Part shown: in pieces, positions 1 to 64,000 of the stretch
How positions within the stretch are numbered: position 1 is the stretch's first letter
Layout of the letters: each line of letters opens with the position of its first letter
Assembly (NCBI GenBank): GCA_947172415.1
Contig: OX359189.1
Span: 5,160,501-5,224,500 of the forward strand
Origin: Chondrosia reniformis
Lineage: Eukaryota > Porifera > Demospongiae > Chondrillida > Chondrillidae
DNA length: 64,000 nt
Reading direction: 5' to 3'
Position numbers and translations under genes: made by a program
The notes under the pieces: generated by a model
What the model saw: the letters and a program-made list of their open reading frames with translations, nothing else
What the model was told of the DNA's origin: nothing
The model's database searches: none

Positions 1-800
1 TAGAGGCCTCCACAGCATTCTTACCATTGAGATGACAGATCCACACTTTGTAAAGTCTCCTCCTTAATTCATTAGTCAAAGATGTTTTAACCTTGCTGTC
101 ATCTACCTCTAACAGTTGTTCCAGCCTTAAGTAGTACCCTACTCAAGGCTTCTCATGGATTCTTCACTGCGTGCAGGGTTGTCTGGCCTGACCAGAACTT
201 TCCCTTTTAGCATATGAGCAGTTCCTCGCTTTCTTACTTCTAACCTCATTCCTATGACTTTGGAGGTCTTCTTCATACAAGCCACTGGTTCCCCGAGTTG
301 TTCAGGCCCTACGGCATATATCTTCAGGTTATCCATATACAACAAAAGTGATAGAGTATTCCTTTCTCCCTGATGCTAGAGAGTATATCCCTCGGTTCTG
401 TTAAGACCTTGGGATATAGGAGCAATATCCAAGCGGCAAGCAGAAGAGGCGGGCTGATAAGGAGTCACCATGGAAGAGTCCCATGTTATATTTCATAGGA
501 GTTATCTTAACCACCTTCCCTGCCGTTCTCAACTCAAACACAGTAGCCGAATGTTTGAAAAACAGCTCTATTGACCTCTGTATCCAACCTGGGTAGCTGA
601 TGGCTTTCAGCATTGTCATAACCCACTCCTGAGGGACTCACTAAGTGGTTTCCCAGTAATCCTGGCATTTAGACTGATTGTTTGATCCAGCAGTAGACAG
701 TCCACACAACCCCACCTCATGGCCATTGAGCCATTGGTAAGAGATTGTTAGTGTGGTTATGCATGAGTAGTCCTGATGCTAAGTTTGTGTTGAGGCACGC
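1..800 (-). pseudogene. Non-LTR-type reverse transcriptase relic
   Basis: Read on the minus strand, the segment gives an RT in pieces: GCVDCLLLDQTIS near 700, GLFHGDSLSARLFCL near 450 (the usual G-x-F-Q-G-D-S-L-S-P motif with substitutions), LYMDNLKIYA near 330 (the YMDD-L-K-x-Y active-site motif with the second D changed to N), and LNGKNAVEA near 20, matching the post-RT thumb segment with its L-N-x-K-N-K motif. Several stops and frameshifts lie between the pieces. This motif set is typical of R2/NeSL-like non-LTR retrotransposons of aquatic invertebrates, a family assignment from memory. The element continues past the left edge of the window, and no endonuclease domain is visible. Confidence 0.72.
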
Positions 801-1053
801 AATAGGACGGCCATATACCTGCAAGTATTCCTAATAGGCAAGCATATCCTTGTTAAAGGCAGAGTATAGCTACAGCTCTAAGTATCTTATTGCATGTTTA
901 TACTAGGCTCACACGGTTTACTGCTCCCGAGTTGCTGGAGCCAAAGCAGAAAGGATTGATTTCTACCCCAGCACAATCGATGCTTGACGTGAGTTGATTT
1001 GTAGAAGTTTTACAATTTGAAATTTGATTTTTATTCTTTGCTACTGTATGCAG
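801..1053. other. Unassigned spacer
   Basis: No coding segment or repeat was recognised here. The last 25 bases are a pyrimidine-rich stretch ending in TATGCAG, which would serve as a splice acceptor for the following exon-like ORF. Confidence 0.4.
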
Positions 1054-1337
1054 TTCATTCTTCCAGAAGGAGCTAAGCATGCAGGGATTTGGGAGAAATG
1101 TTTACTTTTTAAACAGATAACGACCGAACAAATGCACAAGTTCTTACAACATGTCTATTCAAGTTCACCCCAATTGAGTGGACATGAAAAAGAAATAAGA
1201 CAGCAACTGTCAACGAAGTTGATGAATCGCCGCAATCTTCTTCGTCGGACAAACCAATTGAAGACCCCAATGATGTTGGCAGATTTTCCATTCACAACGA
1301 CAACAAATTTTGAGGAATCAAGTTCCTCAAACAAGGG
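1054..1337 (+). CDS. Unidentified exon-like ORF
   Basis: An open segment of about 94 codons is bounded by a good acceptor (pyrimidine tract then TATGCAG, ending 1053) and a donor (GTGAGT at 1338), with the reading frame open from the first base. The product is hydrophilic with a basic middle (RRNLLRRTNQLK) and a serine-rich end. I do not recognise a domain. The following inverted coding segments make a mobile-element origin likely. It could also be a chance ORF. Confidence 0.3.
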
Positions 1338-1474
1338 GTGAGTGTTTCATTTATGACGTTCAGACTTCAATTATTATATACATATATGTCTGTGTGTGTA
1401 GAAGAAGCTGCAGTATTCTTCACAGTGGTGATTGAATTGGCAGAGGGATACTACTCAAGGCCAATCAAGGAGAA

Positions 1475-1846
1475 ATGTATGCTGACTTGTTACTTTCCTC
1501 TGTAAATTCGTTAGCAGTCATTGAACTTCATGAGCTAGCAAATGGAAAACTGTACTTTGACGAACTGGTAAAGAATGATAGATTTTTATGGAAATTTTCA
1601 AACTTACAATTTGAGGAAATTGAGAAGCCACCATCATCAAGGATGATTCCTACCAAACTTGAGGAAGCTGCTCTCCGTAATGAAAAACTTACCTCACCAC
1701 TTACTGAGAAAATACCATCAAGGAAGGTTACTCCCCAAGATATGCATAGCATATATCAGTATACTTCATTTATATTATATGCAGACTTTGTCCTCTGTTT
1801 TCTAATAAACAGAGGCCTAAATAAAAAATCCCTTAATTTGAAATGA
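1475..1846 (+). pseudogene. Unknown coding segment, left copy of inverted pair
   Basis: The segment encodes ADLLLSSVNSLAVIEL and continues through a lysine/glutamate-rich stretch to KVTPQD. It is nearly the same protein as the minus-strand copy at 2268-2885, but lacks about 35 residues after KVTPQD that the other copy keeps (a basic block with AAKKRKAKNMEFLRRQ). This copy therefore carries an in-frame deletion or a lost exon. No known domain was recognised. It forms the left arm of a roughly 1.2-kb inverted repeat. Confidence 0.45.
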
Positions 1847-2029
1847 GTTTTATACCCTAAATGTTATGATACTATGCCCATTCTGTTTCTAGGTCCTTTC
1901 CTGGAGTCATATGAATTTTTTATATTATATTAATTATATTATTTATTTATATTATATTAGATTACCTTAGTATATTGTAACTTGTACTATATGTATATTG
2001 CTTACCTTTTTACAATATGTACCTACTTT

Positions 2030-2280
2030 TAATTCCACAGGTCTGTTAAAATACTCCATTTCACAGGGCTGTTAAAAAAGCTATATTACATTCCACAGGG
2101 CTGTTAACTTACGGCAAACATTTCACAGGGTGAAATCAAACAGGACTGTGAAATTGTTCAGTAGGGCTGTGAATTTTAAAGAATAACTGGAAACCCCTAT
2201 GAAATTTAACAGACTTCTCACCCTGTGAAATTTAAAATTTCACAGGCTGTTATATTTCACAGCAATTTCACATGTTTGGA
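2030..2280. repeat. TTTCACAG motif cluster
   Basis: The sequence TTTCACAG or TTCCACAG, often followed by GGCTGTTAA, recurs about ten times in 250 bp in both orientations (for example TTTCACAGGGCTGTTAA and AACAGACTTCTCACCCTGTG). It lies exactly between the two inverted coding arms. It may be the subterminal repeats of a DNA transposon or a protein-binding array. Confidence 0.6.
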
Positions 2281-2885
2281 AATGGTAGTGTAAGGTAATC
2301 TAATATAACAATATACTGATATATGCTATGCATTTGGATGCTGATTGATTTACTCACTATATTCATTGATATTTGTCTCCTAAGAAATTCCATATTTTTG
2401 GCTTTTCTTTTCTTTGCTGCCCTTTCATATGAGCACAAATTATCTTGGGGAGTAACCTTCCTTGATGGCATTTTCTCAGTAAGTGGTGAGGTAAGTTTTT
2501 CATTATGGAGAGCAGCTTCCTCAAGTTTGGTAGGAATCATCCTTTATGATGGTGGCTTCTCAGTTTCCTCAAATTGTAAGTTTGAAAATTTCCATAAAAA
2601 TCTATCATTTTTTACCAATTCGTCAAAGTACAGTTTTCCATTTGCTAGCTCAGGAAGTTCAATGACTGCTAACGAATTTACAGAGGAAAGTAACAAGTCA
2701 GCATGTTTAGTGCATGTCTTTGAAGTGCCTGCATTAAAGGAAACTGTAAAATTAGAACCAATGAACTGTAACCAAACACAGTTAGTTGGACCAAGCGAAT
2801 ATAAAGTACTCTCTAATATAGTGTGCAAAAGTGGCCCAAACATGGAGACATTTTGTCTCAGTATGTAGAATGCTAATACATTCAT
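2268..2885 (-). pseudogene. Unknown coding segment, right copy of inverted pair
   Basis: A minus-strand frame of about 205 codons is broken by a single TAA (plus-strand 2544-2546) where the other copy has TCA, so it is one substitution from open. The product has a hydrophobic start (WLQFIGSNFTVSF), the shared ADLLLSSVNSLAVIEL block, and a basic stretch AAKKRKAKNMEFLRRQ absent from the plus-strand copy. The family was not recognised. The long plus-strand ORF at 2323-2868 is its antisense shadow. Confidence 0.45.
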
Positions 2886-3210
2886 GCACAGTTCTTACTC
2901 ACTCTGTTATAAGTATTAGCTCTTACACCTATTATCCTGCTAAATTGTGCAGTAGAGTGTCAGCTACTACACACATACCTTACAAAGGCATGTATCAGTC
3001 ACATGAACATGAGTAAAAGACATGTATATGCATGTGCAAATATATACATTATAATTACACTAAAAATATATAAACACACATATATACAATTACCCATATA
3101 TTATACAATTATATATATAATAATTAAATAAATATTTATATCAATGCATTGACTAAGTGTATACCTATCTATTATGTAAAATTTAAAATTCATACCGAAA
3201 TATCTCATAG
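2886..3210. other. AT-rich spacer
   Basis: No gene was seen. From about 3015 the sequence is simple TA/TATA-rich DNA with many ATATATA runs, the usual composition between repeats in this window. Confidence 0.5.
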
Positions 3211-3593
3211 TTTTAGGGGGTGCCACAGGCAGCCCCCTCTATTGTTTTCATAACGCAATTTATGTATGGCTTCATGTTACGGATATATATATATACGAGT
3301 TAATACGCAAGTATTATAACACATTTTATGTTTCGATATATATATAATACGAGTTCATACGCAACTATTATAACACTTAATTTATATGTCAATACATCGT
3401 TTTTGCAAATGGCGGCGTTCAGGAAGCTTTAGTTAACGAAGCTTTTCTGTCGCTATTTATATTTTTCAGGACACTTAAGCGTCCTCAATCGTTAGGATTA
3501 AGAATAGTATATCAAAGCCCAACGATGCGGCCAAGTAGTTCGAGTAAATTCGGGGGGCGGCAGCCCCACGAGTTTTTAAACTCGAACTACTTG
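3211..3593 (-). repeat. Terminal-hairpin repeat, copy A
   Basis: A complete copy lies in reverse. Its 3' end (plus-strand 3216-3237) folds as GGGGGTGCC/GGCAGCCCCC around ACA. Its 5' end (3532-3593) folds with CAAGTAGTTCGAGT pairing to ACTCGAACTACTTG, and encloses a second small stem in the GGGGCTGCCGCCCC segment. Between them are TATA runs, a near-palindrome GGACGCTTAAGTGTCC, TATAAATAG-like and GCCGCCATTTGC elements shared with the other copies. There are no terminal inverted repeats between the two ends. Confidence 0.8.
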
Positions 3594-4070
3594 TTGTTGT
3601 ACAATTGTCTATTAAATATTAAAACGGTAAAATGTTAAGTCAGATTTGTATACGTAATCCAAAACAAATAGTTTCAATTATTCATTATAATACAATAGAG
3701 AGATTTGTTATATACGATTTTGTAAATATACTTGTTTTGTTAACCTTGTAATACTAATTTATGTATATATAGTCATCACTGGATCATCATTATGCTAAAT
3801 GTAATAGAAACCAAACAAAAGAAAGTTTATTAAATGTCAAGTAAAGTTAAGTGAGATTCTTAAAAATATGACTGCTCAAAATTGTTAGTCTAACGCAATC
3901 TGGGTCTTTCTCTTTTGCCACTATCAACGTCATGATAAAAGGTGTTTCGCCTACTGCCATATACATCATCCCATGGCAGGTAGCTATATTTGCATGTACC
4001 AATAATGTATGTCACTTCCAAAGATTGTCATATATAGTTAGACAGTTATCGAAACACACACTCAAGATAT
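3594..4070. other. Unassigned AT-rich spacer
   Basis: No coding segment, repeat copy or RNA gene was recognised in this stretch. The short ORF at 3932-4135 has no supporting feature. Confidence 0.4.
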
Positions 4071-4072
4071 CA

Positions 4073-5830
4073 TTACTCAGAAGTCCAGAGGGAGGCAAAG
4101 GTGGTGAATGCAGAAGATTCTGTATAGGTACGTGATGCATTTGCTGGTAAAATAGCAGTGAAGTGGCTTGCATCAAAGAATCCTAAAAGTGGGGAATACC
4201 TTTCCACATTTGGATGGTAAATAATGCTGTTGTTCAGTCTCTTATCTTTAGCATCAAAAAGGTTCTGTAATTCAGCTGCTGAAGAAGTCACATCAATGCC
4301 TTGCAGCTGCCTGCCTTGATGTTGAACCATTCTGTTACGCATGACTCCATACAAGCAAAATGCCCTCTCCAAAGCAATAGAGAGGGCGTGTAAATGAATT
4401 TGATTCCCCCAGGATCCATCTTGTAGTGAATTGCGAACGAGGTCCAACCACTAAATTTCTGCTTTCTTAACAACTGAAGCTGCACTTCGTTCATTTAGGG
4501 GTAGAAGAATTCTTGCAGTTGGTTGAATGACTTCAACCATACGTTCTCAATGTGTAATGAGGCTGCAGGCAGTCAGCAACCTCAAGTGAGACATGTACTG
4601 CTCTGTTCCAGTAAGGGTTACTGAAATCATGTTGTACATGCAGTTTCCACTTCCTGTAGTGTACAGTGGAACATAAAACAATGTAAAGACAGGTAGAAGT
4701 TTTTCCCTCATGCCAACATCTGCACTGTGGAAGCTGCATGGGATGGCTGATTTACTTCCATCAAAGTAGCTGTAATATCACTCTCATGACACTCTGCCCA
4801 ATTGCTGATCAAATCAGTAGCCGGATTTTCACAGTTCACCATAGTTTCTAACTCTTCTTGAAGTGACAGTACTGGTGAATCAACATGGGGAACAGAAATG
4901 ATTGGAGGCTTGGGTTGGATGGTTAAAGAAAAATTATTCTGCACCGTGGGCATGTGTGTACCTGGAGCAGATTTGGTTGGTGAGTTGGTTTGGATGGGTG
5001 GAGAAGAATTCCTCTGCACTGAGGGTACTGGTGTAGCAACGCCAGGAACGGAACTGGTTGTTGGTTCATTGGGTTTGTTGGATAGAGAGAAACTAGTGTG
5101 CACCAAGAGGTGTGATGTTTTTGACTCATTGTCTGATGTATCATGTGGAGCACTACTCTTCCGTAAACTGGCCATTTCTGCATGCACTCGTTTGTTAGCC
5201 CTGACCTTCTGTGGTTCACAGCCACACCATCTAGAGTCCTAACACAACTCAAGGCCACATATGCCATCCCTTGTTCAAACACTTTTGCACAGGTCCAGCA
5301 TCTAATGACAGACCTTGAACCTTGTGTAGAGTAGCAGCCCATCTTGTACAGCCTGCAGCTGTTGCACTGCTCGCTGCACTTCCTCTGCAAATGCTTCATG
5401 TTGAGCATTAAGGACTTTAAGATCACTTTCACGAGCAATGAAAACAGCCATGGCGGTTTCATGGTGTTGGAGCAAATCAGCCTTTTCTTGCCTCCATGGA
5501 ATGTACAAACCTGACACCTAATTGCCCTCTGGCGCCACGTGGTAGCACTACCAGCTTCATAAAAGGAGTAACACGTGAAATTAAGCGTTCCTCTAAGCTG
5601 TTGAGTCCTTGCACCTCCTTAGGGACTTAATGGGACTCACATGTTATTATCCAAAGCAATACCTGGAATCTTCTTTTTCTTCAAAGAGGATAGACATCTG
5701 GTGCAAAACCAGGTTTCTTCGTCCACTGCAGAATCCAACTTTATAAAATCAACAAACTCATTGCCATCTTGTTGTCGGTAGCGAACATATGTCTTCTTTA
5801 GTCTGGCTAAATGAATATTTGCAAACGCTT
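4073..5830 (-). pseudogene. Collapsed Helitron protein (DUF6570-like, PIF1 C-terminus, OTU protease)
   Basis: Reading from 5830 downward: a segment with LARLKKTYVRYRQQ, a CTRC motif, LISRVTPFMKLVVLPRG matches the DUF6570-like region at the start of Helitron RepHel proteins. It passes, with frame breaks, straight to the last helicase motif of PIF1 (TLHKVQGL and YVALSCVRTLDGV, about 5345-5220). A Pro/Ser/Thr-rich linker (5187-4760) leads to an OTU cysteine protease: GSGNCMYNMISVTLTG (catalytic Cys near 4640), SLQDGSWGNQIHLHALS, and GFFDASHFTAIL (catalytic His near 4165). The Rep HUH nuclease and most helicase motifs are missing, so the copy is internally deleted and cannot be autonomous. OTU domains are known in some animal Helitrons. 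Family assignment rests on motif recognition. Confidence 0.7.
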
Positions 5831-7095
5831 AACCTTGGTGATATATTTCCCAGAGAAATCTTAGATTTGACAGCTTTCCGCTATATGAAGAAGTAGGGGT
5901 TTACTAGTCGTCCCTATCACCAAGGCTACACAGATGGGCATGAGAGACCAGATGTCGTAGAATACAGGAAGTCCTTTCTTCAGAAACTGCCATTTCTGGA
6001 GTCGGTTTATTTGCCACCCCCAATTTGTGAAGACAGGATTGCTTCATGGAATTCTGGTGATCCATCATAGTCGCACTATGTCATCTTCTTGTGTCATGAT
6101 GAGACCGTTTTCAATGCTCATGATGCCCAAGGCACTACTTGGGTGGATCCAGAAGGCAGAGGAGCAATATGACCAAAAGGAAAGGGCCGAGGACTTATGA
6201 TTAGTGAATATATAGAAGAATTTGGAGGATACCTTCGCCTTAATCAGCAGCAACTTGAGGATGCAAGAAGAGGATTTATCTCCTTTCCCAGGGAGGCACG
6301 AGATATGCTGGAATTTCAGCGAGACGGCTACTTGGACAATGAAAGATTCATGAGAAGTGTATGAAAGGCCGTACGCATTGCTGGGTATAAGTATCCCTCC
6401 GACCAGTATGACCTGGTTTGGATTTTCGACCACAGCAGTGGACATCAGGCTTACTTAGAAGATACTTTGGTTGCTTCTCGAATGAATGTCAAACCAGGAG
6501 GGAAGCAACCAAAGATGCATCCAGGAAGGCTTCCAGACGGCATTCCCCAGTCAATGGTGTTCATGGTTAGAACTCCAAAAGGATTAGACATCATCCTTAG
6601 AGAACATGGGGTTAATACAGATGGCTTAAATCGCTTGGAGATGGTGAAGAGGATGCAGGAATTTCCTGACTTCAAACACGAGAAAACCAGTGTACAGCAG
6701 TTTCTTGAGGGAAACATCAGAGATGTCTCTTCAACCCCCAGGTTATTATTCAATTTGGATAGTACATGCTTTGCACATTTTCCACTGTTACACATGTACA
6801 TTTAAGTTCCTACTACTGATCCATTTAGTTCCATCCTGAGCTGAACCCCATGTAAAGATGTTGGGGCAAAGCAAAGAAGTATGTGAGGGTTAACTGTGAT
6901 TACTCCATGTCAGGCTTGAGAAGAGTAGTTCCCGATGCTGTTGACTCAGTTTCCTTGGACACGATCAGGAAATACTTCCACAAGTGTAGGAGTTACAATC
7001 GAGCCTACATAGAAGGTGAAACAACTGGAAAAGATGCAGATATCAAAGTTAAAGAGTATAAATCCCACAGAAGAGTTCCTACGAATGAATGTTAA
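5795..7095 (+). pseudogene. DDE transposase relic, copy 1
   Basis: The plus strand reads WLNEYLQTLN, GYTDGHERPDVVEYRKSFL, PPPICED, CHDETVFNAHDAQ (first D), IFDHSSGHQAY (second D), GGKQPKMHPGRLPDG and DGLNRLEMVKRMQEFP. The final exon follows at about 6824-7095 (FHPELNPM, then DTIRKYFHKCRSYNRAYIEG). In-frame stops occur near 5893, 6067 and 6361. The intron present in copies 2 and 3 between SWNSG and D-x-S-K is absent here, so the exons are directly joined at 6058. The last part of the catalytic NPIE motif is damaged. The reaction would be DNA cut-and-paste at TA. Clearly dead. Confidence 0.75.
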
Positions 7096-7789
7096 TTTGT
7101 ACCTTCAGATATATACCATTGACATGCAAATGATACTATATAAGCAGAATCACTACACAAAATAATATAAGCAGAATCACTATACAAAATATCACTATGC
7201 ACAAGATATAGCCTAAACAGTTGCAAACATTGCATACCATCATCATATTGACTTCATCATCATAATAAAATATCTATCAAAATATTTTATTAAAAATTCT
7301 CAGGATAATTGGATAAGACATGCATCCCTGAATTGTACATTTTAGGAAATTCTACTAAACTTATATGAGTCTTATTGAGCCTTAATTTATGTTTATAAGT
7401 AGACTAGCACATGCTGGTGAGTTGAAACCACATATTTTGATAAGGCTTATAATTGTTTGCAAGTCCGAAATTCAAAGCCTCATATTTTCTTTACAGAAAT
7501 TGAAATAAACAAAATTGATCCGTAACACTTTAGTACTTTTAATACTCATGTATATTCTAGAAGTTAGACTTAAAAGATGATGATATGAAGACACAACGTT
7601 AGTAAACCTGTTACAGCCATATACCCATAAAAGCCGTAATATCTTACCTTTGGTGACCTTAATCAAGGAAAGTCTTCCGTAGAATTTTAGCTACTCTAAT
7701 GATGATTCTTTGGTGAAAGTTACAGATCGATCCAATAATTCTCCAGAGAATAACGTTCACCTCTAAGATCTTTATTAATTAATATCATT
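7096..7789. other. 3' non-coding region of DDE copy 1
   Basis: AT-rich DNA lies between the last transposase codon and the hairpin-like insertion. It includes a short duplication near 7136-7190 (ATATAAGCAGAATCACTA repeated). No gene was seen. Confidence 0.45.
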
Positions 7790-8010
7790 TTTGGGGCGCC
7801 ACAGGTGCCCCTATATTATTTTCAGAAATTATGTTAACTTATGGCTTCCTGTTCATAACATTATATATATATATATCTGTCACCAAAATGGCGGACGTTT
7901 GGTTGGCTTTCGTTTTCTAGCTTAAAACTAGCTTTCTCTTTCTTAGCGTCGAACATTAAATGAACGAAAAGGATTTAGAAACCACCTTTAATAATACTAT
8001 GTAACATAAA
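7790..8010 (-). repeat. Diverged terminal-hairpin repeat copy
   Basis: The order of landmarks matches copy A: a hairpin GGGGCGCCACAGGTGCCCC (7795-7813), TATTATTTTCAGAAATTATG, GGCTTCCTGTTCATAACA, a TA run, then AAAATGGCGGACG and a GCTTTCGTTTTCTAGC segment equivalent to GCAAATGGCGGCGTTC and GAAGCTTTAG of the family. Sequence divergence is high and the far hairpin is missing, so it is probably an old or related-family copy. Confidence 0.5.
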
Positions 8011-8526
8011 GCCTGTGTAAAAACGTTTTCTGCGAGATATAGCCTTGAAAAATTGAAAAGGCAATCAAGTGACAGTGTGGTTAACCGGACATCTAAGAAC
8101 TACATATAAGCCAAGGAACTATTTGTTACGTGATTGCGCAAAATTTATTGTCATAGCAACATATGTCGTAAAAGTTAGTCGTAACCATGGTTACTAGAAA
8201 ATAATACAACGGTTTCCATGGTGAAACTGTCGGTAAATTATAAATTTACCACTTCAGTTCATCAGTCTATATATGCCTCTATATATTTTACATTTATGGT
8301 GAAATGTACTATATGGCCTTTTTAAGTACAGAAAAGGTAGGAAAATTCCACATTTCAGTTGTTTGACACTCGCAGGTGTCTATACGGTCCTGTTTATCAC
8401 GCTTATGTAAACACGACGTAAACGTATACACTTAATGCTTCGCAACAGTGTTTGAAGAAAAGAAATCATCTGAAGTTCGAACAAAAACGAAAAGGTTTCT
8501 GTTAAATATATGTGCGTAACGACGCA

Positions 8527-8842
8527 ATGTCCGCGGAAGTTGAGAAGAACAGCAGTGGTAACCTAGTATCAGTGGTACTACCGGCAGAAGACACATAGGG
8601 AGCAAATCTACGCAAACCTTTCGAATCCCACACTGTGCCTGCGTTGAGATAGTGGTTATTATGCAGGGGAATTAAATCATCCGAAGGTCTCAGAAAGGCT
8701 CAACCGATCAGTCGGTAAGATGGTAGACTTTTGATGCTTGCAAACGGTCATTAATTGACAGAAGTCTATTGTTTCACCTTATAGCATACATCAAGCTATC
8801 AAGGACAGTGTCCCAATTGTGGATGTGGATGGATCATACTTC
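8527..8842 (+). pseudogene. YqaJ transposon protein, N-terminal SAP-like part
   Basis: From ATG at 8527 the frame reads MSAEVEKNSSGNLVSV, then LRKPFESHTVPALRWWLLC, RGIKSSEGLRKAQ (a SAP-like DNA-binding motif as at the start of YqaJ proteins of PHIS-type transposons), and after some stops IKDSVPIVDVDGSYFY at 8790-8844. The codon series is cut at TTCTA by DDE copy 2 and resumes at TACAAGAAA (12802) as YKKKKKLEDSRH. This defines the insertion site to the base. Stops inside the segment show it is dead. Confidence 0.65.
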
Positions 8843-9276
8843 TATAGTGCATTTCACCAAAAATGACAAATTTTATAACAAGTCGCTTTAGATGTATTTT
8901 AGACTAAATTGAAACTATTTTGGTATCAAATTAAAGAATAATCACAAAGGCATTGGTATCTCTTTTCGGATTTCGAAAATGTTGGAGATACGCCGAGTTA
9001 CAGCTCTTTGAAAGGGACCACCTGTTTCAGCCAATGAAATTGCAGTATTCTGTCATTTTTGCATAACTAATGAGGTCACGAAGGAGTTACCTCGTATGTT
9101 ACACGCGTGTTACCTTGATCACAAGATGGTGGTCGCTAAGAGAAAAAGCAAATGCGTATACATATTAGGCTTTTTTACAATAACTAAGCATTTTCCCTTG
9201 GCAACGCTTCTTTCGAGAGTGCAGCTATAAAAGCAGATGCGTTTTAAAATCGTAAAAGCTTATTTTCAGTACGGGT

Positions 9277-11827
9277 ATGTCAGAAATCGACCAAAATACG
9301 GCGGAAATCGGTAATCGCAAAGATAATAGCATGGAACTAGACCAAGCATGTTCTAGTAGGCCGAAAAGGACTTCTACCACTAAAAGATTTGAATACTGTT
9401 TCGATTTGAGTCACAGCAAAAGGAAGAAGCTTGGCAAATTCAGCAAAAAACAAGGTAGACTACTGGCTTTGAAGAGGTGGCAAACTTCACAACCCAGCCT
9501 TATAGAAAATTCTGAAGAAGGTACAATAAACCTTATCTCTACATCTATCTATCATCATCCTTTTTAGAGGTGCTAGAGTTACAAATATAAAATTAATGGT
9601 TTTGTAGAAAACGATTCTGATCTAACACTCAGCTTGACCGAAGATCCACTGGTAGCTAATACTGGCGATGAATCACTCCTCTTACCTACTTTAGGAGATG
9701 CATCAAGTTCAGATTCATCATCGTCTGAACAAGAGGTGACAACTGCACAATGCAATCATGCACTTAATGTTAAATTATTACATTACATTACAAGTTCTTT
9801 TAAAAATAACAGAATATAAGCATTAAACTCTCCACACATCTTGCAATTCTGCTCCAGGGAAGTGGCACTGAAAGTGATGGAGAGTTTACATATAGGCAGG
9901 CACAGTCGTTAGCACAAAATTGGGTAACATCCTTACCATTGATAGACAAAAAGCAACTAGGTGTCCTGGTTTATGATCATCTTCATCATAGTCACTCAAT
10001 GAGCAGAAGTGAGTCCACAAGAAGCACAGCCGAAGCTCTAGGAATCAGCAGCAGCTCCATTTCCAGGTGGCATAGGGAATACTACTATGAAAAGGGTCAG
10101 ATATCAGATGATAAACGAGGAAAACATGCTAGGTAACCAATAACCATATTCATCACTGCAGGACTGGCAATTATACTTATGCAATCACATTAATATGAAT
10201 ACGAAATCTACATATATACATATTATGTAATCAGCTTCAAATATGGAATATCAACAGTATAGCCACGCAACATTGACAATATTGAAACATACAGACCATT
10301 CATTTTTTCCCTTGGCAATGTACCATATAACTACAGGCCATCGATATTACACCAGGAAGATATAACTCGAAAGTCCATCAAGTGGCTAAGAGAAAAGGTT
10401 CACGACCCTAAATATTCCTTGACAAGTTCCAAGTTTCAGATTTGGTTTAACGACTACATCACAAGTCTTACTTTACCAGAGGGCTTTTCAAAGAAAATAA
10501 GTGAATCTTCTGCATACCGTTATATGAAGAACTTAGGATTTAGTAGAAGACCGTATCGTCAAGGCTATGCCGATGGCCACGATCGGCCAGATGTAGTGGA
10601 ATACAGAAAGAGTTTTCTGAAGAAGATCAAAGCCCTTGAATCATCTCACTTGCCTCCACCATTATGTGAAGATGGCATACCATCTTGGAATTCAGGTATG
10701 AGTTGCATGCAAAAACACCAGAACAATACTGTATGCAGAATTCATCAGAACTTACCTATTTCCAGGTGATCCTTCAAAATCTCGCCACCTAGTCCTGATT
10801 TATCACGATGAAACAGTGTTTAATGCAAATGATGCACAGAGTTCTGTATGGGTGGATGCAACGGGTTCTGGAGCCATACGACCTAAGGGGAAAGGAAAAG
10901 GACTGATGGTCAGCGATTTCATTGAGGAGCATGGAGGTTATCTTGGCTTGTCTGATGATGAATTGAAAGAAGCAAGAAAAGATTTCCCTAGTTTTCCAAG
11001 GGAAGCAAGGGAAATCTTAGAATTTCAAAAAGATGGGTATTGGGATGGTGATAAGTTTTTAAGAAATGTCCGAAAAGCTGTACGCATTGCCGAGTTCAAA
11101 TATCCAGCCACCTTCTATGAGCTAGCATGGATATTTGATCATAGCAGCGGACATCTTGCATTTGCAGAAGATGCACTGGTGGCCAATAGGAGAATATGAA
11201 GCCTGGTGGGAAACAACCCAAGATGCACCCTGGGAAACTGCCAGATGGAACTCCCCAGCCAATGGTTTTCCAGGATGGTACCCCTAAAGGGCTTGAAATT
11301 GTCCTAAGGGAACGTGGTGTTAGGACAGATCATTTAAATAGGTCTGAAATGGTAAAGAGGCTCCAGGAGTATCCAGATTTCAAGTTTGAAAAGAGTAGCG
11401 TTCAGACTTATTTGGAGGCAAAAAATCACAGATGCTTTTTCAATCCCAAGGTATATATGAAATTTAGTGACATTTTTCTTAGAAGAGGCTATCATATAAG
11501 TATACACCTATATAGATATACGTATACTCATGGATGAGTTTAACTTATCTGTGCATGTAGTTCCATCCTGAGCTCAATCCGATTGAGCGCTGCTGGGCCA
11601 AAGCAAAACAATTTGCCAGAGCCCACTGTGACTACACCTTGACAGGACTTAAAGATATTGTGCCAGCTGCTTTGGACTCTGTCTCTTTGGACCTCATTAG
11701 AAAATACTTCCGGAAGTGTCGCAACTACAACCGTGCCTACATTGAGGGAGAGAAAAGTGGAAGAGATGCTGATATTAAGGTCAAACAGTACAAGTCCCAC
11801 AGGAAGGCCCCTAGCAGCGAAGCTTAA
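9277..11827 (+). CDS. Six-exon DDE transposase with about 110-residue D-to-E spacing (copy 2)
   Basis: Exons by splice signals: 9277-9520, about 9608-9735, about 9858-10133, 10337-10694, 10766-11450 and 11560-11827. The N-terminus has a helix-turn-helix region (STAEALGISSSSISRWHREY). Catalytic motifs are IYHDETVFNANDA (D1), IFDHSSGHLAFAEDAL (D2) and FHPELNPIERCWAKAK (E). Between D2 and E lie a conserved GGKQPKMHPGKLPDG block, GTPKGLEIVLRERG, and a helical segment. The end is rich in K/R. A one-base deletion near 11193 shifts the frame just after D2, so this copy is probably inactive. The 5' exons are less certain than the last four. The same family is seen at 5795 and 45925. Confidence 0.75.
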
Positions 11828-12801
11828 TCTATTTTTCATCAAAGTTATCATAAATAAAGGATAAATCAATAAAAATTTATAACATACATTAATACCACAA
11901 AGTTTACATAACACCTAGCTTGATACTCAAATTTGCTTTAATATTATTATTAGTGTCACTTCTAAGAAAAGACTAAACCGTGAATCTTAACTTCTAACAT
12001 TACTAGAAAACTTGTAGAAAGCTCTCCTAGGGAATTATGAAATAACACGGCTTTCTTATGTAGACAGAAGGGCAACATCACCTCTCACTTTATTGACATG
12101 GAAAAGCGGCATTCCAAATTTAAGATGTGATATCTCCATTCCTGAACAAAATTTCTAGAAAAGCGATGCGGTAAGGTTTAGCATGATCCTATAAAAATAG
12201 TCTAACAAAGATCTAAGACCAGGAACAAGAGCACTGTCTCACAAAATTCCCAAACGCGCTACATAAAGTTCACCGCCGTAAATAAAACAAGGTTGCATAT
12301 TTCTCATCTTAGAAGAGAAAGTAAAAATTTAAATGCGACAAGTTTTAGGATATCACTATAACAAAATAAATATCTAATGGCCGTGATGATCGGCTAAGTC
12401 AAAAGCCCAAGAAATTCCCTTATGGTGAAGACACGATAAAACCAACTTTCAGTATTTTTGTATTAATCCGAGGAGAAGTCAACTAATTCTCGGTTTAAAT
12501 ACTTAGACAATATACTTATTCAGCTATATGTGGCGTTTAGTAAACGTACCTTCTTCCACTAAGAGTTAAAGAACGAAGTTTTATCTCCTTGTCAAATTTT
12601 TCCTCTTCAGGTCTTGCGCAACTGCTGTTACCGTTAGCAACCAATCACGCATTTTTTATGGCCGTTTCCTTGGTTTCGGATTAATGTTAATTCGGCTACC
12701 ATGGTTCAAAATGACACTACTTTCAAATTAATTGGTTTTGTCAGCCTATTTTGAAGTACACTACAAGCTTAAAAATATGTCATTTATGCTGAAATGCACT
12801 A
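11828..12801. other. 3' region of DDE copy 2
   Basis: This is non-coding DNA between the transposase stop and the right inverted terminus. Parts resemble the 3' region of copy 1 (GTAACCATGG-type palindromic bits near 12640-12710 and 8150-8230). No other gene was seen. Confidence 0.5.
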
Positions 12802-13130
12802 TACAAGAAAAAGAAGAAACTTGAAGACTCTAGACATATGGTATCATTTGTAGGCCTTCCATCTGCTCCACTCACTGGCTGGGAGACTGTAACAGAAGCC
12901 AATGCCAACAGCCTGGCAAAGAAAATCCCTTGGGTCACAAACGGTATTGTCTATGCTTAACTTTCCACCCATGCTGGCCAGGGTAGTGGTAATGGAACAT
13001 TTAGGGCCTTACGCGGGGCTACATTCTCTGGGCATCAGGACGCATTACCTTTCTGGAGATGAATGTCCAGCATCCTGAATGCTGGCACATCCACTGGTAC
13101 CTTATGACTGTTCCTTAGGGATAGGCTGCC
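12802..13130 (+). pseudogene. YqaJ transposon protein, middle part
   Basis: The frame continues from the segment ending at 8844: YKKKKKLEDSRHMVSFVGLP, then TGWETVTEANANSLAKKIPW, a stop at 12958, and LSTHAGQGSGNGTFRAL. These motifs match the conserved middle of YqaJ-bearing transposon proteins of sponges and cnidarians. A TGA near 13070 ends the readable part, and the usual cysteine-rich CxCxxG stretch that follows was not found. Confidence 0.6.
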
Positions 13131-14377
13131 CTATAGCGATCATCACATAACAAGAGCTACTTAGTAAACAATCTTCGTTTTTTAATTGTTAGAGTGAATG
13201 CATTATTAAGCGTTAGTGGTTACCGGATATAGCTACATATATAGACTTAAAACAGCAACCATCTGTTGGTTTAATTGATTTGCATATCGTATATAATCAT
13301 CTCACTTTGTATCATGTCTTATAATCGTCTAACTTCGTATCTTATTAATGTCTTATCTAATCGTCTCACTTCATACGTATCGTATTATATAATTAATGTC
13401 TAATATAATTGTGAAAACAGCTTTTCAGGGGCTCTAGTAATACATTGCATAGTAACATCGCTTTTTTGCATAGTAGCTATAACATGATTCACTTCGCTAG
13501 CTATCGTCAACTACTTAGTTTTACGCACCTTTTGTTAACAAATAATTTGTATACAGCAACTCTTGCAAAGCTCCAGTTGAGCTTCAGAGCAATCTGATTA
13601 GCGACTGATATCCCTCTTGTTTTTTTGGGGGGCATAATCTTCTCAGTAATTACTATTGTAGACGAACATTTGTGATCCTTAGTGTGAATAACACCTTACG
13701 GCGATCCTCGACCACTTGTGTCAACGTATAGTATACAAGTATATAATATCCCAGTTACACAACTTAGGATTTGCGCAATATTAACATCCGGCTATAAAAT
13801 TTCACTGTTTGCAATTCAAATGTGTAAATCATCCCATGAATATACTTATCTGCTAATGAATATGATTTAAATGTTGAGAAATGGCGTCTATTGCAGAAGT
13901 GAGGGAAAATTGCCTATGTTCTTCAGTTAGAAGATCCTCATAGTCATGTAGTCAGCTCCAATGGATTCAGTGAGTGTCATTTAATAAGAATTCAGAAGTC
14001 TGTTGGCGTCTGAGCTTTATTTCCCAAGATATGAAAGATTACATAACATTTACTAATCTATTAAAAGTGTACTTTCACAGTTTTCTTCTCAACGGATGGA
14101 CGAATCGAAGCAGACTTCTTAATTTTGTTAGAATACATTGTAACCTTTTAAATGACGTATAGCACGTAGTTCTAGCTTTTTCCTAGACTAAGCGCATGGT
14201 GTCTGAGAGTTTTTAGTTTATATCTTCGATATTGGTTGTTCAATCTCGCTCAAATTTTAACATTTAAATAAGTGCTTCGATGTATACCAGTTTAAGGTAG
14301 CAAATTGTTTCTGTTAGAATGAAACTTGCTTTTAAAAGTGTTTATGAAAAAACGTGAAAACACGTAGATCAGTCATA
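13131..14377. other. Unassigned spacer inside the YqaJ element
   Basis: About 1.2 kb separates two parts of the YqaJ protein. It is too long for the usual introns here and carries no readable coding segment. It includes short repeats of the AATCGTCTCACTT type (13300-13370). It may be an unrecognised non-autonomous insertion. Confidence 0.4.
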
Positions 14378-15385
14378 TGGCACCTGTGTCAGTTGAAGCA
14401 TTGAAGAAGAAGAGGAAACTGGAGCCACTCGAGGATTTTGATCCTCGTCCTGTAGAATTTAGAGGAATTGCTTGTGCTAACCTCCCAGCCCTTCTTGAAA
14501 AAATCTGTTGTTAGCAGCTGTGCATATCACTGCTCTTTGACAATCATTTTTGCTATTGGGATCAAAGTGGTAGCTCTATGACAATCTCCACACCTCCATA
14601 TTGAGCAGTCTTAAGGAAAACAGTAGATGAATTTAAGGCCAGTCTAAACCTATCGGATGAAACCATATGCAAGATTGAAAGTGACCAAGACAACAGAGGA
14701 ATCCTCCATTGTGCTACAATGTGAGGCATTATGGAATCACTGCTTCAATGCTTGGGAATGTCCTCAGACAGAAATATATCACTCCTCCTGATGCGTTGGT
14801 ATTGAGCATTCTACAGCCAAAGCTGTTTAACTCAGCTGCAACTGAATGGGGAATTCAGCAAGAACCATTGCTATACAGCAGTACATTGAGTACCAACAAA
14901 GCCATGATCATCCACATTTGGCAGTTACCCCATGTGGTTTCCACATCAGTCAGTCACACCCGTACCTTGGTGCTACCCCAGATGGTGGAGTATTTGACCA
15001 ATCAAATGCCCAGAAAGAATTTGGCTGTCTGAAAATCAAGTGTCCATATACACACTGGAATATTACACCAGCAGAAGCCTGCTCAACCTCTGGATTCTGC
15101 TGTTCACTGGAGGTTTATTCGGATAATACTCCTCCACTTCTTCTACGTACAAACCACATTGACTATGCACAGGTGCCGGGCCAAATGGGCATTGGCAATA
15201 AACAGTGGTGTGACTTCGTAGTATATACCACAACGGGTATTCATGTGCAGCGGATAGATTTTGACAAAGTCTACTGGGAGAGGACACTTCTACCAAAGCT
15301 AACAGAGTTTTATGACAACTGGTTAGGGCCAGAAATTGTTAGCCCTGTACATGTATTAGGCCTTCCTGTACGTAATCTGAAATGA
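14378..15385 (+). pseudogene. YqaJ-type nuclease domain, C-terminal part
   Basis: It reads MAPVSVEALKKKRKLEPLED, FDPRPVEFRGIAC (14378-14500), then, after damage, YNVRHYGITASMLGNVLRQK, a frame change near 14845, PYLGATPDGGVFD (metal-binding D), GCLKIKCPYT, GQMGIGNKQWCDFVVYTTTG and LLPKLTEFYDNWLGPEIVSP, ending at 15385. The order is that of YqaJ/lambda-exonuclease-like domains carried by ISL2EU-type transposons. The catalytic E-x-K triplet is here K-I-K, so the conserved acidic residue is lost. A transposase lies convergently downstream on the other strand, as expected for that element type. Confidence 0.75.
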
Positions 15386-15846
15386 TAAGAGTCCATAAAG
15401 AAAATGAATTAAATGGAAAGTTGTATATAGTTTGCATTTAATTCAGTTTCTTGTATATATGCATGGTCATGCAGGTCCTGCATTGATTTGTAATTATAAG
15501 CAGTAACACTTTTGTGGTAAAAGTAAAGATGAGGTAAATGTGTCCACAGACAGCTAGGTGAATGAAATAAAAACTGAAGATGAGATAAATGTGTCAACAC
15601 AGACATACAGCCATATAGGTGAATGAAAAGAACTAACGACGAGACATGTGTTAACACAGACAGCTACGTGAAATTAGACTATATTAAGACTTTCAGAGAC
15701 CCACCTGATCAGAATCTGAACACTCCTTACATTCACTTTCAGCTAGGCCTTCCAATATACTCCTCTACATCACTTTCTGGTGTGCCTTGTGGTGGAGGCA
15801 CAAGAGCAAGCTCGAAGTTGGAGAGGAATGCACACACCTGTACAAA
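15386..15846. other. Intergenic region between convergent transposon genes
   Basis: The stretch contains an imperfect duplication: TGAGGTAAATGTGTCCACAGACAGCTAGGTGAATGAA near 15530 recurs near 15570 and again near 15640 as degenerate units of about 40-70 bp. No gene is supported. Confidence 0.5.
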
Positions 15847-16916
15847 TTAATTAATGGGCCGGGCCAAATTTAGGGGGATTACTTCATTGAAGATGGTAAA
15901 GTTCTTCAGCCTTCCAATTGCCCTTTCAACATGTATTCGGAGTGATGCAATCTTTCGGCCTTCTTGAACTTCTTCCAGAGGTGATTGTCTTCTGCCCTCC
16001 ATAAAAGGTTGAAGATTAAGTTCAATGTTGAGCTCCTTTAACATATCCCTTATAGTAAATCCCCTGTCAGCCATTATAGAAAAACCAGGTTTACCTTCCA
16101 GCATTGTGAGGAACCCTGAAGTCCTAGTCAACTCGATATTGGATATGGATCCACCAAACACTGGAGAGATATAACTTATGGCTCCATTTGGTGTACAAGC
16201 AACCAGAAACTTTGTAGTATTATGGTGCTTCTACTGGCTCCATGTGTAACACTGCATATGCAAATCAGATGGCATTTGTATGAAAAGTTCGCTTTCATCA
16301 ATAATTGCATAGGTATTAGGATATTTTTTGTGGAACAAGTGTGGTAAAGTACCCACTACTTTTTCCCACTGATTGTGACCAATCTAGTTCCTTCAAGTGA
16401 TGATACAAAAAACAAAGCCAAGTGGTTAAGTATCGAGACACAGAGCTTGCTGATATTCCAAATCCAAAGGCAAGGTCTTCAACCTTTAGATTGCGCCTTA
16501 GCCTAACTAGTAATAGAAATAGCTGATTCTTTGGGTCTAACTTACGAGAGTAAAGCCTTTGATGAGGTTTTCTCTTGATCCGCAGTAATTCAGTTTGTGA
16601 ACAAAAGGTCCCAGAAACTCAAACAAATTGCAAAAGAAGTAAACCCAGTGTAGAAACGGAAAAGGTGGTCATCATGCTGGACTTGCTCAATCCTGAAGTA
16701 CTGTGGTTTGCTGAGGCTAGCCTTAAGACGATCATTCTCTGCCTCTAGAAACTCTATTCTAGTTAGTAAGGCAGTGTTCAGCAGTACCCCAGTGCTGTCT
16801 GATGGACTCTCCCTTGACTGCATCTGTGATGAAGAAGAGGGATCAGTGCCTTTGGCATACTCACTCAGCCATTGTTTTATTGTCTTCATTTTAGGAATGT
16901 TACTGCAACAAAGCAC
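15847..16916 (-). pseudogene. PHIS/ISL2EU-like DDE transposase
   Basis: Reading down from 16916: NIPKMKTIKQWLSEYAKG behind a splice acceptor (TTGTTGCAG), a coiled stretch LTRIEFLEAENDRLKASLSK, YFRIEQVQHDDHLFRFYTGF, then broken segments LDPKNQLFLLLVRLR and LAFGFGISASSVSRYLTTWL, and finally GGSISNIELTRTSGFLTML, IMADRGFTIRDML (catalytic D) and IASLRIHVERAIGRLKN (catalytic E). This is the DDE_Tnp_4 fold order. Frame breaks occur around 16160-16590 and the first catalytic D region is lost. With the YqaJ gene upstream on the opposite strand it forms a two-gene transposon. Confidence 0.75.
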
Positions 16917-16980
16917 AAAAGACCTTAGTGGTAGTATATAGTACAGTTGGAATAGCAGTTATTATCAGTCAATTAATGAT

Positions 16981-17460
16981 GGCAACTGTTACCTCTAAAG
17001 GGAAGGTTAAAGCCTTACATACGGATACTAGAAATAGGCTGGAACAGTGTTGGCAAAGAGATGTTAACTGGGATCTTTATCCTTCATATCTTACCAAGGT
17101 AAATCAAGATCTGACATAAATGTATTTCCTGCAGCAATCAGAAGGTATGCATGGTGTTAGTCATATATTTATTTGTAAATTCAGGGTTGTAAACAGGTAC
17201 GGAAGGCATTGAATATGCCTGCAACAGCTGGCCTGGGAGGTTTACTAACCCTTGTTTTATACGGTATGAGTCATGCTACAGTTACTATTCCTGGCACTAT
17301 TTGGGAAGAGTCAGTTATAATTGGAATGAAAATTGAAATGTCAACAGGTAGTGGCAAAACACAGCTCTACAAGTACTGACTCAGCCAAATTGGCAATGTG
17401 AGGTCTAAATGCAAGGCTACCAGAGAACCTTCTTGGTTGTTGAAAGAAGCCACTTTTGAA
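16981..17460 (+). pseudogene. P-loop ATPase-like fragment
   Basis: Exon-like pieces read QCWQRDVNWDLYPSYLTK to a donor at about 17100, then after an acceptor (AAATTCAG, 17184) GCKQVRKALNMPATAGLGG, a hydrophobic stretch, EMSTGSGKTQLYKY (Walker A) and EPSWLLKEATFE. The arrangement recalls DUF3987-type helicase/primase-associated proteins carried by animal transposons, which is an inference from the P-loop context only. It is cut at 17461 by the terminal-hairpin repeat. Confidence 0.4.
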
Positions 17461-17544
17461 ACAAGTATTTCGAGTTTAAAAACTCGTGGGGCTGCCGCCC
17501 CCCGAATTAACTCAAACTACTTGGCCGCATCATTGGGGTTTAAT

Positions 17545-18066
17545 CAGAGAGTACGGTAGTACTCTCTATGTAGGTATGGTACGGGTTGTTTCGTTTTCCC
17601 CATACATTGGTATAGGAGCGAAATTCCGAATTAGGCTGAAAATCGCCAAAACGAGACTATGTAGAGTTGAATATAGAACAAACATGCTATAAATTGGCCT
17701 TGAAGGCAAGCGACCGTGTATCGTTGGCAAACGAACGAACTTTGAAATCTCCCATTTTCGTTTTCTTCTTCTTCATCTTCTTCTTCATCTTCTTCATCTT
17801 CTTCGCCCGCTGTAACTAAAAAACGAAATAAGCCTTCGGACTACTTCTTAATCGAAATTACTCTAACTTTTCCTAGCTGTATTCTTTTGTAAAAGCGAGA
17901 GCGATAACGCTTTTATTGAGTATGACAGTTTTCATGGCTCAAGAGTCAAGACCTCAAAAAATTCGCCATTTTAATGACGTCGTATTCAGTCGAAGATTGC
18001 AAAACCAAAGTGGTTTAAAATACAACGAATTCCTAGCTTATGCTCCATAAAAAGTACAGAAACTAG
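17545..18066. other. Insertion in hairpin copy B, left part
   Basis: It starts with a small perfect stem AGAGAGTAC-GGTA-GTACTCTCT (17547-17568), directly at the junction with the repeat. A (CTT)n/(CTTCAT)n pyrimidine tract follows at 17764-17806. No protein was recognised. The ORF crossing the junction (17486-17692) is not supported. Confidence 0.45.
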
Positions 18067-18307
18067 AGAACAATAAAAATTTTCTACAAAAATAGTGAAG
18101 ATGTAGGGATGGCACAAAAAGCATAGAAACAAGAAAGGGATGTTACACAGTGAAGCATTAGCTATGCATGAATCCTACAAGCAAGGGTGTTGTATGATTC
18201 GTGCATATATAGCTAATGCTTCACTGTGTAACATCCCTTTCTTGTTTCTATGCTTTTTGTGCCATCCCTACATCTTCACTATTTTTGTAGAAAATTTTTA
18301 TTGTTCT
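18067..18307. repeat. Near-perfect foldback element 1
   Basis: Two arms of about 100 bp are reverse complements (outer bases AGAACAATAAAAATTTT and their complement at 18291-18307), with only a few differences near the centre and a loop of about 9 nt (GCAAGGGTG). The right arm ends where the hairpin-family sequence resumes. It is the structure of a foldback MITE or a hairpin-forming non-coding RNA. The ORF predicted inside the arms is a by-product of the palindrome. Confidence 0.85.
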
Positions 18308-18339
18308 TATATATATTCTTAACCCTAATGATTAAGTGT

Positions 18340-18410
18340 CCTGAACATTATAAATAGCGACAGAAAAGCCTCGTTAACTAAAGCTTCCTGAACGCCGCCA
18401 TTTGCATCGT
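18340..18410 (+). promoter_or_regulatory. TATA-like and YY1-like elements in the hairpin repeat
   Basis: The conserved body of the repeat carries TATAAATAG (18350-18358), then about 45 bp later GCCGCCATTTGC, the complement of an AANATGGCGGC-type YY1/initiator motif. In copy B this stretch lies immediately before the Tc1 open frame at about 18415. The same pair is kept in copies A, D and F. Promoter function is inferred only from motif and spacing. Confidence 0.4.
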
Positions 18411-18414
18411 ACAA

Positions 18415-19370
18415 CTGTATTATGGAAGAAGGATTTCTTATGGCAATGTCGTGAATGTTCTAAGGGCAGAAGAGATTGTAGTACCAAAAAAGACAGTGTG
18501 GCAGACCATCCAGAAGTACAAAATTCATGGGACCATCACTCGTCTTCCGGGGTCAGGGCGACCATTCAAACTTACAAGTGAAGTGTTAAAGATAATTGAA
18601 AATCAAATAAAAGCAGATAACGAAACCACTGCTTTGCAACTCCTTAAAATCATAGAGGACCAAGGGCATAAAGTGTCCAAAACCACAATCATTAGAGCCA
18701 GAAAGACACTAAGATGGACCTTCCATGGTAGTAGGTACTGCCAAATGATCAGGGAGAAGAACAAGGAAAAGAGGGTTGCTTGGGCAAAAGAAAATTTAGA
18801 AAATAACTTTGAAGATGTTGTATGGACTGATGAGTCCATGATTCAATTAGAAAACCATGGAACTTTCTTCTACAGAAAGATAGGGGCAGCACCAAAGCCA
18901 AAAGCTCGCCCCAAAATCCATTCAGGGTTATGGTGTGGGCTGGGATATCCAAGAGGGAGCCACCAATATCTACATTATCAAAGGATCTGTGGATAGCTTA
19001 GGCTATCAAGAGATATTGCAGACACATCTTATACCTTTCCTCCAAAGAAAACTGCCACAGGGAAAGCTTCAACAGGACAATGCCCCCTGCCATACTTCAG
19101 TGTCCACTTGAACATTTTTGGAGGATCATGGAGTAGATGTACTGAAGACACCAGCTGAGAGCCCTGACGTCAACCCTATAGAGAACTTATGGCATGAACT
19201 GAAGCATTTTATTTGTACAAGAGCCAAACCACGAAACAAGGATGAACTTTTAGATGCCATAAAAACATTTAGGCAACTGTTACTCCTGAAAAGTGTTTAC
19301 GGTACATTAATCACCTAAGAAAAGTGATCCCTAAGGTGCTGGAGGTAAATGGTGAAGCTACAGGATACTA
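18415..19370 (+). pseudogene. Tc1-type DD34E transposase relic
   Basis: The protein reads GRRISYGNVVNVLRAEEIVV, TVWQTIQKYKIHGTITRLPG (HTH region with a GRPF-type hook), VVWTDESMIQLE (first D), then after a frameshift near 18927 VMVWAGISKRGATNIY, KLQQDNAPCHTS (second D), a TGA at 19109-19111, and ESPDVNPIENLWHELK (E). There are 34 residues between the second D and the E, counting the stop as one, as in Tc1. The length is close to the usual 340 residues. The 5' terminus abuts the hairpin repeat rather than a recognisable Tc1 inverted terminus. Confidence 0.85.
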
Positions 19371-19547
19371 ATTGTTTTTATTTAATAACATATAACTTAA
19401 TTTAATATTATTATCTGTAATTATGGTAAAAGTTTTGATTACATGGAATAATTAAAATTCATAATAAAAAAGTAATACATATAGATAAGTAAACAAAAGT
19501 ATATATTAAAGAAGTAATAATATAAAAGTAAGGCCATGCCATAAAAG
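19371..19547. other. AT-rich spacer between converging Tc1 relics
   Basis: No inverted terminus of either Tc1 relic could be recognised here. It is simple AT-rich DNA. Confidence 0.4.
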
Positions 19548-20005
19548 TTATGTCATATATATTCTTGGTTTTGAGGTGCCAGCTTTAAAATATTCTTGAA
19601 TATCCCTGCTAGCGTGCTTGGGGTTGTTATCTTGATACAGACGATGCCATTCTGGGTATACATTTTGAATAAAGGGAAGCAAAGGTGCAGTTAATATGTC
19701 GGCGCATCTGGTTTTTGTAGAAATCTTATCAAACATGACTATATCCGTGGCTCCTCTCTTTTAAATTCCTGCCCACACCTGTATTTTTAGGGGGTGCTTG
19801 TGTTTATACTTTAGCTTTCTTGGAGCTCCTTTAATCCTGTAGCTTTTTCGTCTGTGAATATCCAGTTGAATGGTAGATTCTTCAGTGAATATGACATCAT
19901 CAAACTGTTCTCCTTCTGCCAATCTATCCTTGCACCATGCAAGGCATTTAACCTTCGCAAAGTGGTTAAACCGAAATAGGCCAAATTCTCATTTTTTCTT
20001 CTCTT
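19548..20005 (-). pseudogene. Second Tc1/mariner-type transposase relic
   Basis: On the minus strand a broken frame reads RLAEGEQFDDVIFTEESTIQ, HRRKSYRIKGAPRKLKYKHK, VWAGI, then TAPLLPFIQNVYPEWHRLYQ and DNNPKHASRDIQEYF (second catalytic D). The first catalytic residue is E (TEES) where FTDES is usual. Both ends are missing: the N-terminal half stops at the hairpin-repeat junction near 20005, and the C-terminal E motif was not found. It points toward the plus-strand Tc1 relic. Confidence 0.7.
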
Positions 20006-20117
20006 TTTAAATGAGCTAGCGTTAACATGTGAACTTACGCAGTTAATATCCGTAACATGAAGCCATACATAAATTGCGTTATGAAAACAATAGAGGAGGC
20101 TGCCTCTGGCAGCCCCT

Positions 20118-20351
20118 AAAAAGTAACTAAACAGGAAAGTGATCATATAGTAAGGCTAAAATTGCAGAAGTGGAATATATACTGAAACTTAACTATATAC
20201 ATCACTTCTATGTTTGGGCGCATCAATCCCTACTTCTAGTATATCCATGATGCGCCCAAACATAGAAGTGATGTGTATAGTTAAGTTTCAGTATGCCACT
20301 TCTGCAATGTTAGCCTTACCATATGATCACTTTCCTGTTTCGTTACTTTTT
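20118..20351. repeat. Foldback element 2
   Basis: Arms of about 105 bp pair imperfectly: AAAAAGTAACTAAACAGGAA at the left against its complement ending GTTACTTTTT at 20351, including ATAGAAGTGATG and GGGCGCATCA near the tip. The loop is about 22 nt. The left arm begins within the CTAAAAA tail of hairpin copy B. Confidence 0.8.
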
Positions 20352-20449
20352 CTAGATGTGCCAATCATTGTTATAGTGCCATATCTACTTAAAACTTCAC
20401 ATTTTAATGTTTTTATTTAATAATACAAGCCTTTCCCTGCAGGATATGC

Positions 20450-20700
20450 AGTATCAGTAATTTCTTGACACTCCCCTAAGAAAGTATGGCCCAAGTTTAG
20501 CAGTTCCCCAGCCAGAAACTCCAACTCCATTGCAAGAAAGGAGTGTCAACATTCCCAGGATCTGCCACCAAGGAATTCCTGAAGATGTAGTTCTTGAATT
20601 CCTCCAATCTTGCCGTTCATGAAGAAATCTCGCCTTCAGACTGGAAGCCAAAATACTCTTCATCGAGGAAAGGGAAGGAAGCCATTGTCGAGGGATATTA
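20450..20700 (+). other. Coding-like fragment, unidentified
   Basis: One plus frame reads LDTPLRKYGPSLAVPQPETP and then RSVNIPRICHQGIPEDVVLE, with a stop after FLQSC. The proline-rich linker followed by a helical segment looks like part of a transposon-encoded protein, but no family is recognised. Confidence 0.25.
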
Positions 20701-21190
20701 GGTAAAAAGGCACTTGATAGTAAAAGTGAGTCAGTATTCGACTCTTGTCTCCAAAATTATCCTCTGGAATGATTGAAGACGATTTCAGTAGCCAAAAAAG
20801 AGATGAGGAATGCAATTGATGAAAGTTGTAGGAAGTTGAAACGTCAGTCGAACAAAAACAGTTAAACTTTATATTTTTTATTACTTATTCATATACGTAC
20901 GTATGTATCTACCATTCTCTAATGCATTCTAAACTCTAAACTCTAATGAAAAACTCTAATGTGTATAATGGGTACACACAAACAACATTATACATAAGTA
21001 CGTTATATACACACACACACAAAAGAAACTTTCCACTTACGCAATATTTTAAATGATGTTGGTAAAGACTTCATTTCCTTTAAGAAAATCGCTATGTTAT
21101 ATTTATGTATAGCTGTGAAAACGAATGAATATATGCTATCAACTGTTTTCCCACCTATATTAAGTTGCTACAAAACATTAGAGTGAAAAA
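20701..21190. other. Unassigned spacer
   Basis: AT-rich sequence with a short duplication (CATTCTCTAATGCATTCTAAACTCTAAAC near 20910-20950) and a CACACACA run near 21015. No gene was seen. Confidence 0.4.
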
Positions 21191-21191
21191 C

Positions 21192-21970
21192 ATGGTAAAA
21201 CTAACTCTCATTGACAGAGCACATATAATTGTCCTTACAGAGCAGGGTGTTTCTCAACGCTAGGTTGCTGCTCAGGTTGGCTGTAGCCACACTTGCGTGA
21301 GACATTTGCTCCTAAAATATGGGAAGACAGGCACAGTGGAAGATCGTCCAAAAAAGCTCATATACAGAGCAAAGACAACAATATTATATTTATGCAAGTA
21401 AGATCGATTCGCCCTGCTACATCCATCACAGATGAGCTGAATGTAAACTATGGCATTTCTGTTTCCGTGTCGACAGTGAAGAGAAAATTGGCTGACTTTG
21501 AGATGCATGGGAAAATTGCAAGAAGGAAACCTTTTCTTAGCGCAGCTAACAGAAAAAAGCGTCTGTGATTTGCCCTTGAACACAAAGATTGGACTGTCAA
21601 AAACTGGGGTAAAATCATCTTTTTCAGATAAATCAAAATTCAATTTAAATAAGAGCGACAGACGTACCTATGTTCGTAGGAACTCAAGTGAGGCATGGAA
21701 TCCCTGTTGCATTCAGCAAACCATCAAACACGGTGGAGGAGGTGTTATGGTATGGGGAGCGTTTACTTTTTTGGAATTGTCGACTCTATTAAGCATCAGT
21801 CATCGTCTAGATGTGCAAGGCTATATCCAACTGTTGAAGGACAATCTCTCGCCATTCCTTAAGGAATTTCCACCAGGGGAAAGAGTCTTCCAGCAAGAAA
21901 ATGCTCTAATTCACATTGCAAAAGCAACGTCGTCCTTACTTGTTTTTCTAAAGATAAGTTCGACGCAGTT
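21192..21970 (+). pseudogene. Tc1/mariner-type transposase relic, 3' truncated
   Basis: From ATG at 21192: LTLIDRAHIIVLTEQGVSQR, a stop, VAAQVGCSHTCVRHLLLKYG (HTH), KTGTVEDRPKK, VSVSTVKRKLADFEMHGKIA, WGKIIFSDKSKFNLNKSD (first D), GGGGVMVWGAF, and VFQQENALIHIAKATS, where the second catalytic D is E. The NPIE motif is absent because the sequence changes after about 21970. It is a different subfamily from the two relics at 18.4-20.0 kb. Confidence 0.75.
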
Positions 21971-22620
21971 AGAAGAAATCCTTACTCTATTACATTATAC
22001 GTTGTTTTATACACATGCATACGTGTACGTACTAGTTGCTTTCGGACCAGTGCAGATTTCCACAGACAGCTGTGCAGAAATCTCTAAAGTCCGTACAGGG
22101 AACTGCAGTTTCCAGGAAACTGTGGATATTGTAAGTTGCTTTTGACTTGTATCGTATATACCATACTAACTTTCATGCCTCAATCCGTATGCTAATGTGA
22201 CTTGTGAAGGTATGGTGAGTAAGGGGAAGGACTTATTGTCAGGGTGACAGCTGCCTTTCATGCTCTCTTCAAACTTGAAAATGCATCAATAGAGGGCATT
22301 CCTCGCTAGTGGAACATGTCAACACTTCCGCAAATTTTCAATAAAAGTCGCTAACATTCTTTTTTAATTTATTCTATTTTACCTTAGAAACATAGTATCA
22401 TTAAACAAATTATATAGAATTGAAGCGCTATTCTTTCTTAATATTTTGGTTACAAGAGCATCACGATTGCAGGCTTATAGGAGAAGGTAAGCGGCCGTAA
22501 GTGATGGGTGCCAAATCGGCAAAAATGTTTTACTAGACAGTGGAAAATACGAAAATAGAATAAATGGTGACACCAATCTATGAAGGATAATGATATCTAA
22601 CGATTGTATGTATAGTCCTT
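21971..22620. other. Unassigned spacer
   Basis: No coding motif was recognised. Around 22050-22130 there are short inverted fragments (TTTCCACAGACAGCTGTGCAGAAA and CTGCAGTTTCCAGGAAACTGTGG) that can form two small hairpins. Confidence 0.4.
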
Positions 22621-22639
22621 TTATATTATAAGGAGGTGG

Positions 22640-23400
22640 CTAACTGCTGGAAAAAATACCTTGTTACACCATGACAAGAAATTTGAAGCTTCCATCCACA
22701 TTGAATCAGACACCATGTAAAGAGCTCCTGCAAGACCCTTGGACAGCCAGTCCTTCTTCACGTATACCCCCTTGTACACTGTGAATGGGAGAAGTGAGCA
22801 TCCAGAGGCTGAGCCACAAGCAAGGAAAGTGATGTAGGACCTGTCAGAGCCCCCAGTTGTTTTGTGGACACTTCTTGCACTGCGCTTGGCTAGAACATTG
22901 TCAGAAACTACTTTTAGACAAAAACCTGCTTTATCACGATTCCATATGCACTGTGCATATGAAGGAGAGGTACGGCCACACTGGATGAGCTTGATTGTTG
23001 TGAGGAAGGTTTTGACAGCATTAAACCATCCAGCAATTGTTGCTCTGTTGGCTGCTAAGGCTCTCTGCACAGACAAGTCCTGGGGTTTCCTCTCTGTCAG
23101 CTGCTTTGCCCACTGCTTCAAAAAGCCTTCCTACCAATCCTGCACGATAAAGGGGCTTGGGTGATCATTGTGTTTAAGGTAATCACAGACAACACCACTA
23201 ACAATTTGCCTTGTAAGCCCAAAGCCCATCTCCTGTAGTACCTGGCAACATAGACTATCTATACTATGTAACCAGCACTGGAAACTGCCTACGCACCTGT
23301 GTGAACATGTGTGTTGGATCCTTTTGGTTTTACTTCGACGTAATGTCAGACGACGTACGCATACAAGTTGATTTCGTTTTTTGTTTAGTTTTGTTCGCAA
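22640..23400 (-). pseudogene. Pogo/Tigger-type (DDE_1) transposase, N-terminal part
   Basis: Downward from 23400: a basic segment, VLQEMGFGLTRQIVSGVVCD, then FLKQWAKQLTERKPQ, RATIAGWFNAVKTF, CIWNRDKAGFCLKV (first catalytic D; the usual following E is K) and GGSDRSYITFLACGSASGCS with PFTVYKGV. The order is that of pogo/jerky-like DDE_1 proteins. It ends at about 22640 before the second and third acidic residues. A matching C-terminal part of the same family occurs at 37650-38200, but in the opposite orientation and 14 kb away. Confidence 0.75.
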
Positions 23401-23779
23401 TGGCTGTTTCGATTAACGAATCAGCTGTCTCTCCATTGAGTGCGCTCATTCCATCCTTGCATGTTTTCTGAAAAGGAATTCACAAGCGAAAGGCTTCCTC
23501 GACATCGCACCATAAGGACACTGATGGCATCTCTTCTACAGTCGAACGAGATGCTTCTTTCGTTATCTACGACTTTGCACGACAATTTAATCGAATTAGT
23601 ATCATGTCTACCTGCACAAAAGGGCAGAAAGCATTCATATCAGGGGGCACTGTGGCCACAGTTCCACCTGTTTCGTACGCTTTTTTTGACGATGTTGATC
23701 CCATCCTTCTGCATTCGGCCACACTGGAGTATGTACTGATAGTCCTATAAAGGAAGTACAGAGCAGCCGGTTAATCTAC

Positions 23780-24150
23780 CCCTAGCATAGCTCAAGAAAA
23801 GGAGAAGAGAAAGGAAACCATGGCAGTAGAAGAAGATAATGCTATAAGATATGCTGCTAGTTACCCTATACTCAGGAGAAGACTTCAAAGTGCAACTGAA
23901 CAGGATCCGAGCAGAGATGAACTAGTACAGGTAATTGGTCAAGATGCAGATGTACTGGTCACTTCTGACCACTTGCTTACCAGAGAATGAAAGTAATCTA
24001 CTCCTATCTGATGTGATAAAGCTGTGGATTACAATAAGAGGCTTTTCTCTTGCATCAAGGCTTGTAGAATATTTCAAAACAGCTACTAAGCAAACAACAA
24101 GAGGAAAGAAGGCCCTTCAGAAACAACTGCTCGAGCAATATATATGAGGA
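23780..24150 (+). pseudogene. Transposon-associated protein fragment
   Basis: A broken frame contains EEDNAIRYAASYPILRRRLQ and, in another frame, LLLSDVIKLWITIRGFSLAS followed by RGKKALQKQLLEQ. The combination is like a C-terminal region seen in repetitive proteins of sponges and cnidarians, from memory and without a named domain. Confidence 0.35.
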
Positions 24151-24527
24151 AAAAATGGAAGAAACCTAGGTAAGTTAATGCATTTCCATACATGCAATCA
24201 TTAATAATATTATGTGGTATTCCTAAGCCGACATTAAAGGTCAGTTTATACACGCCGCCGCTTTCTCTTTCTAAATGTTGTTGTTGTGGTGGTAGTGGTG
24301 TCCCTTTCTTTTCCTCCAACATTGCCTCGTTCTATCCTGAACAAGCCACTGCTGACACGTAGAATGTTGGCAGTTACACTGTACTGTTGTACAGTAGGAT
24401 TACTATTCCAGTGTCTCCTACTAGAAGGATTCTAGGGGATCTTGTGAAAAATGCTCGGTTACCAAGTATTTTACATCCTTGTTGGCTAGTAGAATTGGTC
24501 CCACCTACGGAAACGAGCCACTATATA
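24151..24527. other. Unassigned spacer
   Basis: No gene was recognised. The stretch ends with CTATATA, the target duplication of the adjoining TIR element. Confidence 0.4.
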
Positions 24528-25562
24528 CAGACCTGCCAAGGCTAGGCTTAGAGCATGCGTGAGACTTTCTCAAGAAATGAGTGAGACTGCCCCAAAAATG
24601 CGTGAGATTTCAAAAAAAAATTTCGCTCGCAATGCTCGCGTTCATTTCCCTCAATACCCTTACTGTTATCATTAGATGGCTAATACCATACATTACGTCA
24701 TCAATTAAAAATGGAGGAGAAAGTGCCGCTGCGCTTACGGATTATGGTTAGATCATGAGTCTATAAGTCGTAATAAATGGGATACGGATAGATCATCGAC
24801 AAGAATTTAAAGACATATACTCCACAGCCAAGGAATAGCCCCATCAGCCTGTATGGCTGATCTGCCTGCTGGGGAGACTAGAGTGAGTGTGACCATAGGC
24901 GTAGTACAAGGTCTGGCCAGCCGGCAGCTGCCGGACCAATAATTTCTCAGCCGAGGAAGAAACAAGTAGTTCGAGTTTAAAAACTCGTGGGGCTGCCGCC
25001 CCCCGAATTAACTCGAACTACTTGGCCGCATCGTTAGGCTTTAATATATATATTCTTAATCCTAACGATTGAGGACGCTTAAGTGTCCTGAACATTATAA
25101 ATAGCGACAGAAAAGTTTCGTTAACTAAAGCTTCCTGAACGCCGCCATTTGCAAAAACGATGTATTGACGTATAAATTAAGTGTTACAATAGTTGCGTAT
25201 GAACTCGTATTATATACGTATATATAAACTTTTAATTTTTTTGGGAATTATACTAGAACTGTTCTTCAAGATAATGGCATGTCATCATGTGTTCACTTTA
25301 AAGATGTACTTTTGTTTTGTAACATGTCATTGAATGTAAAATGTTAAATTATGATCAAAAATTGAGAATAAAGAAATTGCGAGCGAAGCGACCAAAAAAA
25401 TTTTTGCTCGCCTGACCAAGGCTTATCTCACTGCTACACCCCTGGTGACAGTGAGTGAGAATCAGGAAAAGGCGTGAGATCTGGCACAGATATGTGTGTG
25501 AGCGTGACATGACAGTCAAATGCGTGTGTCTCACGCCAGATGCGTGAGACTTGGCAGGTCTG
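24528..25562. mobile_element. 1035-bp non-autonomous TIR element
   Basis: The left end CAGACCTGCCAAG is the exact complement of the right end CTTGGCAGGTCTG. The flanks are both CTATATA (24521-24527 and 25563-25569), a 7-bp target duplication. Subterminal GCGTGAGACTT-type motifs recur on both sides (near 24555, 24600, 25470 and 25540). No transposase is inside. A terminal-hairpin repeat (24963-25228) is nested within it. Confidence 0.85.
24963..25228 (+). repeat. Terminal-hairpin repeat, copy D (3' end missing)
   Basis: The left hairpin is intact (CAAGTAGTTCGAGTT pairing with AACTCGAACTACTTG, 24963-25024), followed by GGCCGCATCGTTAGG, TATA runs, GGACGCTTAAGTGTCC, TATAAATAG and GCCGCCATTTGC. 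It stops in the AT-rich part, without the GGGGCTGCC right hairpin. Confidence 0.8.
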
Positions 25563-25791
25563 CTATATAGAGTGTATAGATTGACATGATAATATATAGT
25601 CCATGCATTTATACACTAATTATCAAATATTGTGTATGATTCCATACCTGTCATTTTTATGCCATGTATAGTTTCTTGGCTCAACAGCAGTTTAGCCTGT
25701 TAACATCTGGTGTATTCCATCTTATGAGCTGCTTCATCCATCCAATCCTGCTAATACACTAAGAAATCATTCTTTTGCCACTACAAAAAAA

Positions 25792-25919
25792 CAAGTAATT
25801 CAAGTTAAAAAACTCGTGGGGCTACCACCCCCACACTTAAACTACTTGGCCACTTTGTTGGGCATACAATGCAATCGGCAAATGAAGACAATTTATAGGG
25901 GGCTCCCACAGGCAGCCCC
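25792..25919 (+). repeat. Terminal-hairpin repeat, minimal copy E
   Basis: Only 128 bp long, it has a degenerate left hairpin (CAAGTAATTCAAGTT with CTTAAACTACTTGG) joined through GCATACAATGCAATCGGCAAATGAAGACAAT to the right hairpin GGGGGCTCCCACAGGCAGCCCC. Nearly all internal sequence is deleted, which shows that both hairpin ends are retained together. Confidence 0.75.
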
Positions 25920-25994
25920 GCCCAGGCACATGCATGTATACATAAAGTTTGCATGATGCATGTACAATGAAACAATACATCTTGACATTGTAGT

Positions 25995-26815
25995 ACGTAG
26001 TACCTCACCTCAAACCTCCAGTCTGTGGCCATCCAGTATGGATCCCGCTCAGGCTTTCTTGTCTTTTTCCCTTCTTGCATGTCCCTTACATTAAAGCAGT
26101 CAAAAAAGGAATCTATATAAAGCACAAACTGCTCTGTGGCCTTAGTGTCCTCATATTCTGTGGCTCAGTAGAACTCCATGGTTTTGGCTACTGATTGACT
26201 CAGAACCTGAATAGAATGAGTTAATTAATTCATGCATGTTATACCAAACATAGAGTGTACTGTATAGAGCTATCATGCAGGTATAATATACCTAAGCTGC
26301 TAGATCCACTGTCATTCTTGAGTATATAAGATGTCAGTAAAATATGTTCTCTTGTGATCTTCTTTCCTATATAAAGGCCTGATTCCTTGTGGGTCTTCAT
26401 AAAAAGATCTTTTAGATGCTTCCACAAGATGTACTGACCTCTTTTCTGCATGAACATAAGACTTCAAATGTGTGATTTAGTCAATAAATATTGAACATAA
26501 TAGCTATATACCTGCATCAATTTGGTTCCACCAAAGCAGGATTTCTCCCAGAGGTCTTCATCAGATGAGGAACATCACTTATGAAGTAGACATTCCTCCC
26601 TGGAGCATAGAAATTGATAGCCTTGTATGTAACACCTTGGAAAGCATTGCTTCCAGAAGGGAATCGATTAAAGTTGAAGAATCTCCTCTTTTGGGAGGCT
26701 CCATCGGCTGTAATGATCATTACCTTTAATCCAGCAATCTCCACTGCCTTGGTCACTTGCCACACCATTGGATACAGTTGCTCCGCAGTAAGATTGGTGC
26801 ATCACTGGATGAAGT
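25995..26815 (-). pseudogene. P-element (THAP9-like) transposase, C-terminal exons
   Basis: Downward from 26815: LTAEQLYPMVWQVTKAVEIA, GLKVMIITADGASQKRRFF (D of the catalytic core), VYFISDVPHLMKTSGRN. A second exon near 26455-26330 reads RGQYILWKHLKDLF, SGLYIGKKITREHILLT. A third near 26215-26000 reads VLSQSVAKTMEFY, IDSFFDCFNVRDMQEGKK and TRKPERDPYW. This order is that of the P-element/THAP9 catalytic domain with its insertion. The upstream part of the same gene is at 34745-37518, separated by the hAT nest. Confidence 0.75.
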
Positions 26816-27559
26816 TGCCATTACTGTTGGCACTAGGCATAGTCCCAATGAGGCAGTCTTGGCATGGGGATTAAATCTCTGCTTCAGCTGTGAAATGAGG
26901 TGGTCCAGAAAGGGAATGGTCAAAGCTTGGCGATAATACACTTCAGCTGTTTCACCATCAACATTATTGCATTGGGTTTGCCTGTCACATCTTCTGGGAA
27001 CTGAAGGTTTTTCTGTACCTTCCTCCTCAGCCAAATCACTAGCCATGGTGAACCACACCTTATACCACCCTTCCATGTCATCTCAAATTTCCTTCAGCTG
27101 CTTCTGCATATCCTCAACCAATTCAATTCCATACACTATGTCCAGTGATCGGCCCTGGAGAAGCTTGGTAAGAGCTTTGATGTAGCTCATGAGATTTTGA
27201 ACCATAACAAGTGTTACAAGGAAAGAAAATTTCTCAATAGCTGCCAATAAACCATAAGCATCCCTGATGGTGTTGTTGTTCCAACTGACAGAATCCTGGT
27301 TGTGTGCAATATCACTCAGGACTTGTACAGTGACTGGGAATAATTCCAAGAAGACCTCAAGGGCATCATGTCTCTCCACCCACCTTGTCCTGCACAGAGG
27401 CTTCACATGTTTCTTTTTGGTCTCCTGATAGCCTGCTTCAATGACATCCTCCAGTTTGTCTTGCCTCTTTCCATGTTGAAAAAACATGGAGACTTCACTC
27501 ACAGAGCCCATCATATTTCTAACCAACGAAAGAGAACAGGAACGGGTTATTACCAGGTT
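26800..27559 (-). pseudogene. hAT 1 transposase, C-terminal block
   Basis: It reads NLVITRSCSLSLVRNMMGSV, FFQHGKRQDKLEDVIEAGYQ, CRTRWVERHDALEVFLELFP, GRSLDIVYGIELVEDMQKQL, PRRCDRQTQCNN, EVYYRQALTIPFLDHLISQL and KTASLGLCLVPTVM. These are the conserved C-terminal motifs of ZMYM/TTF-type hAT proteins. One or two frame changes occur near 27080 and 26760. The hAT dimerisation domain is missing at the junction with the P gene. Confidence 0.8.
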
Positions 27560-27564
27560 AAGAA

Positions 27565-27743
27565 TGTGGCATTAACTTATATAGGCCCTCACATTACTAT
27601 GTGACCATACTGTGGTATGTATTCCCATAGTTACATCATTAGTATTGTTTTATCTCTTGTATGCCCACTATATATTACTCTGATCTTTGTAACCAGTTAT
27701 GATTATTGAGTTGGCCACAGTGAACTTAGTGCAATATACAACA
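27565..27743 (+). repeat. Gypsy 1 left LTR
   Basis: A 179-bp terminal repeat with TG...CA ends. It shares TGTGACCATACTGTGGTATG and CCAGTTATGATTATTGAG with the right LTR. Confidence 0.88.
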
Positions 27744-27781
27744 TGGTGTCAGAAGTGGGATCTCTATAAGAGTTAGCAGGA

Positions 27782-28520
27782 ATGGCAAGCCTACCACTTC
27801 AACCTCCCTCATCCTTCAATTTCCTAAAGCCTGATGAGTGGCCTAAGTGGAAAAGACGCTTTGAGCAATGTAGAACAGCATCTGGACTGTCAAAGAAACC
27901 AGATGACCAGCAAATATGCACCTGGTTTTATTGCCTTGGAGAGGAAGCAGAGGATGTTCTAACTTCAACTAATATAATTGCAGAGGAGAGGAAGGTATAC
28001 AGTGGAGTTCTCAAAGGCCTAGACAACCACTTTATAGTGAGGAGAAATGTCATTTTTGAGAGAGCTAGATTCAATCAGAGAAATCAGCCGGCTGATGAAA
28101 CTTCAGATCACTATATAACTGTTCTGTACAACCTAGCAGAGAACTGCAACTACAGGGAAATGAAAGAGGAAATGATCCGACACCTTCTTGTTGTTGGTAT
28201 CAGAGATTCAGCCTTGTCTGAACGCCTGCAATTAGATTCTGATCTCAATCTGGAGAAAGCCAAAACTTTAATTCAACAAAGGAAAGCTGTACATGAGCAG
28301 CAGACAATTCTATCATCAGCAGGGAAAGGTGAGCCTAACACTTTCGAAGCAATTAAGAGGAAGCCTCACGTTCCCAAACAAAAACCATACCACCCCCACA
28401 CAAGTGGAACCAAATGAACCAGGTGTGGTAAGGGCCTCACCCTAAAGACAAATTGCCACAAGTGTAAAAAGAAGGGACACTTCAGCAGTGTCTGTTTTTC
28501 CAAAGTCCTTTCTTCTGTTG
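27782..28520 (+). CDS. gag: Gypsy 1 gag with zinc knuckle
   Basis: ATG at 27782 opens 211 codons (FLKPDEWPKWKRRFEQCRTA, a capsid-like start, and NQPADETSDHYITVLYNLAE in the middle). A TGA at 28415-28417 precedes TRCGKGLTLKTNCHKCKKKGHFSSVC, a CCHC knuckle of the form CxxCxxxGHxxxxC. Gag binds RNA and assembles the particle. The stop before the knuckle may be a lesion or a readthrough site. Confidence 0.75.
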
Positions 28521-29440
28521 AATTACCCTCAACTGAGGCAATCTACCTAGACACTGTCACTAACCAGGGTAAAGCCTGGATGGAAACCATTAAGATCAGT
28601 GGCAAACCCATTCAATTTAAGCTCGACACAGGAGCCGAAGTGACTGCCATTACTGAGGAAACCTACAAGACACTAAGAATGCCTCAGCCTCTCTAGAAGC
28701 AGCAAGACTCTCTATGGCCCTGCACACACACCCCTAAAGGCACTAGGCAGTGGAAAAGTGCGGCTACAGAGAGGTGAGATAGCTTGCATACAAGAAATAA
28801 ATGTCCTGCCAGACCTGTCGCACAACCTCTTAGGACATCCCGCAATCACAGCCCTAAAATTGATAGCCAGAGTCAACTCTGTGCACGTAGATACAATCCC
28901 AAAGAATATAACCCGCCAATATCCTAAGCTCTTTACAGGCTTAGGCACACTAGAGGGTGACTTCGAAATTCACTTAAAGCCTGATGCAAAACCTTATTGT
29001 CTGTACACACCCCGCAAGGTACCTTTCTCTCTGCAGGACAAGGTTAAGGAAGAACTTACCCAAATGGAGAGCCTTGGAGTTATATCCAAAGTGGAAGAAC
29101 CAACCAGCTGGTGTGCTGGTATGGTAGTGGTTCCCAAAAAGTCTGGTGATGTCACAGGATTTGTGTTGACCTCAAACCACTCAATAAGAATGTTCTTAGA
29201 GAAGTTTACCCCCTCCACCTGGGCTGCAGAGAAATTCGCAGACTATTCCATAGGGAAATTATTCCACATTGAAACTGACCACAAGCCTCTGGTTCCGATT
29301 CTTTCAAGCCAACACTTTGACCAGTTCCCATCTAGAGTTCTTGGTTTCCGCCTTCCAGATTCCAATTTACTGTGTCACATGTGCCAGGAAAGGAGCTGTA
29401 CACGGCTGATGCCCTTTCAAGAGCACCACTAGCTCAAACT
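28520..29440 (+). pseudogene. pol: Gypsy 1 protease and internally deleted RT/RNase H
   Basis: The protease motif FKLDTGAEVTAI is near 28615-28650, followed by a TAG at 28694-28696. The next open part (28758-29432) holds NLLGHPAITALKLI, GDFEIHLKPDAKPYCL, APRKVP-type LYTPRKVPFSLQDKVKEEL and GVISKVEEPTSWCAGMVVVP, i.e. the start of the RT. After MFLEKFTPST it jumps straight to RNase H (WAAEKFADYS, FHIETDHKPLVPIL). The fingers and palm with YxDD are deleted, so reverse transcription by this copy is impossible. Confidence 0.8.
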
Positions 29441-29707
29441 TTACCTCCAGAGCTGGAAAGAAAGGCTTAAAATTTATTCACCTGACTCTATCTCAACTTC
29501 CAGCCAGTGCAAACCGGCTGGAGCACATAAAGACTTCCCCAAGCCCAAGACCCTACCTGTTCAGTCATTATCCGTTACACTGAACAAGGATGGCCCCAGT
29601 GTCACACCCTGAAAGGTGACCTAGGCAAGTATTGCTCAGTAAAAGATGAGCTCACCATTTGTAACAACCTGTTACTCTTCAGGAATCACATCGTAATTCT
29701 GGTAGCA

Positions 29708-30805
29708 ATGAGAGAGGAAATTCTTCACAAAATACACCAAGGTCACCAGGGCATCCAGAGGTTCAGAGAAAGACTTTCTCAATCTGTTTGGTGGCCAAGA
29801 ATTTCAAGTGCATTGGACAACTTTGTGAAGAATTGTGCAGAGTGCATGAGGAAGCACTCCCAACCCAAGGAGCCAATGAAACCATCCTGCCTACCTAGCT
29901 ACCCTTGGGAAAGAGTAGGTGTAGAACTGTTTGAACTTAGGGGGCCAACCTATTTGCTAGTAGTGGACTACTACTTGCGTTACCCCGAGGTAATTTCACT
30001 CACTTCCACAACCTCTAGTAGAGTCATCACATCCCTGAAGTCAGTTTTTGCATGCTTCGGGACTGAAGTTGTGAGTGACAATGGACCACAATTTTCCTCA
30101 GAAGCATTTCACACATTTGCATCCAAGTATTGCTTTCAGCATGTCACAAGTAGCCCACACTATCCCCAGAGCAATGGACTAGTAAAGAGAAAAGTACAAA
30201 CAGTAAAGCACCTTCTGAACAATTCAACAGACCAACACTCGGCTTTACTCAGTTACCGAGCAACCCCTCTCCCATGGTGTGGTCGAAGCCCAGCCGAACT
30301 TCTCATGGGTAGGTGCATTAGGACAGATATTCCCCAAACCCCAGATTAGCTTATCCCTCAGTGGCCATACTTGAGGAAATTTGAGGAGAAAGGTAAACAT
30401 GTCAAAGCTCAACAAAAGTTTAACTATGACAGGAGACATAGGGCAAGACCTCTACCACCACTGGAAGAGAACACCCCAGTATGGGTGCAAACAGGGAACA
30501 CCCAAAACCCTGGCTATGTTGTTTTAGCTGCGGGACCACCAAAGTCATATTTAATATCCACATCAGGAAATATACTCAGAAGGAACCGCCATCACCTAAA
30601 GCCTCGCCATCCAGAGACAGTACATGAAATTACCTCTGTAGAGTCAAATGCCAATCAACCTGTAAGCACAAGACTTCATTCAAGAGACCAGTTGAGATCT
30701 CCAGAGAGACTTGCCTACTTGAGAAAGGGGAAGATGTGGCATACTCCTAACTTTTATAGGTCCTCACATTACTGTGTGACCATACTGTGGTATGTATTCC
30801 TATAG
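29708..30805 (+). pseudogene. Gypsy 1 integrase
   Basis: The zinc-binding start HQGHQGIQRFRERL with CAECMRKH, and the core VGVELFELRG, VVSDNGPQFSSEAF and PHYPQSNGLVKRKVQTVK are visible. The first catalytic D is E and the last E is K, and a TAG splits the C-terminal part at 30347-30349. The remaining 30371-30805 frame continues the C-terminal domain up to the right LTR. It is inactive. Confidence 0.8.
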
Positions 30806-30918
30806 TTATATAATTAGTATTGTTTTATCACTTGTATGCCCACTATATATTACTCTAGATCTTTGTAACCAGTTATGATTATTGAGTTGGCCACAGTGAA
30901 CTAGTGCAATATACGACA
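30735..30918 (+). repeat. Gypsy 1 right LTR
   Basis: A 184-bp partner of the left LTR, preceded by the polypurine tract and followed by AAGAA. Confidence 0.88.
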
Positions 30919-32042
30919 AAGAACATGACTGCAGCAATGCACAAACAGGGCCAAAGGATGCTCTCTTAACACCATGTTGCTTGCACCGCAAACTGCACCA
31001 GCCATGGAGCCGCTACCATCATATCCCTGACCACGCAAGTGTTGGCAATTCGGACCAAGATTCTTCAAACCATCCAGAATTGTGGTGGCTATTGCTCATC
31101 TGTCATTTCACGATGGAGCTCCTTGAAGGTAATGAATCTCTCTTCAATGGTGAATTCCTCGGGCTTGTGAACATATCGTAGTTCAAGTGATACCTGTTCA
31201 GTGCAGAGATATCCTGTACCTCATCAGCAATTATTACAAAGAAAGGGGCATTCTGCACTTGTTGGATTATAGCCTCTGTAATCATAGTTCCAAAGACACC
31301 AATTAATTATATTCTGAATATGGTTTTTGAGCGATAAGTGACATTCTTGGTAGCTACTCAAAGAAATCTGCCAAGACTGTATCACTCTGTGATCGAAACT
31401 GCAGAGCAGCAAGGAAGTTGCCAGGATTGATATTCGGATTGCTAAGGTGCTGGGCATCATATCTGTGCCCCCTTAATGCAAGACCCTGTCGACCACAAAC
31501 TTCAATTGTTGCCATGATTGACTTCAGAATTCTGCAATTTTGCTGCACTGCTGTTGAAAAGCATCACTCAACTGCTGTGAAATATCCTTATGTTTCCCAG
31601 ACATGACCTCATTGAATGCAGTAAATTTGGCACATGAATTTTTGTCGTACTCTGTGTCCTAGTGGGAGAACATAATGTCAAGGGCCTTCTTAAATTTCAC
31701 CAGAGGGGATTTGACCAGTACACCTGTACATGCACACTCTGAGCAGAAGGCAACACAGAAGGCACAATAGCCACCACTCTCTCACCAACTGTAAGTAAGC
31801 CATGGGTACTTTTGTAACCAGGAACTCTGAAAACGTCTCTTCTGGCCTCCCACGATGTGGAATGGAAAATTTAAATCCTGTGCACAATCTAGGTTGGAGA
31901 GGACCTTATACTTCTGCTCATCAACTAACCCATCATTTGCAAACATCTCTGTCAATATACCAAAATCATATGGTCCAGTGGCAGAAAACACTGCCACACA
32001 CTTTTGACTAGTGCCAGAACTCACTTCAGGTCTTGGGATCGC
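30919..32042 (-). pseudogene. hAT 1 transposase, middle block (TTF and DUF4371 regions)
   Basis: Minus strand: SGTSQKCVAVFSATGPYDFG, KRRFQSSWLQKYPWLTYSW (TTF-type zinc-finger region), a CAFC-type cysteine cluster, LKFVVDRVLH, AIIQQVQNAPFFVIIADEVQ, DIS, then LKNLGPNCQHLRGQGYDGSG, SMAGAVCG and HCCSHVL. These are consecutive motifs of DUF4371/hAT proteins. Stops occur near 31800 and 31480 and frames change several times. Confidence 0.78.
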
Positions 32043-32445
32043 AGGCCCGTAGCCAGGGGGGGTTCGAGGGGTTCGAATGTACCCCCTAAAATTTCCTGTT
32101 CAGAAGTCATCATTTAAATGAATGATAAGCTGCATTTACACGACCAGTTTTAAACTGGTTTAAAGATTGGTTTCCCTGTAATCGCGATTAACTATCAACG
32201 TATAAACAGTTTAAACCGTTTTATAAACTGGTTTACATAATCCACCTCAAGAGGTAGTTTAACTTGCAGATTAACTAATCTAGTTATGCGTGTAAACGAT
32301 TTAAACTTACTTTAATTTTGACGGTATAGTGGCGCTCGTTTTCTAACCAATCATCTTTAAAACACTGATTTATTAGAATGCGTGTGTACACAATTGTAAG
32401 CTGGTTTACGTAAACTAGCTCATCGGTAGCGTGCGTAGTGTAAAA

Positions 32446-33563
32446 ATGGCGAAACGTAAACCTGGGCCGGACTCGGAGACGCTGACGCTGTTGAAGTACT
32501 TCCATGCATCAAGCCATGATGCTCCAGATGACAGGACTTAAGAAGAGTCTCCACTGTCTACTGTGAGTTCATACCCTTCTGTCCATTCACCGGGGACTTC
32601 TTTGGGCACCAGCACTGAAGAATCGCCAATAATCACTGAGCGACGGCCATCTGCAGAAAGCAGCTGCAGCTGCACTGAGGGGGGAGCCCTCCTATAATTG
32701 CGATAAATATGGAATCCGAAGATTCAAGGCCCACTGAGCTGCCTATCACATTTGATGCCACGGCAGCAGTCAGTGGAAGTATAGGCCAGCTAAATGACAT
32801 AGGCTCGGCCATTAAGCTAGGAATGTCAGCTGATGAGGCCGCTCGTGCAGTTAATGCACTTTCGAATGGGGAGAAGTACAAATTGCTGACCGACCATTTT
32901 CAACCTAGCTCCAACTTTCCTTTCCCTAAAGTGTTTAGCCATGGCTGTAACCGGCAATTTCAGCACAAATGGTTGAACAAGTACCCTTGGCTGGTTTACA
33001 GCAAGGTTTTAAATGGTGGCTTTTGCAAGTTCTGTTCGTTGTTTGCAACAAAAAGGGCTCAGCTAGGTGCACTTGTAAACAGGCCCTTTACTGCATGGAT
33101 TAAAGTGCAAAAGATTGTAGATGGTCATGAAAAGAATCGATTCCATGCTAATGCTGTCATGGCTGCTAAAGATTTTCAACGATCAGTTAAAAATCCACAA
33201 GTCAATATCGACGTGCGAATTAAAGCCCAGATATTGGACAGGATCCAAGAGAACCGGCACATTGTCAAATGCTGTGCGGAGAGTATTTTGTTTTGCGGCA
33301 GGCAATGCATTGCATTGCGAGGCGATGTGGAGAAACACAACCAAACGGGCAACCCAGGCAATTTTTTGTCTCTGATGAAAGTCCTGGCAAATCACGATCC
33401 TATTCTAAAGAATCACTTGGAGAAGCTGCGCCTACGGAATGCAACATACCTTTCGCCCCAGACCCAGAACATAATCATTGACATCATAGGGAAGAGGATA
33501 ATCCAGAAGAGCATTGTTGCTGAAGTGAAGGAAGCAACATTTTACTCCATTTTGGTGGACGAA
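32446..33563 (+). pseudogene. hAT 2 transposase, N-terminal part
   Basis: ATG at 32446 gives MAKRKPGPDSETLTLLKYF with a TAA at 32539-32541. The larger frame from 32709 (MESEDSRPTELPITFDATAA) contains KVFSHGCNRQFQHKWLNKYP, FCKFCSLFATKRAQLGALV (TTF zinc-finger region), ILFCGRQCIALRGD, GNPGNFLSLMKVLANHDPIL and FYSILVDE. A GTAAGT donor follows at 33564. The central catalytic part that should follow is absent from the element. Confidence 0.8.
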
Positions 33564-33734
33564 GTAAGTTTCTAGATGGAAACACAAGCACATGAGCAAA
33601 GCCACCAGTGAGAGAGCAACTACTTGTGCCCTAGCTCTCAAAGAATGTGATAAAATGCTCTTTTCAAATTTGTATGTTTTATTGCAATTAGCCTGTACGC
33701 TCCCAGTAACATGCGAGTGTGAATGAAGTGCAAG

Positions 33735-33914
33735 CACCTTACGCCGACTCCGCAACTTTATGCGAGCTGGCATGACAGTTGGCAGATTGTCTTCTCTAGC
33801 ATTAATACACATCCACTATCAGCACGCCATTGACCTTGACACTGTTGTTCTGCTGTTTGCGGAGTTGCATCCAAGGAAACTACAGTTAAGTAGTGTTTTG
33901 TTGGAGACACAGTA
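33735..33914 (+). pseudogene. hAT 2 C-terminal dimerisation segment
   Basis: A short frame reads RRLRNFMRAGMTVGRLSSLA, LIHIHYQHAIDLDTVVLLFA and ELHPRKLQLSSVLL. This matches the end of hAT proteins (dimerisation domain and tail). With the N-terminal part it shows that the catalytic middle, several hundred codons, has been deleted. Confidence 0.65.
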
Positions 33915-34312
33915 GGATAACATTAATATTAGTACTTATGCAATTGATTTCACCCTTTACTTCACACACTTTGATTTTAGCTATGAGTGTACCATACTGT
34001 ATTATTTATGTTGCACTTGTTAATTACTTACTTTACACAAATAGTTGAGTTTATTCTTGACGATAGATATGTATAGTATACTCTATATGCATGTATCTCA
34101 TTATGTGAGGTTTATGCATGATATATATATGGTCATTGCATTAACTAAGCATTGCACTTCAAGTTCCCTTTAATTAAGCGATTTCATGGACATAAAGAAT
34201 TAGCTAGCTGCCTTTGAAAGGTTCAATTTTTTTCAATCACTTTGCTCGTGCAACTGCTTTCAACATGATCAAATTTTAGAACCCCCTTACTGAGAAGGCT
34301 GGCAACGGGCCT

Positions 34313-34459
34313 GTATCGATTCAACTGTTTGTCTACTACCCTGCCCAACTGTCATTACATCCTGAGTGTCACCTTCTGACTCTGATTCAAATCGCTTTGC
34401 AAGGAAGGGAAGAATCGACTGTTTTCGTTTCTTTAGTAACTTCCCCTTATCCGCCATTT
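34313..34459 (-). pseudogene. hAT 1 first coding block
   Basis: Minus strand from ATG at 34459: MADKGKLLKKRKQSILPFL, AKRFESESEGDTQDVMTVGQ, ending in VESI exactly at the hAT 2 insertion. The basic KKRKQS-x-L start is the same kind as that of hAT 2 (MAKRKPG). Confidence 0.7.
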
Positions 34460-35449
34460 ATTGCACAAAAAATGGCTGTTCAAAATGGCGGGCAAAGTAT
34501 AAATGTCGTCAGTTTATGATAAGTTTGAGTCACTGACTTCTTAACAATTGGCTACTAAAAGCAAGGAAGATAATTGAAGGTATCAGAATATATGACTGTA
34601 CTTTAACCATGGCGAATTTCAACCGAGCATGCACTTTTTTCAGTAATTTAGTAATATATTTACATAACTGTGTAGCTGAGGGGGGCTGAAGCTCCCTGTA
34701 GCACCCTCCTGGATCCACCCTTGATATATGGGCGTACATCAGGACACCCAATCATGCAGAATTATGTTTACCAGGTTCTGCAGTCATCCAGTGAGTATAA
34801 TCCCTTAATGTTCTGGTAGATGGCAATTTAAGGACATCTTTGAGGGTATCATATGCTGCCGTCGACAAGAACTTAAGGTATAAACACCACTTGATCATGA
34901 GAGGATGCCACCTCATGCCCTTAGGTCCTGTCAATTGTACTGACTTTTTCTATATAACCATCATTTACCATATGGGAATGTACAGTATATCCTGTAAAGG
35001 GGATGATGTTACCTGTTGCTCCTAGAACATTCTCTGAAAGTTTAATTGTGGAAGCTTGTGTATCTCCTGCTCTCCATCCGCCATAATTACAATGAGATCA
35101 TTGGAGAGGTCCTCCTCAATATCCACTGTTGACTCAGGTTGTAGTTTCTCTATCTGAGCTGTCATTCTTTGAATCTGCATTTTCGGTGTCCTGCCCTTCT
35201 CTGTTGCTGCCTCATGCGCTTTCTCTTGCCAGGAGTGTTGAGAATGCTGATGGGTGTCTTCATACTGATTGTCCCTGTATTATAATACATGCATAGCAAA
35301 GGATGAGTGGGGTTTATACAGTATCAATGACATATCAGCCTGCATTGAGTCTCTCAGACCTTATTCTTTGATTAACTTTCACTAACAGAGACTTTCTATT
35401 TCTTGTGCAGGCAGCACATCTGTCACCGTCAGATATCAAAATTTCACAG

Positions 35450-36410
35450 TTAAGGTAGTAGGGGGCTATCGTGTTGAAATCAAAACGACACGAATTTTGG
35501 TACAGAGGTTAGGTTAGTGGTCTATTTTTCATATCTAGATTTTTAAACCCGTCTGTACTTCTAAACTTGAATTATTAAAGGAATAAGAAAGCGTTATCTT
35601 GTGTTAAATTTTAAGCGTTAATTGCCTACTTGATATTGAGTGACTCTCTTCTTTACTTTCAGCATGACAGATTCATTCAGAAACACTTACGGAGGTGATA
35701 GTTAAATTAGGTGTGAAATCAATTAATGGGGCCCAAATTCAAAAGAGTTAACTTTCACCTCTGGTGAATAAACGTTATAGTCGCTGGCCTTTAACTAACT
35801 GATTATTTTATACAGTATGAATAATTCTACGATTTGATGTTTGTTTAAGGCGAAAATATGGTAAGACCGTTTTTTCCGTAGTTAATTTGTATAGAATCAG
35901 TATTAACGAAGGTGTTGCAAATCTAACTAGTCTGTTGCGTTGCAACTGATTTGAACGCGGACAACTTGCCTGTAAAGGCACCCAAAGCATGCACAAACTG
36001 ACAGGAACGAATTGGAATACTCAAAGTTTTGACGAAGATATTGCGATTTTTTGGAAAACAGGAATTATTCCAGAATACAAGCGAGAATGGCGATTTGCTC
36101 CCGTAGTCCTGTGAACCCATGCTTGTAGATTATATATACCAAATTTGGTGCTTCTCAGCTTATTTATGCAGAATTAGATAGCTTTTTTGTGGAGCTATTT
36201 GACACTTTTTGAGGTGACATTTTCCGACTTTAAATTAAAATATCTCGGTAACAGAGTAGCCAATCAAATTATGGTTGACACCAAATAATGCGCAATTTAC
36301 CTAGTCATTTTGCTTGTAAGATTCAAGTTAGTTGGAATTATGGTCAGAGAGATACATCACTAAGACCAATGTACCCCAAAGAAAGCCTTTAGCCCCCCCT
36401 ACTACCTTAA
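35450..36410. mobile_element. 961-bp TTAA-flanked non-autonomous element
   Basis: TTAAGGTAGTAGGGGGCTA at 35450 is mirrored by TAGCCCCCCCTACTACCTTAA ending 36410. TTAA is the target duplication, as for piggyBac and Kolobok. Removing the element and one TTAA joins the P-type exon as RHV-NCEIL, which confirms the insertion. The inside has no recognisable transposase. Confidence 0.88.
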
Positions 36411-36535
36411 CATGCCTAATGGTGTTTTGCTCCACTTTGGCAATATGTCTCCTTCTTACATTAAACTTCCCGCCCTTGTCAGCCAAGGCCAGCATTGATG
36501 GATCAGAGTTCCCAGCACACACTGCCTAACAGACT

Positions 36536-36910
36536 ATTAACGGACACTGCCAATAGCGGACAGTCTCCGTACAACGGATAGCATGCAATGTACCAACTTA
36601 TATTAGTATACGATTAGTACATTAGCAACTCCCGAATAATGGACAACCTCTTTGTCCGTTATTAACGGACACTGCCAATAGCGGACAGTCTCCGTACAAC
36701 CGACAGCATGCAATGTACCAACTTATATTTGTATACGATTAGTACATTAGCAACTCCCGAATAACGAACAAACTCTTTGTCCGTTATTAACAGACACTGC
36801 CAATAGCAGATAGTCTCCGTATAACGGACAGCATACAATGTACCAACCTATATTTGTATACGATTAGTACATTAACAACTTCCGAATAACGGACAACCTC
36901 TGAATTCCTG
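36536..36910. repeat. Three 125-bp tandem repeats
   Basis: Units start at 36536, 36661 and 36786 (ATTAACGGACACTGCC, with one or two changes), giving an exact 125-bp period. Each holds short CGGAC-type motifs and a palindromic AACGGACAACCTCTTTGTCCGTT at the unit border. Spacing and length exclude CRISPR. Confidence 0.9.
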
Positions 36911-37351
36911 ATAACGGACAGTCTGCCCGAACCCAAGGACTTTTTGCAATACAAAAACTCTTAACGGACAAAGAGGGCCTTATCTAGCTACGTTTGCTGT
37001 CAGAAAAACTAAATGATTTCCGTATGTAACGAGGGACGTCTTTCACCGAGTATTGATGGAGCTATTAATGAAGTAAAAGCATCCTATCGACTAATCTTGA
37101 ATGTACTAACGAAGCAATGTACGTACGACTGAACCCGTTTCAGATTAGTCCGATAAAATCAGACCCTTTCATTGCACAATCACCGGCACCTTATCACACA
37201 GTCGATAAGGTCTGATTTCATCAGACTATTTCAGATAGCAATGTACACAGATATAAAGCTTTTATTATGAAAAACTCCCAGTTCAGGACAACCTCCAAAT
37301 AGTGGACAAGTCCCTTTGCATTAACTTGTCCGTTATTGTGAGGTTTCACTG
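36536..37351. mobile_element. Pogo/Tigger-like non-autonomous element
   Basis: The right end, read inward from 37351, is CAGTGAAACCTCACAATAAC followed by GGACAAG, the common Tigger/pogo terminus. The AACGGACA motif recurs throughout. The left end is the tandem array and no clean partner terminus is visible. It lies between two P-type exons, so it is an intronic insertion. Confidence 0.6.
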
Positions 37352-37649
37352 TAGTTAGTTACACTATGATGCAGAAAATTTTGACTACTTGGTACGCAAT
37401 GGCAGCAACAACTTCCTGGCCTCCTGGACTGTAACCTGTTTTGCTTAATAGGTTCTTGGCATTTTCAAATATCCTGCCTCTGTGAATGATTAAGTGCCGA
37501 TTGAAAACCGCAATCGGAAGCTAGCCCCGCCCATTTACTTAGACATGTAACAAGATGCGTATTAGGTATGAGAATTTCAGCTAATAAAATGCGTTAAAGC
37601 TGAAGTATGTAGTATAACAAGCCTAATAATAGTCCTACCACCATCACAC

Positions 37650-38710
37650 TTGCAGCTGCAGAGGGTGTGATTCTATTTGTCTTGCCTCCTAACACCACCC
37701 ACCTGACCCAACCACTTGATAGAGCATGTTTTCACCCCTTAAAACGGCATGGCAGTTCTGCTCTAACAACCCAGGTAGAACATTAACACTCCATGATTTC
37801 AACAAAGTATTCTCTGGAGCATCGTATAGAGCCATATCCATGACCAACATAACACAGGGGTTCAAGGTAACTGGAATCTACCCCTTTGATAGCAGAGCAT
37901 TCAATACTCCAACAACAAACAAACCTAAGACACTCCAGGAAAGAACTGGACTAGCACATATCCCACTGTATAGTCCAACACCAACTGCTCATCCACTAGT
38001 TGCATTCTCACAAGAACTGACACCAAAATTCAGCATTGACCAGGACACCCATATTTCTATGCAAAATCAAACATCAATCAGTAGGTTTCTAATTAGACCA
38101 CTATCAGTCAGTGAAGAGCCAACAAAGAAAGAGAGGTCTGCAGGCCTAATTCTCACCAGTGAGGAAAATATAAAGTTGCTGAAAGCTGGTAGCTAATTAT
38201 AAGGAACAGAAAGAAAAGCAGACAGTAGAAAGACAAAACGTTAAAGAGCAAAAAGCCGAATCCAAGGCAGAAGAGCAATCAAACAGTCAGTGTACAACTA
38301 ACTCACACAGTGTCGCATGCATATAGATATGGTGATTTTCAGAATGGCTATCTAAAATAGCAATGGCAAATGGCGTTACATATATTAAATGTGTGATGTA
38401 TCATCAAAATCTCACTAATATAGCCTATATATTTAAGCTTTGGATAATATGTCATGTACCGGCTATTAACACTACATCACATTTCCCATTTGGAAAACCA
38501 TTCTAAAAATGAAGTATATCCTAATTTTTCTAATTAAGTTATGTGAGTATCACTTCAATCTATAACTTTAGGAGTAGGCAGACAAAAAACTACAAGACTG
38601 TCGTCACCTAATGAGGCTCCAAAGAGAACTTGCATGGCAAAAGACGAAATCACTGAACAAAGAGAAACTAGTAACACAAAACAAAAAGTGGGGAAAGAGT
38701 CTAAAGGTTA
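37650..38710 (+). pseudogene. Pogo/Tigger-type transposase, C-terminal part
   Basis: The frame reads GVILFVLPPNTTHLTQPLDR (the last catalytic D lies in QPLD), then CFHPLKTAW with a new in-frame start at 37726, and FNKVFSGASYRAISMTNITQ, GFKVTGIYPFDSRAF, which is the typical GFxxTGIxPFD end of DDE_1 proteins. A lysine-rich exon-like piece (LMRLQRELAWQKTK) is at 38575-38708. The N-terminal two thirds are missing here. It is of the same family as the fragment at 22640-23400. Confidence 0.75.
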
Positions 38711-39199
38711 GCATTTGTGTATGTATATGCAAGTAACATGTACATGCTAGATGCATTTATGAAAAATCTAACACAATAATATGCCTATTCTGTAAAAATG
38801 CTTTTAGGGAACTAAACCTGGAGAGAGCTTTGGATACAACAGTCTTTTCTTCTTCTTTATTCTTTTCTTCTCTTCCTTCTTTTGCTCCACTGGGCCAGAC
38901 AGCTGATTCTGGGAATTCCACCCTTCATCTGCCCACCCTGGGAATCTTTGTCTTTTGCTTAATCTTTGGGAATCCTTGCAGGTCTCAACTACCTTAAATT
39001 CAAAATGTAATCTCCATCTTTTTATATCATAATGATAGAGATTATTGTGGAAGGCACTGAAGTGACACCCATCAAATTCAAACTAGACTGGTGGCTGGAA
39101 GATTTTCATTTGTCAAGGCTGGATAAGGATCGGTTGCTTTATGGAATTGAATTGACTGACTCACTGATGAATGCTACACAGAAGATACTTATATAAAAA
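38711..39199. other. Unassigned spacer with pyrimidine tract
   Basis: A TTCTTCTTC/TTCC-rich tract runs at 38838-38890. The remainder has no recognisable coding segment. Confidence 0.45.
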
Positions 39200-40115
39200 T
39201 CAATTTCCCAAGTGCCAAAGTGTACAAGATGTTACTCTGGGTAGTTTACTTGTGTTAACCTTGAAGGAGCAAAATATTTGATAAAGCTGGAGTGGCTTTG
39301 CTATACATGTGATAAATGAACCAGGGGAGCCTGCAACAAGGCAGCCCATCCCAGCCCTTGGAATCCTACTTGGCAAGACCATGACATTGCCCTCAAACCG
39401 ACTCTGACCACCTGTGGTCACTTTGATGGTCCTGCTGCCGATGGTAACAGTCACCTCATTGGAGGCAGTGAGGGACTGGCGTAGGTTCCAGGAGAGTAGC
39501 TGGTGTTGAACTGCTCCATTGCACATGACATAGAGGCCTGAAAGACGTGACTGCACCTGCACAGCCACATATTGGTAGGAGCGTGGGGCTGAGGCTACCC
39601 TGGTGGTAGGGTGAGAAAGGCCAAGCTTTATCAGAGCCTCCCCATTGATGATGGAACTTCCATCTGCATTGAAAAATTCCACCTCAACTAGGAGGCGTTT
39701 TCCTGACAGGTCTGTCATCCCTGTGGTGTGCAGAGTCACCATCTTTGAACCTGCCAGGAAAGACCTGACCGTTCTGAGGCACTTTACTCCTACCTCAACT
39801 CTACTGCAGCCATCATTGTAGACATACCCTACCTCAGGTGCATCGTGGCCCCACTCAAGAAAGGGAGTTTCCTGGTTAGCCAAGCTCTGCTTCTTCTGGA
39901 GGAAATCTCCCAAACCCTTGAACACCGAGTTAAAAATGTAGACCCCATCCCCATTGACGTAATTAATGGAGTCCAATGGGGCAGAACAGCTAAAGCTGGC
40001 ACTAAGACCGACTTGGGATGGAGACAGGAGCTCACTGTGGGCAGTGGCTATGTTGATGGCAGATCTCAGTGTAGCAGTAGAGCTGATGCGGGCAGGTGAA
40101 CACCTGAGAAGAGAA
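39200..40115 (-). CDS. Unidentified beta-rich protein, about 300 codons
   Basis: The frame is open on the minus strand from about 40115 (ISSTATLRSAINIATAHSEL) through 39976 (MDSINYVNGDGVYIFNSVFK) to a stop at 39200. Alternating hydrophobic/polar strands dominate (LLVEVEFFNADGSSI, YQYVAVQVQSRLSGLYVMC, NEVTVTIGSRTIKVTTGG). No signal peptide or membrane segment is evident. GC content and codon use are richer than in nearby relics. It may be part of a mobile element or virus-like structural gene, but I recognise no family. It could equally be an exon of a host gene. Confidence 0.45.
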
Positions 40116-40215
40116 CTCTCCTCAGGTACGTTTTGGGCAAGTTAGCCAGGGCCTCTAAATGTGCCAGGCTGAAAGTCCCAGTATTGACTGTGGTCCAGTT
40201 TAGTTTGTGCCTGCA

Positions 40216-41021
40216 CTAGTTTGCATGGCAGTGGGCATTGCCCAGATGGTTGGCCAGAAGAGAGGGAGGAGGCCTGCAGGCTATGCAATTATCAGCGGCA
40301 CACTGTTGGACACGTGAGGCATACCTATAAAATTCTTCAGAGGAAGCCTCATTACATAGTGCCACAGAGACCTGAGCCATGGGCACATTTGCCACATGGG
40401 CAAGTGCCTGGAATGTACTTGCCAATCCGGTACTCCATTCGCACAGCTGAGAGCAAGTGAGCTCTTCTCCAATGGAGTATGAGCCTTAAGTGTGCACCAC
40501 ACTCATTACTAGAGGTGCACCTGCAGGTGGCTCATACTCCCTGATGGCCTCGGTTTCTGTAGTCTGGAAGAGAGCTCTAACAATGGGGTAGGTCTTGGAG
40601 GGGGACCCACGTAAGACAGCAGTGCCTGTAAATTCTGCTGGGGGAGTCCTTGAAAGGAGCACACCCCAGCAACACGACTGGTTCTGTACCAGCTTGACCT
40701 CTAACTATACATAATCCGTGTAGAGGCCTGGCTTGTTGACTGCTGTCGTTCGGAGGGTTCCTCCTCAGGTCTGCCTATACTCACCAGTGGAGGTGGCTGG
40801 CTTCTGGGGGATGGAGTTGGTGGCTGGCTGCTGGTGGATATAGTAGCTGGAGGTTCCATGAGGATGGGGGGCTTCGAAAAGGAAGCCTCGACCCTAGAGA
40901 GCATTCCCAGGACAGCTTCACAAGTATCTTCACTGGGAGGTACAGATGTAATCAACCCTTCTAGGGTCTGCAGCTTCTCCAGACATTGTTGTTGTACTTC
41001 CACGTTTATAGTAATTAGCAT
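40216..41021 (-). CDS. Upstream part of the same unidentified minus-strand gene
   Basis: From ATG at 41021: MLITINVEVQQQCLEKLQTL (coiled start), a proline/serine-rich segment (PPTPSPRSQPPPLV), a stop at 40701, and further pieces with frame changes such as LASTFQALAHVANVPMAQVS and ALCNEASSEEFYRYASRVQQ down to 40216. It probably belongs to one disrupted gene with 39200-40115. It ends about 60 bp from the left terminus of DDE copy 3. Function unknown. Confidence 0.35.
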
Positions 41022-41371
41022 TAACTTAAATGTGTATCAATCTTATTTATGTAATTACTGATTAATCTTTTTATCTTTCCTTTATAGTGCATTTCACTAT
41101 AAATGTAAAATTTTCTTTTAAGGCCCTTTATGGACAATATCATCAGTATATTTTCAAATTTGGTATCAAATGAAAGAGGAAACACTAGGGAATCCGTACC
41201 TTTTTTCGGTTTTGCATTAGCAGCCATCGTTTAAAAGATAGGCGTTTTTGAAAGAGGATACCTATTTCAGCCAATCAAATGGCTTCATTCAGTCATGTTT
41301 GCATAATTAATAAGGTGAAATCGAGTTACAACACAACGTTTCTGCCTATAACCATTATCAAAAAATGGATG

Positions 41372-41578
41372 TGTAGCATAGTAACTAACTAACTACTGCA
41401 TGCATAGTAAACATCCTGTGATGATTTTATATTTCTGCTGTATCTGTTGGTTTGTAATTTAGCTTTCTAGAACTTTCTGTGATGTATATATGCTATTGTA
41501 CAGAACTTAATAATCATCTTTTACCCGAAAGTGACTCGAGTACGGTTAAGCAGTGTTACCATAATATAACTCCCCGAC
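41372..41578 (+). repeat. Gypsy 2 left LTR
   Basis: Identical to the right LTR except one T/G change near 41431 and the last bases (CCCGAC here, GTGACA in the right LTR). Confidence 0.88.
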
Positions 41579-41605
41579 GTTCTATACCTGATACTGCTGA
41601 TCTCG

Positions 41606-42409
41606 ATGGCAACTCCGCAACCCGAAGGGACAAACCAACCAGCCGTGAGTCTTGCTGCCGTTTCCGTCAAGATTCCCCCGTTTTGGCCTGCTGATCCACA
41701 AGTCTGGTTCGCCCAAGTTGAGGCCCAATTCACAACCCGCAATATCAGCTCGCAGAAAACGCGCTTCGACTATGTTGTCGCCTCTCTTGCCCCCGAATTC
41801 GCTACGGAAGTCCGCGATCTTATCCTCAAACCGGCAGAGGAAGACCCTTATGACGCCCTTAAGGAACAACTAATCTGCCGCACAGCGGCTTCAGAACAAC
41901 GCCGTCTTCAAATGCTTTTTAACGCTGAGAAACTGGGCGACAGGAAGCCAACTCAACTTCTGCGACGGATGCAACAACTCCTAGGTGACTCCGCAGGACC
42001 AGAACCAGATAGCTCCTTCCTTAGGGAACTCTTCTTGCAGCGCTTACCAGGTAGTGTTAGGATGGTTTTAGCCTCCACAGGCAACGCTATGTCCCTCGAG
42101 GCTCTTGCCCAAATGGCGGACAAAATCGTAGAAGTTGCAACGCCTACGATCTCCGCAATTAATGTCCCCCATATTTCATCGGAAGTGGACCAGCTACGGA
42201 AGGAAGTTGCACACCTCAGAGAGATTATCTCCTCCCTTAACACATCACCAGGTAGCTCCAGACCCTCTCGCTCAAAAAGACGTTTGCCCAGCCCACACCC
42301 AGCCAATTCTACTCCTACCACTTGTTGGTATCATCGACGGTTTGGGGAAAAAGCTCGCAAGTGCAACTCACCTTGTGACTATTCGGGAAACGAGCCGGCC
42401 AGTCGCTAG
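41606..42409 (+). CDS. gag: Gypsy 2 gag
   Basis: An intact frame of 267 codons from ATG 41606 ([20 protein letters not shown]). A capsid-like core has [39 protein letters not shown] and [19 protein letters not shown]. The end carries a minimal zinc knuckle-like [18 protein letters not shown]. It ends with TAG at 42407-42409, and pol overlaps in the -1 frame, so a -1 ribosomal shift is the likely way to make Gag-Pol. Gag coats the genomic RNA in the cytoplasm. Confidence 0.88.
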
Positions 42410-44730
42410 TGGCAACGAGCGCTACTGGCCTACCATCAAGTCGCCTCTTCTTTATTAAGGAACGAGTAACTGGTATGCATTTTCTGGTGGACACGGGAGC
42501 TGAGGTGAGTGTTATTCCTAGATCTCTTACTGCAGGTACCCCTCAATCCTCTCCACAACCAGGGCTCACCTTACAAGCAGTCAACCACTCCCCTATTATG
42601 ACTTTTGGTAATTGCTCCATTACTCTCAACATTGGTTTACGTCGCTCCTTTCGTTGGATGTTTGTCATAGCCGATGTGAAACATGCTATATTAGGTGCTG
42701 ACTTTCTTCGTCATTACAACCTCTTGGTGGATGTCAAACACAGTGCCTTAATAGACACCCTCACACACCTGCAGGTACATGGTTTACTGACTCAGGAAGC
42801 ATCTCCCAGCCCCAGTCTACCAGACGTAGTTCCTCAGGATGTGTTTGCAACCATTCTGGCTGAATTCCCGTCCATAGTTCGCCCCCACCACAAGGAACAG
42901 CCCCTACAGCATGGAGTAACCCATCATATTAATACTACTGGTCCCCCAGTCAGTGCCCGCCCTCGTCGGTTGCCTCCTGAGCGCCTACATATTGCCCGTC
43001 AGGAATTCAACCGTATGTTGGAATTGGGAATTATTCAGCCTTCTTCCAGTTCCTGGGCCTCACCTCTGCACATGGTCCCCAAGAAGACACCTGGAGACTG
43101 GCGCCCTTGTGGAGACTATAGGGCACTTAACGCCATCACGCAACCCGACTGCTATCCCATCCCTCACATTCAGGACTTTGCCGCATCCCTCCATGGAGCC
43201 ACCATTTTCTCTAAATTAGATCTGGTACGTGCTTACCATCAAATCCCTGTGGAGTCCGTTGATGTTCCAAAGACTGCTGTCATCACACCATTCGGCTTGT
43301 TTGAGTTTCTACGCATGCCATTTGGCTTGCGCAACGCCGCTCAGACCTTCCAGCGTTTTATTGATCAGGTCCTACGTGGTTTGCCCCACAGCTACGCCTA
43401 TATTGACGATATCCTCATTGCTAGTACCACCAAAGAAGACCATAAAGTTCACCTCCGACAGGTCTTCACACGTCTCAGAAAGCATGGGATCCTGATTACC
43501 CCCTCCAAGTGTGTCCTGGGTGCAGAGTCGCTGGAGTTCCTCGGGCATCATGTGGACAGACATGGTATTCAACCAGTAGAGGGGAAAGTGACAGTTATAC
43601 GACAATTTCTTCAGCACACCACCCAGCGCAAATTACATCAGTTTTTAGGATTGATCAACTTTTACCATCGCTTCATCCCTGACTGTGCAAAGATCCTACA
43701 ACCACTTAATGTACTACTAGCTGTCCCGTCTAAAGGTGAAGACAAACACCTAATTTGGACGGAACAGGCTGTTTCTGCCTTTAAGCAGGTAAAGGAGGCT
43801 CTAGCCAAGGCCACCCTTCTATTTCATCCACAACCTGATGCCCCCACTTGCCTCATTACTGACGCATCAGATGTGGCTGTCGGTGCTGTACTACAACAAC
43901 TTATAGGAGCAGTGTGGAGCCCTATTGCTTACTTTTCTAGAAAACTTCAGCCAGCTGAAACTAAGTATAGCACCTTCGACCGTGAGCTCCTAGCTATATA
44001 TTTAGCAATCAAGCACTTTCGTCACTTTGTGGAAGGTAGGACATTTCACGTGATAACTGACCACAAACCCCTTACCTTTGTTTTCTCCATCCAGACTAAG
44101 CAGCATTCTCCTCGGCAGATACGACACCTGGACTTCATTTCACAGTTCACCACAGATATCCGGCATATCAAAGGTGTAGACAACACGGCAGCTGATGCCC
44201 TGTCCCGCCTGGAGCTGGATGCATTGCATGAAGCTGGAGTCCCGGCCATTGATTTCAGGGCCATGGCTAAAGCCCAAAGTGAGGATACAGCATTGCATAA
44301 TCGTGAAACCTCATCTTCCCTCACACTCCAGGAGGTTCCCAGTCCTACAGCAGATGTTACTTTGATGTGTGACACAACCACTGGAGTTCCCCGGCCCTAT
44401 GTTCCACCTGAATTTCGTCGCAAGGTTTTTGACAGTTTGCATTCCTTATCCCATCCAGGTATCCGTGCTACTCAACGCCTGATAACAGCACGCTACGTCT
44501 GGCCTGGTATCAACAAGGATGTCCGCAAATGGGCCCAAGCTTGTCTTCAATGCCAACGATCAAAAGTCCATCAGCACACAGTTACACCGACATCCACCTT
44601 TGCAACTCCGGATGCCAGGTTTGACCATGTTCATATCGACATTGTTGGCCCACTACCATTAGTAAAAGGACACTCTTACCTCTTGACATGCGTTGATCGT
44701 TTACCCGTTGGCCAGAAGTTATTCCTCTAA
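42409..44730 (+). CDS. pol: Gypsy 2 pol: protease, RT, RNase H, integrase start
   Basis: One open frame of about 770 codons: protease [13 protein letters not shown] (residues about 25-37), RT with ILVPKK-type [55 protein letters not shown] and YIDDILIAS, RNase H with [16 protein letters not shown] and [14 protein letters not shown], and integrase zinc domain [10 protein letters not shown] with CLQCQRSK, then [20 protein letters not shown] (first D). There is no own ATG; it is read in the -1 frame after gag. A one-base loss near 44701 breaks the frame at VDR, before the rest of integrase. Confidence 0.9.
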
Positions 44731-45532
44731 CAAACATCTCTGCAGAGACAGTAGCGCAAGCTTTTGTTTTGGGTTGGATTGCACGATTCGGTGTACCCTC
44801 CACCATCACCACTGACCGAGGTGCTCAATTCGAGTCTGCCCTTTGGAGACAGTTGATGAACTTACTGGGATCTCACTGAATTCGAACAACCGCCTACCAC
44901 CCTTGTGCTAATGGATTGGTTGAGCGTTTACATCGACAGCTGAAAGCAGAACTGATGACTCACTTACCCAAGTGCAGTGGATGGACTCACTACCTCTAGT
45001 ACTCTTAGGTATTCGTACGGCATTGAAGGAAGACTTAAACTGTACCGTTTCAGATTTGGTGTATGGCACCACCCTACGCTTACCAGGGGAATTTTTCAGC
45101 ACCAGCCAGGACATTGACACTGTAGATCCGCTGGCCTATGTTTCACGCCTCAGGTGTACCATGCAGCAACTTCGGGCTATACCACCCCATCATCATTCTC
45201 AGCAGAAGGCACATGTGAGTCCAGCCCTTCATTCATGTACACATGTTTTTGTTCGTCGAGATGCCATACGTAGATCCTTACAGCATCCCTACGATGGTCC
45301 TTTCAAGGTTCTTAAGAGATCTGATAAGTATTATACTGTCAGTGTCAAAGGACAGCAGCAAACCATCTCCTTAGATCGCTTAAAGCCAGCCCACCTTGAC
45401 GTTTTGCTCCCTGCTTCAGACCAGCTGCAGTCTACCTCTCCCACATCTCCAGAGACCACATCATCTGAGTCACCGTTACGAACAACTTGTTCTGGACGGC
45501 ATGTTCATTTTCCGGACCGTTTCACTTTATAA
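44703..45532 (+). pseudogene. Gypsy 2 integrase, remaining part
   Basis: After the frame loss it reads [40 protein letters not shown] (second D), a TGA at 44877-44879, AYHPCANGLVERLHRQL (catalytic E), another shift near 44960, then WMDSLPLVLLGIRTALKEDL and a C-terminal domain to 45532. All lesions of the element lie within about 260 bp, unusual for an otherwise fresh copy; assembly error is an alternative. Confidence 0.82.
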
Positions 45533-45569
45533 TGGATCATTCGTTAGCTACTCACTGGAGGGGGAGTAC

Positions 45570-45776
45570 TGTAGCATAGTAACTAACTAACTACTGCATG
45601 CATAGTAAACATCCTGTGATGATTTTATATTGCTGCTGTATCTGTTGGTTTGTAATTTAGCTTTCTAGAACTTTCTGTGATGTATATATGCTATTGTACA
45701 GAACTTAATAATCATCTTTTACCCGAAAGTGACTCGAGTACGGTTAAGCAGTGTTACCATAATATAACTCGTGACA
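45570..45776 (+). repeat. Gypsy 2 right LTR
   Basis: A 207-bp TG...CA repeat following the polypurine tract and followed by the GATG duplication. Confidence 0.9.
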
Positions 45777-45924
45777 GATGTCTAAAAAGAAACAAATAAA
45801 CACTTACACATTTTAAGCTTTTTAGAGGTGTATACGCTTGTTACGTTGACAACGCTTTATTCGAAAGTCAAGCTATAATAACTAAGGTGATTTAAAGACT
45901 AAAAAGCTTTTAAAGTAGGAAATT

Positions 45925-48274
45925 ATGTCAGAAATCGACAGAGAATTGGCCGAAGTCGGCAATCATGATAATGAGGAACTATCCAGTGAAAGAACGACTG
46001 AGGAAAGCGGTTGTAGCACAGTCAATTAAGGCATACTACAGAGGAGTACTCCTTCCCCAGCCTCAAGACTGGGTAAAAGGCAAAAGAGGTCTGAAAAAGC
46101 AAGAAGGATGCTGGAAAAAAGGTAACGAGGTCTCCTTCACTAGCTACCGTATCAGAGTCTTCAAATGATGAAGGTAAAAATTGATATTATATTACATATA
46201 CAGAATTGTTTGCATATATTATTCATTGATTACATTTCATAGAGGAGAGTGGTCATTCCTTTAGTCACACCAGCATTATTCCTTCACCTAACTTGCAATT
46301 TGAGGGTGGTATTGAATTTTTTAGCCCTACCAGTCAGTTTTCCAACATACCTCAGTCAGACAATGATCTTAATCCTGCTATCTATGACCCATCATCTTCT
46401 TCTGAAGAGCCTGAGGTATTTAGCTAATGTGCAACAACATGTTTCAAATGTTAAATTATCATAGACTGTTATGCATAACAAGCAATATAGGAAATAAAAC
46501 TTTACATGCATGGTTTCATGTATAAATAGGATAGTGATGATGAAAGGGATCATGAAGATGAGGGTTTTTCTTATGGACAGGCAAGGCCACAGTTACAAAA
46601 TTGGGTGAAATCATTATCATCTAAAGATAGGACGAAAATAGGTGTACTAATTTACAACCATCTTCAGCATCATCACAACTTGGGTAAAGTTGAATCAGCT
46701 GAAAGCACAGCTATAGCACTAGAAATTGAAAAGCGATCAGTAACTAGATGGCACAAGGAGTACTACAGAGAAAAAGGTGATGTATCAGGTGACAAAAGAG
46801 GAAAACATACAAGATTGGCATTACTTGACCAAGAGGACATCACCCGAAAATCTGTGAAGTGGCTAAGAGAGAAAGTACACAATGCCAAATACTTTCTTAC
46901 TGCTGCCAAATTCCAGTCCTGGCTGAATGAATATCTTTCAACACTTAATCTTCCTGAGCACTTCCCAAAAGCAGTGTCTGAAGTGACAGCTTACCGGTAT
47001 CTCAGGAAGTTAGGATTCCATCGTCGCCAATATCACCAGGGCTATACAGATGGCCATGATCGACCAGATGTAGTGGAGTACAGAAAGCTTTTCCTCAAGA
47101 AACTGAAGATACTACAATCTTCCCACTTGCCTCCACCTATATGTGAAGATGGGATACCCTCATGGAACTCAGGTAATGTCATTAAAGCGTGATGTAATAT
47201 GTTCATGCTTACTATATGGCTTTGTTTTTCAATATACTAGGTGATGCTTCAAAGTCTCGGCATGTTGTTTTCATTTACCATGATGAGACTGTCTTCAATG
47301 CCCACGATGCTCATAGTTCAGTGTGGGTGGACCCTTGGGAAGTGGAGCAGTTCGACCTAAAGGTAAAGGCAAAGGCATCATGGTAAGTGATTACATTAAA
47401 GAGTTTGGAGGCTACCTACATCTAACCGAGGAAGAACTGGGAAAGGCAAGACTGGACTTCATATCTTTCCCAAAGGAAGCTAGAGATCTGCTGGAATACC
47501 AAAAGGATGGCTATTGGGATAATGAGAAGTTCCTGAAGAGTGTGAGACGTGCAGTTCGCATTGCCGAGTTCAAATATCCTGCAACTCACTATGACTTGGT
47601 ATTGATATTTGACCACAGCAGTGGACATCTTGCATTTTCAGTGGATGCTTTGGTAGCCTCCATAATGAATGTCAGTCCTGGAGGAAAGCAACCTAAGATG
47701 CACCCTGGAAGGCTGCCAAACGGTGATCCCCAACCCATGGTGTTTGATGATGGCACTCCAAAAGGGTTAGAAATTGTGCTCCGAGAGTGTGGTGTTATGG
47801 TTGACAAACTCAAAAGAGCAGATATGATTAAAAAGCTGCAGGAATTTGAAGATTTTCGGAATGAAAAAAGTAGTGTACAGACATATTTAGAGGGAAACAC
47901 CACAGGTGTCTCTTTAATCCCAAGGTATGTATAATAATGAAACATATATGCATGTACATATAATATATAAATACATTTTTTCCTTACAGTTTCACCCTGA
48001 ATTAAATCCAATTGAGAAATGCTGGGGAAAAGCCAAGGCCTTTGCCAGAGTAAACTGTGACTACTCCATGGAAGGATTGCGTGGAATGGTTCCAAATGCT
48101 CTGGACACAGTTTCTCTGGACCTCATCCGCAAGTTCTTTAGGGAATGTAGGGACTACAACCGTGCCTACCTAGGGGAAAATGTGCCAGGTGAAGAAGGAG
48201 CTAAAACAGGCAGAGATGCAGATATTAAAATTAAAGAATACAAGTCTCACAGGAGAGTCTCATTAACCACATGA
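45925..48274 (+). CDS. Long-spacer DDE transposase, copy 3
   Basis: ATG at 45925 (MSEIDRELAEVGNHDN) aligns with copy 2. The 5' exons are poorly defined. From about 46590 the frame is long: LSSKDRTKIGVLIYNHLQHH, STAIALEIEKRSVTRWHKEY (HTH), KSVKWLREKVHNAKYF, GYTDGHDRPDVVEYRK. An intron lies at 47173-47240. Then IYHDETVFNAHDAHSSVWVD (D1), LIFDHSSGHLAF (D2), GGKQPKMHPGRLPNG, an intron at 47925-47989, and FHPELNPIEKCWGKAKAF (E), KTGRDADIKIKEYKSHRR. The count from D2 to E is about 112 residues. The exon before the last intron seems one base short (as in copy 1), and a one-base loss near 47330 shifts GS/VRPKG. Best-preserved coding of the three. Confidence 0.78.
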
Positions 48275-48820
48275 AAGTTACGAAAATCCCTCTCTGCATA
48301 TATCTGAAATATCTACACACTGTACACTTTAGTTAATCATTTTCTGTATTTAAACTTGTTTGTACCTTTGTCATGCACAATTAAAAGAACTGTATGGTAA
48401 GTAGAAATTGATTAATGTTTACATAACACCTTTTTATTTGATTAGAAAAATGTGCTTTCAAATGTGTTTATCATTTGAGCCAGAAGGTAATAAAGTAAAT
48501 ACTGCCTTTAAAGACTGTTACTGCCTAGTTGTATGTGAATCTCCTGGAGTCTTAATTGGTAAAAAATGTCAAATGAAAGTTATTAGTGGTTGTCTATATT
48601 AACCCCACTTTTCTACTAAATGTCTTTCCCAAACAAGTCTAGTAAGTTAAAATTAATATCTGAGTGTTTAAAATATTGCTGTAAATGGACACATACGAAG
48701 GCTAGAATCTATAGGATTCTTTAAAAGACAACTATACTTCATTAGTTGTTGAAAGTGTTGTTAAATAGACTATGAAAATTCAAACCTTTATATCTCATAA
48801 AATTTAAATTTACAATGGAT
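48275..48820. other. 3' region of DDE copy 3
   Basis: AT-rich non-coding DNA with no right inverted terminus. It is about 430 bp shorter than the equivalent region of copy 2, and ends at the tail of the adjoining non-LTR element. Confidence 0.45.
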
Positions 48821-49015
48821 AAATAATAATAATAATAATATAGTTATACATGCACATGCAACGGTCATTGTCAAAAGCTCCAGCAGTGCCTTGCATTGCT
48901 TCAGTAGTTGAAGAAATCTGGGCAAGACAGCTGGCCAGTGGTTCCCAGAACTGATACAGAGTTCCCTCGCTGGACTGCCACAGACAGCCTTTGGAAGAGG
49001 TAGGTGATAGATCTT

Positions 49016-49387
49016 TCATCCCCAGATGATTGAGCCAAACGCTGACCCAGCTCCTTTAGGAAAGCCATGGTCTGTGGCCCGAAACTCCAGATGTCTCGAT
49101 TGCCACTGGGGTGAAGGCAGGTGTGTGGGGTTGAGGTGGGCGTACTTTGCCATCTTCCTCTCCTCTGCCAAAGCTGCTACAGCTCCTGCCTCCCTGGTGG
49201 CACTTGATGAATAGGAAGAGGCAAAAGTGTCTGGGCAGGTTGCGTCCCATACCAGCAACTTTCCATTCTTCCAGGGGGCCACTGTGATGCCGTCAGGGCG
49301 CTTGCCATCCGTACGGTAGAGGCCCAATGGCTCCAGACGCGATAGTACTTTGGCTGTAACCAAGGCTCTGTGTGTGATGTCATTCAC
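49016..49387 (-). pseudogene. PD-(D/E)xK-like endonuclease domain of the non-LTR element
   Basis: The frame reads MNDITHRALVTAKVLSRLEP, LGLYRTDGKRPDGITVAPW, KLLVWDATCPDT and REAGAVAALAEERKMAKY. RPDG followed by VWDAT is the usual spacing of restriction-like endonucleases C-terminal to the RT in R2-type elements. It would nick target DNA for primed reverse transcription. It is separated from the RT frame by a short broken stretch (49388-49708). Confidence 0.72.
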
Positions 49388-49708
49388 TGCCGCATGTTGA
49401 TGGAGGCGCCCTTCGCTTCATCGGCAGCTGAGCCCATGTGTTGCAAGGCTGTCTACCTCATCTCCACAGTGGTGGCAAGAATGTGGCCTGCATAGGGGTA
49501 CGCCAAGACGGAGGCCTGTTGCTACCCTGATGGTATCGTTATCCATACGCAGACCAAGAGATGCGATGGGCAAAGCATTCAGCCAGGCTCCCAACTCTTT
49601 GGCAGTAGAAGCGAGCAGGCGGGCACATGATCTGGGATCTGGTGCATTCCGCAGCAGGGAATCAGCCAGGGCAGATGCCCTCGGGGTATCCCAAGCCTTC
49701 TGTCATTG

Positions 49709-50647
49709 TTAATCTACACCCTCGGGAGGCACTTGATTGTGGCCTGAGGACCACAGAAAACTTGCGTCATCCACGTTGGGGAGTGGGGAGCCTTGAAGGT
49801 GGATTGGAACAATGCGGTTGACAAGGTCAGAAGCGGCAGCAGCCGAGGCCAGGAAGGCTGAAGGTGCTAGCTGCACTGCACTCCGGATACCTAGTCCCCC
49901 CATCCCTACAGGAAGTGTGGCTTGTGTCCATGCTGGGTCATCCTCACTGAAGTGTTTGTTTGTGATGCCACTCAGGGCTGATCTTAAGAGCTCGTCATAC
50001 TCCTGTAACACCGGGGAAAGAAAACAGGGTGCAGTTCTGAGGTTGTAGAGGAGTTTTGGGAGCGCAAAGGAGTGCTTCAGTAGGAGGAGGGTATCTTGGG
50101 CAGTCAGGCAACGCAGCCTCTCACCCATCCTCTTCAGCATGTTGGTCTTGGCCTTGAGAGTGGCTGAGACAGAGACAACATCTCCAATTGGCGATCCCAG
50201 CAATGTGGCTGTGGAGGGCTCCACCACCAAGGCTCCTGGGAGAGAAGACTGAACGAAAATTGTGGTGTCAGGATCAGTGCAGATGATTTCTGATTTCTGC
50301 CTGTTCAACTGCAGTCCGATTCTTGCCCCCTCTCGCTCCACCACCTCCAGGTCAGTCAAAAGGGTCTCCACATCTCCTCCTAAGGTGCCATCATCAAGGT
50401 AGAAGAGGGATAACTCTAAATTCAGTTGTGAGACCAGCCAGTGGATGCTCAGGCAGAACAGAAGGGGCCCCAAGGGGTCCCCCAGTTGTACACCTTCTGC
50501 AGATTGGATGGTAGCGTTGCTCCAGAAGAGAGATGATGGTGAGGAGTAGGCTGAATGCACAAAAGGGTAGAGTGTAGGCGCATGTTCCAGAACAGCATCT
50601 AGCATCCTGTCTCTGTAGATGGAGTTAAAAGCATTCTGGAAGTCCAA
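49709..50647 (-). CDS. Reverse transcriptase of the compact non-LTR element
   Basis: An open frame of about 312 codons starts in LDFQNAFNSIYRDRMLDAVL (motif with catalytic D), then AEGVQLGDPLGPLLFCLSIH (motif B), LSLFYLDDGTLGGDVETLL (active-site Y-L-D-D), GLQLNRQKSEII and SPIGDV-type thumb motifs. The RT fingers that normally precede LDFQNAF are absent, since the upstream frame ends only a few bases away. This suggests an internal deletion and a copy that depends on another enzyme. Confidence 0.8.
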   Translation of the reverse strand: MDFQNAFNSIYRDRMLDAVLEHAPTLYPFVHSAYSSPSSLFWSNATIQSAEGVQLGDPLGPLLFCLSIHWLVSQLNLELSLFYLDDGTLGGDVETLLTDLEVVEREGARIGLQLNRQKSEIICTDPDTTIFVQSSLPGALVVEPSTATLLGSPIGDVVSVSATLKAKTNMLKRMGERLRCLTAQDTLLLLKHSFALPKLLYNLRTAPCFLSPVLQEYDELLRSALSGITNKHFSEDDPAWTQATLPVGMGGLGIRSAVQLAPSAFLASAAAASDLVNRIVPIHLQGSPLPNVDDASFLWSSGHNQVPPEGVD

Positions 50648-50649
50648 CT

Positions 50650-51225
50650 TCAGAACTGCCTTGCACGCACTGCCAGAATAGCCGTCCGTTTGTCTGATTT
50701 AGAGTGACTTTTCCGGATACTGGGCCGATTTGGGGCAGATAATTGATCACTTTCTTCTCTCAACTGGTTGTTGATTGCTGTTTCCAGAGACCTAGTACGG
50801 CCTCCTCCTCTGTCTGGGAGTCTGAGGCAGCGCGCACTGAAGCAGAGCAGCCGATTCCATGAGGTGTGGTCATTCTTACGTACGATGACTTCTAGGATCG
50901 CAGCAAGCTTTCTCCCCGCACGCTCTCTTGATGCCCTTGGCAGGCGCTTGATGATGTTCCCTGATGTTCTAGGGAGAAGAGGAAAACCGAGTGTCGGAGG
51001 CTGGCTCTCTGAATCCTCACTATCTTGGCTTCGGGTTGTCGTAGTCGTCGCCAACGGAGGGTCCGATGACGCTGACCATACTGGTGGTTGGCGAGAGCCA
51101 GGGCAGCAAGATGCAACTGGGCCATGTTGTCTAACTAGGCCGGTGGTGGTGACTACAATCGGGCGGAGGCAGACGGAGCAGGATGATTGAGAGTTTCGGC
51201 TACTCTTGTCCGCCCCCGCCGCCAT
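50650..51225 (-). CDS. N-terminal domain of the compact non-LTR element
   Basis: From ATG at 51225: a cysteine/histidine cluster CSVCLRPIVVTTTGLVRQHG, with CCPGSRQPP after it, a Ser/Thr-rich spacer, and basic ASRERAGRKLAAILEVIVRK. The cluster is a likely nucleic-acid-binding zinc finger. The frame closes at 50650, three bases before the RT frame opens, so the junction is a frameshift plus deletion. Confidence 0.6.
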   Translation of the reverse strand: MAAGADKSSRNSQSSCSVCLRPIVVTTTGLVRQHGPVASCCPGSRQPPVWSASSDPPLATTTTTRSQDSEDSESQPPTLGFPLLPRTSGNIIKRLPRASRERAGRKLAAILEVIVRKNDHTSWNRLLCFSARCLRLPDRGGGRTRSLETAINNQLREESDQLSAPNRPSIRKSHSKSDKRTAILAVRARQF

Positions 51226-51239
51226 TTTTCCACAGCAGT

Positions 51240-51879
51240 TGTGTTATATTATCAGTTATATCTCATCACACAGAGCGAAACTTACCAAAAGACTACTTAA
51301 AGATTTAGCATATTTCTTAAATATTCTTATACTAAAAGTCTGTATCAATTAGACTAACTTGAAAGGAGTGCCAATTAAAAGCCGTCAAGGTACGGAAATA
51401 TGGAAACACGCAATAACTTTCTTATAAAATGTCATATTAAAAAAAGCTACTTACGTTTTGGAGTGCTTACAAGGGCTACCAAAAGCCAGCATTTTGGTCT
51501 TCAATCAAGATATAATGAAGAATTCAAGCTTACGATTGTGCAATCTGGTGATGTATTGCAGGGGTGTCAAGTTGACAATGTGAAAATGAGTGAGATCAGT
51601 CAGCAGTGCGCATTAAACTACATTGGGTGCACGTGGCATTTACACAGATTCTGTGAACCTTCTACTATAATATAGGAATTTACATAAAGAAGCCATTTAC
51701 GCACTCTGACTCGGTCTCCAGTCGACCGTTGTCGAATTTCCACATGAATACGTGTTCAGCTACAAGCACGTGACGGCAGCTGATTGCGCCACTTTCAAGT
51801 CTGGAACCGGGAATAAGACGCCCATGTGAATGAGGACTGAGTGATTAAGCCTCAGCCACGTTAGCAGCTAATGTGTGAG
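51240..51879. other. Unassigned spacer
   Basis: A weak ORF runs at 51400-51675 without recognisable domain. No other feature is supported. Confidence 0.35.
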
Positions 51880-51961
51880 AAGTTTTTCTGTATGAGTGTG
51901 AAAGTAAGAAATCTTTCGAGTGCGTGTGTCACACGGCCAATGTGTGTGACTTGACAGGCCT
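51880..51961. repeat. Solo right end related to the 24.5-kb TIR element
   Basis: The string GTGTGTGACTTGACAGGCCTG ending near 51961, preceded by GTGCGTGTGTCACACGGCCAATG, resembles the right end of the 1035-bp element (GCGTGAGACTTGGCAGGTCTG). No matching left end was found. Confidence 0.5.
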
Positions 51962-53942
51962 GGTATTGTGATATTTCTCTAGTGTGTCATAAACACTCTT
52001 GTATGTCGCTCTGTACACATTTAGTGAAAATCACGACGTTTTCCGCCTTGTTGCAAAAGAAGATCACCCTTTCAATAGTAGCTATGACAAGTCCACGCTC
52101 TCCTACAAGAAGGAGCTACAGAATAAGCAAGTTGTAGCGAAGGTTAGATAAAGCATATTTGTGTACGTTTCCGTTAGGTTTGAGACAGAATTGTCCCCAT
52201 ATTGATGCAAAAGAAATTCGTTTAGTCGACCATATTAAAACTTTTGTAATTTAAGCTCTGTCTTCTCTTCTTACGTCTTTTTTCCTATTTTTTCTTGTCC
52301 ATGTGTACAAATTCGGAGTGTTTGTTGCGATCATTATGAGAATGAAGCCTTGCTGAGCATCAGCAACATGAATTTACTAATTTCCTACTGGATATTCCCA
52401 TTCCTGTATTACTGATGGAAACCTCCGGGTTGAAACGTCCAGAATTAGTTATGTTACTGATGTTCAAAGAGGCTTTATTCTTATCCATGTGTGTACGTTT
52501 TCCATGTGTACATACAGTAGAATCTCATAACGAAATTGCTCATAGTGAATGTCTAAGTATAGTGAAGTCCTTTGCTGGCTAATTGCACTCAAGTACACTA
52601 CACAGTGAAAGTTACTTGCTAATATATAAAATATTAAAATTATAGTCAAGTACTACACAGTACAAGTTACAAATTTAAGAGGTCCAAGTGACTATACATA
52701 AAATTACAATCAAGTACTAGCTACACATGCAGTGCAAGTTATGAATTTAGGGATCCATGTGACTCCTAGGATAATCAGTATTTTAAACAGTACAAGACTT
52801 TAGTCACACAGTTGCAGGCTTTGAAATCCTCAACTACTGCATAGAGTAGTTGTTGATACAGGTCATCCAATTGCAAGGTAGAACACATGGCCTACCAATT
52901 ACCTTTTCATACCTTTGTATAGACTGAAGATGATGCATCTGTATGTCATATATCAACAAAGGTTCCAGTCTTAAAGGGGTCCAGCTAATAACCACAGCAG
53001 ATATGATTTGCCTTGTAAGGGAGCTAAGAATACCGACGGTTGGTTGCATGCATTCGCATAATCAACAGGGTTAGAGACCATTTTGTAACCTGTACACAAG
53101 GACATAAAAGGCCAAGGCCTCATCCACTGCCTGTACTTCTCCATACTGCCTTGGCTTTATCTGACTGAGTGACTACCTGCGCTTCGGTAGTCACTCGCAT
53201 ATATAGCATAATTAAATACCACACATATATACACTTTTAGAACTATGGCACCAGAAGTGACATAATTATTTGGATAAAGTTGGGATGTGTAATCAATTCT
53301 CTGAGCTAAAGTGTGATTTTGAACTATGTACATGCAAAATAGATCTGCAGTTGAAACGGCATGCCATACAGCATACAGCATAGGCATATAGCATGTAGGA
53401 AAATGGTGTATTGGATTATTCATGCATACATAATTTGTACTAGTTATTATACTGTAATTGTATAAATAGGAGTTTACAACATGTAGCTATACAAATACCT
53501 TAGCTACAACTACCTATACCTCTATACATGGCCCTGACTACCTCATGTTTATATATTATACAGCCATGACTAAACTAATGGCTTGCAACTGTAACAGAAG
53601 TATTAGTGATTTAGATTTTATTTAAAGTTGTATATATCTCAACTATTTACCAGTAACTATATAGATATTATACACATATCTATATATAAAAGAGACTGAG
53701 GTCGCGTAATATATAAGCAAACAAAATGTGGTATTAAGCCACCACCACCTAACTGCCACTTATCCACGTTTACCAGAATATGATAGAACTTTAAACCTCC
53801 TTTTCTGCTCTCTTTGTTATCTCTGTTGCTACAAACGAACGCGGAGCAAGATCGGACCATAGTCGCTTGCAATAAAACAAGAAACTTTCAGTTTGGCTAT
53901 ACCGTAACATACTTTCTTGCCACATGTTCGACTTTGCAATCT
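51962..53942. other. Unassigned spacer with pogo-like terminus
   Basis: At 52515 CAGTAGAATCTCATAACGAA looks like a Tigger/pogo end without a partner. Near 53170 the stem GTGACTACC/GGTAGTCAC can fold. Repeated CAAGTACTACACAGTACAAG-type units occur at 52640-52740. No protein-coding gene is supported. Confidence 0.4.
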
Positions 53943-53998
53943 CATACAACGTAATCAGCAAATGAAAACCATATATGGGGCTGGCAGCCCCTAAAAAA
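53943..53998 (+). repeat. Terminal-hairpin repeat, isolated 3' end
   Basis: It carries the family's last 56 bases (CATACAACGTAATCAGCAAATGAAAACC and GGGGCTGGCAGCCCCTAA). It is joined head-to-tail, without spacer, to the full copy that begins at 53999. Confidence 0.8.
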
Positions 53999-54424
53999 CA
54001 AGTAGTTCGAGTTTAAAAACTCGTGGGGCTGCCGCCCCCCGAATTAACTCGAACTACTTGGCCGAATCGTTGGGATTTAATATATATATTCGTAATACTA
54101 ACGATTGAGGACGCTTAAGTGTCCTGAACTTTATAAATAACGACGGAAAAGCTTCGTTAACTAAAGCTTCCTGAACGCCGCCATTTGCAAAACGATGTAT
54201 TGATGTATAAATTAAGTATTATAAAGTATTATAATAGTTGCGTATATATGAACCTGTATTAAATATATATCGACGTATAAATAAAGTGTTATAATAGTTG
54301 CGTATCAACCTGTATTATATATATAGATATATATATATATATATATATCTTTCCGTAACATGAAGCCATACAACGTAATCGGCAAATGAAAACAATATAA
54401 GGGGCTGCCTGCGGCAGCCCCTAA
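53999..54424 (+). repeat. Terminal-hairpin repeat, full copy F
   Basis: The reference copy of the family, 426 bp: left double hairpin (53999-54060), body with GGACGCTTAAGTGTCC, TATAAATAA, GCCGCCATTTGC, an internal duplicated AT-rich part (TATAATAGTTGCGTAT twice), a TA run of about 30 bp, and the right hairpin GGGGCTGCC-TGC-GGCAGCCCC followed by TAA. Confidence 0.85.
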
Positions 54425-55035
54425 TAAAACCATAGAGAAATTGCATACAGCTTACCCTTCTAGCTTCATTTACTTCCTGGGTACGTACTTAGATCGTGTG
54501 GAATTGGCACTGCTCAGGTCAAATATGCTGGCATCATCTGAGCACTGCTAAGAAGGAGAAGTGGTCAGCAACACGAAATAGCGTCGTACTTGGGTTATTT
54601 CCTGTGCTAACCACGGCTTCCACTGCAGTTAAGTCAATGATGTCGGCAGATTCATCTTCCATCCTCTCTTCCATGGGGACCATGCAGCCCATTCATTTCC
54701 GGCGAATTAGACACAGCTTATTCATTTCCGCCGAATTAGATATGAAGCATTTCTGTAATTTCGTGTCTTCTTCGTAGTCTAGAAGCCCTTTATGGGCGAA
54801 ACGTCGAGATGCCATCGTGAATACGTCGAGTTAACTTAGTTTCGTTTGAAATTCTTAAGAGTTTCTATCTGAAGCTACATGTGCTTGCGCAACTCATGAT
54901 CCACCATTGATAATACGTATTCCGTTCCGGTTCCGCGTTTTAAAGAGACCGGCCTAGAATTGATTTGTGACATCCTGCCTGGCCATTGGGAAATGGTGGG
55001 CTACGGCTGAGTCTAACCGACGACTGTATACAGGT
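54425..55035. other. Unassigned upstream region of the transporter gene
   Basis: A 93-codon ORF (54496-54777) has no recognisable domain. It includes the duplicated string TTCATTTCCGGCGAATTAGA / TTCATTTCCGCCGAATTAGA about 30 bp apart. The promoter of the following gene is presumably here, but no clear TATA box was found. Confidence 0.4.
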
Positions 55036-57363
55036 ATGGATGAAAAGATTGAGCCTGGAAGGGAAAAATCCAACTGGACTTTGACTACTAATCCACTCTT
55101 TTTTGGTGAAAAAGTCGATGCTAATAACACAGTAGTTGGCGCAGATGTGAAATCAGAGAAGGAATCGGTAAATGGCATATCACGAAGGGAAAGCTACATT
55201 CGATTGACAAGTGAATGTCTGATTTTGTTCCTTTTGCAAGTAATATTTTATCTAGTGGTTAGTATTCAAAGCTCACTAAACGGGGTTATAGGTCTAGTCT
55301 CCATCGGGATACTTTATTTAAACTGGATATTTGGACTTGCAATCTCTCCACCACTTCTCGCAGTTTTTGGGCATAAATGGGTTCTTTGTTTTGCAAGCAT
55401 AGGATTTACAGTCTATGTTATTTGTAACTTTTATCCTGTTTGGGCTACTTTGATAACTGGTAGCATTTTTATTGGTCTTTCTATTGGTTTGGAGTGGTCA
55501 GCTTTTTTAAGTTACACCAATCAGGCAGCTATTAGAGTAGCAAAAAGACTTTGTACCAGTCCAGAGCAGTATATCAGTAGGTTCCATGGTTTCCTGTATG
55601 TGGCATATGGAGCTGGATCTGTTGGTGCCCTGATACCTTCAGTATTCATTCTGATATCACCTCTCCAGGGAGAACTAAATGAAACTACCCATTTCTCAAA
55701 TGCCTCTTTGCTCTTCTGTAATGATGGTATTGCCAACACTAACAGGGTAGAATGGAGCTTTTATGCATTTTTATCAGTTGCCCTTCTAATTGGATTTGTA
55801 GTCACATTTTTATCCATTCTATTGATAAGGGGGTCTTGTAACTGCCAAGAAGCGTCAGGATGGTTTAGCATTTCGAAGATATGCCATCTCAGAAAGTCGT
55901 TAATCAAAATAATCCTAAACAAAAGATATGTATTGGCTCTTCCACTCTCCTTTTATAATGGGGCTTGTCAAGGATTTTTCTTTGGAATTTTTGTTCAGGT
56001 TTGTGTACTTGTTTGTTGTTTCGTATATACAGTGACTGTATCATGATATGCATGAATAATCTACAACATTATATACTGTATATGTAGTAAGCAATATTAC
56101 TTCAATTATTCTGTATTTGTACCTTTGTGACTCATGGGCCCCAGCTTGGCCTAGTGCCCTTCCTGCATGTGTCACTTAAATAGATTATAGCACAGCGATG
56201 AGGACTATAACCAACATATAATATGAGGCCAAGTTATTATATGTTGGTGTAAGTCTGAGATGAGCCTGAGATCAATATGGCTAAAAGGCAAAGGAAAATG
56301 TGCATGAAAGTTCCGAAATAATCGTCAAAAACTAAAAATACAGATGTCTAAGATTTACTTTACTTCCTGTATTAACTCGTTCATGCCGTTTATCCTATTA
56401 AATAGCAATTCACGCTATATATAGTAGTAGCTCATTGTCATAGCAAAGGGGTATATACAGATGGATACAAAGATCACTGAATGTTACATCATGCATGGCT
56501 TTGTTACCGGACTGTTTTTGGTGCAATATTTCCAGTGATCTTCCATGCACATTACCTTGTAGCCTTTTCACAGGTATTGAACAACTGAATACCATTTTCT
56601 TAAAACTGTTAAGAGTGGTGTTTAGCATTATGGACTCTTGTTAATTGAATCTTTTATGTAAATCAGCTTGACTCCCGGCACCATTTTCTATTTTGTACAT
56701 CTGTAGTATTATGTAATGGCTTGTATTGGTGTATGGTTCAGTGGAATATCTGTGTTTCTTTTTGGATTGTGTACATCTCTAAGTGGATTTCTAGTAGGAG
56801 TAATTTCATCATATTCGAGATCAATTCCTGCAGTTGTCATAGCTATTATACATATAAGTTTGATGATTTTTCTTGTATTGTGGGAAAGATACCCCAGCTA
56901 TTATGTAGTGATTTTTTCAACACTTGTTTGGGGAGTTTCAGATGGTGCTTGTTTATCCTTGCTTAGCAGTGAGTGACTAAATCTAGAATAATACATGTGA
57001 TTACCTCCTAATTAGAGGCTTAGTGAACTTTTATAGTTTGCTCTTTACCTATGTATTTTTATATAAACACTGACAGTATAATTTATAATGCATACTTCTT
57101 TCAAATTTCAAATGGCTTTCTATCCCTTTCATGCAGTCTACATTGGTGTAGTAGCCAAAGGAAGAGGTGCAGAGGAGAGTATTGCCTTTAGTGCATTAAA
57201 GGCCACACTAGCATTAGGAGCAGCTTGCTGCTCTTTTCTCTCAGGAATTTTATCACCAATTGTTTTGCTTGGCATTTTGATAGGACTTCTGCCTGTTGCC
57301 CTGCCTCTATACTTAGTTGCAGAATGTCTTTATGGGGAAAAGTGCAAATGCTGCAGCAAGTAA
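55036..57363 (+). CDS. UNC93: UNC93-like major-facilitator-type membrane protein
   Basis: Three exons fit in phase: 55036-55998 (GTTTGT donor), 56707-56968 (GTGAGT donor) and 57137-57363, giving about 483 residues, close to UNC93A. The protein has a hydrophilic start (MDEKIEPGREK), then a run of membrane segments: VIFYLVVSIQSSLNGVIGLV, ILYLNWIFGLAISPPLLAVF, GHKW, GSIFIGLSIGLEWSAFLSY, a glycosylation-prone loop with NETT and NASLLFC, and a second half with MACIGVWFSGISVFLFGLC and LWERYPSYYVV. IQSSLN is the UNC93 signature where most members have LQSS. The link between exons 1 and 2 seems short compared with human UNC93A, so a small exon might be missed. The start at 55036 is chosen over 54967 because the upstream residues look non-coding. 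A host gene with no lesions. Confidence 0.82.
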
Positions 57364-57962
57364 TATAAGATATTTCATGACAGTAGAATAATTTCAGTTT
57401 TATTATCAATTGCTCATCCACTAAGTAAACTCATGGAAATGCTGTGTTATTTCCGTTATATTTTTTAAGAACTAATATACGTAGACCTAGCTATATACAT
57501 AGTGCTATTCGGTTAAAGGAATTTTCTTAGCTGCATGACATTGATAAATGTATATAACTAATGAGGAAAAACAATGAAGATTGTTAGTATGAAGTGGAAA
57601 TTAATTAAATCTTTAGAGAAGTGTCCGATTATCGATGACCAATGCAGCTGGTATGAAGTATTATGATTGATTTCGTGCTTCGGCTATGATCAGGTTTTGA
57701 GTGTCCCTCAAGTATACATCATCGCAAATCGATGGATAATCGAATAACAGACGCCGTCCAAAAATGTATTACATAAAATTATATTTCGGAACCTGGTATA
57801 GTTTTGTAAATTGCAATTTATATGTAATCTAGCCTTAAAATATTCTAGAAGTTTTAAAGGCTCAGAAGCTGAGATATGCCGTCGGATTTTCCAAGATGTC
57901 CGAAAATTCGAGACGTCCTAAGTGTCTAGAGACTACGTTACCAAGGTGATTGCTACTTTAAA
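57364..57962. other. Spacer between two host genes
   Basis: No coding segment was recognised. About 600 bp separate the transporter stop from the start of the F-box gene, both on the plus strand, so the promoter of the latter should be in this stretch. Confidence 0.5.
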
Positions 57963-60900
57963 ATGGCTGACGTAAAGAAAATCCCGATCTTAAATTCAGA
58001 ATCAACCCTACTGAAGGTACAAGTCGATAGGTTGCATATGTAGCTAAATGGATTACAACAACTTACTTTGAATGCATGCATCTGTATTTTATTTCGATAG
58101 ATATGGGATTTAGAATACGATGGCTATTGCGGTGAAGCGAGCGGGCTTTCTCCTAATTCCCCAAGAGTACACAGACATCATTCTCTCAGTATTGATTTAC
58201 AGTTGAGCTCCCCCTGCATATCTAATAGTATCGTTTCCTCGCCCGGTACTGTTAGCTCCTCAGGTGACGTATCATTTAACTCGAGTATAAAGCCTGTAAA
58301 TCAGTATGAGAAACTCGGGCTTGTCAAGAAAGTAACGTTTTCTTCTGATTTACTTGGGTGTGAACAGTCTTGTAAGTGTGACGGTCTCTTACGCGATTCC
58401 CAAGAGGAGTGTATTCCAGCTAAAGGTGAAATAGTACAGCAAGTCCTAGAAAAACCATCTTATGGGTATTCTGTACAGGAAACGGCATTAAATTCGACAC
58501 CTGGAAACTATAAATGTAAGATTACAAACTCTTGTTACCCACACATTGAAGTTACTTCACCACAGACATCTTCAAGGCTAAACAGTACCAACAGTTTAGC
58601 CCATGATGTAGCATGTACACCATTTCCAGTACTGCACAGTGACATGGTTGTACAGAGTGGACACCATCACCATAGTCTGAGCTCTGTGTTACTAGTATCT
58701 AATAGAGATTCAGTCTGCCCAGGCGCTGTTGTTCAGAGAAGCTTGAAAGCCAGTATTAGTCAACCCAGTTGGAAATCCATGAATGAGATGCCTTTGGAAA
58801 TTATTGATGAGGTGTTTCAGTTTCTTTGTTTTAGCAGTCTATTGGCTTGTCGTTTAGTATGTCAAAACTTCAATGCTACAGCTTTGAAGTACCTGCAGGG
58901 TAAGTTGTCTGGACTATGTATAATAACTGCACAGTTAAATATGCATCATGCCATGATGCATCCAAAACTCTATAAATTAACTCTAAGTCTATTTTCTACT
59001 ATACGTTAGGAAAACGTTTTATATAATTGTATGCTGAAGTACATATTAAAAATTGTAATGTGTGCTATGGACATATCATCATCATTGCACTTACCCCTGC
59101 CCACTCATGTCCCCTGAGGAGCGCAATAAGCCATTGGGCAGAACCAAAGTTTGCTTGTTTGGAACCAGTCTCCCCCCTGGCCAAGCAAAAAGATGGTTGA
59201 GCCATAGACAGCTGTTTCGTCCTTATTAGGACTCATCAGTATGACTAAATGGAAGTTTGAGTGGCTAGTGAGTACTCTGCTAAAAGTACTCTCAAAAGGA
59301 AGAAAGCTTGTTGTTTCCCTGTCAGCAGATAAGGTGTAATATTACCCCTGCCCACTCATTTCCCCTGAGGAGTGCAAGAGCCATCAAACGAACTTTGGCT
59401 CTGCCCATTAGATCTTAAAGTTCCCCTATTTTTCTCTATGGACACATACTGATGCCTAGAAAAATGTGTTACTGTATAATACAATAGCGATATAATGTTA
59501 TACGTATGTATGTATACTTGTTGGTAATGTTTGATATATATTCTTATGTTTAGTGTACTTCTCTTCAATTACTCTTGCAAAGACAGTAATTAGTAGTCAA
59601 GTTTTGAATATTTTAGCCTTGATGAAACCAAGGAAAATTGTTCTCCTACATTCAAAAGGATGCTTTGATATGCCAGATTTATACATGTGCTTACAGAAAA
59701 TATCGAAATCACTTAAGGTCAGTGTATGTGTAAACATGATCAGTTGTTTTCCAAAATGGGTTCTCTAGATATGAGCAGATTGTTTTTTTTTTATAATTAA
59801 GTACGTATGTATGCATGTATGTACTGTGTATGTACGTATGTATGAATTAAATTGAAGCGAATTTCTTATTTACTTGGGGATGCCACTAGCCTAAATGCTA
59901 CTATCAAGGCACCCAAGATAGAACAAGTAATACAGGACAAATGAAATAAATAAAGTGGCAATGAATAATAATTGTTACATGGATTGTTTCAGAATAGTGT
60001 TAGCAATACTCTCTACTTCCTCTCATTGTGGTAGCAGGCCTGGAGGAAGCAAATTTTAACTGGTCTAGCAATAAACTTGCATAGCTGAATATGTATATAA
60101 TGTGGGGTATAGCCGTTTTCCTTTTATAGGTCTCCCTATTAGGTGGTATACAAATTAACTACTGTATTGTACACTATACGTATGTATGTAGTAGTGTTGA
60201 CAAAGGTAAATTGAAGGAAGGCTTAAATACATATTCATGATTGCGCATGCATGTTGAGGTACGTATACAGTAACATTTTAAGACAGAAATAATTCGAACT
60301 TAGTCAACATTCTAAGCCTGTGTTCATACTCAGAAATGTATTCATTTTCTATAAGTTTCACTAATCACGCTATCGTTGGGAGGATTTTAGTTATAACAGT
60401 CAGGACTGCATACAGGCCAGGGGGGTAAAATGAAATTTTTAAAAATTTAAGGGGCCAATGGTATGATGGTGTTGAAGCAGTTTAGGGTGGGGGGCAAAAT
60501 CAATCCTAGGGGTGATGCCCCCCTTTCCCCCCTCCTTATGTAGCCCTGACAGTGACCCAGAAGACCAATTAAGGTATACAGCATCAATAACAAAAGTGAC
60601 AGCCCATCAGCAAACGGCCTATGTACGTATATATAAACAGCAATAGTAAAATATGCCAATTGACTCTCTAATTTTGGCTTTGATATTATAATATTATACA
60701 TACATACATATGTACCTGAACAAGAGAGTGGTTGTTATTCCTGCAATGTTTCAATCTGAAGTTTCTTACTGTTTAATTTAGTCTTTTTGGAAATACGTAT
60801 ACAGCCAATGTCACACCAGCCATACTGCTCCCCTGGCCTTGGCGTAATATTCCTAAGCTCGAATAAAAACTATAACTATCATCTAACAACTATCAAGTGG

Positions 60901-63900
60901 CAGACATCTCTCCCAAACATCTCTATTCCTCTTGAAAACTTTGTGCCTCTAATCATCCATTTTGGATCACATGCTGCTGTGATGTATGCATGTATGTATG
61001 TACGTACGTATGTTCCATGTGCTTCTCTATTTCTACCTTATAGAGTCTTAAATTCAAAAATTGTTCATTTGCAACTCCACTTCATGTAAGAATACCCTTC
61101 CTTTATGAGGTTTCCTTTCAGTGTAAGTTTTTAGAAGAACTGGATATTTACTTTCCATTGTACTTCACGGAGGAGATTATCAAGACATTCTTTGGAAAAT
61201 TTCAGAAGTACGTATGTATGTACATGTTTACTGTGGTTTTGATTAAATTATTGCCTCATTTCTACTGAATCAAAAGGTGATTTTACACATGCAGGGGTTT
61301 TATGTTTAACTCACTTTTCGTTGTCAGTGCTCAGTCTCAGCATTCATCTTCACTTATTATGAAACCAAAGGTGTTTCACTTGTGAAAAATTAGTTATGTG
61401 TCATCACACATTACAGACTTAACTATACCCAAGTGTAGGTGATTTCTACCTTAAAACCCCTTACATTGGACAATAGACCTCTTGGATAATATCTTAGTTG
61501 CAAGAGAAAGAGAGCTGTTTGTTATGCTTGGCATTTATGTAAACCTTTATAATATACTTATCGAATTTTCTCTTGAAATGTTCTGCAAACTTTACTAAAT
61601 GGCTATTTGTACATATATATAATCTATTTTGTTTAACTGAAGTACACTGTATATACATTGTTTATAGTATGAAAATGGCCAAGAATTTGAAATTGTTTGC
61701 ACTAAGACCACATTAAGTTAATTTCCTGTTTCTCATCATCCACCGTCTATTGTCCCTAGGTATTTTGTATCGAATCATTTGTCTGCCGTGATTGATTGCC
61801 CCTTGGGCGCTTTAACAGCTGCCGCCTCCTTGTTATTACGTAATACAAACGCTGTATAATTGTTTCCTGTGTTTGTTATTTGCCCGCCTGTCCGCGTGGC
61901 TTTCAAATCACTTCCTTTGATGAGAAACAGGAAGTTATCTTGCTGTGGCCTGAGTGTTTATTCTAAGTGTATTCAACAAATTTTGACTGTACGTATGTAT
62001 GTAATAATGTGTGGTGTTAATGTGCCTGTACTTATGTGTGTGTACTTATATTATTCAGATTAAGGTCTGTTGCACTGAATGGATCCCCTTTGAAATGTTC
62101 TTTGGCCATTAAGATAATCCTTAAGACACATGGTGATTGGTTAGTTGATATGAACATTCAGAGCAACTTATATGAGCTTTATACTTCTACTATGTATGTC
62201 ATGCAAACATACTCTAGCTCTGTTGGGCATTGACACTAGGACAAATTAGTCAAACCAATAGAAATCACAGATAAACTTCACCAAGTGCATGTGGGAAAAT
62301 GGGAAAATATGAAAGTTTCATTTTCTAGGAATCAAACCTAGAATTACCAGTGCTCTGCTGCTGACATACTGTATAATTGCCACAACAATGCTCCATTCAT
62401 ACCTTCCTCATTATTTTCTGTACTCTGAAGGTATAGAAATTGCAGGTACTATTCAACCAAGTTGATTTAATTCAGACTTAATAATAGGAATAAGATAATT
62501 CCAATCATATTAACTTGTAGCTACTGAATGACTGAATGTGAATGCAAATATGCAGATATCTTTTGAAAAATGTAGTAGGGCCTTCCTCTCCACTTATATA
62601 CTTGGGCCACAAGATATATTAACAGATGTTTTACAATGTACAATGGTGTCAAGATGTATACAACACTGAATATACATACGTACGTATGTACATCCCAAAT
62701 GCGGAGTCTGCAGTTTGGTAGTCTCAACCTTCCCTACTGTACATACGTACGTGGGTGATCTGGGCACAATTGCAACCTTATTTTGTTAGTGTTTCTGAGG
62801 GACATCCACCAGTATCTTGGCAGACATGCTTCTCCTTTTCTCACAATGAGCATGTGAAATAGTTCCTTTGTGTAAAGATAAATCTTTAAGTACACAGAAG
62901 GTGTTAGAAGGAGTTGAAGAGTGCTCTTTGTCAGCAGCTTCGAAACTTTCCTACTTTATAATGGGACTTGCGCAAGGGGAAGTTGACCTCTTTTTCTAGT
63001 TGGGATATCTTTGTTCCAGACACCGAGTCATACCTAGGCTATTGCTAGCCATGATGGTGCAAATGAGTTGCATACCTACAGCTAGTCCCTCTAATGATGA
63101 CGGTGCGACAAGCTAGCTATGTGATGTTATAGTCTCATGAACCATCCAAACCATAGGCAGTATGGCACCATGGCTTAATATTTTGATTAACTGAAAACTT
63201 TCAGTATACCATATAGTAGTGTGGACAACATGGACCACCATGTGATACCGTAATTCGGGAAATTTTCGTTGTTAAAATATTTTCGTTGTTGGCTCAAACC
63301 ACGAAAATTTATCACACGAAATATTTTTAACAACGAATAATAACATGTTGTACAATCTACGTATATGTAAATGCAACACAGCTGAGCGCGGCCAAAATGG
63401 CTCTACTGCGATACCTGCAGCGCAAGGACGGTTTACCGGACCCAAAGGGCTCACTTTCGTCCGAAGTACAAGCAGCAACAATTGTAATTACGTAACGTGT
63501 ATAAATTTTCGTGGTAATATATTTTCGTGGTAGCCCCCAGACCACGAAAATATTTTAACACGAAAATTTTTCCCACGAAAATTTCCGAACACAAAAATTT
63601 CCCGAACTACGGTATCTAATTCTTACGTATGTACCTGGCTACGAGATGAGACCACACATGGGTAATACATTAATTTATGGTTTGATATTATTATATATCA
63701 AAGGAGTCTTTGTACGTATAATGAAGTATACCTTTTATATACATGTAAACACATTTACCTGCTTTAGGTTGGAAGAACTGTCTGTTCCAATCAGTTGCCT
63801 TTCCTCTTTTGACACTCTGTCTGATGAAAGTATAGCCAGGAAGTTCAGCTCTTTAAAGTGCTTGGTTATTACCAATATAAGCTCCACAAATTTATCATTG
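57963..63900 (+). CDS. F-box protein, possibly leucine-rich, 3' end outside the window
   Basis: Exons with matching phases: 57963-58016 (MADVKKIPILNSESTLLK), 58101-58899, 59554-59717, 60805-60978, 61122-61207, 62059-62193 and 63768-63900 (GTGAGT donor). Exon 2 carries a long Ser-rich disordered region and ends in the F-box MPLEIIDEVFQFLCFSSLLA and CRLVCQNFNATALKYLQ. Later exons have leucine-rich, alternating segments (LALMKPRKIVLLHSKG, LRSVALNGSPLKCSLAIKII, LEELSVPISCLSSFD, LKCLVITNISS), reminiscent of an LRR domain, which is an inference. F-box proteins recruit substrates to SCF ubiquitin ligases through SKP1. Exon 4 is the least certain, but its 174 bases keep the phase. Confidence 0.75.
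59085..59405. repeat. Intronic duplicated segment
   Basis: TTACCCCTGCCCACTCAT followed by CCCCTGAGGAG occurs at about 59092 and again at about 59342. The flanking CAGAACCAAAGTTTG and AACTTTGGCTCTGCC are inverted to each other, so the intron of the F-box gene contains a roughly 300-bp unit with a partial foldback. Confidence 0.5.
59795..59850. repeat. TACG/TATG microsatellite
   Basis: GTACGTATGTATGCATGTATGTACTG-type tetranucleotide repeats occur in an intron. Similar tracts are at 60985-61012, 61204-61220, 61988-62002, 62675-62690 and 62740-62752, giving this end of the window its local signature. Confidence 0.7.
63246..63614. mobile_element. 369-bp MITE in the F-box gene intron
   Basis: TACCGTAATTCGGGAAATTTT at 63246 is mirrored by AAATTTCCCGAACTACGGTA ending 63614, with TA as target duplication. 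The arms hold several ACGAAAATTTT and AAATTTTCGTGG units in both orientations, so each end folds on itself. No ORF of its own is supported. It was probably moved by a mariner-type transposase. Confidence 0.85.
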
Positions 63901-64000
63901 GTGAGTCACTTGTTATCTTGCAATCCTATCAATAGAGCATGTACATACTGAATGTAGTAACTCATTTCTTAATGCAACCACCGTTCTTGTTATGAAAAAT

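Follow-up and report, generated by a model that had tools for sequence, protein, structure and literature searches.

The hairpin-ended repeats in a 64-kb stretch of Chondrosia reniformis DNA (contig OX359189.1; the whole stretch analysed is called the window) belong to two families, A and B, which we interpret, with a probability of about 0.93, as non-autonomous Helitron2-type rolling-circle transposons acted on in trans by the Rep/helicase of longer elements, Helitron D for A and probably Helitron C for B. Both families are new, and the Helitron2 form that they take has already been described. The evidence comprises the element ends, hairpin cores that match within each family, partners sharing both ends (D) or the 3' end (C), flanking T-runs, one set of empty sites and dispersal over the genome. 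The repeats are hereby settled as non-autonomous Helitron2 elements with longer coding partners in the same genome.

Family A has the end structure of Helitron2

Among the window copies noted, the sole well-kept full-length family-A element lies at 53999..54424 on the minus strand, with its true 5' end near 54424 and its CTTG 3' end at 53999. Read on the strand opposite to that used in an earlier sequence-only reading, an intact A copy consists of a T-run, a hairpin GGGGCTGCC/GGCAGCCCC, about 340 bp, a second GGCAGCCCC, the palindrome CGAGTTTTTAAACTCG, CTTG and TT. The end formerly called 5' is therefore the true 3' end, and the CTAA taken for a Helitron 3' end is the 5' terminus (TTAGGGG...) read in reverse complement. 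The same reading held that terminal inverted repeats are absent, which is incorrect because the two GGGGCTGCC cores are inverted repeats, namely asymmetric terminal inverted repeats (ATIRs). In the fetched copies, the 5' ATIR GGGGCTGCC starts one base (A) past the T-run, and 26 nt separate the end of the 3' ATIR GGCAGCCCC from the 3' terminus in all 30 copies; the termini read T(n)AGGGG and CTTG. Folding against 200 shuffles for each end gave z = -5.4 for the 5' ATIR hairpin (TTAGGGGCTGCC GCA GGCAGCCCC; 54401..54424, minus strand) and z = -8.0 for the 3' end (53999..54060, minus strand), which comprises an outer stem, the 3' ATIR GGCAGCCCC, the palindrome CGAGTTTTTAAACTCG and the CTTG terminus.

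In the available text of Bao and Jurka (2013; PMC3627910), Helitron2 elements carry ATIRs of 8-15 bp, of which the 5' copy lies 0-2 bp from the 5' end and makes a 5' hairpin, while the 3' copy lies 20-30 bp from the 3' end beside a 3' hairpin; non-autonomous Helitron2 families of Chlamydomonas insert after TTTT without target duplication. Family A likewise has ATIRs at these distances, a hairpin at each end, supported by the folds, and insertion at T-runs. Family B, a separate but related family with the core GGGGCGCC, has the ATIRs GGGGCGCC/GGCGCCCC. Agreement of the two end cores inside each family conforms to a pattern previously published for Helitron2. As these very features define Helitron2 in that text, the earlier statement that no family of such form is described is not supported. 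Unlike the Helitron2 elements described there, the elements studied here have a 15-bp outer stem around the 3' ATIR and partners with an OTU domain. Canonical Helitron1, which begins with 5'-TC, ends in CTRR-3', inserts between A and T and forms a hairpin at its 3' end alone, was ruled out for A by the T(n)AGGGG and CTTG termini, the insertion at T-runs and the 5' hairpin. A MITE or cut-and-paste DNA transposon was also ruled out, as A has neither inverted repeats placed exactly at its two termini nor a target duplication of fixed length. In the accessible part of the report on FoHeli1/2 of Fusarium oxysporum (PMC5148889), these elements share with A a 5' hairpin with a 3-nt loop and an inverted repeat within the hairpin near the 3' end, but their end sequences and insertion site differ; its authors saw a constant number of Ts at the 3' ends. 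Circular intermediates have been suggested for FoHeli1.

Copies in the window

All seven places previously assigned to one family do carry the repeat, but two families had been mixed, for the copy at 7788..8096 (plus strand) is a family-B element with the core GGGGCGCC, which keeps the 5' 317 bp without the 3' end and is 87% identical to a full B copy. Directly after the 3' end of the element at 53999..54424, a 5' fragment of a different A copy follows head-to-tail (53943..53998, minus strand). The A copy at 3213..3593 (plus strand, 80%) is nested in a Helitron C relic (2702..5770, minus strand; also listed as C1:5163202), a 3' part with internal losses that aligns at 86-94% with L070 and, in three separate blocks, with L069. 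Sequence comparison further identified an A copy at 24963..25223 (minus strand) that keeps its 3' end and has lost its 5' end in the true orientation, and a single A copy at 17462..20122 (minus strand) in three pieces (17462-17544, 18308-18406 and 20049-20122). The latter had been read as one copy, which is right, but a 2.7-kb element is rejected: two unrelated stretches break up the A copy, the second of which contains a Tc1/Tc3-type transposase frame. The copy at 25792..25919 (minus strand) keeps only the ends, as claimed. One further full-length match to it was found at C12:3855985-3856119 (90%; 40 places scored of 614 candidates), and because of this second place it is suggested, without proof, that the ends-only form moved as a unit.

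Dispersal and insertion sites

In the 117-Mb genome, CAAGTAGTTCGAGTT occurs 429 + 437 times and its reversed control 0 times, so its abundance is far above chance. When 40 of 1787 candidates were scored, at least 40 other near full-length places matched the A copy at 53999-54424 at 94-98%. The repeats are real and form part of a large dispersed family. An apparent excess of 3' ends (866 arm matches versus 285 and 67 5' hairpins) was set aside as evidence because the search patterns were not equally stringent and two arms are present in every 3' end.

Each of the 30 fetched copies occupies a place of its own, and their flanks differ except for those of L017 and L025, which are similar. The window copy at 3213 shares its site inside Helitron C with L029 (the L029/L070 copy). 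A T-run of at least 5 precedes the 5' end in 25 of the 30 copies, and one of at least 2 follows the 3' end in 29. Empty sites were searched with the joined flanks of 32 copies, amid much minisatellite noise, and the following results refer to the matches listed. One clean set was obtained, in which the site of the L005 insertion is unoccupied in L004, L027, L031 and the window (1772..1929, minus strand, with TTTTTT at the insertion point). Judged from the compared flanks, these empty sites show insertion into a T-run. The filled L005 site has two Ts more than the empty L004 site, which fits either a TT in the element or a 2-bp duplication. L038 is compatible with an empty site, but the T number varies among its paralogues; the paralogues of L034 read GTCCTATTTATAT and its filled flank GTCTTTTTT, with no clean T-run; the joined flanks of L009 and L036 hit other element copies. 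The T-runs in the 30 copies and the L005 set agree with Helitron2 insertion at TTTT|T without target duplication, apart from the two extra Ts and the L034 site.

Longer coding partners

Helitron D encodes Rep, PIF1 helicase and OTU domains, with a 2523-aa frame, and has both ends in common with family A. Two D copies are 99.4% alike across the 14.2 kb compared and diverge directly after CTACTTGTTT. The 3' ends of A and D match at 86% over 66 columns, versus 82% between A and C; sequence at the 3' ends alone would tell the partners apart only modestly. At the 5' end, A matches the D stretch that starts at TAGGGGCTGCC at 79% over 393 columns. Of the matches listed (40 of 1180 candidates scored), the D query's own is the only one to extend upstream of query base 133, the first base of TAGGGGCTGCC. 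Four more D-like 5' ends, read directly, open with a T-run and GGGGCTGCC. A Rep (PF14214) match on the same strand lies downstream, no farther than 25 kb away, at 28 of 40 D-like 5' places and is missing there at the other 12; same-strand matches upstream were found at 2 places, and downstream matches on the opposite strand at 10. The A ends were absent from the 1.5-kb flanks scanned at 30 fetched Helitron Rep loci (L039-L068), the ends sitting farther out. On sequence grounds, longer protein-coding relatives with the ends of A exist elsewhere in the same genome.

Helitron C, which also has Rep, PIF1 and OTU domains, was compared at its 3' end, which it shares with family B (91% match). In 18 of 24 non-self Helitron C alignments over 350 bp, the match stops no more than 7 bases past CTTG. 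Among 67 exact matches to TTTTTGGGGCGCCNNNGGCGCCCC, none lies at the expected C 5' end upstream of the Helitron C genes; two lie inside Helitron C copies (C8:3027860 and C12:3574231). The possibility that the tandem Helitrons of 11,965 bp on C5 are a rolling-circle concatemer, each unit with its own element end, was rejected: the border between units does not coincide with that of an element, and this copy lacks its 5' part and runs into an A relic.

Proposed mechanism and alternative explanations

In the proposed mechanism, families A and B carry end signals only: the 5' hairpin of the 5' ATIR directly past the T-run, the 3' ATIR, which in A lies 26 nt ahead of the 3' end, and the 3' palindrome with CTTG at the T-run. 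The Rep/helicase of the longer elements (D for A, probably C for B) would recognize these ends in trans, nick, and copy a single strand between the T-run at the 5' end and the palindrome at the 3' end, starting from the former; the product would be inserted between T residues without target duplication. Recognition of the ends by the protein, rolling-circle copying and its termination are carried over here from the published Helitron2 family. The two families, with differing cores and a partner match at both ends in one and at the 3' end in the other, provide a natural test set for the recognition of ATIRs by Rep/helicase.

The earlier suggestion of Helitron/HINE ends or single-strand transposition was right in substance, as Rep/helicase elements in this genome carry matching ends. 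The elements could instead be true HINEs, deriving from endonuclease-bearing Helentrons rather than from endonuclease-less Helitron2. According to the available portion of PMC4067079, HINE/DINE-1 elements are non-autonomous Helentrons, which the endonuclease defines, and like the present repeats they have palindromic subterminal inverted repeats, a 3' palindrome, T-strings of variable length and TT insertion; an OTU domain, as in the C and D partners, is also present in Helentrons. In contrast, no endonuclease domain was found at E 0.001 in the C and D frames, those of D being covered apart from a 1.8-kb stretch, so that within this coverage D appears as an endonuclease-free Rep/helicase partner. 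Moreover, in a quick, unrooted Rep/helicase tree of 118 rows, without a named Helitron1 or Helitron2 reference, all 43 endonuclease-bearing (Helentron-like) proteins fall on the opposite side from C and D, whose side holds none. A Helentron origin is thus improbable, and a Rep/helicase without endonuclease has a parallel in fungal Helitrons, for which the part of PMC5148889 at hand reports none.

The end hairpins could also be sites for a single-strand transposase of IS200/IS605-like or Replitron-like type that has no relation to Helitrons; IS200/IS605 has terminal hairpins and no target duplication as well (PMC3627910, in the text available). The same ends, however, bound elements with Rep/PIF1 helicase frames in matching orientation, which makes such a transposase very improbable. 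That the repeats are decayed, immobile remains of a satellite or of a single segmental duplication is scarcely credible: tandem neighbours at 53943-53998/53999-54424 and at L036, the site that L029 has in common with the 3213 copy of the window, and the similar L017/L025 flanks would fit such an origin, but the 30 places with nearly all different flanks and the paralogous empty sites, the L005 set included, speak against it for the family. The hairpins also did not prove internal to a larger element with normal inverted termini. The Helitron2 assignment of A and B is therefore preferred.

The outer stem of the 3' end

The 15-bp outer stem closes the 3' end of A and encloses the 3' ATIR, and a second arm copy lies upstream of the 3' ATIR in addition to the standard short 3' palindrome. 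Hairpin cores differ between A and B. A rather doubtful but conceivable reading is that the 3' end may act as a two-state switch, in which a short palindrome leaving the ATIR free to pair with the 5' ATIR would alternate with the long stem that hides it; with cores that differ between families and match between ends, the ATIR could then be a family-specific, fold-gated end-pairing code that separates A and B in one genome. Covariation was not detected in the 15-bp stem: a single pair is disrupted in 15 of the 22 rows, and 400 of the 500 shuffles reach the same level of pairing. In slid controls, pairing is much lower (no more than 48%, versus 92%), a gap for which the derivation of the stem from the consensus is sufficient by itself.

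Ends, copy number and insertion sites of family A

Two short, protein-less repeat families of the Helitron2 type occur together in the window, family A with the core GGGGCTGCC and family B with the core GGGGCGCC, the latter as a single copy (7788-8096). In the 117-Mb genome (15 contigs), the 15-mer CAAGTAGTTCGAGTT had 429 and 437 matches on the two strands and its reversed pattern had 0, and exact B 5' ends occurred 67 times against 0 for the reversed control. A search with window positions 53990-54430 gave, among the best 40 of 1787 candidates scored, at least 40 near full-length A places (94-98%) beyond the window copy.

Thirty A copies were fetched (L009-L038, one being the window's own), and their borders became sharp once they were taken on the strand opposite to that of the sequence-only reading. 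On this strand the copies run from a T-run through AGGGGCTGCC-NNN-GGCAGCCCC, the interior, a second GGCAGCCCC, CGAGTTTTTAAACTCG and AA(C/A)TACTTG to TT, with 418-434 bp from AGGGG to CTTG. The left T-run has 5, 6 or 7 Ts in 25 of the 30 copies, 2 in four and 1 in one, and the right T-run has at least 2 Ts in 29. In all 30 copies the second GGCAGCCCC stops 26 nt short of the terminus, and it forms an inverted repeat with the first GGGGCTGCC. The earlier proposal of one core shared by two ends that are not inverted repeats is correct as to the core but not as to the lack of inverted repeats; the inverted relation was missed, and the same core seen at both ends, because the first core copy is itself a hairpin.

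The 30 copies lie in 30 different places, and their flanks differ except for L017 and L025, which are similar on both sides. The insertion site of the copy in L005, AAGGGATTTTT[element]TTCATTTAGG, was found without the element in L004 (GGGATTTTTCATTTAGG), L027, L031 and the window at 1772-1929 (GGGATTTTTTATTTAGG). Compared with the empty site in L004, the filled site has 2 extra Ts and no other duplication, which agrees with passages of PMC4067079 that describe insertion at T-rich sites and leave the number of terminal Ts undecided. For L034, no clean empty site was found among the paralogues compared. Many insertions of A (flanks of L010, L016, L021 and L033) and of the longer Helitron C (L082, L084 and L088) lie within ACTAGTTGTATGT-type minisatellites, which are themselves a dispersed repeat in the genome.

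Helitron D, the proposed partner of family A

The Helitron_like_N profile (PF14214) matched 133 genomic places. Copies of one longer element, Helitron D, lie on contigs C6 and C1; they agree at 99.4% of 14,233 columns and diverge at L072:4225 and L074:4527, directly 3' of AACTCGAACTACTTGTTT. The 3' end of A matches the last 66 columns of D at 86%, with the core GGCGGCAGCCCC common to both, and at 84% and 82% the 3' ends of B and Helitron C, respectively. The 5' part of D, which contains 45-bp tandem repeats, lies in the sequence adjoining the L023 copy of A. When this sequence was used as a query (best 40 of 1180 candidates), the query alone aligned upstream of base 133, the start of TAGGGGCTGCCGCAGGCAGCCC, among the 63 matches listed. 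Four more D 5' ends read directly have TTTTTAGGGGCTGCC in three cases and TTTGGGGGCTGCC in one, the ends on C5 and C12 sharing an identical flank and so not being independent.

Other D copies contain the DNA downstream of the L023 A copy in unchanged order, for example at C4:4079848 and C4:4080589, followed by a Rep at C4:4092637. Of 40 such D-like 5' places, 28 have a Rep downstream on their own strand within 25 kb and 2 have one upstream (opposite strand, 10 and 1); within 15 kb the counts are 20 and 0 (other strand, 5 and 1). The D frame of 2523 aa, scanned in separate halves, contains STPRs, DUF6570 and Helitron_like_N in one half and PIF1 and OTU in the other. A aligns with the 5' part of D at 79% over 393 columns, and from these alignments A looks like the first ~360 bp of D fused to its last ~65 bp at the common GCCAAGTA stretch; alternatively, D may have acquired its 5' end from a copy of A.

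Helitron C and family B

One frame of Helitron C (L069/L070) encodes DUF6570, Helitron_like_N and PIF1, and the frame after it encodes OTU. A search with its 3' part gave 24 non-self alignments longer than 350 bp among the best 40 of 695 candidates scored, 18 of which end at query base 774-780, at most 7 bases past the CTACTTG at 773, and two of the remaining six have a short extra piece that ends at 777. At the 3' border of six more copies, five have CTACTTG followed by TT with differing flanks, and one has CTACTTTTTTG. The 3' end of B matches that of C at 91%, A at 84% and D at 81%, and the putative pairing of B with C is based on the 3' end of C and its core. A C relic with internal losses lies on the minus strand of the window (2702-5770). 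It contains the A copy at 3213-3593, whose position within Helitron C is the one also occupied in L070.

On contig C5 (4579043-4624636; L069, L070, L075 and L076), a 5'-truncated Helitron C forms three tandem units of 11,965 bp, 100% identical where compared, and its two flanks of 4.3-5.0 kb appear to be the same host sequence (99.3% in the 1,858 bp compared at one end and 99% in 91 bp at the other). The left junction lies at the end of an A relic and the right junction at the Helitron 3' end. This arrangement resembles either a target duplication of unusual length or a tandem duplication that has the Helitron at its breakpoint.

Hairpins and class

The 3' end of A folds as DNA at -25.3 kcal/mol (z -8.0), and z is -5.4 for the A 5' hairpin, -7.4 for the C 3' end, -6.9 for the D 3' end and -4.2 for the B 5' hairpin, for which 1 of 200 shuffles was equally good. 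The long outer stem of the sequence-only reading is present as sequence but shows no excess covariation in 22 rows of A, B, C and D, and its pair 7 is broken in 15 of them. An ATIR (asymmetric terminal inverted repeat) hairpin and a short palindrome are the Helitron2 features in the relevant passages of PMC3627910, and the outer stem is additional to these. For two related elements, compensatory changes preserving the ATIR and the hairpins were already published there; therefore, the match of the end cores within A and within B repeats a known pattern. Both orientations of the 3-nt loop are seen in the A 5' hairpin (ACA/TGT, GCA/TGC, ATA/TAT and AGA/TCT; e.g. C8:2861295-2861325), as though either the hairpin or its loop inverts.

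The structure corresponds to the Helitron2 definition in those passages of PMC3627910, also in having a hairpin at each end and in inserting at TTTT|T. As for endonuclease-bearing elements, Pfam (E up to 0.001) detected no endonuclease domain in the C or D frames, and endonuclease models (PF03372 and PF14529) appeared only at rank 36 and lower among the best 120 of 300 homologues. In a 118-row tree, made by a quick method, drawn at the midpoint, with several long branches flagged and no named Helitron2 reference among its rows, all 43 endonuclease proteins fall in a side of 73 rows, of which the other 30 also have no endonuclease, and C and D fall in the 45-row side that has none.

Proposed transposition mechanism

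The data directly support the ends and their geometry, the T-run flanks, a single set of empty sites, the dispersal and the presence of partners with the same ends. By analogy with the Helitron literature, Rep would cut at a T-run, a single strand would be displaced and copied, the round would be terminated by the 3' palindrome and pairing of the 5' and 3' ATIRs, the latter a proposal of PMC3627910, and the displaced strand would be joined into another T-run. Head-to-tail A tandems occur in L036 (C9:5182727-5183568), where the upstream unit breaks off within its 3' palindrome at TTTTT and is followed there by the next unit, and in the window at 53943-54424, where a complete 3' end is followed by a 5' fragment. 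Both are compatible with T-run joining during rolling-circle copying.

Other repeats in the window

A Tc1/Tc3-type transposase frame (HTH_Tnp_Tc3_2; 18382-18996) lies within a split A copy. Another repeat has three diverged copies (64-71%; 6155-7015, 10864-11747 and 47338-48176), which on reading we take to resemble a DDE-type transposase; the one frame scanned for it, 10263-10766, had no Pfam match. Three inverted-repeat pairs (18067-18307, 20118-20351 and 1479-2704), with arms of 60-264 nt that are 93-98% complementary, are perhaps foldback or MITE-like elements. A 783-aa frame (42379-44730) contains reverse transcriptase, RNase H and integrase zinc-binding domains, and two direct repeats of 201 bp (at 41372 and 45570), identical to each other, would fit the LTRs of a recent retrotransposon.
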